Positions 1 through 64,000 of a stretch of DNA of 64,000 bases are shown piece after piece. This stretch comes from Sulfurospirillum multivorans DSM 12446 (GTDB lineage Bacteria > Campylobacterota > Campylobacteria > Campylobacterales > Sulfurospirillaceae), in the NCBI RefSeq assembly GCF_000568815.1, contig NZ_CP007201.1:1745654-1809653 (forward strand), in the 5' to 3' direction. The notes beneath the pieces are model-generated. The model was not told where the DNA came from. It made no database searches and saw only the letters and a program-made list of their open reading frames with translations. Position numbers and translations under genes: made by a program. Position 1 is the first letter of the stretch; the number at the start of each line of letters is the position of its first letter.

Positions 1-585
1 GTTCTCAGGACTCATCCAATCAAACATAGCTATTGCATCATGTCTGTAGATTTTTGACTCTTTTTGAAACAGTAAAAAATATTGTTGGTAATTTTGATAG
101 TCTTCATTGTGCGGATCAAAAAAGTTAAGCACTGGTTTATAGTGTTGATTGCGAATCACTTTCGCTATTTCCAAATCAACAGATGAGGGGTTGATGATTA
201 GAAGCAAGTAGCCTCCAAACACAATCGTATTTCCCCATGACTCAATAAATTTATGCTCAAGCCTATTGTTTAATGAATCAACGCCATATGGAGGATTGAG
301 GAATAAAAAACTACCCCAATCAAGAGAACGCTTTACGCCGACATTCGCATCTGCATTAAGCAAAACGTCAATCTTAGATTCAGCCTTTCTCGCTCTAATG
401 GTATCAAGTTCAACGCCATAGACTCGTCCACAATCCTTAAATACAGATACCGCATCAGCTTCACCGCAACACGGATCAATAATGCGTGACTCTTCTGCAA
501 AATTCAGAATTGCTTTAACTTTTTTTACCGTTTTAACCGAAGTTGGATAGAACGCCATTTTAGCTTCACTTGCTAACCTTGCCAT
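1..585 (-). CDS. SAM-dependent DNA methyltransferase, DUF6094-like (partial)
   Basis: The reading frame is open from an ATG at 585 to the window edge, so the C-terminus is missing. Visible motifs are a motif-I-like stretch (IIDPCCGEADAV) near residue 31 and the catalytic NPPY at about residue 96, the order of an N6-adenine methyltransferase fold. The N-terminal MARLASEAKMAFYPT resembles DUF6094 proteins of mobile elements. It lies 26 bases beyond the stop of the DUF2958 gene and is probably cotranscribed with it. Methylation of element or host DNA is inferred; target specificity cannot be read. Confidence 0.75.
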   Translation of the reverse strand, partial: MARLASEAKMAFYPTSVKTVKKVKAILNFAEESRIIDPCCGEADAVSVFKDCGRVYGVELDTIRARKAESKIDVLLNADANVGVKRSLDWGSFLFLNPPYGVDSLNNRLEHKFIESWGNTIVFGGYLLLIINPSSVDLEIAKVIRNQHYKPVLNFFDPHNEDYQNYQQYFLLFQKESKIYRHDAIAMFDWMSPEN

Positions 586-611
586 GTTTTTTCCTTATCT
601 TATTTAATCTT

Positions 612-1784
612 TTATGCTGCTTGCTCGGATGGTTTCCCATTATGGAGATTGCCTTCAATGTCAATGTAAACGTCATCTCCAAAATGAAGATCCCGCTCAA
701 CATATACAAATGGGTACTTGTTTTTGAACTGGGCTAAATCGTTATGATAAAATGTGCCCCATTCTGAACAATACGGATCTCCTAAGTTTTCAACATATCC
801 AAAGCAAATTCCTGTCTCTCGTTCATACTCAGTAATGTACCAAGTCATACTAGGACTAAAGAATTTTGCATGTACTTTTTTGAAACGATCCCCATCAGTT
901 ACACCGTATTCAGGACAGTCATTCAGATACTTCGGAACTGGTATATTTTGATTAACGTCCATCTCTTCGATATTATTCACTGATTCCAAGGTAACCACTT
1001 CTTTCTTTTGATACCCTCTGCTTTCTAAAATCTCGATTATGGCATCTCGTAAGACCGCGTAATCATCTTTTTCAAGCTTTTCGATATCAATTGTAGAAAT
1101 AGTTGCAACACCTACGTGAGTTGTCGCTTTTTTGATAACCTCATTCTCAATCAATCGATCAAAGATTTGTCTCTCTAGTCTCTCACCATCATCCAAACGA
1201 TAAATCCTAGGGATAGGTAAAATTTGAAGAAACTTTCTAAACGCCTCAAAACAATCATCTCCCATGTGAAATAGTGCGCTCATGCCGATATCGGGAATAA
1301 GTGACTGATGATATAAAATACAATCAACCATACCCTCGCCTATCGGTTTAATAATGCGGCGCATCCCACTTGGAAAAACTCTTACATAATTTGAACCTTC
1401 AAAGTAAAGATTGTGATTATTCATCTTCATCCTACCTTGCATGATGACGGCTGTAATAGAGCGAACCATATCCTCTTGCCCTGCTAATCTTACGTACCTA
1501 ACGAAGCTGCTATTATCTGCCACGAGATCACAAATTCGAGCTTCAGCCCCTGCATAATTTGCTTTTGGATAATGTTTTTCTGTAACCTCAATTGAGACGA
1601 CTGAGTTGTAAGTTTGACCAGAGTATAAACCATAAAGTATGCCTGCTTTGGTCGAAATTGTGATTTTAAGATAAGCTTTATCTACGTAATCTTTTTCGGC
1701 TTTAACAATTATGCTTTGTTCTTCTCCGCTTTTGTCAATATAAACCACACTCACCATGTCTTTTTCATTGAATTCTGTTTTCAT
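612..1784 (-). CDS. DUF2958 domain protein
   Basis: The 390-residue protein has a C-terminal DUF2958 domain at about residues 280-375 (YLNDCPEYGVTDGD ... SPSMTWYITEYE ... CFGYVENLGD ... SEWGTFYHNDL), a small family common on plasmids, integrative elements and phages with no established activity. The N-terminal 270 residues are not recognised. The start is set by a GAGGTAGCGTA ribosome site and overlaps the stop of the upstream gene by one base (TAATG), so translation is probably coupled. Confidence 0.7.
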   Translation of the reverse strand: MKTEFNEKDMVSVVYIDKSGEEQSIIVKAEKDYVDKAYLKITISTKAGILYGLYSGQTYNSVVSIEVTEKHYPKANYAGAEARICDLVADNSSFVRYVRLAGQEDMVRSITAVIMQGRMKMNNHNLYFEGSNYVRVFPSGMRRIIKPIGEGMVDCILYHQSLIPDIGMSALFHMGDDCFEAFRKFLQILPIPRIYRLDDGERLERQIFDRLIENEVIKKATTHVGVATISTIDIEKLEKDDYAVLRDAIIEILESRGYQKKEVVTLESVNNIEEMDVNQNIPVPKYLNDCPEYGVTDGDRFKKVHAKFFSPSMTWYITEYERETGICFGYVENLGDPYCSEWGTFYHNDLAQFKNKYPFVYVERDLHFGDDVYIDIEGNLHNGKPSEQAA

Positions 1785-2530
1785 TACGCTACCTCATTTA
1801 AAAAATCAAACAATGTACTTTGAGTGTATTGTTGTTTCGGAGATTGTTGTTTTTCAACTAATTGCGCTTCAAGTGCTAATGCCTCATTTTGAAGGGCTTT
1901 AGCTTGCGCTAATGCTTCATCTCTTTGCTGCTGGAGCTTTTTGGCTACTTCATCTTTTGAAAAGGCTTCAAAATCACTTACTGCTTGAGCAATAAGGATC
2001 TCCCACTCTTTCAGATAAGCCCTAAAAGCATCTCGAATAGCAATATTCAAATCACCGTGATCCCCACTCATGTCTGCACCAAAATATCCACCGTGATCGG
2101 AAAAAGCGCTGTAAAAATCTCCCAGCCCGTTTTCGCAAGTTGTCAACTCCTCGTAGATACCGTAAAAAGCGTGTTTAGCACTTAAGCTGTCTACACCTGT
2201 AAACGGATTGCTTCCGACATAGTAACCATCATATTCTGACGGATTTTTTTCTACGCCAAAAGCGATCTTTTGAAAAGTTGCCGCAGTTGAAAAATATTCA
2301 CCGTAAAAGCCATTAATGTTATAGTGGGCAATAAAGCCACAATGCAAATGACAATGTTGGTAGATACCTTTGATAAAGTTCGTATGTTTGAAGTGATTAT
2401 TGAGAAATGAAACAAACCCTTTATAGATTTTTTTCTTTTCGGTAGCACTCATAAATTCTACATCCTCAAAAGTGTATGAACCCTCTTTGATTTTGAAGTT
2501 CTTTACTTTTAAGAAATTTTTAGCGTCCAT
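1784..2530 (-). CDS. Hypothetical protein with C-terminal clamp-motif-like tail
   Basis: This 248-residue protein is not recognised. Residues 190-230 are rich in Gln, Ala, Glu and Lys and likely form a coiled coil. The extreme C-terminus reads QSTLFDFLNEVA, which contains a Q-x-x-L-F pentapeptide like that of sliding-clamp partners and shares LFDFL with the protein of the intron-split gene. A structured leader lies directly upstream, with AGGAGG six bases before the ATG. Confidence 0.6.
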   Translation of the reverse strand: MDAKNFLKVKNFKIKEGSYTFEDVEFMSATEKKKIYKGFVSFLNNHFKHTNFIKGIYQHCHLHCGFIAHYNINGFYGEYFSTAATFQKIAFGVEKNPSEYDGYYVGSNPFTGVDSLSAKHAFYGIYEELTTCENGLGDFYSAFSDHGGYFGADMSGDHGDLNIAIRDAFRAYLKEWEILIAQAVSDFEAFSKDEVAKKLQQQRDEALAQAKALQNEALALEAQLVEKQQSPKQQYTQSTLFDFLNEVA

Positions 2531-2630
2531 AATAAGCCTCCTAAGACTCTATTAAAAAGACAATAGGAAATCCTTACGGAAGTCCTAAAACCTTTTCAGG
2601 TTAAACTCCGCAAGGAGATACTGTATTTTA
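2531..2630 (-). promoter_or_regulatory. Structured 5' leader (family member 1)
   Basis: Read on the minus strand it has four alternating C-rich and G-rich blocks (TCTCC, GGAG, CTTCC, GGA), an inner AACCT/AGGTT hairpin, and ends at the AGGAGG ribosome site of the gene at 1784-2530. It is more diverged than the other members. Regulatory action is inferred. Confidence 0.45.
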
Positions 2631-2636
2631 CGTTAC

Positions 2637-4949
2637 CTAGAAAAGGCTCAATTGAATTGGTCCATTGTCTTGTACCATTAACTGAATTTCAGCTCTTGTT
2701 ACATCAATCGCTTCATCAAAATACATTTTGCCTCTTCTCACACGTTTATAAATGGTGATTTTTTCATCCTCATCTATTAACGTGATTGGTAATGGATTTG
2801 TTTTTCTCTTTTTCGGAACTGCTGAAGGTTTTAATTCAAGAGGCTCATCAACGTCTTTTGCTTTCACTTTTGCATTTTTCTGCATTATTTCTTGGAGTTC
2901 AAGGTACAAGCTCTCAAACGCATCCCATTCTCTAGGAACAAAAGTCCATTTTGTAGTCTCTATATTGTCATTACCTCCCATAGCACCACTCGATATTGCT
3001 TTGGCAAGTTGCATCTGCAAAGAGGTACTTGCTTCTTCTAATCCAGCAAGATCGCCACCTAATGATAAGCGTCCTTCTAAACTATTGGCTGCTGCAACTT
3101 TCTTGGAAATCAAGGAAAGAGCCTTTCGTTGTGCCGTATTTTTATACGCCATAAAAATGACCCACACGTTATTTGTTTGACCAATTCTCCAACTTCTCCT
3201 AGCCGCTTGCTTCAACGTAAAAACGTTGTAAGTCGTCTGATAAAAGATAATGGTTGGATATTCAAGTAGATCCAAACCAGTCTTAACCAATTCGGGATTA
3301 CAAATCAAAACATCGCAAGGATTATCTTTGATCCATTTCTCTCTTTTAGAGGCTTCAACTGAACTTGGAAGGCATTTAATAACGAACCCTTTCAATCTCT
3401 CACTGAGCAATGTTTGTAATCGCTTAGAAACACCAAGATTTGTGTAAGTTGCAAACACAAGGCACTTACGCCCTTTTTTTAGTTCATCTCTTACCTTGTT
3501 AATAAGTGCTTTTTCTTTTGCCGTGATGAAGCTTTCATCCACTGGCGCTTTATAGAATGATTGACCAAAGTTAGGCGCAAAGTCCATAAATGGTAAATCA
3601 CATACACTTATCGCATCATTTGCAAGAGCACCAAGTACCCTTTTATCTTCTCTAACTTCCTTCGCTATATCGCTAAGGTAGTTTTGATATGTACTAAGCC
3701 ACTCTTTATCAGGTTCTACCAATTCAACGCTCTCTTCATAATCAGGTAACTCGATATTCATCTCGTCTAACCTTAAAAAGATTGTGAATGGTAAAAGCAA
3801 TGTCAAAAGATAAGGGCTAATACGTGGTATTTCTTTCATGGAAACTTTTGCACCTTTTTTTGTAACAACCCCCTCCGTGTTTGACTCTTTTGCGTCGTAA
3901 ATTTCCTCACGGGCACCGTAGAGTTCAACAAACCTCTCAACATCTTTATATTGAAGTTTCAAGGTTTCTTTCATTAAGCGAGGGTTTAAACGATAAAGGA
4001 TGTAGAATAAACTACTTGCATAGCCATTAAGAAGTGTACCGGTTAAGCCCACACACTTTTTTGACATTGAAGCAATAGCACCAAAAGCATTTCCTTGTCC
4101 AGTATCACCGCCTTTTAATTCATGGAGTTCATCCAAGAATAAAATATCGATCCAACCTTTTGGGAACTGCTTTTTGATGTATTCTGCAACAGATAGGCGA
4201 GTATTTGATGATTTATTTTTATCCACTTGTCTCAAAACAGAACCACAATCACATACGCGCTGGATATCAGGAGTATGATATTTAAAAGGTGACTCATCAA
4301 GAATACATCCACAATCAGGGCATGTGTATTGATAAGAGAGTACCTTTTCCTCATTCTCGTTAACAATCAATCGCTTACGCATATTATATGTGGCACGTTT
4401 TGGGTAAGAGAGCTTCGCAGTCTCTTTAGATAGGATAAAAAAGTATGTTTTATTTTCAAGTGCGCGTAGATGATAGCCAGCCAAATCGTCCCATCGTTTT
4501 ACGATAACAATTTGATATGGAATAGCAGCTTTATCCTTTTTGCCTAATGTCACTTCTATCTCCGAAGCCCACTTAGAAACTAGGTGAGATGGACACATGA
4601 TAAAAGTTTTAAACGGTTTGATTGGATTTTTGTTAAAGCCTTGGCAAGCCAACGTAATGAGATAAGCAATGCTGATCCCCGATATTGTCTTTCCTGTGCC
4701 CATCTCTGCGCTAATAATGAGTGAGTCATTCTTTTTTAAGTGTTCACTGCTGGCCGCAATTAGCCTAGCTTGTCTTGGAAATGGAGCTCTCTTTAATTGT
4801 AGAAGCGATCTCATCTGACCTTCATACTTTTTTGGGTTCTCTACTCCTTTGAATTTTGGCTGAACAATTCGGCTAATCGCTCCTGAGAGCACACTAGCTT
4901 TATTTTTCACCAAATCTGCGAAGCTTGCAGTGACAATGCTACTGCTCAT
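2637..4949 (-). CDS. SNF2/DEAD-box type helicase with zinc-binding insertion
   Basis: A superfamily 2 ATPase of about 770 residues. It has Walker A AEMGTGKT near residue 87, motif II DELH, motif III-like GLTGTL, and motif VI QAARRSWRIGQ near residue 590. A four-cysteine insertion (CPDC ... CDCG) at about residues 208-240 probably binds zinc. The last five residues are QLSLF, an exact match to the sliding-clamp binding pentapeptide. I start it at the internal ATG at 4949, which follows AAGGAGAAAATT, because the longer frame runs into the structured leader. A role in replication or recombination of the element is inferred. Confidence 0.85.
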   Translation of the reverse strand: MSSSIVTASFADLVKNKASVLSGAISRIVQPKFKGVENPKKYEGQMRSLLQLKRAPFPRQARLIAASSEHLKKNDSLIISAEMGTGKTISGISIAYLITLACQGFNKNPIKPFKTFIMCPSHLVSKWASEIEVTLGKKDKAAIPYQIVIVKRWDDLAGYHLRALENKTYFFILSKETAKLSYPKRATYNMRKRLIVNENEEKVLSYQYTCPDCGCILDESPFKYHTPDIQRVCDCGSVLRQVDKNKSSNTRLSVAEYIKKQFPKGWIDILFLDELHELKGGDTGQGNAFGAIASMSKKCVGLTGTLLNGYASSLFYILYRLNPRLMKETLKLQYKDVERFVELYGAREEIYDAKESNTEGVVTKKGAKVSMKEIPRISPYLLTLLLPFTIFLRLDEMNIELPDYEESVELVEPDKEWLSTYQNYLSDIAKEVREDKRVLGALANDAISVCDLPFMDFAPNFGQSFYKAPVDESFITAKEKALINKVRDELKKGRKCLVFATYTNLGVSKRLQTLLSERLKGFVIKCLPSSVEASKREKWIKDNPCDVLICNPELVKTGLDLLEYPTIIFYQTTYNVFTLKQAARRSWRIGQTNNVWVIFMAYKNTAQRKALSLISKKVAAANSLEGRLSLGGDLAGLEEASTSLQMQLAKAISSGAMGGNDNIETTKWTFVPREWDAFESLYLELQEIMQKNAKVKAKDVDEPLELKPSAVPKKRKTNPLPITLIDEDEKITIYKRVRRGKMYFDEAIDVTRAEIQLMVQDNGPIQLSLF

Positions 4950-4966
4950 AATTTTCTCCTTCATTT

Positions 4967-5036
4967 GAAAGAGGACAAACCTATCCCTCAAGGGGATAAA
5001 TTAAATCCCCTTTTGGGTTAGGCTCTTAATGAGCAA
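4967..5036 (-). promoter_or_regulatory. Structured 5' leader (family member 2)
   Basis: On the minus strand: a small GCTC/GAGC hairpin, then CCTAACCC, AAAA, GGGGAT, an AT-rich loop, ATCCCC, TTGA, GGGATAGG and GTCCTC, then the ribosome site of the helicase gene. CCC/GGG blocks can pair nested (1-4 and 2-3) or as two hairpins (1-2 and 3-4). A 73-base stretch (4967-5039) recurs without mismatch at 17599-17671. Confidence 0.7.
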
Positions 5037-5402
5037 CTAATTGTTTTTGAATATTTTTTCCACTTGATCACGGCTAATACCATAATCTTCGAGAGCTTCA
5101 ACTGCATCACTAATGTCACCGGTATAGTAACACTCGTAATTTCCAAGCTCTCGTTTAATGATTACATCAATACCATTCTCAGCAATATCTTGTTTTATGC
5201 CATTTTGATAAATTTCATCAAGGCTTTTCATAACAACTTCAACATGCTCTTTTGGAACAATCATTCCAGCACCGACATCAACATATGTAACGCCTTCTTT
5301 TCTAGCTGTTAAAAACTGTTCTTGACTGAAAGCGAAAAATACGCCGTATTGGTCAAACAATGCACTCTGTTTGTCATTCATGTAGTCTGATAAATATTTC
5401 AT
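5037..5402 (-). CDS. Hypothetical acidic protein (121 aa)
   Basis: Not recognised with confidence. It is soluble and acidic, with no membrane segment or cysteine cluster. The C-terminal half (VIIKRELGNYECYYTG ... AVEALEDYGIS) looks like a compact alpha/beta fold. The start follows AAAGGAGAACACA and its own structured leader. The stop codon lies inside the repeated 73-base segment shared with 17599-17671. Confidence 0.6.
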   Translation of the reverse strand: MKYLSDYMNDKQSALFDQYGVFFAFSQEQFLTARKEGVTYVDVGAGMIVPKEHVEVVMKSLDEIYQNGIKQDIAENGIDVIIKRELGNYECYYTGDISDAVEALEDYGISRDQVEKIFKNN

Positions 5403-5480
5403 TGTGTTCTCCTTTAGAACAAGAAGGACATAGCTATCCCAGAGGGATAATTATGTCCCTCGTGGGTTAGCTTTTTGCAA
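5403..5480 (-). promoter_or_regulatory. Structured 5' leader (family member 3)
   Basis: Minus-strand order: AGTTGC, GCTAACCC, ACGA, GGGACAT, ATCCC, TCT, GGGATAGCTATGTCCTT, then AAAGGAG. TCCTT can pair with the Shine-Dalgarno AAGGA, while GTTCT/AGAAC forms an alternative hairpin that leaves AAAGG in its loop. Confidence 0.7.
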
Positions 5481-5484
5481 CTAT

Positions 5485-5685
5485 TTAATGACACAAACGC
5501 TCAAAGCTTTTTAGCGCCTTTTCGTAAGTATCATATTTTTCTTCTATGTCACTTGGAGTGCCGTCCGTCCATTCAATGGTAACCTCCCAATAAAATGTGC
5601 CATCTTCAGATGAGACATAATCAAGAGCAACATTAAATGAACCACACTCTTTATATTTTTGATTTTCGCGTTCAGAATTTGCCAT
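5485..5685 (-). CDS. Small hypothetical protein (66 aa)
   Basis: A small charged protein of unknown function (MANSERENQKYKECG...). I take the internal ATG at 5685, preceded by TAGGAGACCAT, instead of an upstream ATG inside the preceding gene. It starts nine bases after that gene's stop and is the last gene of a four-gene group that begins at the leader near 7600. Confidence 0.55.
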   Translation of the reverse strand: MANSERENQKYKECGSFNVALDYVSSEDGTFYWEVTIEWTDGTPSDIEEKYDTYEKALKSFERLCH

Positions 5686-5693
5686 ATGGTCTC

Positions 5694-7025
5694 CTACGCT
5701 ACGTTTTTGTCTTTTAAAATCCAACCTTGTGCCGGTCGCGAGTAGTAACCTTGACCACTCTTGATCATGTACTTGTTGAATTCAATAAATCCATCCTTGC
5801 CTAAGTCTTCCTCGATAACTAAAACTCTCAACATTTCACCCGTTTGAGTGTGCTGAAAATCTTTAACGCTACCATTCTCGATCAGCTTGGTGAATTTATC
5901 ATCAGTAGGATTAGGCGCCATCTCCATTTTTATTGGAGCTGTGCTTTTTTTCGCCTTTTTCGTAGATTTAAGCTTTGATTCCCTTACCCAAACAACTTCT
6001 TCCGTAATTTCAACTTTTTGTACCAAATTGACATAAACGACATGTTTTTCAACAAAATCGCTTTTTTCAATCCATGCAAGAGTCTGGTGTGTTGATTTGT
6101 TTGGTTCTGGTTTGTAAGCCTTGATATGCTTCCTGTCACTCAAAACGATCCATTGACGTGTAAGTTTGAAATACTTTCCATCCTTTACCTTGTAAACGCG
6201 TTCTGATTCAAGTCCGTGATATGAAGTCCACCCTTTTCCTAAACGAACATAATCCGTTGGTACATCGCTTTCTTCAGCAATATAATAGAAGGACTCTTTT
6301 TTAACGATCTTTTCAACGAGCGCGTCAGCATCACCAACTCCAAGCCTAATCTGAACAAGCGAATCCCACTTATTTAAAAGCGTGTCGAATTTGTTGAGCA
6401 ATTTGATAGACTCTTGCCGTGAAGGAAGAATATCTTTCACGTAGTGTTTATCCCATTCTTTATCGGTGTGATACCATTCCATAGTACGATATGAATGACG
6501 ATTGTCATCATATTTTTGATAGTCATAAATACTCTTACCATAGTGCTGATCGATACTATTGAAGCTGAATACGCCTGTGCCTTTGTCAATAATCTTACCG
6601 TCTTTCTCGATATGCCATTTGGTGTTACCGGGGTTTTTCTGATAAGTTACTTCAGGCAAGCCGCTCTCTTCCATGATCTCATTAACAACTTTCTTGCTAA
6701 GAGAGTCAATAATGGCTTGGGCGTTTGCTTTTTCACCTTCGCTGGCCGCATGATTGTCCCTTAAAGCATACAGTTTCTGTAGCTTTTGTTGGATTTTAAC
6801 GTCATAGCTTTGATGAATGTAGTTACCGCCGATTTTACCGCCATTGTAGCAATCAACGACAAGAATATATCCGTTTTTGACCGCAATGCCGTCCCATCGT
6901 GCTGGATCATAATAATCGGTCATTGCATCACTCATATTTGGCTTATAGCCGTAAATGAGCCAACCGCGAAATTCCAATCCTTGCATGATAGCAATGAGGC
7001 TATCTTGTTTATCACCGTAGTACAT
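5694..7025 (-). CDS. Large hypothetical, polyvalent-protein-like
   Basis: A 443-residue cytoplasmic protein without recognised catalytic motifs. The N-terminus (GWLIYGYKPNMSDAM ... RWDGIAVKNGYILVVD) and the C-terminus resemble the modular LPD-type domains of large polyvalent proteins in phages and conjugative elements, but this is a weak impression. The start has GAGGAG six bases upstream and overlaps the previous stop (TAATG). Confidence 0.6.
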   Translation of the reverse strand: MYYGDKQDSLIAIMQGLEFRGWLIYGYKPNMSDAMTDYYDPARWDGIAVKNGYILVVDCYNGGKIGGNYIHQSYDVKIQQKLQKLYALRDNHAASEGEKANAQAIIDSLSKKVVNEIMEESGLPEVTYQKNPGNTKWHIEKDGKIIDKGTGVFSFNSIDQHYGKSIYDYQKYDDNRHSYRTMEWYHTDKEWDKHYVKDILPSRQESIKLLNKFDTLLNKWDSLVQIRLGVGDADALVEKIVKKESFYYIAEESDVPTDYVRLGKGWTSYHGLESERVYKVKDGKYFKLTRQWIVLSDRKHIKAYKPEPNKSTHQTLAWIEKSDFVEKHVVYVNLVQKVEITEEVVWVRESKLKSTKKAKKSTAPIKMEMAPNPTDDKFTKLIENGSVKDFQHTQTGEMLRVLVIEEDLGKDGFIEFNKYMIKSGQGYYSRPAQGWILKDKNVA

Positions 7026-7297
7026 TAGAAGCTCCTCTTATTTTTAGTAAACCGTTGAGACATTTTTACAATGCCCTTTACATTGACAAACACACCTACT
7101 GAATGGTTTTTGTAAACCACGACGCGAATGTTTTTAGAAACATTGAACCTTTTAGAAAAAAGGCTCTTTGAGACAATTTTGTTCACTTCGTATTCGATCG
7201 CACTCATAAGCGGTACGATTTGTAAGTTTTGAATGTTTGCTTTTTGATAGGTTTTCAAAAGGAAAGCTCTAATGCCTTCATATAGTGTATGTTCCAT
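7025..7297 (-). CDS. Small basic hypothetical protein (90 aa)
   Basis: A lysine-rich, basic protein of unknown function, predicted soluble. AAGGAG precedes the ATG by six bases. It lies between 7308-7559 and 5694-7025 in one tightly packed group. Confidence 0.55.
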   Translation of the reverse strand: MEHTLYEGIRAFLLKTYQKANIQNLQIVPLMSAIEYEVNKIVSKSLFSKRFNVSKNIRVVVYKNHSVGVFVNVKGIVKMSQRFTKNKRSF

Positions 7298-7307
7298 ATC
7301 CTACTCC

Positions 7308-7559
7308 TTACGCCATAGGTGCAATGGTTAATTGACCATTATTGTCATCAATCCTATAACGTTCCCACTCTGTGTCATGCTCATACTGTCCACCAACAAA
7401 TTTTGTGATTGGCTTTAGATATGTCACGACTTTATTAACGGGATCAAAGATGAATCTTTGAGTTTTTGAGTAGGTTTTGTAAACATCACCTTGCTTTTTA
7501 AATTTTGCCTCAACACCGCATGCTTTTAAGAACATTGCGAATAGTTGATTAGGTTGCAT
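7308..7559 (-). CDS. Small hypothetical protein (83 aa)
   Basis: Unknown function. I use the internal ATG at 7559 with AAAGGAGGAAATC just before it. The upstream part of the longer frame is a translation of the leader RNA, and nearly the same artefactual peptide recurs at 17900-17953. First gene of the group ending at 5485. Confidence 0.55.
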   Translation of the reverse strand: MQPNQLFAMFLKACGVEAKFKKQGDVYKTYSKTQRFIFDPVNKVVTYLKPITKFVGGQYEHDTEWERYRIDDNNGQLTIAPMA

Positions 7560-7640
7560 GATTTCCTCCTTTGGGAAAGGGCATACCTCTCCCAACAAGG
7601 GAGAGATAGCCAAGTGGCTAAAACTCCCTTATGGAGTTAA
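7560..7640 (-). promoter_or_regulatory. Structured 5' leader (family member 4)
   Basis: Minus-strand order: AACTCC, ATAA, GGGAG, a TAGCCACTTGGCTA hairpin, CTCCC, TTGTT, GGGAGAGGTATGCCC, then AAAGGAGG. Almost identical to the leader of the lipoprotein gene at 17900-17985. CCTTT/AAAGG can cover the Shine-Dalgarno sequence. Confidence 0.7.
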
Positions 7641-7647
7641 ACTTTTT

Positions 7648-8451
7648 TTATGCTGCTAAGAAGTCAAATAAGTCCAATTGCTTTGGTTTTTGAGGACCAA
7701 ACAACTCATAGGCTCTTTCCAACGCTTGGTCGAACGTTAACTTGTAAACGTATACACTTTGATTGTCATAACTTTCCACTTCCATTCCATCGATACTTCG
7801 ATTGAGTTGTACTCGAAGTTGAATTAGTTGCCTAACTGTTAGGACAATGCCTTTTCTGCCAGCAAACAAATCATAAGAAGTGGAAAAACCATCAATGGAA
7901 TAACCAGAGCCGCCTCCATTACCTAACTTGGCATGTGCAAGCGCTTTAGACTTAAATTCATTAAAGCTTTTGGCTTTTTTGATTTCTTCCACTGGATCGA
8001 ATGACGTTTCATCTTTCCTATATGCTCGCGCAAAAAGGTTTTCTAAGCTTCTACGCAAGACATCATCATCGCTGATGACTTCTTTATACTCGATATGGAA
8101 ATAGTCTCTTAGCCAAGAAATAAATTCCTCATCATAGAGCTCATATTCAGGCAGTTCATCACTTCTCAGCCACGACGAACCTTGAATCTTTCCACCGTCA
8201 AACCAAAAACGATAATCTGTTTTTGTTTCGAGCTCCCAGAATGAATACGAATTGTCAGTAGATACGTGAAAGCATCTAGTGTATGGAACGAGATATAATC
8301 GAATGAGATGCTTAACTCTAGCAATTATTTCAAAATCGCTTAAAGCACCATCACGCGTCATATATTTAGTACTATCGTCCCACCAAAACTCTTCAAATCT
8401 ACCATGACCTTCTTCGGAGGTTGAACCTTTGACAATCGCATCTTTATATGG
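7648..8451 (-). CDS. Exon 2 of intron-split hypothetical gene
   Basis: The 3' part (about 267 codons) of a host gene interrupted by a group II intron. The open frame extends upstream to 8523, but its first 24 codons are intron domains V and VI, so that ATG is not a real start. Joined in frame to exon 1 (11141-11803) it gives a protein of about 488 residues of unknown function. The C-terminus is QLDLFDFLAA, containing a Q-L-D-L-F sliding-clamp pentapeptide. The exact 3' splice position is uncertain by a few codons. Confidence 0.75.
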   Translation of the reverse strand, partial: PYKDAIVKGSTSEEGHGRFEEFWWDDSTKYMTRDGALSDFEIIARVKHLIRLYLVPYTRCFHVSTDNSYSFWELETKTDYRFWFDGGKIQGSSWLRSDELPEYELYDEEFISWLRDYFHIEYKEVISDDDVLRRSLENLFARAYRKDETSFDPVEEIKKAKSFNEFKSKALAHAKLGNGGGSGYSIDGFSTSYDLFAGRKGIVLTVRQLIQLRVQLNRSIDGMEVESYDNQSVYVYKLTFDQALERAYELFGPQKPKQLDLFDFLAA

Positions 8452-11140
8452 ATAGGTAATCCTTTGAGATAATCTCCAGATTTTCCCCCCATTCACACCG
8501 TGCATGCGACTTTCACCGCACACGGCGTTCCACCAGTGTATTAACCTTTCTAACTGTAACCTAATAACATCATAAGAAAATCCCTAAGCTATCAATTGAT
8601 TCCCTGCAAGAACTCTAAGCTTGTTTACTCTTTCGAGTTGTCCAGCATTGAGCTCTAAAAGATTGGTAAACCTATTTATTGTTTCGTTATCCGTAGCATG
8701 AATCAGTCTATGCACATTTGCATGTAAAATGACTAAATTCTTGTATTCATCCTTACCATTTAAAGCACGAGGCTTTTTGTGGTGACAATGAATTTCATCT
8801 ACATCTAATGTATTACCTAATACATAACATTTTCCATATTGTCCGACATAGAGCGATATCCGATTATCGTTATATTCAGCAGATTGACCTTTTGCGGGAT
8901 TGGCTACTAAGTATTTCAGATTTTCAATTGGTACTGCTTTTTGTTCAGTGTGGATTTGTTCTCTATCGTTTGCTTTATATATCGAGTAGCCTCGATAATT
9001 GAGCTGTGTTTGATGTTGAACATATCCTATGGGGATAAGAGGAGTGTCATAAACAAACCGAAGCTGTTTACTCTTTCCGTACATATCCTTTATGTATTTT
9101 GGTATAGGTTCTTTCTCTTTTGCTTTGCGTGGTTTCAATCTATTCTTAAGGATTGAACGAGTACGATAGGCGATTGCACTAAAGTCGAGATTGCAGTTAG
9201 TGGCACAATTGTAATAATTGTGTACGCCGATGATATAGGAGTTCAGGCGCATGACTGCGCTTTTCCCTGAATCTTTCGGTTTCTGCACAGCCTTTGCGTG
9301 TTCTCTCATGGTTAGTAGAATCTTTTTAAAAGCTTTTAAGCCTATATGAGATTTTACAACCCATTTATTATCGTTTTTATTCTTTACTTTACCCTTTGTG
9401 GTGACTTTGAGTTTGATGCCTAAGAAGTCTGAATAGCTTTTCCGAAGATTGACTATCTTTGACTTTTCAGGGCTTATTTCAAGTCCTAGCCTTTCTTTGA
9501 GCCATAGTTTAGTAGCTTCAAAGATACGTTTTGCGTGATTATGGTTCCGACAGAAGAGTTTGAAATCGTCGGCATATCTTACGATATAGACCTCTTTGAG
9601 ATTGGATTGTTTGATAGCTTCAATCTTATGTGTTTGAGCTTGTCTTCCTGTATGTGTGGATTTTGTTTTCATATTAACCCATTGACTTGCTATCCAGTGG
9701 TCAAACTCATTAAGAGCGACGTTTGCTAACAGGGGTGATATGATACCACCTTGGGGAGTTCCTTTCTCTGGAGTTCCAATTCCTTCAATTTCTGCCTTTA
9801 GGAGTTTGGAGATGATAGCAATTAATGCTTTATCCCTTATTCCTAGTGTCCATAATTGTTTAAGTAGTTTACCGTGGTCAATATTGTCAAAGAAACCTTT
9901 GATATCAACGTCTACGACGTAGTGTAGGTTGTTTTTATGTGCTAAGTGATACGCTCTGGCTATGGCGTGTTTCGTTCCTCTTAGAGGTCTGAAACCATAA
10001 CTGTGCTTATAGAACTTTGCTTCACAAATTGGCTCTAACACTTGAAGTATACATTGTTGGACTAACCTATCACTAATGGTAGGTATGCCTAAAGGTCTCA
10101 TTTTTCCATCTGGCTTTGGTATTTCTACTCTGCGTACCGCTTGGGGTTGGTAATTTTTTAATTTCGCTTCAACAAACTTAACGAGATCATCGGGCTCCAT
10201 TCTTGCTAAATAAGCAATCGTTTTACCGTCCGTTCCCTTGGTATTACTTCCTGTATTTTTCTTGATGTTTCGATATGCTAATAAGACATTGTCCCTATCG
10301 GTGATTTTACTCATCAGATTGGTAAATATCTTGTCATTAAGGCTATCAGCATACAATTGATCTTGAACAACTTGGAAGTCATAATATTCGTTGTTGCGTA
10401 ATGTTTGTCGCTTTGGGTTCTCTATGATTTTACTCAAAGTCGGCTCCTTTCATTGCTGAATTTCGCCTCTCTTAGTCATACTCGAACCTTTGATGTTGGT
10501 TATAGTTGGTACTTGTGTTAGTACAATGACTAAAGCCCTTTGCTCCACTTCCATTATAGAAGCTTCATCGCTCATGGCTTCACTTTCACGTTGATTAAAG
10601 AACTTTAATACCTTACGGATTTATCTGTTCTAACGTTTCACTGATCGTTAAATCTCCACGTTCAACGCTTACCTTGTTCCAATAATTCTATCTGTACATA
10701 TTCCTTTAGGTGTTTCCTATGAGCCTGCAAGCTTGATATCGCCTTTAGCGGTATATGGAGTTTCATGCTTGTAATTCTTACTTTTCCACACTTACCCTAT
10801 TGCTAGGATATACATTTCTGTATATTTTGAGTTTAGACCCTTACATTCGGAAATTCGTCAGTGCCTTAGCACATTCTCACCATGAGAATTTTATAGACCC
10901 CCGACCTATCAGATACTCGACCACCTCTGATTCGCTTTTCCACAGCATTACCTGTTTGGGTATCCTCTCAGTCGTCTTCACCGAGCTTTAGACAGTTTTG
11001 CTTTTAACGAAGCTTGCCGCCTATCGGAGTATTAGGGAGAGCATTTCAAGGCGTTACCCTGTCATTCTACTCTTCAAATTATTAGTTTAACCCCGTGAAT
11101 ACGAGGTTAGAACAACTTTTCACTGTTCAACAAGTCGCAC
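8452..11140 (-). mobile_element. Group II intron with reverse transcriptase
   Basis: The intron begins with GTGCGAC (minus strand, at 11140-11134). Domain V is visible at about 8494-8528 as a 34-base hairpin with GCCGTG/CACGGT ends and a GTGAAAGT apical region, followed by domain VI and a 3' end near ACCTAT. EBS1 candidate TACAAGC (10767-10773) is an exact 7-base complement of the last seven exon bases GCTTGTA (11141-11147). Bases 10438-11140 hold the ribozyme domain I-III region. All parts look intact, so splicing and mobility are plausible. Confidence 0.9.
8584..10437 (-). CDS. ltrA: Group II intron reverse transcriptase/maturase with HNH domain
   Basis: A 617-residue intron-encoded protein. 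Reverse transcriptase blocks include RPLGIPT, TPQGGIISPLLANV and the catalytic YADDFKLF near residue 290; a maturase domain follows, and the C-terminus is an HNH nuclease (HCHHKKPRALNG ... LVILHANVHRLIH) near residues 560-600. It assists splicing and supplies target-primed reverse transcription. The start is a TTG at 10437, supported by AAAGGAG six bases upstream. No frameshift is seen, so the protein is probably functional. Confidence 0.93.
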   Translation of the reverse strand: MSKIIENPKRQTLRNNEYYDFQVVQDQLYADSLNDKIFTNLMSKITDRDNVLLAYRNIKKNTGSNTKGTDGKTIAYLARMEPDDLVKFVEAKLKNYQPQAVRRVEIPKPDGKMRPLGIPTISDRLVQQCILQVLEPICEAKFYKHSYGFRPLRGTKHAIARAYHLAHKNNLHYVVDVDIKGFFDNIDHGKLLKQLWTLGIRDKALIAIISKLLKAEIEGIGTPEKGTPQGGIISPLLANVALNEFDHWIASQWVNMKTKSTHTGRQAQTHKIEAIKQSNLKEVYIVRYADDFKLFCRNHNHAKRIFEATKLWLKERLGLEISPEKSKIVNLRKSYSDFLGIKLKVTTKGKVKNKNDNKWVVKSHIGLKAFKKILLTMREHAKAVQKPKDSGKSAVMRLNSYIIGVHNYYNCATNCNLDFSAIAYRTRSILKNRLKPRKAKEKEPIPKYIKDMYGKSKQLRFVYDTPLIPIGYVQHQTQLNYRGYSIYKANDREQIHTEQKAVPIENLKYLVANPAKGQSAEYNDNRISLYVGQYGKCYVLGNTLDVDEIHCHHKKPRALNGKDEYKNLVILHANVHRLIHATDNETINRFTNLLELNAGQLERVNKLRVLAGNQLIA

Positions 11141-11803
11141 TACAAGCTCAATCATCTCGGCATTATTCTTAGGAAGTTGGCTGATCCAACTTTTGACAAC
11201 ACATGGATCATGATATGCGTACCACGAGTTCGCAACGTCACACAATTCAAAAAAAGTGTATCGTTTTCTTAAATTGCTTTTTCTGACTCTTTCCAACTCC
11301 CGATGATATTTGCTCCAACTTCCTTCACTTCCAGCACTTGGCGACTCAGGTTCGGGTTCAAACTCATCATCTGAGCCATCAGCAAACAGAGATAATTGCT
11401 TGTTTTCTGATTTTTCAAAATTTTTGAGCAGATCCACCCATTCAAGGATTTTTTTGCAAACACCCTCGATGTATTCCTCGTCGCTATGTCCAGCATGTGA
11501 ATTATGATTTTTGAAAGGGATTTTGACTTGCAACCATACAATCCAATCATAATTGGTCCTATTCGCCTTATCTCTAAGGGTAAGAACATTACAAAATTCT
11601 GTACGCTCAAGCAAAACTTCATCAAAATGCTTTTTCAAACCCTCTAGGCTCGTTAACGACACCTTTTTGGATTTTGCACATGACGGCAAATCACATTCTT
11701 CATCTTCATTAAATTCTTCGTCCTCAAAGTCCTCTTCAAGCTCATCTTCATCAAAGTATTCTTCGTCTTCAATAAACTCTTCAGGATCTTCAATATATTC
11801 CAT
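11141..11803 (-). CDS. Exon 1 of intron-split hypothetical gene
   Basis: The first 221 codons of the split gene. The N-terminal 40 residues are almost entirely Asp and Glu. QLSLF at residues 136-140 matches the sliding-clamp pentapeptide exactly and sits beside an acidic Pro/Glu/Ser linker. Reading through the splice site would add only VRLVEQ before a stop inside the intron (11120), giving a truncated protein if unspliced. The start follows AGAGGAGGCAACAAG. Confidence 0.75.
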
Positions 11804-11885
11804 CTTGTTGCCTCCTCTGTGGCTTTACATGTAAGACCGACAAAGGAGTGGCAAAAAGCCGACTGATCTGTCGGCCAATGCCGTT
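11804..11885 (-). promoter_or_regulatory. Structured 5' leader (family member 5)
   Basis: Minus strand: a strong nested hairpin (GGCA...TGCC enclosing GCCGAC/GTCGGC), then ACTCCT, which can pair with the Shine-Dalgarno AGGAGG 25 bases later. A TTACATGTAA palindrome (11825-11834) lies between them. Confidence 0.55.
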
Positions 11886-12497
11886 TTATGATATTAAATT
11901 TAATAGTTTTGCGGTTGCCATGAACTCATCTTTTGCTTTTTCTGAACTCCATGGTTCAAAATCAACAACATCTGTTCTTAGCAATATCGTATCTAAGCCT
12001 TCTCCGAAGCCTAACCAATGTTCTTTATTAGGCATATGCGCCACGGCTTCATCAATCATAATCTCTTTATCAAGATCATGAACCTCTTTTGCCATAGGAT
12101 AGCTCAAACCAAAACACCCAAAAGCTTTTTTAATCAATCGCTCTTCGATATCTTTGTACATTGGAAATGCTTTTTTTAAAGGGGATGCAAGATCTCCCAT
12201 GAAAGCCTCGGCTATTTCGTGGAGCAATGCTTGCTTCGCAAGTTCTATCTCTCCAAGGAATATAAAGATTCTTGCCATATTCACACAATGTTGAGCCACA
12301 GATAGTTTGGTTTGACCAAAAAATCTCATGATTCTCGATAGTGCAATCGCAATCACTTCTAAATCAATGTCTTTGCATTCAGGATGAAAGGGTTTAATAA
12401 ATCTCCCTTTACTATCCATTAAGGTTGCATTTTCAATATCACTAGCCACTACTTTCATAAGTAGCCACGATAAGATCCTTTTTACAACACGTTTCAT
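11886..12497 (-). CDS. HD-domain phosphohydrolase (YfbR-like)
   Basis: A 203-residue HD-superfamily hydrolase: SVAQHCVNMARI near residue 75 supplies the first His, ALLHEIAEAFMGD near residue 100 the metal-binding His-Glu pair, and a later Asp is in HDLDKEI. Such proteins act as 5'-deoxynucleotidases and are common on phages, where they shift nucleotide pools. GAGGAAAGTGAG precedes the start; it follows the membrane protein by one base. Confidence 0.75.
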   Translation of the reverse strand: MKRVVKRILSWLLMKVVASDIENATLMDSKGRFIKPFHPECKDIDLEVIAIALSRIMRFFGQTKLSVAQHCVNMARIFIFLGEIELAKQALLHEIAEAFMGDLASPLKKAFPMYKDIEERLIKKAFGCFGLSYPMAKEVHDLDKEIMIDEAVAHMPNKEHWLGFGEGLDTILLRTDVVDFEPWSSEKAKDEFMATAKLLNLIS

Positions 12498-12498
12498 C

Positions 12499-12678
12499 TC
12501 ACTTTCCTCGCTTATATGGTTTAATCAGCTCTCTAATTGCAAACACTGGAGACAATGCAAACATAGTCAGCATCTTCCAAGCACTTAATGCCTTTAAAGA
12601 GTTTTTATTGAAACAAACCATACTCGCGGAAAGCAAGATGGCAACTGTAAGATATATTCCGATAATCCACTCAAACAT
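12499..12678 (-). CDS. Small membrane protein (59 aa)
   Basis: One or two hydrophobic segments (WIIGIYLTVAILLSASMVC and a second near LTMFALSPVFAI) with a basic C-terminus. I start at the ATG at 12678, preceded by GGAAAGGA, which overlaps the stop of the upstream gene by eight bases. Function unknown. Confidence 0.5.
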   Translation of the reverse strand: MFEWIIGIYLTVAILLSASMVCFNKNSLKALSAWKMLTMFALSPVFAIRELIKPYKRGK

Positions 12679-12907
12679 TCGCTGATCCTTTCCAACAAGT
12701 AATAAGCTCTCCACCATTAAGTCCCAACTTTTGAATAACAACCGTAATGCCGTATAGAGGGTGAGTGTATTTCAACTTTTCTCCTGGTACTGCTTTAGTG
12801 ATTGCTTTTTCGATGGTTTTTTCTAACAGTGGAAGATCTTCTTGCGAGAAGCGCTGAATCATGCGCTCATTGAAGTGGATAGTGAATTTTTTGATTAAAT
12901 GTAACAT
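12671..12907 (-). CDS. Small hypothetical protein (78 aa)
   Basis: Not recognised. The N-terminal FTIHFNERMIQRF followed by a short alpha/beta pattern faintly recalls RelE/ParE or DUF4258-type folds, but no antitoxin partner is evident. AAAGGAGGGCGAC precedes the ATG. First gene of a three-gene group ending with the HD hydrolase. Confidence 0.5.
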   Translation of the reverse strand: MLHLIKKFTIHFNERMIQRFSQEDLPLLEKTIEKAITKAVPGEKLKYTHPLYGITVVIQKLGLNGGELITCWKGSANV

Positions 12908-12985
12908 GTCGCCCTCCTTTGAGCAACCATAGGGCTACCCAAAAGGGGAGCCGTAATTTAACGACTCCCTATGGAGCGACAGTTA
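12908..12985 (-). promoter_or_regulatory. Structured 5' leader (family member 6)
   Basis: Minus-strand order: GTCGCTCC, ATA, GGGAG, an AT-rich loop, GGCTCCCC, TTTT, GGGTAGCCCT, then AAAGGAGGGCGAC and ATG. GCCCT pairs with the Shine-Dalgarno AGGGC, replacing GTCCTC/GAGGAC in member 8, a compensatory change. The 5' GTCGC also matches GCGAC beside the start. Confidence 0.7.
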
Positions 12986-12992
12986 TAATGAT

Positions 12993-13604
12993 TTATGCAA
13001 CGAGAAGATAAGGCATCTCTCTATCGAGAAATGTTTCTCGTGTCATAAGTGTTTGTTTCATTTGAGTGTCTTGCTGTTTTTTGTATTCTTTAATAAGCTC
13101 ATAAAAATTGTGCACAAATGGAAGATTCATATCAAAGTCACTAGACTTATCTAAGAATTTTTTGACTCCATTATGAACATATGACAAGCTCACTATTTCA
13201 TACTGACAAGAAGCATATGTTCGTATAGACACACTATATTTAAGACCATTGTCAAAATCATATGTTTGTGTCGAATCGATTATTCGTTCAAGCAATTGAG
13301 GCTCTCCAGTAGGACTTTCTTCAGCATTTGTCCACTCATCTGTGACTTTTTCTTGAGTGTCAACATGAATGATTTTTGTTGCAGGTGTCCACCAGTGAAG
13401 ATTGCGCGCTTTGATCTTATACTCAAAAGAGTATTTATCATCTTGAAATTTGCTTCGCGTACTGATGATAAAATCTTTAACAGCCTGAATGCTGTCAAAG
13501 ACTCTGTACCCATAGTCATAAAAGACAGGATAAGCACCAATATTTGACCAAAAATCCTCATCGTCTAATGTATCAATTTCGTATCCTAAGAAATAGTATT
13601 TCAC
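12993..13604 (-). CDS. Hypothetical protein (203 aa)
   Basis: Not recognised; soluble, with many aromatic residues (NIGAYPVFYDYGYRVFDS near residue 20) and no cysteine cluster or membrane segment. It has its own structured leader and GAAGGAGGGCAAAATTGTGAAA spacing that makes the ATG at 13604 somewhat distant from the ribosome site; the GTG at 13607 is an alternative. Confidence 0.55.
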   Translation of the reverse strand: MKYYFLGYEIDTLDDEDFWSNIGAYPVFYDYGYRVFDSIQAVKDFIISTRSKFQDDKYSFEYKIKARNLHWWTPATKIIHVDTQEKVTDEWTNAEESPTGEPQLLERIIDSTQTYDFDNGLKYSVSIRTYASCQYEIVSLSYVHNGVKKFLDKSSDFDMNLPFVHNFYELIKEYKKQQDTQMKQTLMTRETFLDREMPYLLVA

Positions 13605-13695
13605 AATTTTGCCCTCCTTCGAGCGTAAGCATAAGAATACCTAGCCCTTTCGGGAGGCAATCTTCGCTTAAAAGACTGGCTCCCATTGGGAGAAA
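13605..13695 (-). promoter_or_regulatory. Structured 5' leader (family member 7)
   Basis: Minus-strand order: CTCCC, AAT, GGGAGCC, a longer inner hairpin arm (AGTCTT/AAGATT), CCTCCC, GAAA, GGGCTAGGTATT, then GAAGGAGG. Same four-block layout as members 2-6. Confidence 0.65.
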
Positions 13696-13701
13696 CAAAT
13701 T

Positions 13702-13923
13702 TTATCTATAGCAAATGACACCATTTCCTTTTAGTACCCTAATATCTTCCATGATAAGGTTTCGCTTGTCAATAAACTTTTTGGCATCTTCCAATGTATC
13801 AAAAGTCATAATACGATATTTAGGGGGAACGTATAGGTTGGTCCACAAGAAAATAAATTCTCTTCTTTGTGGAATGAATTTGCCATTTTTTTTGATTATT
13901 CGGTATTGAGGTAATCTAAGCAT
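13702..13923 (-). CDS. Small basic hypothetical protein (73 aa)
   Basis: Basic, aromatic-rich protein (RREFIFLWTNLYVPPKYR) of unknown function. Its ATG overlaps the end of 13916-14146, suggesting coupling. Confidence 0.5.
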   Translation of the reverse strand: MLRLPQYRIIKKNGKFIPQRREFIFLWTNLYVPPKYRIMTFDTLEDAKKFIDKRNLIMEDIRVLKGNGVICYR

Positions 13924-14146
13924 TAGCTAGCTCTTCTTGTGGTTGAAATTCAACTTTTAGAGGACAATTTGGCTCACCGTCTTGTGTCATTGAATGGAGT
14001 ACACCATCAACATCAACGATTTCAACTGGCTTGTTCTTCCAATCAATTTCATAAACATTACGGCCCCATTCGTCTTCAAAAACGAATTTAGCAGTCAAAC
14101 CGCCTTTGAGTTGTAAATCAATTTGTGGTAATTCTTTACGTGCCAT
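13916..14146 (-). CDS. Small hypothetical protein (76 aa)
   Basis: Unknown function; a beta-rich pattern (LKGGLTAKFVFEDEWGRNVY). GGAGG lies eight bases upstream of the ATG, within a hairpin-forming leader. Confidence 0.5.
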   Translation of the reverse strand: MARKELPQIDLQLKGGLTAKFVFEDEWGRNVYEIDWKNKPVEIVDVDGVLHSMTQDGEPNCPLKVEFQPQEELANA

Positions 14147-14225
14147 TTTCTAGTCCTCCGCGACTAAAGTTAAGAGGACATACCTACCCTACAGGAGGAT
14201 AAAATATATCCCCAAGAGGGTAAGC
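14147..14225 (-). promoter_or_regulatory. Structured 5' leader (family member 8)
   Basis: Minus-strand order: GTTGCTAATAGC, TTACCC, TCTT, GGGGAT, ATCCTCC, TGTA, GGGTAGGTATGTCCTC. GTCCTC is the exact complement of GAGGAC containing the Shine-Dalgarno sequence; TAGTC/GACTA forms a competing hairpin with GCGGAG in its loop. The clearest switch-like member. Confidence 0.7.
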
Positions 14226-14249
14226 TATTAGCAACATTTTTGACAATAG

Positions 14250-14306
14250 AAATCCCTCCGAACTGAATCGGCTGTTACATGTAACAATGATATGTTAGAG
14301 GGATTT
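14250..14306. repeat. Three-way-junction inverted repeat
   Basis: Outer stem AAATCCCTC (14250-14258) with GAGGGATTT (14298-14306) encloses a small CCGA/TCGG hairpin and the perfect 14-base palindrome TGTTACATGTAACA (14273-14286). It lies between the 40-residue membrane protein gene and leader 8. It may be a terminator or a protein-binding site. Confidence 0.5.
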
Positions 14307-14417
14307 TATTTTGTTGATAGGTTGTTCTTAAGTTGCTTGCATTTAATACAATATGAAATACTTTTAAAGATGATCAAAGAGATCATAAAAAGTACTCCAA
14401 AAACACAACTTCGAGAA

Positions 14418-14540
14418 TTATAGATTTGGTTTATGCGTATGGTGCTTTCGCTTTTTAATATCGTTTCCCAACTTTGTGAGAAACAAAACTGCAACAAAGC
14501 CTAAAATGCTCATGGTTAAAACAATCATTGATCCACTCAT
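14418..14540 (-). CDS. Small membrane protein (40 aa)
   Basis: ATG at 14540 preceded by AAGGAGAAGCAG, overlapping the TGA of the upstream gene (ATGA). The product has one hydrophobic segment (MIVLTMSILGFVAVLFL) and a basic, His-rich tail. The ribosome site and coupling favour it over the 63-residue frame that overlaps it. Confidence 0.55.
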   Translation of the reverse strand: MSGSMIVLTMSILGFVAVLFLTKLGNDIKKRKHHTHKPNL

Positions 14541-14812
14541 CTGCTTCTCCTTTTGTAACGTATTGTTCCAAAAATTATAGCTAAAGAGAAAAAGCCTGTC
14601 AATGAAATTGTTGTTGAATCAGTTTTTGAGTCATTAATAAGGCTATACACAGTATTTACAAAAAGCCCCAATCCAAAATCTTTTAGCAGATCCATAAAAT
14701 CTGCAACATCGTCCTCTGTAATTTTTTGTGCCATATCTTCATATCCACCAAGATAGAGATACAAAAGAAAAACAAGCACCAATGACATTATTACTACAAA
14801 TAATGCTGCCAT
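14537..14812 (-). CDS. Small membrane protein (91 aa)
   Basis: Two predicted membrane segments (FVVIMSLVLVFLLYLYL at the N-terminus and SLTGFFSLAIIFG near the C-terminus), a negatively charged central part and a KRRSR tail. AGGAGAGTGAGAAT precedes the start. Cotranscribed with primase upstream. Function unknown. Confidence 0.55.
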   Translation of the reverse strand: MAALFVVIMSLVLVFLLYLYLGGYEDMAQKITEDDVADFMDLLKDFGLGLFVNTVYSLINDSKTDSTTISLTGFFSLAIIFGTIRYKRRSR

Positions 14813-14816
14813 ATTC

Positions 14817-16214
14817 TCACTCTCCTAATTTTATGATTTGGAAAAATTCATTACTAAGCTCGCCGTATTTTTGGCGCAACTCATTGAGATCATTTCCTAA
14901 AGCTACGGACCACACAAGCGCTGAAGCATTTACGCCAGCATCTCTTAAATCTTCCAAGAGTCCCTTATGGATTGTTATGGAAAATTCGGCCTGTACTTTT
15001 TTAATTTTTTCGATGTACCTTTTTGCTCTTTGATTTCCAATAACAGTATTTTCAAAGGTATGCGGCACTCGTTTGTTTTTTCGAGGGTTAAAAACATTTA
15101 CGCTTTGATATCCCCATGTAGCTTTTTGCCCGGCTTTGTCCATGTCATAAGCTACAAAAACCTTTTTCCCTTGAAATAGTCCAAGATATGGCTTGTAATA
15201 GGTATTGACTCCTGGATTAGCGGCAAAATCTTTATCTGTAGAAAGCCCATCAACAGAACCCTCCGTAATAAAGATTGGCTTTGAGCTCATTAAGACCTCT
15301 CTGCTAAAAGCAAATGGTATTGGATGAACTAAGGATGTTTGCGTGAGTTGCATCTCTTTTGCAGGACTCCACTCAGGCTTTACAATGTAACGCAGTTGCG
15401 CACCATGATATAAGTCTGAATAAAGGTCTTGATTTGGAAACACAATCATGTCTTCACTAAAATATTTCCATGTTAAAGGTGCAAATTTAGCATCAGACGA
15501 ACGATAAAGTCCAAACCTCACTAAATCTGCCACAGGAAAAGTCCTTTCAAACCATTTCCAAAAATCTTTATCATCTTTCCACTTTGGCAATAAGCCTACG
15601 CGTTTGAGTCTTGGATTATTTGGATTAATTTTTCTCTCGTTGCAGAGGTACTCAATTTTTTTAGTTTGATCAGTTTCGAGTGAATGGCGAATCAAAACCG
15701 TCATAATGGCTTTAAATTTCAACAAATCAGAAAAGCCAGGATATCCAGCTATGAGCTCTTCATTGGTGAAAGTTCTATATGCCTTTGTCGGATCAAAGGT
15801 AAAGTATTTAATCTGCTCAATAACAGGATTAACACTCTTCTTTTCTAATGGTTTATAGTGAGTAAAAGATGACGTAGAAGATCCATTATCGACGATGCCT
15901 TTTAGACCAGCAAGGTAATTAACAGCTTCAGGGAAACTATCAGTACGCTTAATCATCATGGCAACATCAAATAGATTTCCGTGATGCCCGCAACTTTTAC
16001 ACGAAAACGAAAACGAATCCATGTTAACAACACAACTCGCTCTTTTCTTTCCTTCTTCACCATCATCGTGATCACTGCAACGAATTGTAATGTACTTTTT
16101 GTTATCGATTTCGCTTTGTTTAAGATACTTTGATGGCTTAAAGCCAGCCTGATACATTAACTCCAAGAAGTCATATCGCGTAAAAGCATTTTGAACATCT
16201 TTTGAACTAATCAT
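14817..16214 (-). CDS. DNA primase (CHC2 zinc finger plus Toprim)
   Basis: A 465-residue primase of the kind found on plasmids and phages. An N-terminal CHC2-type zinc site is seen at about residues 45-85 (CSDHDDG ... CVVNMDSF ... CKSCGHHGNLFDVAMM). A Toprim domain near residues 300-350 has the acidic ITEGSVDGLS and AYDMDKAGQKA motifs that bind magnesium. There is no obvious helicase domain. AGGAGGCAGAAG precedes the ATG. With SSB and the recombination genes it forms the element's replication set. Confidence 0.85.
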   Translation of the reverse strand: MISSKDVQNAFTRYDFLELMYQAGFKPSKYLKQSEIDNKKYITIRCSDHDDGEEGKKRASCVVNMDSFSFSCKSCGHHGNLFDVAMMIKRTDSFPEAVNYLAGLKGIVDNGSSTSSFTHYKPLEKKSVNPVIEQIKYFTFDPTKAYRTFTNEELIAGYPGFSDLLKFKAIMTVLIRHSLETDQTKKIEYLCNERKINPNNPRLKRVGLLPKWKDDKDFWKWFERTFPVADLVRFGLYRSSDAKFAPLTWKYFSEDMIVFPNQDLYSDLYHGAQLRYIVKPEWSPAKEMQLTQTSLVHPIPFAFSREVLMSSKPIFITEGSVDGLSTDKDFAANPGVNTYYKPYLGLFQGKKVFVAYDMDKAGQKATWGYQSVNVFNPRKNKRVPHTFENTVIGNQRAKRYIEKIKKVQAEFSITIHKGLLEDLRDAGVNASALVWSVALGNDLNELRQKYGELSNEFFQIIKLGE

Positions 16215-16281
16215 CTTCTGCCTCCTTTCATAATTTGATTTTTTTTTGCTATGATTTCACAAACACTCTCAGGAATAAGCA

Positions 16282-16464
16282 ATGGCATTTATTCAAAAAC
16301 ACTCATTGGTACTCTTTACTTTGTCGATGATTCTCATAGCGTTGTATGCATTTTTGCTAAACCAAACTCTATGGTCCTACATTGCTATAGGAAGCATTTT
16401 TCTCGCACCTTTGATGCGAAAATATAGAGAATGGCTTGCAAAAAATTTAGGATTTTTATTTTAG
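16282..16464 (+). CDS. Small membrane protein (60 aa), lone plus-strand gene
   Basis: Two hydrophobic segments (LVLFTLSMILIALYAFLL and SYIAIGSIFLAPL) and a short basic tail. AGGAATAAGCA precedes the ATG. It is the only supported plus-strand gene in the left 22 kb and is divergent from primase; both could share the 68-base gap. Function unknown. Confidence 0.5.
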   Translation: MAFIQKHSLVLFTLSMILIALYAFLLNQTLWSYIAIGSIFLAPLMRKYREWLAKNLGFLF

Positions 16465-16467
16465 AAG

Positions 16468-16710
16468 TTAAGAGAGAATAGCTATCGTTCCACCTAACAA
16501 CAATACTCCACTTATGACAAGCACAAGGAGCACAATTATTACAGCTTGATAGACCAATAGCCTTGTAGTATTGTCCTCTCTTTCTAATACATCCATGTAG
16601 AATTCTGACATTACGATCACCGTAATCATGTATGGAAAAAGACCACCTTTAGCAAGAACAGCTAAAGGAACCAATAAACCCCAAAAAAGAGTTTTTAGTT
16701 TTGCTTTCAT
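16468..16710 (-). CDS. Small membrane protein (80 aa)
   Basis: Two or three hydrophobic stretches (LFWGLLVPLAVLA, YMITVIVMSEF, AVIIVLLVLVISGVLLLGG). GGAGGGAAAAGACG precedes the start, which overlaps the upstream stop (ATGA). Function unknown. Confidence 0.5.
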   Translation of the reverse strand: MKAKLKTLFWGLLVPLAVLAKGGLFPYMITVIVMSEFYMDVLEREDNTTRLLVYQAVIIVLLVLVISGVLLLGGTIAILS

Positions 16711-16949
16711 CGTCTTTTCCCTCCCGTCTCTTTTTTGGCAATTTTCGAAAGATAATCGAAATCTTTTTTTGCCTTATGAGAATTGTCATGTTGGTATTCA
16801 ATCGGCTCTTCATCTTGCTCGATATAATGAACCACGAAGTTCTGTTCTCTTTGGCATACCCCAACGGGGAATAGCATTTGAGTCAGAATCACTTTGATTT
16901 TTTTGCCAAAACTGATCTCTTGGATTACAGTTTCGCCGATATGTAACAT
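16707..16949 (-). CDS. Small hypothetical protein (80 aa)
   Basis: Soluble, with a basic lysine-rich C-terminal tail. Not recognised. Preceded by GCAAGGAGTAAAGC and a structured leader; the downstream membrane protein is translationally coupled to it. Confidence 0.5.
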   Translation of the reverse strand: MLHIGETVIQEISFGKKIKVILTQMLFPVGVCQREQNFVVHYIEQDEEPIEYQHDNSHKAKKDFDYLSKIAKKETGGKRR

Positions 16950-17036
16950 GCTTTACTCCTTGCATATTTTAAACACAAAGAGCTCCCTTGCGAGGGCTTT
17001 TCGTGTTTCAGAAAAACCCTCTTTAGGGCAACATTA
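16950..17036 (-). promoter_or_regulatory. Structured 5' leader (family member 9)
   Basis: Minus-strand order: GTTGCCCT, AAAG, AGGG, AAACAC, GCCCTC, GCAA, GGGAGC, GTGTTT, then GCAAGGAG. AAACAC pairs with GTGTTT around the CCCTC/GGGAG hairpin. Confidence 0.6.
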
Positions 17037-17040
17037 AGAT

Positions 17041-17280
17041 TTATGAAGCAATTTTATTTTTGATGACCTCTTCAACGCGAGTAGTAGTACTACAACTCTT
17101 TAATAGAGCAACATGACCCTCTTTCATAGCTTTTGCTAATCCTAAGTGCCATGCGTGCTTTTTGTCAAGTGCTGCTGGCACAACAATTTCTTGTTGAACT
17201 ACTGACCCTTCCTCTATGACAAATTTATACGCTTTCCACTCCTTCTGAAACATCCGAAGTGTTTGTGCGCCATTTTTCAT
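17041..17280 (-). CDS. Small hypothetical protein (79 aa)
   Basis: Basic, soluble, not recognised. The start overlaps the stop of the secreted protein upstream (TTATGA), so expression is likely coupled. Confidence 0.45.
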   Translation of the reverse strand: MKNGAQTLRMFQKEWKAYKFVIEEGSVVQQEIVVPAALDKKHAWHLGLAKAMKEGHVALLKSCSTTTRVEEVIKNKIAS

Positions 17281-17465
17281 AAGGTACCACCAAATTTTGA
17301 ACTTTGAGCAATCGCTATATGGTCAATTTGATAGAAGTAGCTTAGTTCCATTTGGTTTTTTTTCTCAAATTCTTTTTTTATTACATCGATAGACTCTTTT
17401 GCTTGTAGAAAACTCCAACCAAAAAATCCCGCGATTAACATTGCAATAATTAGAAAACTTTTCAT
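17277..17465 (-). CDS. Small secreted or membrane-anchored protein (62 aa)
   Basis: An N-terminal hydrophobic segment (FLIIAMLIAGFFGWSFL) is followed by a charged tail. AAAGGATATACG precedes the ATG. Between it and the lipoprotein gene lie 203 bases carrying an orphan copy of leader 2. Confidence 0.45.
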   Translation of the reverse strand: MKSFLIIAMLIAGFFGWSFLQAKESIDVIKKEFEKKNQMELSYFYQIDHIAIAQSSKFGGTL

Positions 17466-17598
17466 CGTATATCCTTTTTCATAGGCACCGCACTACTCCA
17501 ATAACAATCAAATTACTTGACATAATCCCTATCTTTTCAGGCATGTTGTTCTATATGATTTTTAGTGTTTTTTGAAGTGGTGTAGAGGTGTTTTTATA

Positions 17599-17671
17599 GA
17601 AAGAGGACAAACCTATCCCTCAAGGGGATAAATTAAATCCCCTTTTGGGTTAGGCTCTTAATGAGCAACTA
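17599..17671 (-). repeat. Orphan 73-bp duplicate of leader 2
   Basis: Identical, base for base, to 4967-5039, including the TAG stop codon at its 5' end (minus strand). Here the repeat ends at CTCTTTC and no ribosome site or gene follows for about 130 bases, so the gene that belonged to it seems to have been lost or replaced. Confidence 0.85.
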
Positions 17672-17899
17672 TTTAGCTATGTTTTCAACAATACGAATAG
17701 GTAACGTAAGAACATACGCACCAGCAAATACAGCAGCGCCTGCTGCTTGTCCAGCCGCATAACCTACGTCTGACTCAGAAGCATTAGCTTGAACTTCTTT
17801 GGCAGGTACGGTTTCATTCGGCGTATAAACTCGTGTTACCTTTGTTGTGCAACCAGTCAATAATAACGCAATTGCAAACAACATAAACAAACTTTTCAT
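17669..17899 (-). CDS. Small lipoprotein (76 aa)
   Basis: Signal peptide with lipobox (LFAIALLLTGC) at residues 7-17, then a short linker and a glycine-zipper-like hydrophobic region (AAGQAAGAAVFAGAYVL). Start at 17899 after AAAGGAGGGAACCC. Possibly an entry-exclusion or envelope protein; this is only a guess from its size and location. Confidence 0.6.
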   Translation of the reverse strand: MKSLFMLFAIALLLTGCTTKVTRVYTPNETVPAKEVQANASESDVGYAAGQAAGAAVFAGAYVLTLPIRIVENIAK

Positions 17900-17985
17900 G
17901 GGTTCCCTCCTTTGGGAAAGGGCATACCTCTCCCATAAGGGTGAGATAGCCAAATGGCTAAAACTCCCTTATGGAGTTAAACTTT
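17900..17985 (-). promoter_or_regulatory. Structured 5' leader (family member 11)
   Basis: Near-identical to leader 4 at 7560-7640 over about 80 bases, with matched differences around CTCACCC/GGGAGAGG. Ends at AAAGGAGGG before the lipoprotein start. Confidence 0.7.
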
Positions 17986-18008
17986 TTTACATGTAAGAAA
18001 TGAAACTC

Positions 18009-18497
18009 CTAAAAAGGAATTTCGTCATCATTAATATCCAAATCAGGAATATCATGTCCAGAATACTCAGGTTGATTGCCTTGTTGTTGACCTTGAGATT
18101 GGCGAGGTTGTGATGTTCTTGGCGCTTGATTGCCACCTTGTCCACCATTACCTTCATTGTTTGAACCATCCCTACCATCTAGCATTTGGAGTGTTTCAAC
18201 GGTGATAGAGTGCTTAGAGCGCTTTGCACCTTGTTGATCGGTCCACTGATCGAGTTTTAAACGACCTTCTACTAAAACCTTAGAGCCTCTCTTTAGGTAT
18301 TGATTAGCAATTTCTGCTGTTCGCCCAAAGAAAGTGATATCGATAAAACAAACCTCTTCGGCTTGGCTACCGTCCTGCTTTTTAAAGCGACGATTGGTCG
18401 CAAGTCCAGTGGTACAAACCGCGCCACCACTAGGGAGGTAACGAAGCTCGCAGTCACGTGTGAGGTTTCCAAGCATAATTACTTTGTTGAATTCCAT
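18009..18497 (-). CDS. ssb: Single-stranded DNA-binding protein
   Basis: A 162-residue SSB: OB-fold residues 1-110 ([20 protein letters not shown] ... [12 protein letters not shown]), a Gly/Gln-rich linker, and the acidic tip DINDDEIPF that recruits partner proteins. I start at 18497 after AAAGGAAATAAC. It protects single strands during replication and annealing and is grouped with the Bet and exonuclease genes upstream. Confidence 0.93.
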
Positions 18498-18516
18498 GTT
18501 ATTTCCTTTTTTTAAT

Positions 18517-18672
18517 TTAATCCACTGCTTTTCTAACTTCAGCAAAAGCGTAAATGTCACACTGACTGTTTAATGTATCAGCAAGTGCTTTTGCCTCTGA
18601 AAAAGAGAAAGTACCTTTAATTTCCTCACCACCATAAAAATAAGTGGTAACTACTTGGTATTCATTTTGCAT
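18517..18672 (-). CDS. Small hypothetical protein (51 aa)
   Basis: A short frame from ATG 18672, preceded by AAGGATTTAAC, to TAA 18517, ending 20 bases before the ssb start. The product ([15 protein letters not shown]...) is soluble with an alpha/beta pattern. Position between two genes of the same direction and a ribosome site support it. Confidence 0.5.
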
Positions 18673-18702
18673 GTTAAATCCTTGTTCTAAAAAAGTAGAT
18701 AC

Positions 18703-19644
18703 TTAGACTACTCTTAATGATAAGAAAGGTTTTCCATCCTTGCTAACGGCATTTGCGACTTCAGGATACTTTTTCTTCAGTAGATCTAAAGAAATACTAC
18801 TTTTGCCACTATTTTCATACATGATCGCATTATATTTTGTACCAATACCTTTTTTGATATTGGCCGCTTCCATAAATGCTTTTATATTCTCACGAAGAGC
18901 TTTTGCTTCTTTTTCTGCTGCCGATAATTCCTTTAATTTTGTGAGCATTGAATCAATCTCATCAGGGAGTTTTTCTGCATTATGAAGAAGTGTTGAGCAA
19001 CTACTTTTGTATTTGCAAGATCCACATAAATCACTTACCTCGCCTTCAGGCTCAGTTCTTGATTGTATAGCATTCCACAATTTTAATCCTCTTTGTTGAG
19101 CTTGATGAAGTAGAATCTCGGAAAATACAACAGGGAATTCATGCCTTTTTGCCGTATTAAGGTCAATGGCGGCAATAACACCTCTTGTTTTTCTTCCGGT
19201 GGATTCATTTGCAAGCCACATTTGAATATGGTTTTGATAAACCCAACTCAGTCGTGGTTTATCATCTGGAAGTGCTGTTCTAAAAGTTTTACCTTCTACT
19301 GCAACATCCTCCTGTGGAAAATTTACGTGTAAGTCAAGATGCGCTCTAAGAAAAGACCATTGATCTTTTCCTACGAATTCAACTTGTTTAGTGAACGTAA
19401 AAGCATCTTTCTTAGGACTATTTTCAAGACCTTTGATAAAAATACCTTCCGCGACATGACCACGCTCAAAGATTAGCAATTGCTCAAAGTCAAAATCTTC
19501 TTTATCAAACTTTGACAAATAGGATTTTTTTAAGCATTGTCCAATATCTGATGCACCAACATATGTTGAGCGATCACCTAATCCTGAATCTGCATTTCTT
19601 ATTCCTTCTTCGATTAAATCGTAAAAAGGTGTTGTACTTGACAT
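18703..19644 (-). CDS. RecB/Cas4-like PD-(D/E)XK exonuclease
   Basis: A 313-residue nuclease. Catalytic elements are RAHLDLH (Asp) and VAVEGKT (E-x-K) at about residues 119-138. A cysteine in IGQCLKK near residue 33 plus three near residue 210 (DLCGSCKYKSSC) form the iron-sulfur cluster pattern of Cas4/AddB-type nucleases. It lies next to an annealing protein gene, so it probably makes the single strands that Bet anneals. GGAGG lies nine bases before the ATG. Confidence 0.8.
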   Translation of the reverse strand: MSSTTPFYDLIEEGIRNADSGLGDRSTYVGASDIGQCLKKSYLSKFDKEDFDFEQLLIFERGHVAEGIFIKGLENSPKKDAFTFTKQVEFVGKDQWSFLRAHLDLHVNFPQEDVAVEGKTFRTALPDDKPRLSWVYQNHIQMWLANESTGRKTRGVIAAIDLNTAKRHEFPVVFSEILLHQAQQRGLKLWNAIQSRTEPEGEVSDLCGSCKYKSSCSTLLHNAEKLPDEIDSMLTKLKELSAAEKEAKALRENIKAFMEAANIKKGIGTKYNAIMYENSGKSSISLDLLKKKYPEVANAVSKDGKPFLSLRVV

Positions 19645-19728
19645 TATGTGTTACCTCCAAGTATTACCTAAGAGGAAATACACAATCCCACAAGGGATAA
19701 AATGTATCCCTCTTAGGAAGTGTATTTA
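19645..19728 (-). promoter_or_regulatory. Structured 5' leader (family member 12)
   Basis: The outer stem is the longest in the family: AAATACAC pairs with GTGTATTT and TTCC with GGGA, around an inner GGGATA...TATCCC-type hairpin. CCTC then faces GGAGG at the ribosome site. Confidence 0.7.
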
Positions 19729-19732
19729 CAAA

Positions 19733-20905
19733 TTAAAACAAACTACCCTCTTCTCGTTTTGAACGACTATCTTGTTCTGTTTCAGGAGCTTTTTTAACAC
19801 CTTTTTCAACAATAGTGATTGTAGGCATATTTTTAATATGCGCCTGCTCAAATTTTTGAAGAAGATAACCTGCTAGTTTTTGTTCCTCAGACTCATCTGT
19901 CGTTACCTCAAATACCGCAGTGACCACATACGTTTTTTGATTGCCAGTTGGTTTTACCGAAGGCTGAACGTGTGCTGTTTGAGATATTGGAGCTTTTGCT
20001 ATGATGATTTCAGGTTGGGTGTTTGATTCAATTTGAACTGTTGTTGGTGTTTGTAATCTTTGTTGAGCTTCAAATTCTGCTTTCGCTTTCACTTCAGCTT
20101 CTTTTTTTGCTTTTTCTACGAGTTTTTGTTCCAATTCTCCAAAGCGTTTGATTTCGCTTTTGATCATTGACTGAAGCTTTTGTTGGTAGATTTCTTCATC
20201 ATCAACTTTTAAAAAGCTTTCAATGTTTTGTCTAACAAGTGGTGCCTCAAGGCCTGCTTTATAGCAAGTACCTTCAAGGGTATTGAGCCTAAGTTCAACT
20301 TTTTCTTGAAAGCGTTTGCACTCAAGCGCACGAGCTTCAACAGAACCTTTCGCTGCTGGTTTGATTCCTGAATTTGTCTTATTTGAGACAATTGCAAGAT
20401 CAGCGACTTTCGCTATTTGAAACTCTTCTTTAACATCGAATTTATGATACGCTGTTTTTAAAGCACTTTCTAAAAGAGATAAACACTCTTTTCGAGTACG
20501 TGCATTAAAAACTTCAATTTGATTCAACAGAAACGTGCGTTTTTCATCAATGAGACTAACAAGTTCTTTGCATTGAGCACCGAAAACATCAATTGGAGCA
20601 GATACAATCTTTACGGTATTTTTTCTGGTTTCATCAACTTTTTCAGAAAGCTGATTTAAGGTTGTTGCCATTTTTTTAGCAGCAGCCATATTTTCCAAGG
20701 TAACGGTTACTTCATACTCTTTCAATCCAGCCACAACATGCGCTTTGATTGTGTCGAAATTTGAAGCAATTTTAGGTAATTGTGTTTTAATATCAATCAT
20801 TGATATTAATTGTTCTGTAGTTATTGGTTGATCTTCAGCAACAACTTCTGATGGTGTAACCTCTTCATCATTCAATAAACTTCGAGTATTCTCTGAACTT
20901 GACAT
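19733..20905 (-). CDS. DUF1351 domain protein
   Basis: A 390-residue protein of the phage DUF1351 family: residues 70-250 are helical and charged (ENMAAAKKMATTLNQLSEKV ... FNARTRKECLSLLE). The C-terminal 150 residues hold a second domain (TYVVTAVFEVTTDESEEQKL). The family usually lies next to recT or bet and is thought to aid recombination, without a known activity. GAGGTCAAAA precedes the start. Confidence 0.75.
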   Translation of the reverse strand: MSSSENTRSLLNDEEVTPSEVVAEDQPITTEQLISMIDIKTQLPKIASNFDTIKAHVVAGLKEYEVTVTLENMAAAKKMATTLNQLSEKVDETRKNTVKIVSAPIDVFGAQCKELVSLIDEKRTFLLNQIEVFNARTRKECLSLLESALKTAYHKFDVKEEFQIAKVADLAIVSNKTNSGIKPAAKGSVEARALECKRFQEKVELRLNTLEGTCYKAGLEAPLVRQNIESFLKVDDEEIYQQKLQSMIKSEIKRFGELEQKLVEKAKKEAEVKAKAEFEAQQRLQTPTTVQIESNTQPEIIIAKAPISQTAHVQPSVKPTGNQKTYVVTAVFEVTTDESEEQKLAGYLLQKFEQAHIKNMPTITIVEKGVKKAPETEQDSRSKREEGSLF

Positions 20906-20996
20906 TTTTGACCTCTTTCTTTTTTCTTGAAGTCAAAAGGACATACTTTTCCCTATCAAAGGGAAGAATATATCCCTTTGACGGGTTTAATTATCA
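20906..20996 (-). promoter_or_regulatory. Structured 5' leader (family member 13)
   Basis: Minus-strand: AAACCC, then the hairpin TCAAAGGG/CCCTTTGA, then GGG and GTATGTCC. TTTTGAC can pair with GTCAAAA that overlaps the GAGG ribosome site. Confidence 0.65.
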
Positions 20997-21000
20997 GACA

Positions 21001-22182
21001 TTATTCACCAAAAGGATTTTTTTCATCGTCCTCATCAAGTGGTGGAATGCCTTCAAATAAAGCAGTTTGTGTAGGTTTTTCCTCTTTTGGAGGTAATGTA
21101 GGATTTAGAAACGCTTTGATTTGGTTCATCAAAGTTTCCCTATTATCAGGACTGATGATATCTTCGACTTTTTTCAAATCGCTTAAATCACCGAATGTTT
21201 TTTCGACAAATCTTCCAGCCTCTTCAGTCGTGATACCATTACCAAGTAACAGTTTCATCAAATCCGATTTTGGGCTTGTCTTTTTAGATGTTTTTTCTGG
21301 CTTAGTTGGTTTAGGAGCAATAGGCGTTTCTTCAATAGGCTTTGGCAAAATTTCAGCATCAAGCATATCGCTTTCTGTAACAGTGATCTTCCACACACCA
21401 TCATGATGGTTAAAACCAGTGGATTTTAATACTGCGGAATGCGCATAGGCCTTCTGGACTGTAATAGTGTCACCATTAATCGTATACTCAATCCCAAGCG
21501 AGCTAAGCGCGTCAATGACTTTCGCTTTATCTTTTTTCAATGACTGAATAGGTAAAGAAGCATTTTCGCCATCAAGGAATCCAGCATCAACTGACATAAG
21601 CCCATCAAGACCATAAACGGCATCAAGTAGCTGAAATTCTGCTACCTTCTCAACCATTACAGTAGGCATACCTTTCCAAAATTGTGTAACTTCACCTTTT
21701 TTAGTGGTTTGTTTGTAAACGCTGTATGCCGCCTCTTTACGAACTTTTTTGCCTTCGATTTCAAGCTCAGCCCAACCAACCAGATCTCTTTTCTCTTGCC
21801 ATTCACCCTCAGGATCAAGGTAAGGGAAAAGTTTAATAGTGTATCCAGTAGTAGGAGGAACAGTCATCCCTTTTCTTCTTGCGATAGTGCGCGCACCTCT
21901 TCGCCCAATCATAGGATCGTGTTTAGTCACCCATTGATCTGGTTGTCCATATTCAGCAATATTCTGCTTTCTTGGAACAAAATAGATCTCTTTAATGATC
22001 GGATTTAATTGTGCTTGCTTCGCAATTTCCAAACAATACATCAAATCTCCATCAGTGATTCCTGGTGCAATTTGAGTTTTGAGGATGCTCATTTGTTCTA
22101 TCGTGAGCGCTGCTGCACTAAATGGCGATCTTACAACCGCAACTTGAGCTTGTGTTCCATCATCTAATTGATTTTTTGACAT
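21001..22182 (-). CDS. bet: Phage recombination protein Bet (RecT family annealase)
   Basis: A 393-residue single-strand annealing protein. Bet/RecT signature region at residues 25-190: LTIEQMSILKTQIAPG, LNPIIKEIYFVPR, DPMIGRRGARTIARRKG, and MVEKVAEFQLLDAVYG. It anneals complementary strands exposed by the neighbouring exonuclease. The C-terminal extension after residue 190 includes QTALF, a clamp-like pentapeptide, and ends in an acidic tail (LDEDDEKNPFGE). Start at 22182 after AAAGGAGAAAAT; the longer frame covers a hairpin leader. Confidence 0.88.
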   Translation of the reverse strand: MSKNQLDDGTQAQVAVVRSPFSAAALTIEQMSILKTQIAPGITDGDLMYCLEIAKQAQLNPIIKEIYFVPRKQNIAEYGQPDQWVTKHDPMIGRRGARTIARRKGMTVPPTTGYTIKLFPYLDPEGEWQEKRDLVGWAELEIEGKKVRKEAAYSVYKQTTKKGEVTQFWKGMPTVMVEKVAEFQLLDAVYGLDGLMSVDAGFLDGENASLPIQSLKKDKAKVIDALSSLGIEYTINGDTITVQKAYAHSAVLKSTGFNHHDGVWKITVTESDMLDAEILPKPIEETPIAPKPTKPEKTSKKTSPKSDLMKLLLGNGITTEEAGRFVEKTFGDLSDLKKVEDIISPDNRETLMNQIKAFLNPTLPPKEEKPTQTALFEGIPPLDEDDEKNPFGE

Positions 22183-22350
22183 ATTTTCTCCTTTTTCGTT
22201 CCATTCAACCAATATGTCGATATTGAATAAAACGTGATTTTTTGGATTTTTAATGGCTCCATTAAACCGACAGGAGAAAACAGACAGAGGTATGGCTGGT
22301 AAGCCGATACAACTGAGATTGCTCTCATATCGGCTTAGTGCAGCCATTAA
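22183..22350 (-). promoter_or_regulatory. Leader of bet with long stacked hairpin
   Basis: Three stacked stems on one axis: ATGGCTG (22292-22298) with CAGCCAT (22341-22347), AAGCCGATA (22301-22309) with TATCGGCTT (22328-22336), and TGAGA/TCTCA around TTGC. The 21 paired bases make a strong RNA hairpin about 110 bases upstream of the start. Confidence 0.6.
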
Positions 22351-22441
22351 AATTAATAAGTTGAAAGAGGGAAGCCTTTTTTTCGTATGAATACGAATCC
22401 CTCTTGAAATTCTATGAGTCTCATGCTAAAATAGCATTAGA

Positions 22442-22539
22442 TTTTGGGATCAAAGTAAACCCCATCCTCGAAGAGGATGAGGAATCATTAAAGAGCGGGC
22501 TAGGCTAATTTAATGATGATTACGACTCTGATCCCAAAA
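22442..22539. ncRNA. Three-way-junction structure, RNA or origin-like
   Basis: Closed by a perfect 10-base stem, TTTTGGGATC (22442-22451) with GATCCCAAAA (22530-22539). Inside are CATCCTC/GAGGATG with loop GAA, and ATCATTAAA (22484-22492) with TTTAATGAT (22509-22517). The strand is not known. It sits in a 1-kb gap, so an RNA, an origin or a transfer site are all possible. Confidence 0.5.
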
Positions 22540-22729
22540 GCGTTAAACTCAACTTTTATCTTCTTACTGCTCATTTTCCACACTTCCTTTCAAACAAAAG
22601 TACCTCATTTGCACATAGCATGATTTTGGAATAATCATTTGGGTTTAACTATGATTTTTCTGAGATTTTTGTTTTATGATATGTAGTTTCCAGCTACATT
22701 CTTAGGCAAAAGCCCAAAAGAAAGCACAT

Positions 22730-22785
22730 TTATCTCCGCAGGAGCATAATAATATGCCCTCTTTGGGGATTTTGTTCACAATTAG
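22730..22785 (-). repeat. Orphan leader-like four-block structure
   Basis: Minus-strand ATCCCC, AAAG, AGGGCATA, TATGCTCC, TGC, GGAGAT follows the block order of the leader family, but no supported gene lies downstream. Confidence 0.4.
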
Positions 22786-22917
22786 ATATCTTTTAAAATC
22801 TATCTCAAAATGACGTAGCACTTTGCTGTAAAAATTAAAATCAATCGAATATTTTTGTAAGTTGTGAGTGGAGTAATATTTTAGGAGATACCTAATTAAA
22901 GGCATTTTGTTTTTGAA

Positions 22918-23045
22918 TCAATACTAAAAGTATTGAACCCTTATAGCTCGTAGGCTAGGAATATGGGCTAACCCTCTTTTTTGGAACTTACTTCCAAAGG
23001 AATCTATAAAGACACCTTGCCTCACTACAAAAAGTAGCGGGGTGA
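22918..23045. ncRNA. Structured element A with conserved core
   Basis: Hairpins TCAATACT/AGTATTGA, GGGCTAACCC and TTGGAA/TTCCAA precede the core AAAGGAATC (22996-23004), five bases, then AGACACCT (23010-23017) and GCC. The same core with the same five-base spacing recurs at 48934-48960. Closing AGGC/GCCT pairs are possible. No known RNA family is recognised. Confidence 0.5.
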
Positions 23046-23147
23046 ATCAATAAAAGTTATTGACTATCAAAAAATGATTAAAAATTATATTATAAATATT
23101 AGACATTTGTCAATGTTAATTTTTTTGATAATACATTCAAAAAAGTA

Positions 23148-23176
23148 TTGACACGCTAGGCGTATTGTGACATAAT
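23148..23176 (+). promoter_or_regulatory. Sigma-70-type promoter
   Basis: TTGACA (23148-23153), a 17-base spacer and CATAAT (23171-23176), about 27 bases before the first gene of the plus-strand block. The AATTTGACATTAAAATT dyad just downstream could be an operator. Confidence 0.7.
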
Positions 23177-23202
23177 TTGACATTAAAATTATGGAGCCAC
23201 AA

Positions 23203-23907
23203 ATGTTAGATATCACAATAAACGCACATACTCAAACTGACATTTTCGATTTTCTTCCACAATCTTCTACGATGGTTATACCATCTAGTGTGAAAAAAGT
23301 TGAAACTTCATTATCTTTGCCAGATTATTCTGATATTCCTTTTATAGAGAGATTAGATCTTCTCTCTCAAATGCAAGCGCTCATAAAATCAGGCACGCTT
23401 ATTCAAAGTGATAAATACTTACGCCTGTGGCTCAATCGAAAACCTTTTGTCGAGAAAGATCTCCTCCAAGACTTATATCGAGTACGCGCTGTAACGTGGT
23501 CAGATTCAGCGCTATTCTTGCAAATCTATCTCACCGGTGGACGGGACATGAGCACAGAAGAATTTTTAAATAGGTGTGATGCGCTTGGAGCCTATACAAA
23601 AAGCTCGTGGGCAAGATATTTTGAAGATAAATCAATCACTCCAAGTATTTTGATGGATCTATTTAAGATTGAAGAACATGTTGCATATGTTGAGTGTGCA
23701 AAAGGCACGAAAGAGGAATGTGAACTTGCGCTTCATCTGCTGATTGATTGGAATAGAAACCACATAGCGAGCCTTGCTGAGATGCAAGCTGATTCATCAT
23801 TAGATTTCATCCGTATTAAACGTAAAAAAGGTGAGATCGAAAGCACTAAGTGTATGAATGGTGAGTGTGTTGCTCAGATCATTTTATCACGCGAAAATGC
23901 GTTTTAG
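23203..23907 (+). CDS. Hypothetical protein (234 aa)
   Basis: Not recognised. The N-terminus has QTDIFDFL, related to the clamp-like pentapeptide and to the LFDFL tails of two proteins in the left block. The rest is helical. I start at 23203, with GGAG six bases upstream, instead of the ATG at 23191 that overlaps this site. Confidence 0.55.
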   Translation: MLDITINAHTQTDIFDFLPQSSTMVIPSSVKKVETSLSLPDYSDIPFIERLDLLSQMQALIKSGTLIQSDKYLRLWLNRKPFVEKDLLQDLYRVRAVTWSDSALFLQIYLTGGRDMSTEEFLNRCDALGAYTKSSWARYFEDKSITPSILMDLFKIEEHVAYVECAKGTKEECELALHLLIDWNRNHIASLAEMQADSSLDFIRIKRKKGEIESTKCMNGECVAQIILSRENAF

Positions 23908-23918
23908 GAGGGTCACTT

Positions 23919-24143
23919 ATGCCTAAGAACAAAACACCTATAGAAACAGCCTTTTACGACATCCTTACATGTAAGGCAAAAAAAGAGTTTACAACAGCGA
24001 GCTCTTTTTGCATGAGCGTTTATTCCTTTTGGCAAGAGAAAGGCTCCATTACCTCCTCACAAATGGAAAATTTAGAAAAAGGCTTCAATGGACAAGCGAA
24101 AAATAAAAGCTATTACAACATACTAAGGAATTCACATGTCTAA
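23919..24143 (+). CDS. Small hypothetical protein (74 aa)
   Basis: A small basic, soluble protein with unknown function. GGAGGG lies eight bases before the ATG at 23919. It overlaps the start of the methyltransferase gene by eight bases. A TTACATGTAA palindrome lies inside (23965-23974). Confidence 0.5.
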   Translation: MPKNKTPIETAFYDILTCKAKKEFTTASSFCMSVYSFWQEKGSITSSQMENLEKGFNGQAKNKSYYNILRNSHV

Positions 24144-25863
24144 ACCGACCCAAGCAACTATGACGGAAATGTTAAACAACTTTGACCCAGAATTTGGGCT
24201 GATCGTTGACTTGTTTGCAGGAGGTGGTGGTGCGAGTGAAGGCATTAAAAGTGTCTTTGGTCGAGATCCTGATGTTGCTGTCAACCATGACCCTGATGCG
24301 ATTGCGATGCATCAAGTCAATCACCTAGACACTCTACACTTCACTGCCGATGTTTTTGAGGTTGATCCTAAGAGTATTTTCCCTGAGTATCCGGTGGGAT
24401 TGTTATGGGCATCTCCATCATGCACACATTTTTCTAAAGCAAGGGGATCAAAGCCAGTATGTAAACAGTTGCGTTCTCTTGCATGGGTTGTTGTTAAATG
24501 GGCGAAGCTTAGGAACCCTAGGCTCATCTTTTTGGAAAATGTTGAAGAGTTTGAGAGTTGGGGACCAGTTGACAAAGAAGGTTACCCTGTAAAAGAAAAA
24601 GCCGGACAAACATTTACTTCATTTGTAAACTCTCTTAAAACCCTTGGATATGATGTTGACTGGCGTACTATGCAAGCACATGAGTATGGAGCGCCTACTA
24701 TTCGCAAACGTCTTTTTATGGTTGCACGTTGCGATGGTTTGCCTATCGTATGGCCGCAAGCAACACACGGTGATCCTGAAAGTCAAACGGTTAAAAATGG
24801 CACGTTAAAACCTTATCGATGTGCGGCAGAAATTATCAATTTCAACAACTCTAGCTATTCTATCTTCATGTCAAAAGAGGATATCAAAGAGCAAAAGCTT
24901 AGAATCAAGCGCCCATTGCAAGAAACATCATTAAGACGTATTGGCAAAGGGCTTGAAAAGTTTGTTATGTTCAATCCATCACCGTTCCTAGTCACTCCAA
25001 GCATGGTAAATCAAGATGGATACATCGATGCTTCATGGATCGTGAAATACTACAACAATAAAAACAATCCTAAGCAGGTTATGGGGAGTAGTATAAAAAG
25101 CCCATTACCAGCTATCACAACGGTTGATCATAATGCTTTAGCTACTGTGACATTCGCACCGTTTATCTCCAACTATTTTGGAGAGAGGCAAAAAGATGGT
25201 CAAAAAATTGCGGATGGAAGAGGTACATTTTTTACTGCTCCGATTACAACCATCACAAGTGGAGGCATGAGACATTCCATTGTATCTCCTTTGCTAATTG
25301 CCATTGATAATAAAAGCTCTAAAGGCTCAAATTGGAGTTCTTTAGCGCCCGTAACAACAATCACAACTGAAAATCGACACGCACTTATTGAAGCGAGTTT
25401 CTTGAGTGTATATTACGGTACTCCTAATGAAATCGGACAGCATCTTTGCAGACCTACTCGAACAATTACAACAAAAGACCGTTTCTCAAAAGTAGATGTT
25501 GTGTTTGATAAAGCCTCGAATGCCTCATGGGATAAAGCAACCATGAAGAAAATTGAAGCGGTGCGTGATTTTCTAGCTGAGTACACTGACATCAACGATG
25601 AAGAAATGCGTATGGGTATTGTCACCATCAATGGGATGAAGTACCAAATGGTTGATATTAAACTTCGTATGCTCTCTGCTCGTGAGCTTTATTGCGCGCA
25701 AGGTTTTAAAAAGTCATATATCATTGATCACGCACTCAATAAAAAAGTACTCTCAAAAGAGCAACAGGTAAAAATGTGCGGTAACAGTGTATCTCCAATT
25801 CATGCGCAAGCCGTCGTATCTGCGAATTACTATGTGATTGTTGAAAATAGAGAGGTCGCCTAA
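24136..25863 (+). CDS. DNA (cytosine-5-)-methyltransferase
   Basis: 575 residues with the C5-methyltransferase motif order: I DLFAGGGGASEG at residue 21, IV SPSCTHFSKARG near 95 (a Ser-Cys instead of the usual Pro-Cys around the catalytic cysteine), VI LENVEEF, VIII RKRLFMVA and X GNSVSP near the C-terminus. A long target-recognition region lies between VIII and IX. No restriction gene is adjacent, so it may be a solitary protective methyltransferase. Confidence 0.88.
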   Translation: MSKPTQATMTEMLNNFDPEFGLIVDLFAGGGGASEGIKSVFGRDPDVAVNHDPDAIAMHQVNHLDTLHFTADVFEVDPKSIFPEYPVGLLWASPSCTHFSKARGSKPVCKQLRSLAWVVVKWAKLRNPRLIFLENVEEFESWGPVDKEGYPVKEKAGQTFTSFVNSLKTLGYDVDWRTMQAHEYGAPTIRKRLFMVARCDGLPIVWPQATHGDPESQTVKNGTLKPYRCAAEIINFNNSSYSIFMSKEDIKEQKLRIKRPLQETSLRRIGKGLEKFVMFNPSPFLVTPSMVNQDGYIDASWIVKYYNNKNNPKQVMGSSIKSPLPAITTVDHNALATVTFAPFISNYFGERQKDGQKIADGRGTFFTAPITTITSGGMRHSIVSPLLIAIDNKSSKGSNWSSLAPVTTITTENRHALIEASFLSVYYGTPNEIGQHLCRPTRTITTKDRFSKVDVVFDKASNASWDKATMKKIEAVRDFLAEYTDINDEEMRMGIVTINGMKYQMVDIKLRMLSARELYCAQGFKKSYIIDHALNKKVLSKEQQVKMCGNSVSPIHAQAVVSANYYVIVENREVA

Positions 25864-25962
25864 ATGACACAGCTCATCAAAGGCGATTGCTTGGATGTTA
25901 TGTCATCACTTGCCGATAAGTCAAAACGTTTTGTAATGCTTCTTGGCATCAGCCGTTTTTAG
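25864..25962 (+). pseudogene. Truncated DNA methyltransferase remnant
   Basis: Starting one base after the C5-methyltransferase stop, this frame encodes MTQLIKGDCLDVMSSLADKS, the usual N-terminus of beta-class N4/N6 DNA methyltransferases, then diverges and stops after 32 codons. No further motif follows, so most of the gene has been deleted. Confidence 0.7.
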
Positions 25963-26016
25963 AGATGGCTGAGAATTTTTAACAGTAAAAAACTATATTT
26001 AAAAGGGAGAAATATT

Positions 26017-26508
26017 ATGTTTACAAGATTCAAAAAGTTCATCTCAGAACTTAGTTTTGAGAATGTGTCAGGGATTTATGGATTAACTGTTTTTTATGCT
26101 CTTATTATGTGGACATTATCAAATAAGCTACAAGAAAGAAAAGATGATATTCATGCAATGTTAGGTTATACCTTATGGCTGAGTGACGCTTCTCATTATT
26201 TCTTTGAGCGATTTTGGAGCTACATTCCACTTTTTGTTTTTACCGTATCGGTATTAGGTATTGTCAAAACGCTTATCTCTGGGAAATGCTCTATCCTGAA
26301 AGGGCTAAGTTTTGGCGATCTAGTCTTTATCAATTTAATGATTGCCACGGTCTTTCTCGTCCCATTTGCTATTGAAGGAACTGTATTTATAGCTGTCTTA
26401 GTGACAATAATTCTAACGATACTAAAAGCATTTAGTGCAATGATTACTCGTTTCGATAGTACATGTGCGATCAAAAAAGAGGAAGAGCCAAGCTCCTCAG
26501 AACACTAA
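26017..26508 (+). CDS. Membrane protein (163 aa)
   Basis: Four predicted membrane segments (near residues 18-34, 65-84, 98-115 and 120-140) and a charged cytosolic tail (KKEEEPSSSEH). GGGAG precedes the ATG by seven bases. Not recognised. Confidence 0.55.
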   Translation: MFTRFKKFISELSFENVSGIYGLTVFYALIMWTLSNKLQERKDDIHAMLGYTLWLSDASHYFFERFWSYIPLFVFTVSVLGIVKTLISGKCSILKGLSFGDLVFINLMIATVFLVPFAIEGTVFIAVLVTIILTILKAFSAMITRFDSTCAIKKEEEPSSSEH

Positions 26509-26549
26509 AGAAGAAATGCTATAATTTGACTTGATTAATGGAGGAAATA

Positions 26550-26834
26550 ATGAAACAACTAAAATGGCTATTTATTGTCGCTCTAACGGCTATCGGTGCT
26601 TTTGCAATCGTTTACGTGGTTGATAAAGCAGCATTTGCAAACTTCGGCTCAATACGTCCTGTAAAAGACGCATCTAAATTCTTTAAAAACCTTGATGCAC
26701 TATCCGCTTCTTGCAAGGCTGAGAACAAATCTTTAGTTCTTGTTATTCATTCCTACGATGATGGTAGAGCGCAAGCTCGCTGCTCTGACCAACTCTTTGC
26801 TCAGACGTGGGACGTTTCAATGTTTTTACCTTAA
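26550..26834 (+). CDS. Small exported or membrane protein (94 aa)
   Basis: One N-terminal hydrophobic helix (WLFIVALTAIGAFAIVYVV) followed by a soluble domain with two cysteines. GGAGG five bases before 26550 sets the start. A TATAAT sequence near 26519 could be a promoter. Confidence 0.5.
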   Translation: MKQLKWLFIVALTAIGAFAIVYVVDKAAFANFGSIRPVKDASKFFKNLDALSASCKAENKSLVLVIHSYDDGRAQARCSDQLFAQTWDVSMFLP

Positions 26835-26848
26835 CAAGGAGTGATATA

Positions 26849-27100
26849 ATGATGAATGCTAATAAGCCTGCTTTGCTAACCTATGGCGTAGGTTCTCTGG
26901 TCACTTTTATCATCTCATTTATCTTTTACTTAAAAATTGAAGCGCTTGAATATGCCTCGATTCTTGAAAAAATATCATTTGCGATACCAGGGATCATTTG
27001 TTTTGCAATTGGAGCATTTTTTCTAATATGCTTTGTTAATTTGCTTTTTAAGACTCTTATCCCAAGAAAAGAAGAAAAAGATGATGATGACAATGAATGA
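26849..27100 (+). CDS. Small membrane protein (83 aa)
   Basis: Two membrane segments (LLTYGVGSLVTFIISFIFYL, FAIPGIICFAIGAFFLICFV) and an acidic tail (EEKDDDDNE). AAGGAG precedes the ATG pair at 26849. Function unknown. Confidence 0.5.
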   Translation: MMNANKPALLTYGVGSLVTFIISFIFYLKIEALEYASILEKISFAIPGIICFAIGAFFLICFVNLLFKTLIPRKEEKDDDDNE

Positions 27101-27106
27101 GTTTGA

Positions 27107-27574
27107 ATGCTGATTTTAACTGAGATTGGCTATGCTCTTGATACCCATGATGAACAACTAATTGCGTACACATTGGATCAAAAAAACTACCCTATTCTTT
27201 CTGAGCCTATACTCATTAGTTCACTCAGCAATAGCCAAATTATTTCTAAGTTTGGAGCATTTACAATGTCTCTAGTACCACAATCAAATCATATCTGTCA
27301 TGTGTGTGGGGTAAGCTACCCAACAAAAAGCGGACGTTCCAATACATGTTCCGACTCATGTAGAACACAAAAAAGCCGCATTAAGAAAGATCTTTGTACG
27401 ATCGGAGTTGATGATCTTTTCATGAATGAATTTAGGTTACATGTAAAAAACCTTGATGCTGATAACTTTACATTTTCTTCGAGTTATTTACTTGAAAACA
27501 TGCGAGGATTTGAGGAGATAGTCAAGAAGCTATCTCCAAAAACTTTGAAGTATTTGATATTGTCGAATCAGTAG
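27107..27574 (+). CDS. Hypothetical protein with zinc-binding motif
   Basis: A 155-residue protein with a four-cysteine site near residues 64-85 (HVCGVSY ... NTCSDSCRTQKSR), similar to short zinc fingers of DNA-binding proteins. The ribosome site at the first ATG is weak (GAGTTTGA). It converges on the next gene with three bases between stops. Confidence 0.5.
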   Translation: MLILTEIGYALDTHDEQLIAYTLDQKNYPILSEPILISSLSNSQIISKFGAFTMSLVPQSNHICHVCGVSYPTKSGRSNTCSDSCRTQKSRIKKDLCTIGVDDLFMNEFRLHVKNLDADNFTFSSSYLLENMRGFEEIVKKLSPKTLKYLILSNQ

Positions 27575-27577
27575 AAA

Positions 27578-27838
27578 TTATTTAAAATACGAATCTACGC
27601 ATTCAGATATCATTTTATTTTCTAGCTCACTCGTTTTCACAAAATTTTTATTTTCTTCTTTAACACACTGAGTACAAGCATTTTTAACTTTTGCTTTATC
27701 TCCACCAAAAATTGATTTTTGTGTTCCTACAATAGCAGAGCCACATGCTCCACCATGTGTTTTAGCATAAAATTCCTCTTCTTGCGTAAGCGCAAAAAGA
27801 GACATACTTAATGCAACTAATATGATAATTTTCTTCAT
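27578..27838 (-). CDS. Small secreted cysteine-containing protein (86 aa)
   Basis: Signal peptide (MKKIIILVALSMSLFA), then a periplasmic domain with four cysteines (ACGSA, ACTQC, ECVDS), likely disulfide-bonded. Its ATG directly follows the stop of 27839-28114. Function unknown. Confidence 0.55.
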   Translation of the reverse strand: MKKIIILVALSMSLFALTQEEEFYAKTHGGACGSAIVGTQKSIFGGDKAKVKNACTQCVKEENKNFVKTSELENKMISECVDSYFK

Positions 27839-28114
27839 TTATTTAGCTTCTTTAGTATTCTCAAGAACTTTTTGAGCAATAAAAACAAATGTTTGATCCG
27901 ACATAATACGAATCATTTGGCTAGATTGTTTTAGAACAACGTAATGTTCACCAGTATTATTTGTTGTTAAACAGGAGATATCGTCGATTCTAAAAACGTT
28001 GGATGTAACATTGTTATTGCTAACGATAAATAGATTGTTTTTTTGAAAAGAAATTCCTTCATTTGCGAATAGTGAGCCTACTAACAAAAGAGATGCTAAA
28101 ACGATTTTTTTCAT
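27839..28114 (-). CDS. Small secreted protein (91 aa)
   Basis: Signal peptide (MKKIVLASLLLVGSLFANE) followed by a short beta-rich domain. AAGGAG precedes the ATG. First of a two-gene unit with 27578-27838. Confidence 0.55.
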   Translation of the reverse strand: MKKIVLASLLLVGSLFANEGISFQKNNLFIVSNNNVTSNVFRIDDISCLTTNNTGEHYVVLKQSSQMIRIMSDQTFVFIAQKVLENTKEAK

Positions 28115-28181
28115 AAATGCTCCTTATGGTTGATTGAAATGATATTGTAGTATAAAAAATAATTTAAAAAAAGAGCTAAAT

Positions 28182-28259
28182 ATTACTTTGTGCAAATAAT
28201 CGCAACATTCCTAGATAACTACAAAGTAATCAAGGGTTGATACCCTATTGTTAACAATA
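28182..28259. repeat. Inverted repeats in promoter gap
   Basis: ATTACTTTGT (28182-28191) is the exact inverse of ACAAAGTAAT (28221-28230), with a 29-base loop. A 14-base perfect palindrome TATTGTTAACAATA follows at 28246-28259. They lie between two minus-strand genes and could be a terminator-operator region. Confidence 0.5.
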
Positions 28260-28269
28260 AAATGTTTAT

Positions 28270-28818
28270 TTATTTCGTTTCTAAATACTTTTGAAGCGCT
28301 GCGTCACTATCTTTACAGTTTGCTGCCCTTAATGCATGAATAAATCTAACATAATCTGCCCGTTTTGCTGTAGGCATATGGTCATTGGATGTTAAAGTTT
28401 TTTGTTTTAAGGCAAATGCGCTTGCAAATTCATTTGATGCGGTAATGGCTTTCATATCTTCATTGGTAAAATTTGACAAATCATTTGAACAAGTTTTGAT
28501 TGAATAAATATCTAGCGCTGTTGAAGCTGAATCAAGCATTATAAGAGCTCCATTTGCAATTGGTAGATAACTTGGATCTTCAATTTTAATTGATGTTTTA
28601 TAAACAATTTCTTCTTGCAGGCGCTTCATGGATGGCCCAAGATGAGTTATCAATATAACCTTATCTGTAAATGTTGCTTCTCCATTAATATGTCTTTCTT
28701 CTGCCGCCACAAGATCTTTCAATTCTTGCATTGGATCAATTGAAGCTCTACTTACTTCTGAAGCATTTAGCTCCAGAACACTAAAAATGGTTACGATGAA
28801 TAAAATAGATTTTTTCAT
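28270..28818 (-). CDS. Secreted protein (182 aa)
   Basis: Signal peptide (MKKSILFIVTIFSVLELNA), then a helical periplasmic domain with two cysteines (KTCSNDL, AANCKDS). AAGGGGG precedes the ATG. Not recognised. Confidence 0.55.
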   Translation of the reverse strand: MKKSILFIVTIFSVLELNASEVSRASIDPMQELKDLVAAEERHINGEATFTDKVILITHLGPSMKRLQEEIVYKTSIKIEDPSYLPIANGALIMLDSASTALDIYSIKTCSNDLSNFTNEDMKAITASNEFASAFALKQKTLTSNDHMPTAKRADYVRFIHALRAANCKDSDAALQKYLETK

Positions 28819-28819
28819 A

Positions 28820-29086
28820 TTAAGCCCCCTTGGTTCTCTTTTTTCTATAGTAGTTTTTCATTACTGACTTAAAAAATATCCACAAAAATTTTATGTAAAA
28901 ATACATAAAAGCAATAAAACTTAAAATTCCAAATAGTGCATATAGTGATCTTTTTGCTAAATTTACAGTTAGATCAGGATTTATTAATTCCAAATTATGC
29001 AAACTTGTAGCTGTCCAATCAAATGCTAAGTAGAACAATAATGCTGCAACACCGTAGGTTATGATTAACATTGTACGAATTTTCAT
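28820..29086 (-). CDS. Small membrane protein (88 aa)
   Basis: Two membrane segments (MLIITYGVAALLFYLAF, SLYALFGILSFIAFMYFYI) and a basic tail. Start at 29086 after GAGGAGCAAAGAG; the frame upstream would need a TTG inside the ribosome site. Confidence 0.5.
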   Translation of the reverse strand: MKIRTMLIITYGVAALLFYLAFDWTATSLHNLELINPDLTVNLAKRSLYALFGILSFIAFMYFYIKFLWIFFKSVMKNYYRKKRTKGA

Positions 29087-29105
29087 CTCTTTGCTCCTCA
29101 ATTGT

Positions 29106-29369
29106 TCAACTCACATGCTTTTTAAATCTTACAATTCTAATATTATGCTCATTAAAACCATCGAGAATTTCGACATCTTTCCGCATCGAAATATGAAGAT
29201 GTAATTGAAATGCACAGGCTTGTTTTATTTCTTCATCTTCATCTATTTGCTTCAGCTCTTCTCTCGCTAAGATATATTTGTAAATGTCATCTTGTGGTTT
29301 TTCGGCAAGAACTATCTCCAAAAGCTCATTAAGCTTCTCGTGATAAGCTTTTTCATCTTTAATATCCAT
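29106..29369 (-). CDS. Small acidic hypothetical protein (87 aa)
   Basis: Helical, acidic protein without recognised features. AAAGGGAAAAGCA precedes the ATG; a TAACTGA copy of the intergenic repeat lies just upstream (29387-29393). Confidence 0.5.
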   Translation of the reverse strand: MDIKDEKAYHEKLNELLEIVLAEKPQDDIYKYILAREELKQIDEDEEIKQACAFQLHLHISMRKDVEILDGFNEHNIRIVRFKKHVS

Positions 29370-29405
29370 TGCTTTTCCCTTTCAATCAGTTATTTGGTGT
29401 TGCGT

Positions 29406-29666
29406 TTAATAAAATAACTCATTTTTATCAAAGGGAAGAATAATGCCATTTTGTTTTCTAAAAATATACCCTTTGCTATCATCTTCAATTCTCTTATTAA
29501 GTGCAATCTCTTGTATGCCAGAACTAAATACTGCCTCATTTAATTCTTCTAGTGCTTGCATAGCAGCACTTAGTTCTGTGTATGCACCTTCAACTGGAAC
29601 GTTATCTGGCCATTTGATTCGTAAAAGGTAAATTTTTGGTTCTTGTAATTTATCTTTGTTTAGCAT
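29406..29666 (-). CDS. Small hypothetical protein (86 aa)
   Basis: Soluble, with no recognised motif. Start at 29666 after AAAAGGCTTAGC; a TTACTGA repeat precedes it. Confidence 0.5.
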   Translation of the reverse strand: MLNKDKLQEPKIYLLRIKWPDNVPVEGAYTELSAAMQALEELNEAVFSSGIQEIALNKRIEDDSKGYIFRKQNGIILPFDKNELFY

Positions 29667-29692
29667 GCTAAGCCTTTTCAGTAACACGTATA

Positions 29693-30175
29693 TTAATCAA
29701 TTTTTCCATACATGATTTGTCCGCCAACATATTTGCCATTAATGACTTTTGGAGCAATAAAAACAGCTTTATAATCTTTAAGCCCACTGTCTTTTAAAAA
29801 GCGTACCGATGCTTCGAGTGTCGCTTCTTGATTTGTGCTGATATCTGCATCTTTGAAAATAGATGAACTCGCTTCATTTGTCGTTTTTGTTGTTAAGACA
29901 TCAATTGAATTTTTTTTGAAATATTCAATCGCTTGTTTAATTTTTACTATAAGCTGATCTTGTTTCGCTTGATCGTTGTTCTGAACACACTCAGATCTAT
30001 AATACATTGGTTCAGATACATCGCTAGGGCAACCAAGACTTGTCGTTTGAGAAAAAACGAAGATTGTGTGATTGATAGCATCAATGTTGCGTTGTGTAAC
30101 CTCAAGCTGTTTTGGAACCTGATCACTGGCCATTAAACAAACACCCAAAGTGATAAACATAAATACTTTTTTCAT
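29693..30175 (-). CDS. Secreted protein (160 aa)
   Basis: Signal peptide (MKKVFMFITLGVCLMAS), then a soluble domain with two cysteines near residue 45-55 and a C-terminal strand-rich part (YKAVFIAPKVINGKYVGG). TGGAGAAGATT precedes the ATG at 30175. Not recognised. Confidence 0.55.
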   Translation of the reverse strand: MKKVFMFITLGVCLMASDQVPKQLEVTQRNIDAINHTIFVFSQTTSLGCPSDVSEPMYYRSECVQNNDQAKQDQLIVKIKQAIEYFKKNSIDVLTTKTTNEASSSIFKDADISTNQEATLEASVRFLKDSGLKDYKAVFIAPKVINGKYVGGQIMYGKID

Positions 30176-30263
30176 AATCTTCTCCAAAAATTGAATTTCA
30201 ATCAGCCCTGCCAGTGCAGAGCTTGTTGAAGTCAATCAGTAACGCTGCATTAAACAGCTTCGT

Positions 30264-30683
30264 TTAATACGAGCGTGGCTCATATTTTGCAAAAAAATCC
30301 GCACTAGAAAGAATATGGTGACTTCCCCACAAATGTTCAAATACAACGCACTCAGTAAAACTGTAAATAGCTTTATCTTCAGAAATCAGATTCATCTCAC
30401 CGACGAACAAAGGTTTCACAATCTCGCCCTCTTTACTAATGTACTGTTTATCTTTACATAAAAGCGTGGAGACGCTATTTGTGTTAGAAAAATCTGTTTT
30501 AGGTTTATTTTTTAGCTCTACCGTTTTAGGATCAACTAGATATTGTATGCCATATTCTCTATCGACGATACAACCGCCCTCGTTTGGATTATCAAGTGTG
30601 TATTCAGGTACATAAGCACCGAAAACTAATTCGCCATTGTCGAGACGTTTTGCGCTACATTCAAAGAATTTATAGTCTATCAT
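30264..30683 (-). CDS. Hypothetical protein (139 aa)
   Basis: Soluble, beta-rich protein of unknown function (FSFTECVVFEHLWGSHH near the C-terminus after conceptual reading YSFTECVVFEHLWGSH). GAGGAG six bases before 30683 sets the start. Confidence 0.5.
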   Translation of the reverse strand: MIDYKFFECSAKRLDNGELVFGAYVPEYTLDNPNEGGCIVDREYGIQYLVDPKTVELKNKPKTDFSNTNSVSTLLCKDKQYISKEGEIVKPLFVGEMNLISEDKAIYSFTECVVFEHLWGSHHILSSADFFAKYEPRSY

Positions 30684-30709
30684 TTTCAACTCCTCATAGT
30701 AACGCTGTG

Positions 30710-31015
30710 TTAAACAGCTTGTTTTTTTGTAACCAAAGACACTACTAAAGCTATAATGCTCCCTATTAGGAATAGCATACCAATCACTAAAAGGACTTTT
30801 GATATTTTGATATACAACTCTTGTTGTTCTGTTGATAAAAACATATCAGAAGTCAATATAGGCAAAAGATAACTCACTCCAATATTAAAAATCCCAAATA
30901 GAGCTACTTTTGCTTTAAGTGTTTGCAAAGCTTCATATCTTTGAATAAAACTCAATGCTAGTTGCGTGATGCCTACCATACAAATTACACCTCCGATAAA
31001 AAATACAAATCCCAT
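30710..31015 (-). CDS. Small membrane protein (101 aa)
   Basis: Three hydrophobic segments (FVFFIGGVICMVGITQLAL, ALFGIFNIGVSYLLPIL, VLLVIGMLFLIGSIIALVV). GAGGAGCGATAAA precedes the ATG. Its stop codon lies in the loop of a GCTGT/ACAGC hairpin of the intergenic repeat. Confidence 0.5.
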   Translation of the reverse strand: MGFVFFIGGVICMVGITQLALSFIQRYEALQTLKAKVALFGIFNIGVSYLLPILTSDMFLSTEQQELYIKISKVLLVIGMLFLIGSIIALVVSLVTKKQAV

Positions 31016-31030
31016 TTTATCGCTCCTCGT

Positions 31031-31276
31031 TCAGTTATTTGGCTGTGGCACTTTGTCACAAAAGTGAGTGCTCGCTTGTGTATTGAGATCAATGTAAACA
31101 ATAAAGTTTCCCTTTTCATCTCGTTGCCAAGAAAAATTTTCGCAATACTTTTGAAAGATGAAGTTGTCGTAAAGATTTACTCTATCCCACCTAGCTCTAC
31201 TCTTTTCAATGAAATCATACAACCCATTATCCATGATTAAAAATCCTAGCACCATTCCAATAGGATAAAGCCACAT
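31031..31276 (-). CDS. Membrane-anchored protein with unclear start (81 aa or longer)
   Basis: One hydrophobic segment (LYPIGMVLGFLIM) precedes a soluble domain with many aromatics. The ATG at 31276 has no ribosome site. The frame stays open for about 40 more codons upstream and would encode a charged coiled coil (EEQKRATKEQLENENKEL), but that part has no ATG, GTG or TTG after the repeat's GAGGAG. The original start may have been lost. Confidence 0.45.
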   Translation of the reverse strand: MWLYPIGMVLGFLIMDNGLYDFIEKSRARWDRVNLYDNFIFQKYCENFSWQRDEKGNFIVYIDLNTQASTHFCDKVPQPNN

Positions 31277-31376
31277 GTATCGATATTCGCTAAGTTCACC
31301 CTTTAGCTCTTTATTCTCATTCTCTAATTGCTCTTTTGTTGCCCTCTTCTGCTCCTCAAATAGTAGCGCTGTATTG

Positions 31377-31508
31377 CTACGCTTCGTTTTCTTTGTTTTT
31401 TTCCATCAAATCAGCTATTCTTTTTAACTGAGGTGTGACTGCATAATATAAAACTCCCGCAACGATTAATAAGCCAAAATAAATTAACATACTACTTATC
31501 ATATCCAT
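31377..31508 (-). CDS. Small membrane protein (43 aa)
   Basis: ATG 31508 after AAAAGGCTTAAAG; one membrane segment (MLIYFGLLIVAGVLYYAV) and a charged tail (MEKNKENEA). A copy of the intergenic repeat lies upstream, as for its neighbours. The size resembles the small accessory peptide of lysis cassettes, but no partner is recognised. Confidence 0.5.
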   Translation of the reverse strand: MDMISSMLIYFGLLIVAGVLYYAVTPQLKRIADLMEKNKENEA

Positions 31509-31527
31509 CTTTAAGCCTTTTCAGTAT

Positions 31528-31896
31528 TCACGGGTTTAAATTCAAATCAGCCGGTCTCGCATCCCAACGTAATTTTGTATTTTCTTTTAAATCAGGATCA
31601 ATTTCTAAACATAATTTATCACCTAATTTTTGAATTTCATGAGAAATATTTAGATTTTGGTCTCTTTCAATACAACGCAGTGCATTTACAAATCCAACCA
31701 CATATTTTTCTAACATTAAGGCAGCCAATCTCGGTGTCTCTGCGCCACGTTTAACATCGGAAAATCTCCCCTTTGCATACTCCTTCACTTCATTAATGCA
31801 TCGGTATAAAATAATTTCGCTATCCATTTTTTCAGATTCCTTGTGGATTGTTCCAATCGCCCCATCAACAGTTTTGGTTTTAATCTCATCTTGCAT
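31528..31896 (-). CDS. Hypothetical protein (122 aa)
   Basis: Helical, soluble protein, not recognised. AAAGGAGCGAGAG directly precedes the ATG. Confidence 0.5.
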   Translation of the reverse strand: MQDEIKTKTVDGAIGTIHKESEKMDSEIILYRCINEVKEYAKGRFSDVKRGAETPRLAALMLEKYVVGFVNALRCIERDQNLNISHEIQKLGDKLCLEIDPDLKENTKLRWDARPADLNLNP

Positions 31897-31927
31897 CTCT
31901 CGCTCCTTTTTCAGTAAATATATATTG

Positions 31928-32356
31928 CTACGCGATATTTTTGCTTTCTTTTACAAACCCGCACCATGTGCAAGTTTTAACATTACCGTGTTCAATCCAG
32001 CGCGTATTGCCTCTAAAATGCTCTTCGTGCTCAGGATCTATTGCACATCTACCATCTTTGGCGTAGTTATCCCAAAAACCTTGAATCTCTTGATAGTCTT
32101 TCACACTACTAGGCTGATATGCCCCTGTACATTCTTTCTTTCCGTTGCATAAAACTCCCATAAGGTTTGATCCATAAAACCAACCATCATCATCGAAAAA
32201 GCCGATAAATCTAGCACCGTCATTATTGATAAACACTTTTGTCTCAAACTCTCGTTCCCTAAAGTTCTCTTTGAGCCATTTATGCAAATTCGGACTAAAT
32301 TTGTCACCGTGCTTTGGTGAGATTAGTTGTAAAGTTTTTTTGGTTAATCCATCCAT
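31928..32356 (-). CDS. Hypothetical protein (142 aa)
   Basis: Soluble; contains a C-terminal CTWCGFV that could bind a metal with other cysteines (LCNGKKEC). GAGGAGCTGAAAC precedes the ATG. Function unknown. Confidence 0.5.
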   Translation of the reverse strand: MDGLTKKTLQLISPKHGDKFSPNLHKWLKENFREREFETKVFINNDGARFIGFFDDDGWFYGSNLMGVLCNGKKECTGAYQPSSVKDYQEIQGFWDNYAKDGRCAIDPEHEEHFRGNTRWIEHGNVKTCTWCGFVKESKNIA

Positions 32357-32385
32357 GTTTCAGCTCCTCACAGTAATGCTGTTAA

Positions 32386-32649
32386 TCATTTGATTTGATT
32401 TCGTTCAGCCCAAACACAAAAGCAAATAACAATATAAATAAAAATTAGAACTCCGAAAATTACATTTACAGGATGCAATCCGCTTAATTCAAATTTGTTA
32501 GCAATTCCAAGAAAGTAAAAAAAACAATTACCTGTAAACCACATTGCTTCAGGGATTGTCTCATTAATAATTGGTATTTCAAAGTGTATACCCATCAACA
32601 CTAAAATAAAAACGGCGATCCCTGCATATATGTTAAAAATCTTTTTCAT
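32386..32649 (-). CDS. Small membrane protein (87 aa)
   Basis: Three hydrophobic segments (IFNIYAGIAVFILVLMGI, MWFTGNCFFYFLGIA, VIFGVLIFIYIVICFCVW). Start at 32649 after AAGGACTAGAG; the longer frame overlaps the upstream gene. Confidence 0.5.
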   Translation of the reverse strand: MKKIFNIYAGIAVFILVLMGIHFEIPIINETIPEAMWFTGNCFFYFLGIANKFELSGLHPVNVIFGVLIFIYIVICFCVWAERNQIK

Positions 32650-32662
32650 CTCTAGTCCTTGT

Positions 32663-32932
32663 TCAGTAATTTGGTCTTTTATCGTCAGATCTTTTTTGAT
32701 TTTTGATAACAAAAACAAAGGAGACTAAGAGCGACACAAAGAAAACGTACCCATCAGATGCCTCAAAAGAAATTAATACTTCTTTCAATTTAGCAACAAA
32801 GAGGATCACAACCGTTGATCCAACAACTAAGCCGAGGGCATTCAAGGCATTTTTAATTTTTTCATTAAACAAATTTGCAATGGAAGAACCCCATGTGAGT
32901 CCTAGCATAAACATAATTAGTGTTGATAGCAT
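32663..32932 (-). CDS. Small membrane protein (89 aa)
   Basis: Two or three hydrophobic segments. The stop TGA is part of the intergenic repeat (AAATTACTGA), so the last residues (PNY) are encoded by the repeat itself. AAAGGGTTTAAAT precedes the start. Confidence 0.5.
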   Translation of the reverse strand: MLSTLIMFMLGLTWGSSIANLFNEKIKNALNALGLVVGSTVVILFVAKLKEVLISFEASDGYVFFVSLLVSFVFVIKNQKRSDDKRPNY

Positions 32933-32962
32933 ATTTAAACCCTTTCAATCAGTAACGACGTG

Positions 32963-33205
32963 TTAAGCCACGTCTTTTTTGTCTTTCTTCCACTCTACAA
33001 AATCAGCCCATACATACGCAACCATACCGATACACACGATAAGCAACCCAAGTATTGCCAAAATCGCTGTAAAACCTTTATTTTCAGATGGAGAGGTCAA
33101 AAATCCAATCATTATAACAGCACAAGCGCACGCAAAAATTGTACAAATTTTTATTACTCTTTTTGTATCCAAATAGGTGATAAATGGATTTTCATTTTCT
33201 GCCAT
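32963..33205 (-). CDS. Small membrane protein (80 aa)
   Basis: Two hydrophobic segments (ICTIFACACAVIMIGFL, AILAILGLLIVCIGMVAYVW). The stop codon lies in the loop of a GACGTG/CACGTC hairpin. GAGGGAGAAAGAG precedes the ATG. Confidence 0.5.
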   Translation of the reverse strand: MAENENPFITYLDTKRVIKICTIFACACAVIMIGFLTSPSENKGFTAILAILGLLIVCIGMVAYVWADFVEWKKDKKDVA

Positions 33206-33232
33206 CTCTTTCTCCCTCGTTCAGTAATTTGG

Positions 33233-33481
33233 TTAAACACACATGTGACGTTGCATTAATACATGAGTTGCGGTACGTTCACGTCCTGTCACATAATCCA
33301 ATAAATGCTCTGCTTCATTATCCGTAACTTCTTCGTATGCTTTCTCGTTACTAATTCCATAATGGTTAGCAATATTCGCCAAAACCTTGGCTTTTGTTTC
33401 ACCGTCGATAGCATCAAGAAAAAGTTTATTTTTTTGTGCATTTGTTAAGTCTTTCTTAATATCAACTCCGTGCGCTACCAT
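33233..33481 (-). CDS. Small hypothetical protein (82 aa)
   Basis: Helical protein (AKVLANIANHYGISNEKAYE), soluble. I choose 33481 after AAGGACGGACGGC; the ATG at 33523 has no ribosome site. First gene of the array, just beyond the left dif-like site. Not recognised. Confidence 0.5.
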   Translation of the reverse strand: MVAHGVDIKKDLTNAQKNKLFLDAIDGETKAKVLANIANHYGISNEKAYEEVTDNEAEHLLDYVTGRERTATHVLMQRHMCV

Positions 33482-33536
33482 GCCGTCCGTCCTTATTGTT
33501 CTCTTAGCATAATTATAGCCCAATCACTCCATAAAA

Positions 33537-33569
33537 GTCAAGTGATTATCTTTTATTTGACGATATTCA
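33537..33569 (+). repeat. dif-like site, left copy
   Basis: GTCAAGTGATTATC, TTTTATTTGAC, GATATTCA: the left copy of a partly palindromic 33-base site that matches 39751-39783 at 30 of 33 positions in the same orientation. The arms (GAWTATC / GATATTC) flank an AT-rich spacer as in Xer recombination sites. Confidence 0.65.
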
Positions 33570-33577
33570 TATATTAT

Positions 33578-34651
33578 TTAGCCGAAATCCTCATCTAAAA
33601 ATACATCGCTGATAACTGCATACTTCTTAGCATGGAAACCAATCATCTTTTCTGTATCTGCACGGTTCTTATGCCCCATAATTGCTTGAATAGCTGATAA
33701 GTGAAAATGCTTACCGTCCTTTCTATGGTTATAAAGGTACAGGGCAAGGCTTACCCTTAGTAAGGTCGCGTTCATCTCCCTGCGTTCGATTTTGGCATAC
33801 TTTAGCATGGTTTTAACAAGCTCATTCACCTGTGTGGTATTCAGCATTTCATCTTTATTCGTAGGCGCATAGAAAAGGTAGCCGTTTTCGTTCTCTTCTT
33901 TAAGTTCAAGATACCTATTGAGGTACTTGATAAGTTTGTTGCGAGGTAGCTCAATATCAATAGTACGACCAATGCTTTTTGATATGCAAATGCTCTTCTT
34001 ATCCACGATCAGGCTCTTACCTAATTTCAAGCTCACAAGCTCTTTAGGTGTGATCCCCGAATAGAGCATAATCCGACAAATAAGAACGGTTCTGCACTTA
34101 TCAAATTCATTCTTGAATTTCGCATACTGCGGAAGCATTTTAGAGAAGCGTGCGAACTCTTCATCGTCCATCGCATCGTGTTCTTTCGGTTTTGGCTTTT
34201 TGAGTCTCGCTCCCTCATATTCAATGCTGAATTTAAAGCCGTCTGTATTGGTATTTTCAATATACGTCAACAGCTCCAACACACAATCGAGATAACTCTT
34301 TTTAGAGCTATCTGCAAGCTCTAAACTATTTGCAAAACTGTAAATCACATCATCGTTAAATTCCGTTATTTCGGAAGCGTTTTCGAGTGCAAAAGGATAA
34401 AATTTAGAAACACTATTTAAGATCAACGAAATAGATTGCAACCCATGCTGTCTAAGCTCTTTACATGTAGATTGCACTTTTGAAAGATCGTTTGCATTGA
34501 GCAGGAGATCACGGTACAGGATAATATCATCAACGGTGTTCTCTTTAGAGATTTTAAATAGCTCCATCACTTTGTGAGCCAAGTATGCTTTTACCCAATG
34601 TAATAGGTTTTCTTGGTAGGTTTTGAATGGTTTTAAGGGATTATTTTTCAT
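33578..34651 (-). CDS. Degenerate XerH-like tyrosine recombinase
   Basis: A 357-residue protein with the two-domain layout of XerH-type recombinases (N-terminal helical domain, then LICRIMLYSGITPKELVSLK and IMGHKNRADTEKM). The first catalytic Arg (usually G-x-R-x-x-E) is replaced by Thr, the H-x-L-R-H box reads T-L-L-R-V, and the position of the nucleophilic Tyr, nine residues after the conserved GH, is Met. It may be inactive, or bind DNA as a directionality or accessory factor. Start at 34651; the TTG at 34660 lies in the ribosome site. Confidence 0.65.
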   Translation of the reverse strand: MKNNPLKPFKTYQENLLHWVKAYLAHKVMELFKISKENTVDDIILYRDLLLNANDLSKVQSTCKELRQHGLQSISLILNSVSKFYPFALENASEITEFNDDVIYSFANSLELADSSKKSYLDCVLELLTYIENTNTDGFKFSIEYEGARLKKPKPKEHDAMDDEEFARFSKMLPQYAKFKNEFDKCRTVLICRIMLYSGITPKELVSLKLGKSLIVDKKSICISKSIGRTIDIELPRNKLIKYLNRYLELKEENENGYLFYAPTNKDEMLNTTQVNELVKTMLKYAKIERREMNATLLRVSLALYLYNHRKDGKHFHLSAIQAIMGHKNRADTEKMIGFHAKKYAVISDVFLDEDFG

Positions 34652-34844
34652 GCTTCTCAATCTTTTTTAGTGTACTTAAGTCAAGTCGTGCAGTGCATCC
34701 AAGCACTACGCTCCATCCATCTTTCTTATTATACTTATCTTTCCGAAAAGTATAATAATTTGCTGTTTCATTCACTCGTAATTCATATTCTTTGCCTTGC
34801 CATATCATTGTACATGTATGGGTAACTTTACGCTTGTTTTTCAT
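34641..34844 (-). CDS. Small basic hypothetical protein (67 aa)
   Basis: Basic protein with a beta-rich pattern (CTMIWQGKEYELRVN ... WSVVLGCTARLDL). It overlaps the upstream nuclease gene by 17 bases and the recombinase gene by 11, so it is tightly packed. Function unknown. Confidence 0.5.
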   Translation of the reverse strand: MKNKRKVTHTCTMIWQGKEYELRVNETANYYTFRKDKYNKKDGWSVVLGCTARLDLSTLKKIEKHEK

Positions 34845-36135
34845 GATTTTGTAGCTCTTTTTTAACTTTGTGTTCTTCAAACATCTTAAGCATTTTAGCC
34901 TTAACGGACAGTTCTTTTTTGCGCTTTAGTACGGGTGGAATGAACTCTTTAATTGCGAGGTCTTTTAACCAAGGCTCATTTAACCCATGTACATATTTAC
35001 TACTGAAATACGAATCCGATTCATTTGCCTTATTGCCTCTTGCAATACTCATCACATTACTAGCGCCTTGCAGTAACATATCTCTACGCCAAATAAATTC
35101 TTTATAATGCCGACGTCGCCAAATATTGATCGTAAATTGACGGGAGTTTTTGCCAAGAAGATTAGAAGCTACTTCGGACAACGCTTCAACCCCACCTCTT
35201 AAACTCTTTATCCAAGAGCTTGCTCCTTTATAAGCAGAGAACTGTTCTTGAAACTCCGTAGTCCAAATATGCCCAATGACAGTTTTATCTTGTTTTAGTG
35301 GTTTTGACTTCTTTATAATATTGATTTTGCCTTTGCTGTCGAACGTAATAATTCCTACATGTAAAGGGATATTTTCGGGTATATGTTTGCTTTCAAAAAG
35401 TGCGAGCCAAACTTCATCAGCGAATAATGAACTGCTTTCAAGTTGTCTTTGTACACGAACAAATGAATCTGTTTCGGCTTTTATCTCAACAAAAATCATT
35501 TTTTTCTTATCAAAAACGGCTAAATCAACTATGGAATTTTTACCCCATACCCCACCAATGCCGAACTCAGGTACAATGATTGCGTCAGGGTATCGTTTAT
35601 TTAACCATTGGAATACAACACTTTTTGCATCAGATGCACGAAAAGCGTTTGTATTCGGCTGTTTTCTTTTATGAAATGTGATAATTGTTTTCGGGTGCAT
35701 CTCTTCAATCAATTCATACGTAGAAAAATGGGGTGGTAGAATTGGCATATCAGTGTATTTTAGAGCACTTGCCACTTCATCTTTTAGTGTTCTGCCTCTA
35801 AAATCTCCATTGTAATGAGTGTGCCACCCCTGTGTTCCTATAATTTTAAACTCAAAATGCCCACTGGCGTAGTTGTCCAATTCGCTTTTAAGCTTTCTCC
35901 ATGCGTGCCATCCCGTCTTTACTTCTTTACGGTGGTATGGGTCAACATTATGTGTAGTGAGTTCACCATCTAACAACCAAAATTGCTGACCAGTTTTAGC
36001 ATAGCCATCTCTTGCAGAACGTCCATTTACAAACCACACCACATATCCATCATTTAAAAGATTTTCGAGCATCCAAGGAAGCTTAAATTTTGCTTCATCA
36101 TCTTCCCAACCGTCGGGATACATACGTTTATTCAT
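34828..36135 (-). CDS. PD-(D/E)XK nuclease-like protein (sce7726-like)
   Basis: A 435-residue protein. The central part (about residues 180-250) has the motif order SIVDLAVF (Asp), then MIFVEIKAE (E-x-K) and RVQRQLESS, resembling sce7726/PD-(D/E)XK nucleases. The N- and C-terminal parts are not recognised. The start overlaps the ASCH stop; ATG 36147 is an alternative. Confidence 0.6.
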   Translation of the reverse strand: MNKRMYPDGWEDDEAKFKLPWMLENLLNDGYVVWFVNGRSARDGYAKTGQQFWLLDGELTTHNVDPYHRKEVKTGWHAWRKLKSELDNYASGHFEFKIIGTQGWHTHYNGDFRGRTLKDEVASALKYTDMPILPPHFSTYELIEEMHPKTIITFHKRKQPNTNAFRASDAKSVVFQWLNKRYPDAIIVPEFGIGGVWGKNSIVDLAVFDKKKMIFVEIKAETDSFVRVQRQLESSSLFADEVWLALFESKHIPENIPLHVGIITFDSKGKINIIKKSKPLKQDKTVIGHIWTTEFQEQFSAYKGASSWIKSLRGGVEALSEVASNLLGKNSRQFTINIWRRRHYKEFIWRRDMLLQGASNVMSIARGNKANESDSYFSSKYVHGLNEPWLKDLAIKEFIPPVLKRKKELSVKAKMLKMFEEHKVKKELQNHEKQA

Positions 36136-36490
36136 GTAATTTCTCATTCGCTGTTTTTAAATTCCTAGTCCACTCGATAGTTTCCAATTCAAAAACGAAA
36201 AAATCGCCTTTGCCTAGTGGCGTTTCAATGCCTCGCTTTAATTCAATGCTTTTGCATTTAACCATCATAGTAGGAACGTCACGACCATAGCCATTTTTAA
36301 ACTCAATGAAGTAATAAGGGAATGGGATAAACTCAACTACATCGTGAAAGTCCTCAAAAACTGTACTCCCAATACCGCACAATCTCTTAACCCAATAAGG
36401 TTTCACTTCTCGGTACTCTTCTTTCTTTGTGCCGTTAAGGATCTGATTAAAATATTCACGCTTGAGCGTTAAAGGTAAGACATTACTCAT
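36128..36490 (-). CDS. ASCH domain protein
   Basis: A 120-residue ASCH-like fold: VLPLTLKREYFNQIL and GTKKEEYREVKPYWVKRL match the usual N-terminal strand-helix signature. ASCH proteins are thought to bind RNA or modified nucleotides. Start at 36490 after GAGAGGAAACATGCA. Cotranscribed with the GIY-YIG gene. Confidence 0.7.
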   Translation of the reverse strand: MSNVLPLTLKREYFNQILNGTKKEEYREVKPYWVKRLCGIGSTVFEDFHDVVEFIPFPYYFIEFKNGYGRDVPTMMVKCKSIELKRGIETPLGKGDFFVFELETIEWTRNLKTANEKLHE

Positions 36491-37964
36491 TGCATGTTTC
36501 CTCTCTACTTGAATCAAACAAATCGCCACCATACTGTTTTTTGCTGTGTTCGTCTTTATTGGCTACTGCCGTATTGTATCCGTGTTTGATTGAATCATAA
36601 TGATTAATCCAGTATTGCTCTCTTTGATTGATATAGGTGCGTTTATCTTGATAGCTGATACCGTTTGCTGTTAGCTCTTTATGTGTGATGATCTCAATTA
36701 CCTCAAAAAGCCAATCAGAAATTTCACTTTTACAGATCGCCTCATGGAACATAGAACCGCTTCTAGGCGAAGCGAAGTGTTGATACCATCTAAAGGTCGC
36801 ATATTGTGTCGTTTGTCCAATATAGACCATTTGTGTGTGTTTATTGGTGATTTTATAGATACATGGATTGTGAATGCCATTGTTCTCAATCATCGTCTTG
36901 TAAATTCTTTCCTCTTCTCTTAACTGATTGTTTCTGTCTCGTGCAATATCGGTACACTCCGTAGAGCAACAACTCGAAGCACCTCTTTCGTGTCGATTGT
37001 TTTTTTCAACCAAAGTGTACTCTGCTCCGCATATCTCACATGAGCGTTTGCTGTTCCAATGTTCGTCCCAGTATTCATCAGGTGGATAGAGCTTTAAGAG
37101 GTAATCGTTTTTAATGCCAATATCCTCTACTTTGCCACTGGTCATAGTCATTTTAGCGTTAAACTCTTTTTCAAGTAGATCTCTTGCCTCTTTTTTTGAA
37201 TTGGCTTCGATATACCCTATTTCAAAATCTGCCCATGACCATTGCTTACCATCAGATGATGAGTATTCAGGAATTTTCAATCTATAAAAGAATCTTGTTT
37301 TTTGAGAGGGCACTATGGTCGCTAAGAAAGGATTGTCAATAAGTCTGCATGTGTACTTGACAATGTATTTATGACTGTACAATGTTTGCTTGATTTTTTG
37401 AGGCTCTTCTCTTATTTCCTCTTCACTTTTAAACGATAGTGCATACGAACTGTCTTTGTTTTCGTCCACTATAAAATTCACGTTGTCTAAATAGAAGTTT
37501 TCTAACTTCTCTATGACAACATCTTTTATCTGAACGAAGTACCTTGCTTGATCTTGCTTCATAAATCGTTGATTGGTGTGTTTGATGTCTTGTTGGTTTG
37601 AATTGAACCTGTAATGCACCACATCCTTTTCATCTACGATAAAAGGCTCTTTGATGTACAAAATTTCATTTGTACCATAGTTGCTTACAATGTTCTTTTT
37701 AAGAGCTATACCATAGCGATGTTGGAATCGCCATGTGCCTGTAATACCTGTTTCAAATTCATATCGAATTTGATAGCCTACTACTTCATTAAATGGGTTA
37801 TTGTCTCGCAAGTGAGAGCATTTGTCTTGTATCGCCAACCGCAAATTCAAAATTTGGTTTGGGATACTCTTGATCTCTTGAGTGAGAGTTATCTCTTTTG
37901 AGGTGAGTAAATTATTGAGCTGTTCTTCGGTGTCAAACTGCACGCTTTTAAGATCGTAAATCAT
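36483..37964 (-). CDS. GIY-YIG nuclease-domain protein with zinc motif
   Basis: 493 residues. The C-terminal GIY-YIG domain starts near residue 365 (CIYKITNKHTQMVYIGQT), with the conserved Arg-containing helix (FRWYQHFASP) and a late Glu (QREQYWI). A cysteine-rich site precedes it at about residues 313-345 (CEICGAEY ... SCCSTEC). The N-terminal 300 residues are not recognised and may bind DNA. GAGGAATACCATA precedes the ATG. Confidence 0.75.
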   Translation of the reverse strand: MIYDLKSVQFDTEEQLNNLLTSKEITLTQEIKSIPNQILNLRLAIQDKCSHLRDNNPFNEVVGYQIRYEFETGITGTWRFQHRYGIALKKNIVSNYGTNEILYIKEPFIVDEKDVVHYRFNSNQQDIKHTNQRFMKQDQARYFVQIKDVVIEKLENFYLDNVNFIVDENKDSSYALSFKSEEEIREEPQKIKQTLYSHKYIVKYTCRLIDNPFLATIVPSQKTRFFYRLKIPEYSSSDGKQWSWADFEIGYIEANSKKEARDLLEKEFNAKMTMTSGKVEDIGIKNDYLLKLYPPDEYWDEHWNSKRSCEICGAEYTLVEKNNRHERGASSCCSTECTDIARDRNNQLREEERIYKTMIENNGIHNPCIYKITNKHTQMVYIGQTTQYATFRWYQHFASPRSGSMFHEAICKSEISDWLFEVIEIITHKELTANGISYQDKRTYINQREQYWINHYDSIKHGYNTAVANKDEHSKKQYGGDLFDSSREETCNE

Positions 37965-37976
37965 TATGGTATTCCT

Positions 37977-38966
37977 CTAATATTTACTTGCCACACAATG
38001 ACCGTGTGACCATTTGTATTCTTGCAGATCTTCAAGTTGCATGTTTGGATATTTTGCCTTTGCCTCTTCAAGTACATCAAGAAGCGTAACGGCTTCGCCT
38101 CTACGTTCACCATCTTTGTGAAGCTTCCCACATACACCTAGGTTTTTAACGGGCATATCACTCCACGCATTGAGCTTGTTTTGTTCAAGCTGTACCCACT
38201 CATTAAAACGATCAGGATAGGAGTGATAGAGCCATAAAAGCTCTAAGTGATTGGAACCATACGGGCAAAACATACAGTTACTAGGCATTGGGAGTTGAAA
38301 TCCAAGTGATTTGATATAAGCTTGACACGCAGAGCGATCCATACCAACACCCAATAAAGGATATTCAACGATAACAGATTGTTTTTTCCACGCAATCGTC
38401 TCTTTTTCAGCATCTTGCACCCTCTTCTCTTCACCTTTTGCGATTCCTACGAGCCAACGGATTTTTCCAAAGTATTTGGCAAAGTAAGCATAGGCTCTCT
38501 TGCGTGCCATCTTTGGAATATCGTAATTTTCCATAAGCCATTTTTCAACGTAGTTGTATTGAGGGTTAAGTTTTAATTGGTGTGTGCAACTCTTATGAAA
38601 TGCTACGCTTCCAATATTAGCACGAGGCGGTATTTCCCATTGATACACAAGACTTTTCCAACTTGGAGCGTGATAGCCCATGTCACTTGAAATTGTTGTA
38701 AATTCAATTCCATGCTCCTCACAAAAAGGAATGATTACTTCATCACGATATTGATAGGTAAAAGGGTGCTCATTGCCAGTGTCACTAAAGAGCACTAAGA
38801 GCTTTTCAGGCGCATAACGAGCACGAAATTCCGCATCATAAACAATTTTAAAGAGAATGGTTGTGCTGTCTTGACCCAAGCCCATACTTAGTACAGTAAG
38901 ATCACTGAATGTATTTTGTATCTCAACGCCAGCTTGTGCGAAGATATTAGAAGAAGGGATTGTCAT
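37977..38966 (-). CDS. PAPS reductase-like / adenine nucleotide alpha-hydrolase
   Basis: A 329-residue member of the PP-loop ATP pyrophosphatase superfamily: VLSMGLGQDSTTILF near residue 25 is the PP-loop (usually SGGxDS), followed by VLFSDTGNEHPFTY. Cysteines near residues 225-235 (SNCMFCPYG) are typical of the phage and DndC-like branch. It may activate sulfur or a nucleotide for DNA or RNA modification. It overlaps the upstream gene (ATGA). Confidence 0.75.
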   Translation of the reverse strand: MTIPSSNIFAQAGVEIQNTFSDLTVLSMGLGQDSTTILFKIVYDAEFRARYAPEKLLVLFSDTGNEHPFTYQYRDEVIIPFCEEHGIEFTTISSDMGYHAPSWKSLVYQWEIPPRANIGSVAFHKSCTHQLKLNPQYNYVEKWLMENYDIPKMARKRAYAYFAKYFGKIRWLVGIAKGEEKRVQDAEKETIAWKKQSVIVEYPLLGVGMDRSACQAYIKSLGFQLPMPSNCMFCPYGSNHLELLWLYHSYPDRFNEWVQLEQNKLNAWSDMPVKNLGVCGKLHKDGERRGEAVTLLDVLEEAKAKYPNMQLEDLQEYKWSHGHCVASKY

Positions 38967-39697
38967 TGGTTATTCTTCTTATACTTCTCGATTCGCACCA
39001 AACACTCTTTGCATGTAATGACATGTTGGATATCCTCGATTTTAATATCTGTGTAAAGAGGAATATAAAGTCCTTTTTGTTGTGAACAAAGGTATTGATT
39101 TGTCTTGCGCTTGAGAGATCCACTAACATAGTCTTCTTGCAAAACAACATGCCTAACCGTATTGCTTTTACATCCATTACCAGATGAAGATTCGGATAAC
39201 CCACTAAGAGCTATTTTGATGTCAGCAATAAATTTAAAAGGAAGGTTGTATTGCTCCCAAAATTCAATACGTTCTATTTTATCTTGAAGGGCGTGTATTT
39301 CAAATCGTTTTTCTCTAATTTTTTCTGCGATCTCTTCTAATGTTTTACGGTTAAGCTTATGCTCTTCATAGTTTGTTTTTTTAGCAACATTGAAAAACCT
39401 ACCACCAAACCAGAATACAAGATCTTCTCGTTGTCCTTTTTTAAAAAAGGCATCAATAACATTTTGGTCTTCGTCAAAGTAGAATTTTTCTGTTTTATCA
39501 TTATTGAGGATAACGTGTACGATGCCATCTTCATAAAATGCATCGTACACGTTATTAGCATTAATTAAACGCGGATTGGTATAGTGTTGGGTTACATGAA
39601 ATAATTGTAAGCGATTGTTTTCAAATTTAGTTTGTTGCTCAAGCAATTCAGAACATTCTTTGCCCACAATTTGAAGTTGATCTTTTAATAATTTCAT
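38963..39697 (-). CDS. Hypothetical protein with C-terminal cysteine pair (244 aa)
   Basis: Not recognised. Helical coiled-coil-like stretch at residues 115-150 (RKTLEEIAEKIREKRFEIHA); C-terminal VITCKECLVRIEKY could bind zinc with an earlier cysteine. AGGAGTAGGGC precedes the ATG. First gene of the dif-flanked module, coupled to the PAPS-reductase-like gene. Confidence 0.55.
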   Translation of the reverse strand: MKLLKDQLQIVGKECSELLEQQTKFENNRLQLFHVTQHYTNPRLINANNVYDAFYEDGIVHVILNNDKTEKFYFDEDQNVIDAFFKKGQREDLVFWFGGRFFNVAKKTNYEEHKLNRKTLEEIAEKIREKRFEIHALQDKIERIEFWEQYNLPFKFIADIKIALSGLSESSSGNGCKSNTVRHVVLQEDYVSGSLKRKTNQYLCSQQKGLYIPLYTDIKIEDIQHVITCKECLVRIEKYKKNNQ

Positions 39698-39750
39698 GCC
39701 CTACTCCTATAACTTTTTCTGCTCAAATTATAGGATAATTTAGTCTTATT

Positions 39751-39783
39751 GTCAAGTGAATATCTTTTATTTAGCGATATTCA
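39751..39783 (+). repeat. dif-like site, right copy
   Basis: GTCAAGTGAATATC, TTTTATTTAGC, GATATTCA, continuing to CACTT, so the arms AGTGAATATC/GATATTCACT are a perfect 10-base inverted repeat around 11 bases. Same orientation as 33537-33569. Confidence 0.7.
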
Positions 39784-39928
39784 CTTAATTTACAAACCCG
39801 TGTTTACTGCTAAAAATTAAAAAAAACAGCTCTCAAGTGTTAATCATGTTGTAGAGGTTTTACCATGGAAATATTTCTTTGAAAATACGCAAAAAAGTAT
39901 TTTGGAATCAAAATTTTTGAAAGTTTCT

Positions 39929-39934
39929 ATAATT
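39929..39934 (+). promoter_or_regulatory. Promoter -10 for the small peptide gene
   Basis: TATAAT, 53 bases before the peptide start, with TTTTTGAAAG about 13-18 bases upstream as a weak -35. A hairpin AAAATAC/GTATTTT lies just upstream at 39882-39904. Confidence 0.45.
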
Positions 39935-39987
39935 AATTCTGTGCTTCAAATATGAATAGATCTTGAAAAAATACGCAAGGAGAAAAG

Positions 39988-40062
39988 ATGATAAAAAAAA
40001 TAATCACCCAAGTAATAATTATCGTATTAGTTATTCTATTTTTTATCACACCTCTTTATTAA
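39988..40062 (+). CDS. 24-residue hydrophobic peptide, type I toxin-like
   Basis: ATG at 39988 after AAGGAGAAAAG. The peptide is one hydrophobic helix (TQVIIIVLVILFFITPLY) with two lysines at the N-terminus, similar in size and makeup to Ibs-type toxins of type I toxin-antitoxin systems. The last codons overlap a strong terminator. An antisense RNA would be expected on the minus strand, but I cannot show it. Confidence 0.55.
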   Translation: MIKKIITQVIIIVLVILFFITPLY

Positions 40063-40076
40063 GAGGTGTGCTTTTT
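40047..40076 (+). terminator. Rho-independent terminator
   Basis: Perfect 10-base stem CACACCTCTT / AAGAGGTGTG with a four-base loop, then CTTTTTC. It includes the stop codon of the 24-residue peptide. Confidence 0.85.
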
Positions 40077-40106
40077 CAATGATATTGTTGGCATTTTACA
40101 ATACTC

Positions 40107-40448
40107 CTAATTTAAAAAACTGTCTGTCGAATAAGCCTCTAAAAATCGTATCATTTTAATTGCTATTTCATCAACTTGATTTGTCGGGCAAATAGTTTCT
40201 CCATTTTTATTAATCACAATTTGAAATATTTTTATTTTACTGAAATCAAAAAAATCAGAAGTAGAAGTATTTGTTTCATTTTTTTGGATTTTAAAATTTC
40301 GCGCTTGAAGCTGATTAATCAAATTTTGATACTGCTGTAAATGATATTGACCAAATTCAGTTGTTTTATCACTATAAAGTGAATGTTGCAATAGGTATTG
40401 AAGAACGTAAAAGCCTCCGATAAGTCTTTCGTCACTAAAAGTTTCCAT
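40107..40448 (-). CDS. Hypothetical protein (113 aa)
   Basis: Soluble protein of unknown function. AGGATATTAAATA precedes the ATG. It is separated from the next gene by 62 bases and may be the distal end of the cargo operon. Confidence 0.5.
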   Translation of the reverse strand: METFSDERLIGGFYVLQYLLQHSLYSDKTTEFGQYHLQQYQNLINQLQARNFKIQKNETNTSTSDFFDFSKIKIFQIVINKNGETICPTNQVDEIAIKMIRFLEAYSTDSFLN

Positions 40449-40510
40449 TATTTAATATCCTAGTTTTATTTTTAGAATATAAATATACTGCTGCTTTACT
40501 GTTATGTATC

Positions 40511-40729
40511 TTATTCTTTTAAAAATTCATGTTTAAAAATTTCATGACAATTCAACCCATCTGTAATTTTATAGAGTGACGTGCTCTTATCTTGATAAAT
40601 ATTGATAGCGCGCCTCCAGTAATTGATTGGAAAAACCTCAACATACGCTTTAAATGCCACCTCATCTTCTTTTGAAATTATAAAATGAAAGAAGTACCTA
40701 TGTGATTCATTAAATACCGGTAATGTCAT
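40511..40729 (-). CDS. Small hypothetical protein (72 aa)
   Basis: Soluble, aromatic-rich (HRYFFHFIISKEDE). Start overlaps the upstream stop (TTATGA), with AGGGA upstream. Function unknown. Confidence 0.5.
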   Translation of the reverse strand: MTLPVFNESHRYFFHFIISKEDEVAFKAYVEVFPINYWRRAINIYQDKSTSLYKITDGLNCHEIFKHEFLKE

Positions 40730-41085
40730 AATAAATCCCTACTCAAAATAGTGATCTTACCGCTTAAGACACCACGCTTCACTTGCTCTTCAAACTCTCT
40801 GATCTCATTACATGTAAGATCATTTTCTATCCGAACACTATTTTGAAAATCGACCAAATGGCTTTTGAAAAGTGACATCTTTTCAAATTCTAATACAAAC
40901 TGCCTCGCAAATTCGTTTTCAACGTGTGAAAATGTATTTTTTACATGTAAAGCATTCGCCACTTGATTGCAGGACTGGCAGAGAGAAAAAAGAGTCGTTA
41001 TTTGACTAAAATTCAACCTTTCTTGTCTTGTGACACTTGAAAGTTTTTGACAATTTATTTTTGAGCAGTATCCTATATGAACCAT
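40726..41085 (-). CDS. Cysteine-containing hypothetical protein (119 aa)
   Basis: Cysteines at the N-terminus (GYCSKINCQKL) and near residue 36 (LCQSCNQV) suggest a zinc site. The gene carries two TTACATGTAA palindromes (40808, 40941). AAGGTAAAAGAT precedes the ATG. Not recognised. Confidence 0.5.
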   Translation of the reverse strand: MVHIGYCSKINCQKLSSVTRQERLNFSQITTLFSLCQSCNQVANALHVKNTFSHVENEFARQFVLEFEKMSLFKSHLVDFQNSVRIENDLTCNEIREFEEQVKRGVLSGKITILSRDLL

Positions 41086-41090
41086 ATCTT

Positions 41091-41681
41091 TTACCTTGTA
41101 AATTCAATATCGAATAAAAGAGTACTTGTAACGCTTGGTTTCGGCAGTACATCAAATTTCAATTTCTCCACAGCCATTAGAACGACATCATCAAAGATCT
41201 TTTTCCCTGATGTTTGATTGATTTTTGAAGAAACAAGCTGTCCCATCTCATTGATCGTAATAGCCAGTTGTACGGTACCAAACCAAGCGTTTTGCTGTGC
41301 AATAGGAGGGAAAATTAGATTAGCTAAAATCTTCCGTTTAATGAGCTCAAAATCAATTTTTTCAATGGGATGCTTTGTATTCGCCTCAAAATCTTTTTCT
41401 GAGATTTTTTTAGGTTCACTGACGATACCAGTAGTATCCAAATTTTTAGACTCATTAGGCAATGCCCTCTTCTCTTCTTGTATTGGTGCCGTTATGATCC
41501 GATCGATTTCAATAAGTTCTATCTGAATCGATTCTTGATGCCTCTTTGGTTTTTGAATAAAAGAAAAATCCAAAAAAAGAATCAAAGCGACTGTTACATG
41601 TAAGAATATTGAGAGGGAAAAGCCTATAATATCGTATCGCTTACTCCTCGAATCATCCATAAAACAATCTCTCGCTCTCAT
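41091..41681 (-). CDS. tonB: TonB family energy-transducing protein
   Basis: A 196-residue TonB-like protein: one N-terminal membrane segment (FSLSIFLHVTVALILFLDF), a variable linker, and a C-terminal TonB domain near residues 110-190 (FPPIAQQNAWFGTVQLAITI, VLMAVEKLKFDVLP). It would couple the inner-membrane proton gradient to the receptor encoded at 45628-47811. No ExbB or ExbD gene is visible. The start overlaps the previous stop (TAATG). Confidence 0.8.
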   Translation of the reverse strand: MRARDCFMDDSRSKRYDIIGFSLSIFLHVTVALILFLDFSFIQKPKRHQESIQIELIEIDRIITAPIQEEKRALPNESKNLDTTGIVSEPKKISEKDFEANTKHPIEKIDFELIKRKILANLIFPPIAQQNAWFGTVQLAITINEMGQLVSSKINQTSGKKIFDDVVLMAVEKLKFDVLPKPSVTSTLLFDIEFTR

Positions 41682-42346
41682 TATTTGTTTTTCAGCAACA
41701 CACCGTAAAGGTTTTTAGGGTCACATGTCTTTTTTGCATACCCGTAAAGCTCTTTTGCTTTATCCTTATTTGCTGAAATATTGCAATAACCTTTTTCGTA
41801 TATCTCCGCAGATTTGTAAAGGATTCTGCAGCTATTATTCTCTGTGATCATTGGTAAGTACTTAGCAATTTCATTGTTGTATTCGGCTTGTGTTTTAATA
41901 TCGAGTGCTTCTTTAATATCTCGCATCAAATACTCATCATAGTATTTGTCTTTGTAATTCATGCGCTCAAGCAGAATAAAAAGACTGTACTCTGCCGAAA
42001 GCGAGCTATTCGTCTCTTGTATGCTTTTATCAAAATATGCTTTTGCAGACTTCCAATCATGGATTTTGATTTTGTATTTACGAGAGCCGTCCTCTTGGTC
42101 GATCTGCTCAACGCGATCATTGCTAAGCTTACATGCGTCATACGGACATGTTGGAAACTCTTTTTCAACAATCCTAAAGCCCTTTTCGCCCGTATAGAAT
42201 TTGATCGCTTCTTTAAAATTCTGATCGTCTTTTTGTTTGGTAAGATCATCAGCAATGGTTATTTTTATGCTTGCGGCGCTACTTGCATACATAGAAGTTG
42301 CACTTAGAAATACTGCAAAGATCATGGCTTTTAAAATTTCATTCAT
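41681..42346 (-). CDS. Periplasmic repeat-like protein (221 aa)
   Basis: Signal peptide (AMIFAVFLSATSMYASSA), then a helical domain ending in a Sel1-like repeat (YKSAEIYEKGYC ... DKAKELYGYAKKTC). Likely a periplasmic scaffolding protein. AAAGGATAGACG precedes the ATG. Confidence 0.6.
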   Translation of the reverse strand: MNEILKAMIFAVFLSATSMYASSAASIKITIADDLTKQKDDQNFKEAIKFYTGEKGFRIVEKEFPTCPYDACKLSNDRVEQIDQEDGSRKYKIKIHDWKSAKAYFDKSIQETNSSLSAEYSLFILLERMNYKDKYYDEYLMRDIKEALDIKTQAEYNNEIAKYLPMITENNSCRILYKSAEIYEKGYCNISANKDKAKELYGYAKKTCDPKNLYGVLLKNK

Positions 42347-42362
42347 CGTCTATCCTTTATTG

Positions 42363-43277
42363 TTAGCAAGCTGCTGTTATGAAAACTCTATTGATATATG
42401 GGAATGGATACGGTAATGGTGCGATAATGGGCTCAGCACCCTCTTTTCTTATTGCGATGTGATGTGCGGCCAGTTCTCTTACGAGAGCATCATTTGGCAT
42501 TTTAAAATCATCATGTAAAAAGACACCCCCATCCATCTCAGCGAGTGGATGATCCGTTACTTTTCCAGTCAAAGTTTCACTAAAATTTATATGGGCGGAG
42601 TGCTTGGATTTTACGGTAATACTTGCCTTGGCACTCACCTCATCATTCTCATTGATAAGCTCAATACTATAGGCGCCCTCTTCAGGCACAACAACTGCAA
42701 TATTAACTACGGCATTTTCCCATAAGCGGTAATAATTATAGGCACCTTCTGGTTTTGTTGGATCGTACCACGTCGTATAATCAATGTCATTGAGCTCTGG
42801 TATCATTGAGGGGATTACTTCAACACCGTTCACGTACAAAGGAACGCTTTTATAATGCGTGCGATCGAGCAATTTTTTATCTGGTTCCCTTTCCTCTCGC
42901 TCATTTGCCAAACAAATCACGGTGACTTCATCTTTTTTAAGAGAATGTGTTTTACTGTACTCAATGTATCCTGGACAAAGTTCATTCTCAAAGCACCTTC
43001 CTTGCAAGTAAAACTTCACAGGGTTGTGCATCTGATGGCACGCTTCGATATTCCATGAATCCTTATTAGCTTTCAGGATAATGAGATCATCATCTAAATC
43101 GCCAATCATGTGTATGTGTGCCTTTTGGGTACCAGGAGGACTCGTTAAGGAGTCCAACGCGTTTGCAAACGTCGTAATCAGTGGCAGAAGACCGAGTGTT
43201 TTTAAAAAAGTACGCCTAGCCTTTCTTTTTTTGATTTCGAGAACTCTTTGTACGTCATGGAATTGCTCATCAAACAT
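42363..43277 (-). CDS. Tat-exported periplasmic protein (304 aa)
   Basis: The N-terminal region has a twin-arginine motif (ARRTFLKTLGLLPLI), so it is exported folded, which often means a cofactor. Several cysteines follow (EACHQM, GRCFENELC). The C-terminal half has immunoglobulin-like strands. GAGAAG six bases before 43277 sets the start. The neighbouring cytochrome b suggests a redox role; the family is not recognised. Confidence 0.6.
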   Translation of the reverse strand: MFDEQFHDVQRVLEIKKRKARRTFLKTLGLLPLITTFANALDSLTSPPGTQKAHIHMIGDLDDDLIILKANKDSWNIEACHQMHNPVKFYLQGRCFENELCPGYIEYSKTHSLKKDEVTVICLANEREEREPDKKLLDRTHYKSVPLYVNGVEVIPSMIPELNDIDYTTWYDPTKPEGAYNYYRLWENAVVNIAVVVPEEGAYSIELINENDEVSAKASITVKSKHSAHINFSETLTGKVTDHPLAEMDGGVFLHDDFKMPNDALVRELAAHHIAIRKEGAEPIIAPLPYPFPYINRVFITAAC

Positions 43278-43287
43278 AGTCATCTTC

Positions 43288-44295
43288 TCACTTTTTGAGA
43301 TTATCATAGAAGAGCGCTGCATCACTTGTCTTACCGCAATTGTTGATACGTTCAGATAGAACGATGGCTTTGTAGGCATAAAGAGCATCTTTATCGTTTT
43401 CGCGCTCTTTTAGATCGAGCAAGATCGCAAACTTACGGCTTCTGCAAAACTTATCCTTTTCGTTCCACATTACAACACCATCGAGAGAGTTTGTACACTT
43501 CTTTGCCCAGTAAAAGTCCGCTAAGACCTCAGCACTTTCCCGTGATGAGGGAATAACACCTTTTAAAAATAGATCGTCCATATCACCCTCTTTGGGTGCG
43601 CTCATCTTTTCAAAGGTACGAAGGCTCTCATATTGGATCTGTGAGTCAGCATACAAGGGCATGCCCGCTGATAGTGTAAGCAAAGACAACCCAGTGATCA
43701 TCTTCAGAGTAAAACCACCTGATTCAAACATTCGCGAAATAATATTGCGGTACTTTGTAGCGTTTAGGTAAATCATGTGAATGATATGAATAACGCTGGT
43801 CCACAAAAGCGCCCAGGCACTATAGTGATGGATATTTCGATACAATCCGCGATAATAGCCAACTTCCATAAAAGGAATGGTTCCGCGGTAGTATCTAAAC
43901 CATCCGGAGACCAAAAGAAGTGTCATTGAGATTAGGAAAAGAATAGTGATCGGATTTTTCTTGATCCCATTTTTTGTAAATGCCAAAACAACACCTATAA
44001 CCATCGCGGCATACATAACGATTCCAACGAGGAAATGATACTGATAGAGTTCACCCCGAATCACGCGTGATAAGATGAACTTTGCACCGTTGCCGGCTAC
44101 AATCTCTGCTTCATTGAAAATAAATTCTGCTGTGTCATGCATGAGGTGTGGTACCGAAAAAGACGTGCATCCAAGCCACCCAGTAACCCCAAGAAAGATT
44201 GCCATTAACAACAACGCCCAGTGATTCAACTTTAATGTCCAATGTAGCCAGTTTGTTTTAACCACGGACATTATCTCTTTGAAGTTTGTTCTCAT
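43288..44295 (-). CDS. Cytochrome b561-type membrane subunit with periplasmic extension
   Basis: 335 residues. Residues 1-200 have four or five membrane helices with paired histidines (LNHWALLL, YQYHFLVG, NIHHYSAW, VIHIIHM), matching di-heme cytochrome b subunits of formate dehydrogenase or hydrogenase type. The remaining 135 residues are soluble with cysteine pairs (KKCTNS, KFCRSR), an unusual fusion. AAGGATTTAGT precedes the start; it lies five bases upstream of the Tat protein gene. Confidence 0.7.
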   Translation of the reverse strand: MRTNFKEIMSVVKTNWLHWTLKLNHWALLLMAIFLGVTGWLGCTSFSVPHLMHDTAEFIFNEAEIVAGNGAKFILSRVIRGELYQYHFLVGIVMYAAMVIGVVLAFTKNGIKKNPITILFLISMTLLLVSGWFRYYRGTIPFMEVGYYRGLYRNIHHYSAWALLWTSVIHIIHMIYLNATKYRNIISRMFESGGFTLKMITGLSLLTLSAGMPLYADSQIQYESLRTFEKMSAPKEGDMDDLFLKGVIPSSRESAEVLADFYWAKKCTNSLDGVVMWNEKDKFCRSRKFAILLDLKERENDKDALYAYKAIVLSERINNCGKTSDAALFYDNLKK

Positions 44296-44296
44296 A

Positions 44297-44836
44297 CTAA
44301 ATCCTTGTTCTTTGCTTTATACGTGGAGGTAATGCTCTCAAAAATACGATCAGAGCAGAAAAACCAATGAGCCCAATCACGTAAAAAAGTGATGGTTTAA
44401 TATCTTCCCTATAGTCTTTTTTCCTATTGGAAAAAAGTTCACTTTCATACAGCACAAGCTCTCTTAGGCTCTTTGAAAAAGAGTATGCGGCCTTGGTTGA
44501 GAAGGTCTCAAAATCGATCTCTTTGGCATACAATAAGTCCTTTTTTGCATTGTCAATATCATTCATTTGCTTATAGGCTTTAGACCTCAAAAAGTATGAC
44601 TTCGCGACAACTTTTTGATCAGGCGCTGTGGTAATTGCCTCATTGCATAAATCAATCGCCTCACGAGAACGGTTGTTCTTTGTCGCATCTTCAATTTGTA
44701 CAAAAAGCTTTAGGTACTCTTGTGGGTAGGAGTACACATTGCTTGGGCGAGAAAACTTTGGAGTATATAACGCGATATAACCAGATATTCCTGAGAGCAC
44801 TGATACTAAAAACAAGGACATTAAAAAAAGTTTCAT
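44297..44836 (-). CDS. Membrane-anchored TPR-like protein (179 aa)
   Basis: An N-terminal hydrophobic helix, a periplasmic domain with TPR-like helices (AIDLCNEAITTAPDQ ... AKSYFLRSKAYKQMNDIDNA), and a C-terminal membrane segment (LFYVIGLIGFSALIVFL). GGGAGAAATGA precedes the start. Probably an assembly factor of the cytochrome unit. Confidence 0.6.
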   Translation of the reverse strand: MKLFLMSLFLVSVLSGISGYIALYTPKFSRPSNVYSYPQEYLKLFVQIEDATKNNRSREAIDLCNEAITTAPDQKVVAKSYFLRSKAYKQMNDIDNAKKDLLYAKEIDFETFSTKAAYSFSKSLRELVLYESELFSNRKKDYREDIKPSLFYVIGLIGFSALIVFLRALPPRIKQRTRI

Positions 44837-44864
44837 TCATTTCTCCCTACTATTAAGAAACAGT

Positions 44865-45608
44865 CTATGTCGAGGCAATAAAGCTTTTTGTCTCACCTAG
44901 AAAATCTTCAATAGGAGCCGGCTTTCCAAAAACATACCCTTGTAAGAAGTCGGCACCTAACTCTAAAACTATTTTGAGAATTTCTTCATCCTCAACAAAC
45001 TCAACGATCGATTTTTTATTGTTAAATCGAATTGCTTGAATAAAAGCACCTAGAGTGCTCTTTTTGGCTTCGTCGTGTTGTATCCCTGTGACCATAGAAC
45101 CATCAATTTTTATGAACTCGTACAACCCATTTGATCGGAATATTTGTTCAAAATTAGAAAATCCAGCACCAAAATCATCCAACGCAAATCGAAAACCATA
45201 TTTCTTTTTAAGATCAACCATTTGCTCAATAACAAGATTTGAAGTATTCATAGATTCTGATACTTCAATGATGCAACGGCTAGGATCAATTTGTTTATCA
45301 ATCCCTAGTTCATTTAAAAATTGCAATATTCCTTGCTCAAACTCCAGTGAAGAAATGTTCACTGAAAATGACAAAGATAGATGTTCTTTTTGGTAACTTT
45401 TGATTTTTTCCAAAATACATTTTGCCATCGTATAACGTTGATGAGGCGTAATTTCACTCATAAACTCTTTAGGTCCTTCAATATTGCCACCATAGCCAAC
45501 GCGAGAAAGGATCTCGTAGAATTCAACTGAAAGCGATTTTGCGTCAACAATTGGATGTGCATATTGAAGCAAATGGTCATTAATTATTCGCGAAACAATT
45601 TCTTTCAT
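44865..45608 (-). CDS. EAL-domain cyclic-di-GMP phosphodiesterase
   Basis: 247 residues comprising little more than an EAL domain. The signature Glu is in YEILSR (EIL replacing EAL), followed by SVNISSLEFE, the DDFGAG loop, KIDGSMV and QGYVFGKP. All metal-binding positions I can place are kept, so it may be active. It would lower c-di-GMP. AAGGGAAGGAT precedes the ATG. Confidence 0.8.
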   Translation of the reverse strand: MKEIVSRIINDHLLQYAHPIVDAKSLSVEFYEILSRVGYGGNIEGPKEFMSEITPHQRYTMAKCILEKIKSYQKEHLSLSFSVNISSLEFEQGILQFLNELGIDKQIDPSRCIIEVSESMNTSNLVIEQMVDLKKKYGFRFALDDFGAGFSNFEQIFRSNGLYEFIKIDGSMVTGIQHDEAKKSTLGAFIQAIRFNNKKSIVEFVEDEEILKIVLELGADFLQGYVFGKPAPIEDFLGETKSFIAST

Positions 45609-45627
45609 ATCCTTCCCTTACTCAAAA

Positions 45628-47811
45628 TTAGAAATTAACTTGCATTGATGCAATAAAGCGCCTTGGTTCACCAAGAAATACTTGAGCGCCTCTTGGGCTT
45701 GCCGTGCCAAAGCCATCCATAGATCCTGCTGCGAATACACCTGACCAATATTTTTCATTTGTAATGTTGTTTACAGTTAACCTAAAAGTGGTTTTATCCC
45801 CAAGAAAATGTTTGGTGATGTAACGCGCGCCAAGATCGATCGTATAGTAGTCACTCGCAAATTGTGAGTTTGCTTCATCAAGCGGTCGATCATCGGTATA
45901 GTGGAAATTTGCACTAAAGCCAAGTGTACCAGTGCTGATCGGTAGCAGATAATCAAACAAGACGTTGTATTGCCATTCAGGAACGCCAATAATTTGCTTG
46001 CCATTGAGCGTTTTAAGCATTGCATCTTGAAGCTCTGCATTGAGATAGGTTACGCCACCAAGCATACTTAGGTTCTCAATAATTTTTCCACCGGCCATTA
46101 ACTCAATACCTCGATTGCGTTGCTCACCTTTTTCGGCATAAATTCCATCATCACCTTGGTAAGCGATCGGGCGTGAAATTTGGAAGAGCGCGCTTGAAAT
46201 GTCAATATTGTAGAGGGTTGTTTTAGCACCAATTTCATACTGTTTACTGCGTGCTGGCTCAAGTATAGTAGTGCTTCCATCTGCATTAGTACCGCTAGAC
46301 CCTGCTTGAATAGAATCAGCATAGGTTGAGTAGAAGCTTAAATTGTCAATTGGCTTGTAGATCACACTAACGGCATAACTTTGACCTTGTTCGTCGTAGG
46401 TCTTTGTTTTTGCACCTGTAGTAGAATAGCTGTATTGGTTTAACCAACTATTACTCATCGTAAGAATAGTTTGCCACTGCTTGTTAAATGTAATCGTATC
46501 GCCCACAATAAGGTTATTAATATCGCTTAGAGATGATTTATAGCGATCAATGTTCCCATTAAATGAAGTTGGCTCCCCGAACACCAATGGATTATAAATA
46601 TTGGCATTTCCAAGGATTGCCGTTGTTCCAGAAGTATTTCGATTAGAGTATCCTGTAAGCTGATATCCGTTGCCACCAAATGCAATTCCATGGTCTAATC
46701 CAAGCGCATCGACAGCATTGGTATTGACGTGTGCCATCCAGCTATTAATGTCTGTTCTTCCTGGAGCAGAGAGAGTGGTTTGGACGGCTTGATAGCCCCC
46801 AACATTGTTGGTGAATGTATTACTTACACCATAAATACTACGATCAGATCTTTGGTATAAATAACCACCTTCAAAGTACCAATCAGGATTGATGCTGTAT
46901 TTGAGTTTTGTACTGGCAGTGGTGGTTTCCAAGTCCATACCGGCATATTCTTGTCCTAAGCCAGCTTTTGAACTATCAACAGGGCTTGGGAGTGTGTATC
47001 GCGCAACGCCTCCGCTAAGAATAGGCATCACAAAGCTTCCTGCATATCCCTCTTTTTTGTAGTTATAGTGACTAAAGTTTGTTTCAATGATGGCACTATC
47101 GCTCACATGCCAATCAAGCGCAATTGCAACAAGTTCCCTTTCAAGTTCACTATTACTTACATATCCCTCGCCACCTTGTTTTACAAGATTGATGCGGTAT
47201 CCTAAAATACCCTCACGTCCCCCAAAATCACCATGCACTCCAAAGTTTGCATCTTCCGAATAGCTAGTTGTAATGCTATTGTAAAAAGTAGTCGTTGGTC
47301 GTTTTTCAACGAAGTTAAAAATACCAGATGGCGTTTGAGGACCATAGAGAGTTCCTGCAATACCATTTAGGATTTCAACATTTTCAAACTGCTCCATGGG
47401 TTTAGCCGTGACCGCAAATACTTGCAACCCATCGTAGAAGGTATTTGAGACTACATCGGAGCGGAAGCCGCGCGTTTGAGGACGACCAACCTCAGCACCT
47501 CCTCGCATTTCAATTTGAGCAGAAGGAACATATTTAATGATGTCTTCTAAGCCAATTGCTTGCTGATCTTCGATGACTTCTTTCGGAATCGAGTTGATTT
47601 GATAAGGTGCATCAGAAGCTTTGAAATTACCAAGGGAACCTACTTTGACACTTTTGTTTAAAAAACCTTCGTTAATGCCATTAGTTGTTTCAGCATTTTT
47701 TGAAGCTGATTTGGTACCGCTACCTGTAATAACAACCGACGGAAGCTCATAAACGTCATTTGCTAGAAGCATCGATGCACATATCACACTTAATGTAAAA
47801 TGTTTTTTCAT
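45628..47811 (-). CDS. TonB-dependent siderophore receptor
   Basis: A 727-residue outer-membrane receptor: signal peptide, TonB-box-like LPSVVITGS at about residue 24, a plug domain with KYVPSAQIEMRGG and RGFRSDVVSNTFYDG, and a barrel ending in the C-terminal aromatic of MQVNF. The plug and barrel patterns fit the FpvA/FhuA ferrisiderophore branch. AAAAAGGTAACAA precedes the ATG. It is transcribed with the EAL, cytochrome and TonB genes. Confidence 0.88.
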   Translation of the reverse strand: MKKHFTLSVICASMLLANDVYELPSVVITGSGTKSASKNAETTNGINEGFLNKSVKVGSLGNFKASDAPYQINSIPKEVIEDQQAIGLEDIIKYVPSAQIEMRGGAEVGRPQTRGFRSDVVSNTFYDGLQVFAVTAKPMEQFENVEILNGIAGTLYGPQTPSGIFNFVEKRPTTTFYNSITTSYSEDANFGVHGDFGGREGILGYRINLVKQGGEGYVSNSELERELVAIALDWHVSDSAIIETNFSHYNYKKEGYAGSFVMPILSGGVARYTLPSPVDSSKAGLGQEYAGMDLETTTASTKLKYSINPDWYFEGGYLYQRSDRSIYGVSNTFTNNVGGYQAVQTTLSAPGRTDINSWMAHVNTNAVDALGLDHGIAFGGNGYQLTGYSNRNTSGTTAILGNANIYNPLVFGEPTSFNGNIDRYKSSLSDINNLIVGDTITFNKQWQTILTMSNSWLNQYSYSTTGAKTKTYDEQGQSYAVSVIYKPIDNLSFYSTYADSIQAGSSGTNADGSTTILEPARSKQYEIGAKTTLYNIDISSALFQISRPIAYQGDDGIYAEKGEQRNRGIELMAGGKIIENLSMLGGVTYLNAELQDAMLKTLNGKQIIGVPEWQYNVLFDYLLPISTGTLGFSANFHYTDDRPLDEANSQFASDYYTIDLGARYITKHFLGDKTTFRLTVNNITNEKYWSGVFAAGSMDGFGTASPRGAQVFLGEPRRFIASMQVNF

Positions 47812-47855
47812 TTGTTACCTTTTTTATATTAATTTCATACTAAAACTGTTTTATC

Positions 47856-47877
47856 AAGAGCCTATATTTAGGCTCTT
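47856..47877 (-). terminator. Hairpin between the receptor and upstream gene
   Basis: AAGAGCCTA pairs with TAGGCTCTT around TATT, a perfect nine-base stem. The T-run is weak on both strands, so it may be a terminator for 47894-48724 or part of the receptor leader. Confidence 0.5.
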
Positions 47878-47893
47878 TGTAAAAGACTTTAGA

Positions 47894-48724
47894 TTAAACA
47901 GTTTCAAGGACTTTATCTGCACCAGATTCCTCTGAAGGTGCTGTAGCTTCCTCATTAGCAGAAGAAGCTTTTTCTGTTTCAAAATATGCTTCAAGTAGTT
48001 CTGCAAGCTTTTGATCGGTTTTTGCCCAAAGGATTAACGTAGCACGGATATGTTTGATTTTTACCTCATACGATTCAGAAAGCTGCTTTAAATTTTGCTC
48101 TTTAAAGAAGAGTTTTTCGATCTCTTTTTTATTTGCATCAAGGAATTCATTTTTAAATGGACCACATTTATCAGTGAGAACCTCCACTGGTAACTCTGAA
48201 GTTTTTACAATCTCAGAAAGTTTTTTACCAGACTTATAAAGCTTGATTGCCTCTTCGATCTTTTTCGCATAAATAGCTTCTTTGTATTCATTAATGGTTG
48301 CTTTTCGACCATAGCCCTTTGCAAGATAACCATTTACCGTTTCATCAAGGGTTTTAACGGCATCGTTTAGTTTTTCTTGAAGCTTTGCCTGCTCTTGAAT
48401 CATTTCAATCGCAGCATCAGTCTCTCCGCGCTTTGTAAGATATGCAGTCTGATTAAGTAAATACTCCATTACACCAGAAGCCTTATTGAGCACTTCGATA
48501 ACTTCTTTAATATTTTTGCTTGAACTCACTGTAATACCAAGGTCACGTTCGCCTGAGAACTGTGCAGCTCTAAGACCTGCGTTAATCTTGAAAATCTGAC
48601 TGATGTTGCTCTTTTTTTGCGCATAGTCAGAAACTGATAAGTCAATACCCTCAATTTGGTTTAAAATGCTCGTTTTAAGAGACTTTGCTCTTTCAACTGG
48701 ATCAGCTGTTTTTTCTTTAGCCAT
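47894..48724 (-). CDS. Hypothetical helical protein (276 aa)
   Basis: Almost entirely helical and charged, with a likely helix-turn-helix near residues 170-230 (KKLSEIVKTSELPVEVLTDK, LKQLSESYEVKIKHIRATL). Not recognised; DNA binding is possible. AAAGGAGTTACC precedes the ATG. A long untranslated region upstream carries structured element B. Confidence 0.55.
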   Translation of the reverse strand: MAKEKTADPVERAKSLKTSILNQIEGIDLSVSDYAQKKSNISQIFKINAGLRAAQFSGERDLGITVSSSKNIKEVIEVLNKASGVMEYLLNQTAYLTKRGETDAAIEMIQEQAKLQEKLNDAVKTLDETVNGYLAKGYGRKATINEYKEAIYAKKIEEAIKLYKSGKKLSEIVKTSELPVEVLTDKCGPFKNEFLDANKKEIEKLFFKEQNLKQLSESYEVKIKHIRATLILWAKTDQKLAELLEAYFETEKASSANEEATAPSEESGADKVLETV

Positions 48725-48890
48725 GGTAACTCCTTTGGTTTGGATGATTTTTTATAAAAATGTGATAACTGTGTGGATGTGGAAATGTACATTGCTATGT
48801 AGGTGTTGAGAACATTTAGCAACATATTTAAAAAGTGGTGAAAAAAATGAGAACTAAGGTAGGATAGACTTTGTTAGCCTTTTATCAAGA

Positions 48891-48996
48891 GATATGGGTA
48901 ATGGCAATACCCGCTTTTATAGATCTTTCATCTAAAGGAATCCAAGTAGACACCTAAGCCACATATCGTATATGGGCAATGGCGTTTTTCAACGCC
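48891..48996. ncRNA. Structured element B with conserved core
   Basis: GATATG (48891-48896) with CATATC (48962-48967) closes hairpins GGGTA/TACCC and TAGAT/ATCTA and the core AAAGGAATC (48934-48942), five bases, AGACACCT (48948-48955), GCC. A terminal GGCGTT/AACGCC hairpin follows. Same core and spacing as 22996-23021. The strand is undecided. The rest of 48725-49059 shows nothing further. Confidence 0.55.
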
Positions 48997-49059
48997 ACAA
49001 AACATAAAAGTTTTGAAAATTATATTTTCATTAAACTTTATAAAACATTAATTTTTATA

Positions 49060-49584
49060 TTATTCTTCATTAGCTTTTTTAGAGTTATTTCCTTTGAGTT
49101 GATTTACTATTTTAATCAAATCACCCATTTGTCCATATGCCTCTTCAAGTTCTGTTAATCTTTTCTTAACTTCAACAACTTCTTCACGGTACATTTTTAG
49201 TTGAGCGTAAAAATTGATCGCGTCCTCTTTGCTGAGTTGAACGTACTCTTGACCAAAACTTGAAACGACTTTTACTTCACCTTTTGCAGCACGATTTTTA
49301 AGTGTGAGTTTACCAATTTTCATCAATTCGACATATAAATCAACAGGCATATAAATATCTTCTCTACTTAAGTTTTCAAAAATTTTGCCACTATTGTCAA
49401 GCCCTAAATAGTCCTCAACGATATAACGAATCGTTTTACTAACATTTACACCACCAATACCTGACATTTCTAATTGACTTAAGCGACCAATCAAATAATT
49501 TGGCAATGTAATTGAAATATTTCTAGTCATGAGAGGTGGAACAATTGGCGCAACCTCATTTGGTTGTTTTTTCTTATTTGCCAT
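49060..49584 (-). CDS. Ribbon-helix-helix DNA-binding protein
   Basis: 174 residues. RNISITLPNYLIGRLSQLE at residues 20-38 plus VNVSKTIRYIVEDYL make an RHH fold, and the C-terminal 70 residues form a coiled coil (QLKMYREEVVEVKKRLTELE). It is divergent from the plus-strand operon at 49790 and could repress it through the dyad at 49743-49768, or be a partition-type adaptor. Start at 49584 after AAAGGATAATGCT. Confidence 0.65.
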   Translation of the reverse strand: MANKKKQPNEVAPIVPPLMTRNISITLPNYLIGRLSQLEMSGIGGVNVSKTIRYIVEDYLGLDNSGKIFENLSREDIYMPVDLYVELMKIGKLTLKNRAAKGEVKVVSSFGQEYVQLSKEDAINFYAQLKMYREEVVEVKKRLTELEEAYGQMGDLIKIVNQLKGNNSKKANEE

Positions 49585-49691
49585 AGCATTATCCTTTACT
49601 ATTAGTAATTTAAGTAAAAAGTATAACATATTTCTTTCTTAAATAACTTTCATTTTATACGATAAAAATATTATGAATTTTGAATTTTTTG

Positions 49692-49768
49692 TTGATTTAT
49701 TGCTTTCTTTATATTATAATATATCATATTATTTAACTTTTATTTAAAATGCAAAAAAACATTTTAAA
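49692..49768 (+). promoter_or_regulatory. Promoter and dyad operator of the right operon
   Basis: TTGATT (49692-49697), 17 bases, TATAAT (49715-49720). Downstream TTTAAAATG (49743-49751) is the inverse of CATTTTAAA (49760-49768), a likely operator or leader hairpin just before the first gene's ribosome site (AGGAGAGTAG). Confidence 0.6.
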
Positions 49769-49789
49769 ATATTATAAATAGGAGAGTAG

Positions 49790-50572
49790 ATGAAATCTAA
49801 ACGATCAAAAACAACAACATATGTTTTAGGTTTTGCCTTTGATGAATTTGATAATGTCCTTTTGATCCAAAAATCGCATCCCGAATGGATGAAGGATAAC
49901 TACAATGGACTAGGCGGCAAAGTTGAGTTGTTTGAAGCTCCGATAGATGCCATGGTAAGAGAATTTAAAGAAGAGTCAGGAATTGAAACATTTGATTCTG
50001 ACTGGAAGCAATTTGCAACAATGCGTTTTGATGATGGTGAGATTCACGTTTTTAAAGCTACGCTGAAACATGAGGTTTTTATCAATAGACCTACTCTATC
50101 TTGCGATGAAAGCACAGTTTTTGGGAGTAAGTTTGAAGTTGGCTTATTATGTACGTGTGTGCCTTATATGGACAGTCTCTTATCCCTAGCCTCTTATGAT
50201 GATTTACATGTAGAAATTTCAATCCCATCTGCAAAAAACTTCAATTGCTATCTCAATGATCAACAAAATGATCGCAAAAGATTTTTACGCTATTTAGCCG
50301 ATGAAAACAGCAGTATGTTCATCATTGACTCACAAAACAGCATCCCTTTTATAAAGAATCTTCTCAAAATAAAAGGCATTGAATCTAAGTTCTTTTTTGG
50401 TGCTTCAGGATGCTATCGAACATCTCAATTAAAACGTTATATCGATCCAAACAAAGGCGAAGTGATTTGTTGGTCATGTATAGGCAGGAAAGATGGTTGG
50501 TCTGATGTAACAGTCATACATCCTAATTTCTATGAATCTTGTTTTCCGACTGACAAATTAGTCAATTTCTAA
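49790..50572 (+). CDS. Nudix hydrolase with extra C-terminal domain
   Basis: 260 residues. The Nudix box is complete: GGKVELFEAPIDAMVREF then KEESGI, near residues 43-67. It hydrolyses nucleoside diphosphate derivatives. Residues 150-260 form an additional domain that I do not recognise, containing cysteines (VICWSCIGRK). Nudix proteins rarely carry this tail. Confidence 0.8.
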   Translation: MKSKRSKTTTYVLGFAFDEFDNVLLIQKSHPEWMKDNYNGLGGKVELFEAPIDAMVREFKEESGIETFDSDWKQFATMRFDDGEIHVFKATLKHEVFINRPTLSCDESTVFGSKFEVGLLCTCVPYMDSLLSLASYDDLHVEISIPSAKNFNCYLNDQQNDRKRFLRYLADENSSMFIIDSQNSIPFIKNLLKIKGIESKFFFGASGCYRTSQLKRYIDPNKGEVICWSCIGRKDGWSDVTVIHPNFYESCFPTDKLVNF

Positions 50573-50583
50573 AAGGGATTTAA

Positions 50584-50808
50584 ATGACCTATGGCGAGAA
50601 ACGAATTCAAAGACAAAATTCAATCAACTTTAAAAAAGAGATTGAAGATATCACCGAGAAATTAGGGGATACAGGCTCTTTACCACAGCGCTTGTCTGAA
50701 GATGAAGCTATTTCCTATTACAACCAGAAATTACAAAAGGCTTTTGCCTCAGCTTCTAAGAAAAGACAAGAAGAGCAACCAAAACCAAAAATCATAATGC
50801 TTTCATAG
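50584..50808 (+). CDS. Small hypothetical protein (74 aa)
   Basis: Highly charged, helical and short. AAAGGGATTTAA precedes the ATG. It is packed between the Nudix and nuclease-fusion genes. Function unknown. Confidence 0.5.
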   Translation: MTYGEKRIQRQNSINFKKEIEDITEKLGDTGSLPQRLSEDEAISYYNQKLQKAFASASKKRQEEQPKPKIIMLS

Positions 50809-50816
50809 GAAAAATT

Positions 50817-51332
50817 ATGTCAAGCAATAAAATCGAATGGACACAACACACCTGGAATCCAGTTATAGGATGCTCAAAGATCAGTGAAGGCTGTCAAAAT
50901 TGCTACGCACAGAATATGGCACAACGCCTTCAATCTATGGGTTGCAAAGGCTATGAAAATAGTTTTGAAATGTTTGAGTCCATAATCAATCAAGTTGGTA
51001 TGTCCTTGAGCAAAAGACGTTTAAATCTTTCTGATGAAAAACTCCTTCAGAATGATATTGCATCGGCATTCGATCATTCTAGTATTGCGTATGAAAGAGA
51101 AGTGAAAATAAAAGATAAGAGTATTGTGGATTTCATGATTGGTACGCTTGCTATTGAGGTTAAGATTCGAGGAAATGGTAGCGCCATGAGTATTTATCGC
51201 CAAATAGAACGTTATTGTGATAGCGACCAAGTTGAGGCAATTCTTCTCTTAACTTCAAAAACCATGACATTGCCAGAAACGATTAACGGCAAAGCAGTCT
51301 ATGTATTATCTTTAGGGAAAACACAACTATGA
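50817..51332 (+). CDS. Gp37/Gp68 radical-SAM fragment fused to nuclease-like domain
   Basis: Residues 1-50 (KIEWTQHTWNPVIGCSKIS, EGCQNCYAQNMAQRL) are the beginning of a DUF5131 phage Gp37/Gp68 protein with its three-cysteine signature, but the usual 200-residue remainder is absent. From residue 52 the sequence is a different domain with SIVDFMIGTLAIEVKI, a PD-(D/E)XK-type pattern. A deletion joining two genes in frame is the simplest explanation. It overlaps the helicase gene (ATGA). Confidence 0.65.
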   Translation: MSSNKIEWTQHTWNPVIGCSKISEGCQNCYAQNMAQRLQSMGCKGYENSFEMFESIINQVGMSLSKRRLNLSDEKLLQNDIASAFDHSSIAYEREVKIKDKSIVDFMIGTLAIEVKIRGNGSAMSIYRQIERYCDSDQVEAILLLTSKTMTLPETINGKAVYVLSLGKTQL

Positions 51333-53023
51333 CCAAAGTAATGGACCGACCTAAAATTGAGCGAACATATGGGCGTATAGCTTACATAATGGGTGAGTGG
51401 GTCATGGAAGATATTGAACCACATGTTTCTATCCGGCTAAAAAAGCTTTTTCCAAAAATCCCAATTTACCAGGTATCACCGTTCCATTTTAAAAATACTC
51501 CAGACATTTGCTCAGAGCTTGAATGGTTTATGATTAGATATCCACTTGTAATCAGTAAACAAGATTTCAAACTTCTCAAAAGAGGTTCAAAAGAATTTGA
51601 ACGTATTTTGGTAGATCTTGATTCAATTTTATTGCCTAATTTTGAACCAAGATCTTTTAAAGATATTTTCATCCACGAGAATAAACAGCCAAGACATTAC
51701 CAATGGCAAATGGCTGAACTTGTTACTAAAAAACATGTTTCACTTTGTGCAGACGTCATGGGGCTTGGTAAAACGATTACAGGTATTGCAACAATCGCTC
51801 TAAACATCCAATATGGATATGCTGCCGTAGTGGTACCTACACACCTTGTAAAACAATGGAAAGACAAAATTGAAGAATTTACAAACCTTACGGTTCATAT
51901 TATTAAAAAAGGTTCGCCTTACAACTTACCAAAAGCTGATGTCTATTTATTCAAGTATGGAATGATCCGAGGTTGGACAGAGATTTTTGAAAAGAGATTT
52001 TTTTATACAGTCATATTTGATGAAATCCAAGAGTTAAGACGTGGCACAGTGAGTCAAAGAGGCGCCGCTGCAAAAATTATTTGTGCTCACACGACGGTTC
52101 GATTAGGCATGTCAGGTACGCCAATCTATGGCTATGGTGGAGAGATATGGAATATTTACAACATTTTACAAGAAGGTGTCCTTGGTACGGAGTACGAATT
52201 TCATCTTGAGTGGTGTACTTCCCTTGGTAATGACAAATATAAAGTCAATGATCCTGAAGCTCTTGGTCAATATTTACGCGAACATCATCTGCTTATTAGA
52301 AGAACTAAACAAGATGTGGGAATCGAAATAGGAAGGGTTACGCGTATTATCGAGACGGTTTCGTATGAAGAAAACTATATCAAGTCTTTTGAAGAGATTG
52401 CCAAACAATTAGCCATAACAGCAACAACAGGTAGTTTCGTTCAAAGGGGTCAAGCTTCTATGGAACTTGATATGAAAGCGCACCAAATAACTGGTATTGC
52501 AAAAGCTAGGGGCGTGGCTGAGATTGTAAAAGTTCTTTTAGAATCAGGTGAACCCGTACTTCTCTCAGGATGGCATCGAGAAGTTTATAAAATTTGGCTA
52601 GATACTTTAAGCGAATACAACCCTGTGCTTTACACAGGAACTGAAACTTCTCAACAAAAAGAGAAAAACAAGCAAGCATTTATCTCAGGTCAAACAAACC
52701 TAATAATCATTTCCAATCGCTCTGGGGCTGGATTAGACGGTTTACAGTTTAGATGTTCCACATTGATTGTTGGAGAGCTTGATTGGAGTCCAAAGACGCA
52801 CGAACAGCTTGAATTTAGGCTTGATCGTGAAGGACAACCTTATCCAATTATGGTTATTTACCCTGTCGCTGATGGTGGAAGTGATCCCGTTATTATGGAT
52901 CTATGTGGACTCAAAAATTCACAAGCGGACGGTATTGTTGATCCTGATGGTAAGAAAGATATTTCCTATGGCTCTGATGAAACTAGAATTAAAAAACTCG
53001 TTGAATATTACCTAAATAAGTAA
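51329..53023 (+). CDS. SNF2-family DNA helicase/ATPase
   Basis: 564 residues with Walker A VMGLGKTITG near residue 146, motif II FDEIQE, motif III MSGTP, and C-terminal ISNRSGAGLDGLQF and LDREGQ motifs, as in phage-borne SNF2 helicases. It differs from the helicase at 2637-4949 in size and lacks its zinc insertion. A role in strand separation or remodelling is inferred. Confidence 0.82.
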   Translation: MTKVMDRPKIERTYGRIAYIMGEWVMEDIEPHVSIRLKKLFPKIPIYQVSPFHFKNTPDICSELEWFMIRYPLVISKQDFKLLKRGSKEFERILVDLDSILLPNFEPRSFKDIFIHENKQPRHYQWQMAELVTKKHVSLCADVMGLGKTITGIATIALNIQYGYAAVVVPTHLVKQWKDKIEEFTNLTVHIIKKGSPYNLPKADVYLFKYGMIRGWTEIFEKRFFYTVIFDEIQELRRGTVSQRGAAAKIICAHTTVRLGMSGTPIYGYGGEIWNIYNILQEGVLGTEYEFHLEWCTSLGNDKYKVNDPEALGQYLREHHLLIRRTKQDVGIEIGRVTRIIETVSYEENYIKSFEEIAKQLAITATTGSFVQRGQASMELDMKAHQITGIAKARGVAEIVKVLLESGEPVLLSGWHREVYKIWLDTLSEYNPVLYTGTETSQQKEKNKQAFISGQTNLIIISNRSGAGLDGLQFRCSTLIVGELDWSPKTHEQLEFRLDREGQPYPIMVIYPVADGGSDPVIMDLCGLKNSQADGIVDPDGKKDISYGSDETRIKKLVEYYLNK

Positions 53024-53034
53024 CAAGGGCGAAG

Positions 53035-53487
53035 ATGACTATTAATAGAGCTTTTGCGATGCCATCATCGAATACGTTTGAAATCAAACCTATCCGTGAG
53101 CTCATTGAAAAGTATGTGGCAACGGTTAGCGATGTTCTTTGGATTGACCCATTTGCAAACCGAAACAAATTTGCCCATGTAACCAATGATCTAAACCCTG
53201 ACTTTAATACAAACTATTCAATGGACGCTTTAGCGTTTCTAAGACTCTTTGAAAATCATTCCGTCGGAGGGGTGCTGTTTGACCCTCCTTATAGCAGTAG
53301 GCAAGTAAGTGAATGTTATAAATCATTTGGACTGCCCATTAACAAAGAGACGACTCAATCGAGATATTGGGCTGATTTAAAAAAGGAAATTGCCCGTATC
53401 TTGAGGGGGGGGGAATTTGTATCAGTTGTGCTTGGAATAGCGGCGGTATTGGAAAAATGTTGGGATTTGAAGCCCAAGAGATTTTAA
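53035..53487 (+). CDS. DNA methyltransferase-like, phase-variable (OFF frame)
   Basis: The DPPYS motif (GVLFDPPYSSRQ) near residue 86 marks an N6-adenine-type methyltransferase. A run of nine G at 53405-53413 puts the gene out of frame, ending at 53487. Read with seven or ten G, the frame continues as GICISCAWNSGGIG and GGWHNDTIVTVEVK to TGA at 53570, a typical C-terminus. Phase variation by poly-G slippage is well known in Campylobacter. AAGGGCGAAG precedes the start. Confidence 0.8.
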   Translation: MTINRAFAMPSSNTFEIKPIRELIEKYVATVSDVLWIDPFANRNKFAHVTNDLNPDFNTNYSMDALAFLRLFENHSVGGVLFDPPYSSRQVSECYKSFGLPINKETTQSRYWADLKKEIARILRGGEFVSVVLGIAAVLEKCWDLKPKRF

Positions 53488-53553
53488 TGGTCCATCATGG
53501 TGGCTGGCACAATGACACAATCGTAACGGTTGAAGTAAAAAATGAGGTTAAAC

Positions 53554-54156
53554 ATGAAAAATTACTATGAACTCTCTATGATTGATGATTTCGGTAGCGG
53601 TATACGCGAGTATTTCTATACCAATGAAGCAACCATCCGAAAACTCACATATTCACGCTATAAACGCGAAAAAAGAAAAGCGAGTGTAGGCGATAGAGAT
53701 GGTGATATGCACCAAAATGAACCTCTCTTTAACTGGAACAAAACAACGTCTACAGGATACGTCATCCAACATTGTGGTTTTACGATGAAAAATATCATTG
53801 AATGGAAAAAACTTGATTTAGGACTCAAGCGCTATAAAAATTCTCTTTATGCTTTAGATGATGTTGGCCACTTTATGGTTGTTGAGCACATTAATGTCTT
53901 TGCTTCTGTAAAAGAGGGTTTGAAGGCATTAAGAGACCATTCTTCAAAAGCCGCTCAAAATGTTGAACTGGCCAAGGAAGATGAAGACGGTTGCAAACTA
54001 AGGAATGGACAAGTACGTCATGTCGTTAAAGATAATCGCGCAACAGAGTATTTATGCCCCTATCATTTTTGGGTGAAAACCTCCTATGAATATGAAGAGT
54101 GGGATCTCAATGCAACTGGATTTATCTTACATGTTAAAGAAGTGAAATATCTATAA
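53554..54156 (+). CDS. Hypothetical protein (200 aa)
   Basis: Not recognised. Soluble, lysine-rich. Start at 53554 after GAGGTTAAAC, which overlaps the end of the full-length methyltransferase frame by 17 bases, so its translation may depend on the poly-G state. Confidence 0.5.
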   Translation: MKNYYELSMIDDFGSGIREYFYTNEATIRKLTYSRYKREKRKASVGDRDGDMHQNEPLFNWNKTTSTGYVIQHCGFTMKNIIEWKKLDLGLKRYKNSLYALDDVGHFMVVEHINVFASVKEGLKALRDHSSKAAQNVELAKEDEDGCKLRNGQVRHVVKDNRATEYLCPYHFWVKTSYEYEEWDLNATGFILHVKEVKYL

Positions 54157-54169
54157 AAGGAGACGCAAA

Positions 54170-54997
54170 ATGACCTTAGAACCAAGTTTAAATTTCAAGT
54201 ATGTTTTTCAAAACTCTACAACAGAGAAAGTCCACACGGAAGTGTTTCATTTAACACGTATCGAAGAGGAGTATTTTCAAGAAAACAATTTGTATAGAAA
54301 CGGTTGTGTACTCATTGCACGGTGCCCATCAATCAACACCTATGATAAGCATAAAAAAGAGCTTTTCGATGGTGATATTCTAAAAATTAGTGGCTCTATT
54401 TACGTTGTCAAAATCCTCGGCAGCGCCGCGGCACTTCTGTACCCAGATCAAGACAAAGTTTTTGAATATTTCCACAATTTATCGCCGAACAACTTTGTTG
54501 GAGAGCTTGTTGGAGATATTTACTCTATGCCAAATCTTTGCACATTAATCGATCAAGAAAAAAAAGTGATCGCTTTGGAAATCTTGGAAGAATATAAAGA
54601 GATGGATGGAATAGTCATTATTCCAACTCCGCGGCTTGATAAAGCAATTGCAGAGTTAGAGATGCACGCCAAAACGTTACCACTCCTTGACTTGTTTTTG
54701 CCAATGCTTTTTCATTCTCCTTACGAGTTACATGAAAAAGCAAAAGAACTTGATTGTGTACTGTTTGAAGGCGCTGATGATATTCAATACCTCAAACACA
54801 TTGCGGCTAAGATGTACGAAAATGGTTATACACTTTTTTACTTCAAAAAAGCTTTTTCAGAAATAGAGCTTAAACATTTAGTAATGGCTGACAACTTCAG
54901 TGAAGCAAAGAATAAAGAGAATATCTATATCTCAAGCAATCAAAACACAGGCGTACTCTATGTTGTCGAAAACCTAAAAAAGGAATCTAAAAAATGA
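54170..54997 (+). CDS. YopX-like protein with a paralogous C-terminal domain
   Basis: 275 residues. Residues 45-130 resemble YopX phage proteins (KKELFDGDILKIS and VGELVGDIYSMPNL). The C-terminal 110 residues (LFLPMLFHSPYELHEKAKEL ... KMYENGYTLFYFKKA ... GVLYVVENL) match residues 40-145 of the next gene's product. AAGGAGACGCAAA precedes the start. Confidence 0.65.
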   Translation: MTLEPSLNFKYVFQNSTTEKVHTEVFHLTRIEEEYFQENNLYRNGCVLIARCPSINTYDKHKKELFDGDILKISGSIYVVKILGSAAALLYPDQDKVFEYFHNLSPNNFVGELVGDIYSMPNLCTLIDQEKKVIALEILEEYKEMDGIVIIPTPRLDKAIAELEMHAKTLPLLDLFLPMLFHSPYELHEKAKELDCVLFEGADDIQYLKHIAAKMYENGYTLFYFKKAFSEIELKHLVMADNFSEAKNKENIYISSNQNTGVLYVVENLKKESKK

Positions 54998-55440
54998 ATG
55001 AAATTATCTCACTCTTGGAAAAAGTAGAACATCAGGTATTGAATTTGCCCATTGCGACAAAGATACAAGAAGATGTTTACCAAAACCTCAATGGGGCGCT
55101 AAGTATGTTGAAGGTGCAAAGTAGCTTTCTTAACTTGTTTGCTCCAATTTGCTTCAATGCACCAGGTGACCTCATCAAAAAAGCCGATGAACTTGGTGTT
55201 AAACCTTACGACGGTGCATCGATTGTCACCTATTTTATTCATGTTGCAGGGAAGCTGTGCCGAAGTACAAATACACGACTTTTTTACCTCAAAACTCCCC
55301 ATTCAAAAGCAACCTTTGAAAGCTTATTGGATCACAATTTCAAGATCGCGTTTGGTAAAAACAACGTTTTTCTCGGAAGCAACGGATTCCACGGATCGCT
55401 CTTAATCGTCGAAACAATCGAGGAGAGTGAACATGCCTAA
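54994..55440 (+). CDS. Hypothetical paralogue of the preceding C-terminal domain
   Basis: 148 residues. Shares with the upstream protein the order LFAPICFNAPGDLIKKADEL, TRLFYLKTPHSKATFE and GSLLIVETIEES. It is a stand-alone version of that domain, so a duplication within the operon is likely. The start overlaps the upstream stop (ATGA). Confidence 0.6.
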   Translation: MNEIISLLEKVEHQVLNLPIATKIQEDVYQNLNGALSMLKVQSSFLNLFAPICFNAPGDLIKKADELGVKPYDGASIVTYFIHVAGKLCRSTNTRLFYLKTPHSKATFESLLDHNFKIAFGKNNVFLGSNGFHGSLLIVETIEESEHA

Positions 55441-56041
55441 CATTACCGCATTTATTGCTTCTCTAGCAAACAGAGAGAACAGTGAAACAGTTACAAACCC
55501 ATACCTGAACAAAGCAAAAGCACACAATCTTGAAGTTTACCTCCGCGCTGCGCTTGAGAACCCACATATTGTTTTTATCGGAGAAGCACCCGGCTATCAC
55601 GGATGTGCAAAAACAGGTATTCCATTTACAAGCAATGACCAGTTAAAAATCGGGGTACACCCGTTCATTGATTCCATTGTTGCTCAAATTCACTCCACCG
55701 ATCCTGATAGTGAAATGACCGCAAAATGCTTTTGGGAAGCGATGGCTCAGAACAACATCATCCCCATACCTTGGAACGTCTTTCCTTTTCATCCGCATCT
55801 ACTTGGCAACTCAGCTTCTAATAGAACGCCAAGTGAAGACGAGATTGAAGAGGGAACGGAGTACCTCTATGATCTTCTTAATTTGGTCTCCCACAAATGC
55901 ATAATTGCCATTGGCGGGAAAGCGCACGGTCTGCTCACTATCTTACAAATTGAACACTTACATGTAAGACACCCAAGCTTCGGCGGCCAAACGATCTTTA
56001 AAAGCCAACTGCTTGAATGGTTTGGAGGAAAGAATGTCTAA
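55433..56041 (+). CDS. Uracil-DNA glycosylase family protein
   Basis: 202 residues. FIGEAPGYHGCAKTGIPFTS near residue 50 is the glycosylase motif; VRHPSFGGQ near the C-terminus is the HPS loop. It likely removes uracil or another modified base from DNA. I start at 55433 after GGAGAGTGAAC. A TTACATGTAA palindrome lies inside (55958-55967). Confidence 0.8.
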   Translation: MPNITAFIASLANRENSETVTNPYLNKAKAHNLEVYLRAALENPHIVFIGEAPGYHGCAKTGIPFTSNDQLKIGVHPFIDSIVAQIHSTDPDSEMTAKCFWEAMAQNNIIPIPWNVFPFHPHLLGNSASNRTPSEDEIEEGTEYLYDLLNLVSHKCIIAIGGKAHGLLTILQIEHLHVRHPSFGGQTIFKSQLLEWFGGKNV

Positions 56042-56444
56042 AAATACTAACCTTGATGGAATGAGCAAAGAAGAGCTCTTAACTCTAAAGGAGGAAATCA
56101 ATCTCCGATTAAAAGGTGCAAGTTTTTGGGAAACAATTGACGCGATACAGGCTATTTATGACCAAGAAAAAAGGTTAACACATAAGCGTGAAAGAATTGC
56201 ACGCTCTTGTGATCGTATAAAAAAACTTGAAGAGCTTGGTTTTAGTCTTGTAGTTTACCAAGGAAGAGGATTTGAAAAAACGGCTGGTTTTATCAATTAT
56301 AGCATTCAAAAAATCGACGATAAATACTATGGTTTTGATGTAATAGAAGATCAAATATCAAATTCATATGATTTTCGTCAAGCACTCAGTGATGAAGATT
56401 TGGCTGCCGTTTTGAAGATTTTCGGACAAGAGGTGCAATCATGA
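56034..56444 (+). CDS. Hypothetical charged protein (136 aa)
   Basis: Helical, rich in Lys/Glu (KEELLTLKEEINLRLKG). Start at 56034 after GGAGGAAAG, overlapping the glycosylase stop. Not recognised. Confidence 0.5.
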   Translation: MSKNTNLDGMSKEELLTLKEEINLRLKGASFWETIDAIQAIYDQEKRLTHKRERIARSCDRIKKLEELGFSLVVYQGRGFEKTAGFINYSIQKIDDKYYGFDVIEDQISNSYDFRQALSDEDLAAVLKIFGQEVQS

Positions 56445-56791
56445 AGTACCTCATCCTTTTATCATTTCTCACTACCCTCGCATTTACATGTGGGGGTAGT
56501 TGTATCGAATGCCATCCGAAGCTTCAACCACTTATGCAAGATCAAGAGCACCTGGTATTAAACCAGTGTGTTACGTGTCACAACAAGCCTTCAGAAAATG
56601 GCGCATGTGGGCAAGATTGTTTTTCATGCCACGACAAAAGCAAGTTGTATGCAGATGCAAGCACTAAAGAGCATCAAGCGATCAAGGCATGTTATTCATG
56701 CCACAAGGATAATTCAGAGCTCTTAAACCAATCCAAAAGCAATGTTTCATCCCCGAATCGTCAAAAGCCACTCATTGAAATCTTTAAGTAA
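56441..56791 (+). CDS. Periplasmic tetraheme cytochrome c
   Basis: 116 residues with a signal peptide (LILLSFLTTLAFTC) and four CxxCH motifs: CIECH (21-25), CVTCH (43-47), CFSCH (60-64), CYSCH (84-88), so four c-type hemes are likely. Small tetraheme cytochromes carry electrons in the periplasm of Campylobacterota and Shewanella. It is out of place in a DNA-metabolism operon. The ATG overlaps the upstream stop (ATGA). Confidence 0.8.
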   Translation: MKYLILLSFLTTLAFTCGGSCIECHPKLQPLMQDQEHLVLNQCVTCHNKPSENGACGQDCFSCHDKSKLYADASTKEHQAIKACYSCHKDNSELLNQSKSNVSSPNRQKPLIEIFK

Positions 56792-56800
56792 GGTCGTCAT

Positions 56801-57118
56801 ATGCCAATAATAAGCCTAGAAGCCACCAAAAAAGCAAAAGCGATAGCCTACGCGGTCAATGTCATGCAAAAAGAAGAAACTTTCAATACAGGCGATCAAG
56901 GACCTATGCAGGAAATGTTTTACACGGGTGGTTATACGTTAAAAAATGACAGTCCTCGCAGTCGCTTACAAGTATCGAGTTCGGTTTTGTACAAACACTG
57001 GAAAAGTGGTAAGGAACCAAAAATTTATCGTAAGCTCATTAGCACCTATCGAGGGCTTAATGCGATCTATTCTTTAACGCATACCGATCAATTTAAAACA
57101 TACAAGGAATCGCTATGA
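56801..57118 (+). CDS. Hypothetical protein (105 aa)
   Basis: Soluble, basic. Not recognised. AAGGTCGTCAT precedes the ATG; its stop overlaps the ASCH start. Confidence 0.5.
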   Translation: MPIISLEATKKAKAIAYAVNVMQKEETFNTGDQGPMQEMFYTGGYTLKNDSPRSRLQVSSSVLYKHWKSGKEPKIYRKLISTYRGLNAIYSLTHTDQFKTYKESL

Positions 57119-57501
57119 CTTACACCGTTTTAACTGTCAGACAACCTTGGGCGTATTGCATTATGTATTTGGGCAAAGATATCGAAAATCGTACACGTAA
57201 GACGAACATTCGAGGAACTATTGCAATACATGCTTCAAAACAGGTTGACTATGACGCGTATTACTGGCTGAAAGCAGAAGGCTATGATCTGCCTCCGATT
57301 GACAAGTTGGTCACGGGTAAGATTCTGGGCATGGTCGATCTCATTGATTGTGTTCAAGAGCACACTTCCGTTTGGAAAGAAAAAGGTACTTGGGGATACG
57401 TACTTCAAAAACCACAACCGCTTAATGAGCCTATAGCTGCTAAAGGAAATTTAGGTTTTTGGAAATACTCAAGTGAATCTAGGTTGGTTTCCAATGCATA
57501 G
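57115..57501 (+). CDS. ASCH domain protein
   Basis: 128 residues with the ASCH signature: VLTVRQPWAYCIMYLGKDIE, NRTRKTNIRGTIAIHASK and ILGMVDLIDC. Likely RNA or nucleotide binding. AAGGAATCGCT precedes the ATG. The element has a second, different ASCH protein at 36128-36490. Confidence 0.8.
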   Translation: MTYTVLTVRQPWAYCIMYLGKDIENRTRKTNIRGTIAIHASKQVDYDAYYWLKAEGYDLPPIDKLVTGKILGMVDLIDCVQEHTSVWKEKGTWGYVLQKPQPLNEPIAAKGNLGFWKYSSESRLVSNA

Positions 57502-57979
57502 CAACGCACATACACCCATTGCCGGCAATATTAGTATCAACCATGAGGTTATTATTCATGCGCATCCAAAAACCTTAGATATCTCGCAAATTTACGTTCA
57601 AAACGAGCGTGTTTTTAACGAGTGCGATTATTTGTTTAAACGGCATAAAGTCAAATTTAGCATTGCCCTTTTAAAAGCAAATCGATCTTTTGAGTTCGAC
57701 TGCGACTACATTCGTGAATTCATACGACTTACAGACAAGCTCATTCGAGTAGATAGTAAGCATTTGATTATTTTATACACCTTCACTGATCTATATATGG
57801 CCGAAAAAGCATTGATTCGATTAGAAAAAACGCTTTTATCCAAGAGCAATTCAAAATCTAATGACTTATTTACATGTACGCTCATTGAAAAATGCAAAAA
57901 TGAAACAACAAAGACCTTACTTAGAATACTGGATTTGAAAATTGAAACGTTTTCAAGCGGTATTCATACTGTGGAGTAA
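57494..57979 (+). CDS. Hypothetical protein (161 aa)
   Basis: Not recognised. The ATG at 57494 overlaps the ASCH stop (ATGCATAG); the ATG at 57473 lies inside the ASCH gene. Weak ribosome site, so coupling is likely. Confidence 0.5.
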   Translation: MHSNAHTPIAGNISINHEVIIHAHPKTLDISQIYVQNERVFNECDYLFKRHKVKFSIALLKANRSFEFDCDYIREFIRLTDKLIRVDSKHLIILYTFTDLYMAEKALIRLEKTLLSKSNSKSNDLFTCTLIEKCKNETTKTLLRILDLKIETFSSGIHTVE

Positions 57980-57987
57980 TGGTCATT

Positions 57988-58242
57988 ATGAGAACGTCAA
58001 AGGTGCACCTCATCAGGGTCATTGATTCTTCACACATTCGCTATTACAAAATTGAGATTTCTTTAACGCTATTTGGTGAGATTATTGTTGAACGCATTTA
58101 CGGTAATACTGCCTATAGAAAATGCACGGGGAAAATCACCCATTTTTTAGACTCAATTGATGAAGCGCACGCTCATTTCAAGCGAATATATGGAGAGAAA
58201 ATCAAAAAAGGTTATCGCGCAAAGGACACGCAGTGGATATAA
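57988..58242 (+). CDS. WGR domain protein (84 aa)
   Basis: A single WGR-like domain: YYKIEISLTLFGEIIVERIYG, then a helix ending EKIKKGYR, as in WGR domains of PARPs and phage proteins that bind nucleic acids. The GTGGAGTA sequence lies upstream; the ATG at 57979 is an alternative start. Confidence 0.65.
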   Translation: MRTSKVHLIRVIDSSHIRYYKIEISLTLFGEIIVERIYGNTAYRKCTGKITHFLDSIDEAHAHFKRIYGEKIKKGYRAKDTQWI

Positions 58243-58997
58243 AAAAATACAGACGTTATTTGTCCGAAATATCTGCTCTTTACTCTATTTCAGAAATTGA
58301 AGCAGAGGCAATTTTCAAAGCCGCAGTAGCTAGGGCATACAACGCTATTGGTTCTGCTTACATTTGGAAGGATGGAACCATCACTTTAGCCAAAGATGAT
58401 CGGGGCGCTGTAATCTATTTGAAAAATTACGTTGTGAGTCAAAAGCAATATTCTCGAATTATCAGTATTTTTGATGAAATGCTCATGGACTATGCCCAAA
58501 AGCGGGATGCTTTGAATTTTGCGTTAGCAGTCAAAAATAGGCTCATTGATGTTGAAATCATTGCAGAGACGGATGTATGTTTCATCGTAAAACCGATAAT
58601 TAACGTTGGAAGCATCGAGGGGTATGGATTTATCTTACCGAAAAATAAGCTATTTCATAACGAGGTACTGACGTTACATGATCAAACGAAAGTGAATTGC
58701 AAAGGTTTTAATCAAAATGAAAATGCTGTTTTATTGAGTCGTTTTGATAGGCAGGTTGCATTGGATATTTTTCACCAACATTTCAATGAGTGTTTGAAGA
58801 GCTTGAATAGGGTTTATTTGTACAAAAGCATCTCCGTTCAACTAAATCCTCATACAAAAGCGATTACGTTTATTTTAGACTGGCAAACGAAGCCTAGCTC
58901 TGTCGTGATTTCTTTTCTATGTAAGGAATTAAGGAGTGTACTTGGCCGTTGCAATATTATTTTTAAGGAGTTAGGTTATGCGAAAAAACGATCTTAG
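58233..58997 (+). CDS. Hypothetical protein, GTG start (254 aa)
   Basis: Not recognised. The start is GTG 58233, preceded by AAAGGACACGCA, and overlaps the WGR stop. Soluble, mixed alpha/beta. Confidence 0.5.
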   Translation: MDIKKYRRYLSEISALYSISEIEAEAIFKAAVARAYNAIGSAYIWKDGTITLAKDDRGAVIYLKNYVVSQKQYSRIISIFDEMLMDYAQKRDALNFALAVKNRLIDVEIIAETDVCFIVKPIINVGSIEGYGFILPKNKLFHNEVLTLHDQTKVNCKGFNQNENAVLLSRFDRQVALDIFHQHFNECLKSLNRVYLYKSISVQLNPHTKAITFILDWQTKPSSVVISFLCKELRSVLGRCNIIFKELGYAKKRS

Positions 58998-59379
58998 AGT
59001 ATTGATTAATGGTGATTCATCATTGTTTCAACGCTTAAGAGCATGGTATCGAGGCAAATGTTTTTGTTTGAAAAATTTGATTCAAGCATTAACGAAAGAT
59101 ATGTGTTTTACGCAAGAGGAGATTGACGAGATCAAACGCAGGGTCTCAAGCACAAAAGAGGGAAATCAAAAATTTCATGAATGGGAACGAGTTGCGCCTA
59201 CCGTAGCCGAGGGCATTGCTTTTTTAAGGAGCGAAATTAAGCGTTTGAGTTTAGAAAAAGATTTTTGTATTCAAGGAATTTATGATCTGTATGTTGCGGA
59301 TAACGAGGAAGACGAATCAAGTAAACGAGAAATTTTTGCACGGTTCGGGCTTCCAAATGTGTTAGAAAAATCAAATTAG
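58978..59379 (+). CDS. Hypothetical protein (133 aa)
   Basis: Helical and basic; no motif recognised. AAGGAGTTAGGTT precedes the ATG. Overlaps the upstream gene by 20 bases. Confidence 0.5.
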   Translation: MRKNDLRVLINGDSSLFQRLRAWYRGKCFCLKNLIQALTKDMCFTQEEIDEIKRRVSSTKEGNQKFHEWERVAPTVAEGIAFLRSEIKRLSLEKDFCIQGIYDLYVADNEEDESSKREIFARFGLPNVLEKSN

Positions 59380-59389
59380 GAGAAAATTT

Positions 59390-59989
59390 ATGAGTGATCA
59401 CATTAGAGAATTTTACACGAATCCGATGGATGTTGTACAGTTTTTAGACAATGACAAAGCAGAGAAATTAATGCTTTACGTATTATCAAAGGCGTATATG
59501 TTTCACGCAGATAGTGGTATGAGTCCAGTTGTAAAAGCAGAGAAGCATGAAATGTATTTACTTGATTATTACTTTTTGGTGCAAGCGTTGTGCGAGCATG
59601 TTTTTGGTTTATTTGAAAAGAGTGACCCGAAGATTGCTTTAGCGATGAAGGAGCGAATTATTTTGGATTTTGGAAAAGATGGCGAGTACAAAGCTAAACA
59701 ATTATTGGTTGATTTACTTGACTACAAAGGAGTGGTTTATAGCAATTCAGATAAGCGGTGGCTTTATACTTTGAAGAGGTACAAGGGTGCTTTTAATGAG
59801 AAGCGATTTGTGATTTCGGGTGTCATCATTGATGGCAATTTTATCAAGAACAGTTTGGATGAAGCAATGAAGCTCAGGTTAGAAAAATTTGGTGATTGTC
59901 GTCAATTTGTTTTAGAAGAAGTTGGAAGAAAAGCTTTGCAATTTCAACAGACCGTACCTGATAGTCGTTCTGTATTTTCGTTTTGTTAG
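59390..59989 (+). CDS. Hypothetical protein (199 aa)
   Basis: Soluble, not recognised. AGGAGAAAATTT precedes the ATG. Last gene of the packed run; a 158-base AT-rich gap follows. Confidence 0.5.
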   Translation: MSDHIREFYTNPMDVVQFLDNDKAEKLMLYVLSKAYMFHADSGMSPVVKAEKHEMYLLDYYFLVQALCEHVFGLFEKSDPKIALAMKERIILDFGKDGEYKAKQLLVDLLDYKGVVYSNSDKRWLYTLKRYKGAFNEKRFVISGVIIDGNFIKNSLDEAMKLRLEKFGDCRQFVLEEVGRKALQFQQTVPDSRSVFSFC

Positions 59990-59998
59990 AGAGTCGTT

Positions 59999-60115
59999 GA
60001 GCGCCTATATATTATATATTATTATTTAATATCTTATTAGTATATTATAGAAATTAACGGGCAAGTCGTTTTCCCATTATATTATATATTATAGACTAAT
60101 AAAATATACGCGCTC
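59999..60115. repeat. AT-rich segment between inverted GAGCGC repeats
   Basis: GAGCGC (59999-60004) and GCGCTC (60110-60115) bracket about 105 bases that are nearly all A and T with overlapping TATTATATATTA repeats. AGTCGTT occurs at 59963, 59993 and 60064. It could be an unwinding element, a promoter region or a recombination site. Confidence 0.5.
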
Positions 60116-60147
60116 TATCTAATCAAAAAAATCAAAAGGTAGAGTAT

Positions 60148-61866
60148 ATGTCATTTACAGCTTTTTTATTCACTGTCATCATCATTTTGGTACTTGGCTT
60201 TTCGCTCAACAGTATCCTAAATTCAAGAACATTTAGGATATGGCTCATAACTCAAAGAGACCATTTACATCAAAAAGAGATAGAAAAAGAGATGCAAAAA
60301 TCACGCCAAAGGAGCATTGAGGAAATAAAAAATCCTGATCGCGTGATGGAAGTTATTATGAAAATTAAACGTGGTGAAGAGGTTAAAATTCCACTTGCTG
60401 CGTTTGATTACATCTATCGCAATATGAAAAATTTCTCTATTGTTGATAAAGATGGTCGAATATCTATAATCAATCAAGAAGACTATTTTAGATTTAAAAA
60501 AGGAGCTTTGGCGCTTCTTGAGAAAGACAAATCTGAGAAGATCGATGTAAAACAAATTCTGTCTGATATTGAACGTAGAGTTGCTGAAAATCCTATTGAA
60601 GTCACCAAACATGATGATGGCACTGTTGTTAAAGTTGATCATGTTTCACGCACAGCTGAAATAACAAAACCCAATGGTGAAATGATTTTGATTGATCACA
60701 AAACAGATACGATGGTAAGCCAAAATTTAATAGAACAGCCTGATCAAAAAAGCAATAAAAAAGAGATAGTTTTAAAAGATGCGCAGATTAAAAAGACCAA
60801 CGAAGAGAACATGTTACTTAGAGGGAAAATTCAAAAACTTCGACATAGAAATGAGGGAAATATTAGGACAAATGTTGGAAATGTAAAAAATTATGAGAAT
60901 AATGCCGATATGGACGAACTTATAAACAGTAATGAAGATGAAAATCTATTATTAAATTATAAAAACGAACATTTGGAAGAGACAAAAAACGTGCAATTAG
61001 AAAGCAATTTTATTGAAAAAGATGAAACAGTATTGACGGAATTGGGAATTAGAAAAAGAATCAATTTTAAAGCCATTGATACACATGTTCAGAGAGAAAA
61101 CACGAAAATTGAACTGGACTCAGATACGACTATTGGTTCTGACTCAACATCTGATAATGCTCTTCTTGATTTTCAATCACTTGAACCGTTTTTATCAAGT
61201 GCGATAACTTTTAAAAATATTTTTGATTTTACGAAGAATCTGATTTTATGTGATCTAAGCACCAATGACTTAAGACGTATTAATGACGTACTTAAAACGT
61301 ACATTGTTGACTCAAAGTCTTTTGAATGCAGTACTAACGCTGATAGAACACATAATGAACGTTTGAACAATACCCAATTGGAAATTAATCATCATACAAC
61401 GTTATCAGGAACGTCGAAATATCGTATTGGAGTAGTGTATGATGAAAAATCTTCATGTTTTTTAGTAAATATCAACTGGCTTTTTTTAAAACTCTCTGCT
61501 CTGCTTCAGAGTGAATCCATAAGAGCCTTACTTAATGCCTTTTATTCGGATCAAAAAAAATCATTTGTGAACAATGAAACTTTAACTTGCATGTTAGCCC
61601 ACATAAATACAAAGAGCTCTTTGTCTATAGGGTCAAAGATATTTATGCAAGAAAAAAATGAAAAAACAACTATAAATTTTCGTACAGTAAAAATTAAAGT
61701 CGAACAGGAGGTTTATCAAGGTCAGTATTTGTATCTATTTACGGCAAGTAATTTTTGTAAATCTCTTGTTCAAGAATATGAGGCAAAAATGGAAAATACA
61801 GATTTTGAGATAGATAATGACTTAAGCCAAAAAGGAGAAAAAATTACTTTATTTACACTCTTATAG
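60148..61866 (+). CDS. Membrane-anchored protein of unknown function (572 aa)
   Basis: An N-terminal membrane segment (FLFTVIIILVLGFSLNSIL) and long, charged, low-complexity stretches at residues 190-360, then a folded C-terminal domain (SKYRIGVVYDEKSSCFLVN). AAAAGGTAGAGTAT precedes the ATG. It lies directly upstream of the integrase. A transfer role is possible but unsupported. Confidence 0.5.
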   Translation: MSFTAFLFTVIIILVLGFSLNSILNSRTFRIWLITQRDHLHQKEIEKEMQKSRQRSIEEIKNPDRVMEVIMKIKRGEEVKIPLAAFDYIYRNMKNFSIVDKDGRISIINQEDYFRFKKGALALLEKDKSEKIDVKQILSDIERRVAENPIEVTKHDDGTVVKVDHVSRTAEITKPNGEMILIDHKTDTMVSQNLIEQPDQKSNKKEIVLKDAQIKKTNEENMLLRGKIQKLRHRNEGNIRTNVGNVKNYENNADMDELINSNEDENLLLNYKNEHLEETKNVQLESNFIEKDETVLTELGIRKRINFKAIDTHVQRENTKIELDSDTTIGSDSTSDNALLDFQSLEPFLSSAITFKNIFDFTKNLILCDLSTNDLRRINDVLKTYIVDSKSFECSTNADRTHNERLNNTQLEINHHTTLSGTSKYRIGVVYDEKSSCFLVNINWLFLKLSALLQSESIRALLNAFYSDQKKSFVNNETLTCMLAHINTKSSLSIGSKIFMQEKNEKTTINFRTVKIKVEQEVYQGQYLYLFTASNFCKSLVQEYEAKMENTDFEIDNDLSQKGEKITLFTLL

Positions 61867-61883
61867 CAATATAGGAGTGTTTG

Positions 61884-62942
61884 ATGCATTTATTCTCGTT
61901 TTGTAAATCATACATCGTAAAGAAATTTGATACACATGTAAACGCTTATGCAGAGAAGAATATTAAGGATGAATGCAGAGTCTCTTTAAAGGGGGCTATT
62001 GATTATAATATTCTAAAAAGCGTCATCGTATATTACCAAGCTAACCAGTTTCACTCAATTGGAAACTATATGGTTCTTATAAACTTTTGCATCTATGCGA
62101 TGAATTGCAACTATCCTTATTCGCAAAATAGCTTTGATCATGAATTCGTCGTTGATTTCATTTGGATCGAAACATCAAATAAAAAGGACACGACAAAAGT
62201 CTTCTACTCTGGGCTTATTTCAACATTTGTAAATACCTATAATTTGATAATTCATAATGACAATAGAAGCCTTGGAATTTCTATGAGTAAAGCATATTAT
62301 AGTTCTTATTATTCATACAACCAAAGACTTACCGATGAAGAGCTGTATCGAATATTTCTTACTTTGCCATCAAAAGATGATAATTTTATTGTCATGTTCA
62401 ATGTATTGCTGAGAACTGGTATTCGCGTTAGTGAAATGCTAAGCATTAGGAAAAAAGACATCTACAATGAAAATGGGCTTTTTTTCTTCAAAATAAAAGG
62501 CAAAGGGCTAAAGTATAGAATGGTTGCAATGCCTCAAAATAATTTCCGACCTTTTTACATGTCAAAAATTAGATCACTAAATAATGACGAATATATCTTT
62601 CAGACGAAGAAAAATACACGAATCACCCGACAATTTGTTTATAGAGGAATAAAAAAGTTTTTTTTACAGCTTGGAATCTCAAAAGAGCAAAATGGACCGC
62701 ATGTACTACGACATACCTTTGCAAGCAAATTGTACGAGAAACACCAAGATATTATTTTAGTTCAGGAATGCCTAGGTCATACGAATATTGAAATAACAAG
62801 AAAATATATCCATTTGCACATTTCAAATTTGAAAAAAATTGCAGATCTGTACGATGATTTTTGTAGTGATACTCTAAGTGTTATGTTTATGTTTTCAATC
62901 ACAAATGTGATCCGAGGGATCATTTTTTCGATTTTTATCTAA
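61884..62942 (+). CDS. XerH-like tyrosine integrase
   Basis: 352 residues with intact catalytic residues: Arg in RTGIRVSEM, Lys region KGKGLKYR, HVLRHTF, GH in LGHTNIEI and Tyr in RKYIHL. It is typical of the XerH-type recombinases of Campylobacterota and the likely integrase of the element. I start at 61884 after TAGGAGTGTTTG. The C-terminal 20 residues are hydrophobic and overlap a terminator, so the original stop may have been lost. Confidence 0.9.
   Translation: MHLFSFCKSYIVKKFDTHVNAYAEKNIKDECRVSLKGAIDYNILKSVIVYYQANQFHSIGNYMVLINFCIYAMNCNYPYSQNSFDHEFVVDFIWIETSNKKDTTKVFYSGLISTFVNTYNLIIHNDNRSLGISMSKAYYSSYYSYNQRLTDEELYRIFLTLPSKDDNFIVMFNVLLRTGIRVSEMLSIRKKDIYNENGLFFFKIKGKGLKYRMVAMPQNNFRPFYMSKIRSLNNDEYIFQTKKNTRITRQFVYRGIKKFFLQLGISKEQNGPHVLRHTFASKLYEKHQDIILVQECLGHTNIEITRKYIHLHISNLKKIADLYDDFCSDTLSVMFMFSITNVIRGIIFSIFI
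62908..62928 (+). terminator. Rho-independent terminator inside integrase end
   Basis: TGATCC and GGATCA with a three-base loop, followed by TTTTTT. It lies within the last 12 codons of the integrase frame. Confidence 0.65.
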
Positions 62943-63034
62943 AATATGAGAATATGAGAATTTCACACTTTAAGTTAGTATTTATTTTTATGAATGTAGA
63001 ATAACGAAGCTGTTCTTAAAATTTTCAAGAAAGG

Positions 63035-63084
63035 CAGTCTACACAAGAAGCTACTCGCCAAAGTTTTCTTTCTTGTGGAGACTG
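63035..63084. repeat. Imperfect 15-base inverted repeat
   Basis: CAGTCTaCACAAGAA (63035-63049) pairs with TTCTTGTGgAGACTG (63070-63084), one mismatch, 20-base loop, and no T-run. It lies 90 bases past the integrase, so it may belong to the attachment region. The rest of 62943-63452 shows only AT-rich DNA. Confidence 0.55.
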
Positions 63085-63406
63085 AAACAATTTCTATGAC
63101 ATTATATATACTTCAACATTCTTCTTTTATTAAAAATATTAACTATTTTATTTTATTAATCAAAATTTTATGTAAAACAATTATGTTAAATTTGCATATT
63201 TCAAAACCACTGCTCTCAAACTCCCTATTTAAGGGCTTTTTGCAAATTACAAATTTAAAAAAAGTATACATTTCTGTAATTTTCAAAGTTAATACAGAGA
63301 AGTATAATTGATAATTTTACATTACGTTCGTAGCATGAAAATAGCCTATTTAAGTAGGTTCACTTATGTATCTTAAATAAAATTTGGGAGAAGTTACGAA
63401 GTGGAT

Positions 63407-63442
63407 GCAAGAAGCTATCAATATTCATGTATAGCTTCTTGC
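63407..63442. terminator. Hairpin terminator next to rubrerythrin
   Basis: Perfect 12-base stem GCAAGAAGCTAT / ATAGCTTCTTGC with a 12-base loop. CTTTTG follows on the plus strand. It lies just past the rubrerythrin stop and could stop transcription from either side. Confidence 0.65.
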
Positions 63443-63452
63443 CTTTTGAAGA

Positions 63453-64000
63453 TTAGATACCTAAATCTTGGCGTTTGAAATACTCTTGTCCGACTTTACA
63501 CAAAGGGCACGCTTTGGGTGCTTTTTTGCCTCTGTGAATATGTCCGCACACTTCACAGACCCAAATCTCTTCTTCGGCATCTTCAAAGAAACCATCTTCT
63601 CTCATCGCATCTTGAAGGGCTTTGTATTCGCGCTCGTGTTCAACTTCTACTTTACCGATGGCATTAAAAAGACGCGCAAGCTCTTTGTGTCCCTCTTCCT
63701 CAGCAATTTTTGCAAAATTGGGGTACATCGTTTCATGCTCATAATGCTCACCTGCCATTGCACTATCAAGGTTTTTAAGTGTTATCTCTGTCTCTGCGCC
63801 ATCTACAAGTTTATGGTAGGCTTTAAACTCAGCTCTTGCGTGCCATTTTTCATTTTCAGCGGCTTCTCTAAAGTGACGAGAGATTGCATGCCAGCCCTCT
63901 TCCAAGGCAATGTCTGCAAATAGGTCATATTTATTACGCGCTTGAGATTCTCCCGCAAATGCTTTCATCAGATTGACCGCTGTAAGATCTTCGGTGATAC
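63453..64000 (-). CDS. rbr: Rubrerythrin (5' end beyond window)
   Basis: The ferritin-like domain has the di-iron ligands in FAGESQAR, EEGWHAISRHFREAAENEKWH and EHETMYPNFAKIAEEEGH; the C-terminal rubredoxin domain has CEVCGHIH and CPLCKVG. It reduces hydrogen peroxide in microaerophiles and anaerobes. The frame is open past the inner ATG at 63968 into ITEDLTAVNL, so the real start lies outside the window. It is presumably chromosomal and marks the right flank. Confidence 0.93.
   Translation of the reverse strand, partial: ITEDLTAVNLMKAFAGESQARNKYDLFADIALEEGWHAISRHFREAAENEKWHARAEFKAYHKLVDGAETEITLKNLDSAMAGEHYEHETMYPNFAKIAEEEGHKELARLFNAIGKVEVEHEREYKALQDAMREDGFFEDAEEEIWVCEVCGHIHRGKKAPKACPLCKVGQEYFKRQDLGI

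Follow-up and report, generated by a model that had tools for sequence, protein, structure and literature searches.

In the leader of the MS2 maturation gene the ribosome site is hidden in the ground state and open in a nascent metastable state, and in the erm and cat translational attenuators a chain of complementary segments ends in the Shine-Dalgarno (SD) sequence, with a short leader peptide at a fixed distance. Control of SD access by successive, mutually exclusive hairpins has been described for the aapA type I toxin mRNAs of Helicobacter pylori, for which co-transcriptional folding was proposed and tested; the MS2 5' UTR is named there as a metastable example (PMC6733600). Structured non-coding elements also precede genes in the leading regions of conjugative elements (Frpo/ssi), Frpo being a DNA promoter with its -35/-10 in a stem (PMC11541004).

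The leaders considered here, from a Sulfurospirillum multivorans mobile element (within the window, the whole 64,000-nucleotide stretch analyzed) and its relatives, are probably (at about 0.78) cis-acting RNA switches of a new family, which gate translation initiation of individual genes in a block of the recombination/establishment type, carried in Campylobacterales by F-type conjugative plasmids and integrated elements. Judged from sequence, their general kind is a bistable SD-sequestering RNA switch, with two exclusive covarying folds, one of which is predicted to pair the SD. This kind is already known, e.g. from the aapA mRNAs; as far as our tools tell, the leader family, its copy number and its conjugative link are new.

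As in aapA, we are dealing with Campylobacterota mRNAs in which exclusive hairpins bear on SD access (PMC6733600). However, aapA couples a toxin ORF with an antisense RNA, and its full-length mRNA is inert until processed, whereas the leaders precede many unrelated genes, mostly no toxin, and under the model proposed below the transient and final states are opposite in sign. Judged on the downstream genes (helicase, exonuclease and RecT-type functions), the leaders are not type I toxin-antitoxin mRNAs of the hok or aapA type. The closed ground state and open nascent state recall MS2, which is a single phage gene as opposed to a multi-copy family across plasmids. The complementary-segment chain with the SD last is that of erm/cat, but the leaders have no leader peptide and the upstream ORF is inconsistently placed, which separates them from attenuators. 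With Frpo/ssi they share the position of structured non-coding elements preceding conjugative-element genes; they differ from Frpo in pairing the SD rather than carrying -35/-10 in a stem, as assessed with the sigma-70 consensus only.

The expectation that no named RNA family would fit was borne out. A search of Rfam (4227 families) at gathering and relaxed thresholds gave no leader match, the only matches above threshold being to group II introns. Literature on riboswitches in Sulfurospirillum, on non-coding RNAs of Campylobacterota ICEs, on pAMYT and on motif discovery, covered in part (and thus no proof of absence), had nothing on the leader element. Viral contigs contained no relative of the exonuclease; scanned for GGGATA..TATCCC..GGGATA they gave many matches, the inspected ones looking like enterobacterial phage operator palindromes and unlike the leader element.

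Leaders and genes of the window

Thirteen elements on the minus strand (2531-22800) share the block order Y1-R1-Y2-R2-Y3-SD (C-rich, G-rich, C-rich, G-rich, UAUGUCCU, SD), in agreement with the original prediction of related structured leaders on this strand; four further leaders lie just outside the window. Covariance model R1 was trained on five window leaders and two copies from Sulfurospirillum sp. SCADC (G052), and model R2 on 19 matches of model R1. Model R2 scores 8 of the 13 at E <= 3e-4, several of the scoring copies being also training copies, while E1, E5, E6 and E8 were picked by eye from the same pairing logic, without a model match.

2531..2622 (core 2564-2622), minus: leader E1, before ORF 1784-2530; by eye and fold
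4950..5036 (core 4971-5025), minus: leader E2, before SNF2-type helicase gene (ATG 4949); model R2, 59.6 bits
5403..5484 (core 5424-5474), minus: leader E3, before DUF7659 gene 5037-5402; model R2, 47.6 bits; two-state folds
7560..7647 (core 7577-7644), minus: leader E4, before small ORF (ATG 7559); model R2, 46.3 bits
12908..12992 (core 12927-12982), minus: leader E5, before ORF 12671-12907; by eye and folds
13605..13701 (core 13632-13695), minus: leader E6, before ORF 12993-13604; by eye and folds
14147..14240 (core 14174-14228), minus: leader E7, before ORF 13916-14146; model R2, 52.1 bits
16950..17040 (core 16975-17035), minus: leader E8, before ORF 16707-16949; by eye and folds
17590..17668 (core 17603-17657, equal to the E2 core), minus: leader E9; model R2, 59.6 bits
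17900..17985 (core 17918-17984), minus: leader E10, before lipoprotein-like ORF (ATG 17899); model R2, 37.5 bits
18703..19644, minus: recombination exonuclease; homologues mark related modules (that of G166 is RecE-like)
19645..19732 (core 19672-19726), minus: leader E11, before the exonuclease gene; model R2, 46.6 bits
20906..21000 (core 20937-20992), minus: leader E12, before DUF1351 gene 19733-20905; model R2, 44.3 bits
21001..22182, minus: RecT-family annealing protein (Pfam PF03837), no leader directly before it
22720..22773, minus: weak element E13, within the long non-coding region that precedes recT; model R1, 12.2 bits, E 6.5

Across the 3.18-Mb Sulfurospirillum chromosome all 12 model R2 matches at E <= 0.02 sit within 25 kb (1743-1768 kb), two of them being antisense shadows; such weaker antisense-strand matches arise because the blocks are palindromic. 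The pairings quoted earlier are present before 14146 (GTCCTC/GAGGAC), 5402 (TCCTT/AAGGA) and 19644 (CCTC/GAGG and AATACAC/GTGTATT); at 12908-12985 the leader exists, its pairing being somewhat different from the one quoted. E9 has no adjacent start codon (the next is far downstream, ORF 17277-17465), nor has E13, which has a counterpart in G052 (L012:1213-1267). E2/E9 (4971-5025 and 17603-17657) and E4/E10 (7577-7644 and 17918-17984) are two pairs of identical or near-identical copies before unrelated downstream genes, a pattern that copying of leaders, alone or together with their genes, around the element would produce.

The block encodes RecT, DUF1351, exonuclease, SSB, primase-like and SNF2-helicase proteins. 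Control of the whole replication module, as originally proposed, is too strong a claim: about 12 of roughly 28 module genes in the window carry a leader, and SSB, RecT and primase do not. The distance from core to start codon has a median of 23 nt. Among 70 leaders from all genomes, 33 have an upstream ORF that stops within 45 nt of block R1; the stops are spread between -13 and -117, and 24 leaders have no ORF of at least 55 codons ending within 150 nt. A scan with the sigma-70 consensus only found no excess of promoters and none at leaders. Because most leaders are intercistronic and promoters are not in excess, the idea of one leader per transcription group had to be given up. Terminator-like sites number 24 against 12.3 expected, and some overlap E2, E5, E6, E8, E9 and E11.

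Other features of this minus strand include a perfect TTGACA-17-TATAAT promoter-like match (14574-14602) inside ORF 14537-14812, and a 24-codon mini-ORF (MSSKKIKVEFNAFGIRVVIIIKLA, 22500-22574) in the long non-coding region before recT, kept in G052 (L012 ~1059-985). A group II intron with a reverse-transcriptase ORF (8584-10437) occupies 7648-11803, seemingly interrupting one gene: ORFs 7648-8523 and 11120-11803 match one protein family of ~440 aa, whose genes in other elements with leaders are continuous (e.g. L197:46473-47795).

Competing pairings of the leader blocks

Two folds were compared. State A combines Y1:R2, R1:Y2 and Y3:SD, hiding the ribosome site; state B consists of R1:Y3 enclosing Y2:R2, with an upstream hairpin P0, and leaves the site free. 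In a swap test the segments of 49 non-redundant leaders were cut by fixed windows, and the duplex energy of own partners was compared with that of partners exchanged within genomes. For each of the six predicted helices none of 5000 exchanges was as good (z -3.7 for P0, -5.5 for Y1:R2, -9.8 for R1:Y2, -5.1 for Y3:SD, -8.0 for R1:Y3 and -8.3 for Y2:R2), and eight non-predicted control pairings of the same leaders gave no signal (|z| <= 1.6); one control, R2:Y3, reached z -2.6 in the window genome (G000) alone. Relatedness by itself does not explain this result, because the control pairings have the same ancestry.

Under stricter de-duplication (n=16) R1:Y2, R1:Y3, Y2:R2 and Y3:SD stand, and P0 and Y1:R2 fade. 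A held-out set of 22 leaders, from genomes outside model building and window design, replicated R1:Y2 (z -7.4), Y3:SD (-4.4) and R1:Y3 (-6.0); in these 22 P0 was absent (z +0.2), and Y1:R2 and Y2:R2 were mere trends below significance. The search models contained the A1 and A2 pairs, and P0, Y3:SD, R1:Y3 and Y2:R2 were absent from them. Covariation was also counted over 72 distinct rows of an alignment fitted to state A. Cells with both sides changed exceeded the shuffled expectation for state A (158 vs 69, the A1 and A2 counts being partly ascertained because these pairs were in the search models), R1:Y3 (31 vs 13) and Y2:R2 (13 vs 4).

Thus, the sequence comparisons show the helices R1:Y2, R1:Y3 and Y3:SD; Y1:R2, Y2:R2 and P0 are supported but not replicated. 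The core claim, that R1 chooses between Y2 and Y3, and Y3 between R1 and the SD, therefore draws on the helices that hold in the swap, de-duplicated and held-out tests. These data uphold the shared, covarying element with mutually exclusive pairings and the pairing of its last segment with the ribosome site. The alternative fold as first drawn, with Y1:R1 side by side, gave no swap-test signal and is replaced by R1:Y3 enclosing Y2:R2.

Candidate triggers of the proposed switch

In the predicted ground state A, R1 would lie on Y2, Y1 would close onto R2 and Y3 would cover the SD, turning the gene OFF; in state B, with R1 on Y3 and Y2 on R2, the unpaired SD would turn it ON. We infer these signs, as well as action of the switch in vivo and a trigger common to the leaders, from the pairings. 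Energies were computed with ViennaRNA, without pseudoknots or proteins. Of the 49 leaders, 39 favor state A (median -5.7 kcal/mol). For RNA ending at Y3 the two states appear to balance (median +0.5), and with the SD present state A wins. When X0 and Y1 are removed in silico, the balance returns and A is no longer preferred; masking Y1 lifts SD accessibility from 0.27 to 0.43, and masking Y3 likewise exposes the SD.

These calculations fit a leader that is open when young and closes with age. With the transcript grown no further than Y3, B roughly matches A in stability, and synthesis of the SD tips the balance to A, so fresh mRNA would be open to translation and aged mRNA shut off. Co-transcriptional folding (nascent mRNA ON, mature mRNA OFF) is thus the trigger that we favor, at somewhat below even odds. 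Our ranking of a folding timer before a trans-acting factor, coupling and a ligand, in this order, follows from the lack of a conserved loop, the nearness of upstream stops in many but not all cases and the lack of a shared regulator. Rather tentatively, one may imagine an RNA-only regulon on conjugative elements, in which each of dozens of genes would have a folding timer of its own, different in sequence but identical in logic, and would be translated only from fresh mRNA, e.g. when the element has just entered a new host.

A switch dependent on a protein or RNA is a credible alternative, albeit again short of probable: a factor encoded by the element would keep state A in the donor, and the leaders would open in a new host lacking it. 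A single family across many genes of one element would suit a common factor, and so would the in silico effect of losing X0 and Y1. On the other hand, no protein, RNA-binding regulators included, was found common to all leader blocks; the most widespread family, that of a primase-like protein, occurs in 6 of 9. As to a trans-acting RNA, the only candidate was one 8-mer complementary to the common Y1 sequence (GGGTTAGCC, ~22974, minus strand, in the non-coding stretch upstream), which is present in the window and in none of 5 other elements.

Translational coupling, by which a ribosome terminating on the upstream gene would cover Y1/P0 and open the next leader, appears unlikely. The stops near block R1 and the effect of masking Y1 agree with it, but the scatter of stop distances and the 24 leaders lacking an upstream ORF led us to reject it as a general rule.

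Still less probable is a small-molecule riboswitch, in which a metabolite bound by the four-block fold would set the SD state. Two exclusive SD-controlling folds kept across many genes would be expected of one, but we see no conserved unpaired aptamer: nearly every position of high information is a G or C within a helix, and the loops vary in length and sequence. Moreover, no Rfam riboswitch matches, and the genes are united by the mobile element that carries them rather than by a metabolic pathway. We hold an intrinsic terminator/antiterminator switch in place of translational control to be equally improbable. The surplus of terminator-like sites, some of them on leaders, speaks for it; against it, many leaders lack a U-rich stretch, which pairs with the A-rich SD side, and Y3:SD covaries. 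A DNA-level element (tandem repressor operators, or single-stranded DNA promoters of the Frpo type at conjugative entry) is the least probable: the CCC-N4-GGG palindromes do look like enterobacterial phage operators, and the hosts are conjugative elements, in whose leading regions Frpo promoters are found (PMC11541004), but promoter-like sites are not enriched, and within one genome the sequence varies yet R1:Y3 and Y3:SD pairing is kept, which would have no role in DNA operators.

Spread and link to conjugative elements

As the original prediction had advised, related elements were sought with covariance models, and the family turned up in other Campylobacterales (Campylobacter, Malaciobacter and others). 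Model R2 found it in 11 of 399 Campylobacterales genomes and in 15 of 397 genomes of a phylum sample. Carriers include the same-genus G052, the Malaciobacter mytili plasmid pAMYT, Campylobacter upsaliensis plasmid 2, and C. coli pCC001 and pT6SS_BCH-10307. The leaders always cluster on one strand in recombination/replication blocks (RecT/Bet, exonuclease, SSB, primase). On pAMYT ~25 of them cover 52 kb, and the other 118 kb, tra genes included, have none.

F-type conjugation genes are linked to the leaders wherever the assembly shows the region (draft genomes cannot show the link). The distance from TraG_N to the leaders is 73 kb in the window genome (which has three TraG_N copies), 13 kb in G052, ~50 kb in G027 and 36 kb in G166; in G165 both are on one plasmid.

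Overall, the family appears not to have been described before, and its two competing folds are strongly supported. It reaches up to ~25 copies per mobile element and has Campylobacter plasmids among its carriers; within one genome, its sequence-diverged copies amount to a set of natural mutants for studying the logic of RNA switches. Should the leaders time recombination and establishment genes, they would be a post-transcriptional counterpart of the control that acts on transcription in conjugative leading regions.

Tandem leader pairs before a single gene were observed at L229:9299-9435 and 10331-10468, and also in L222 and L225. A contig of 3 kb whose title gives an alphaproteobacterial MAG (L050, SAAU01000013.1) carries a leader and a close exonuclease homologue (73%), and is perhaps a mis-binned Campylobacterota contig.
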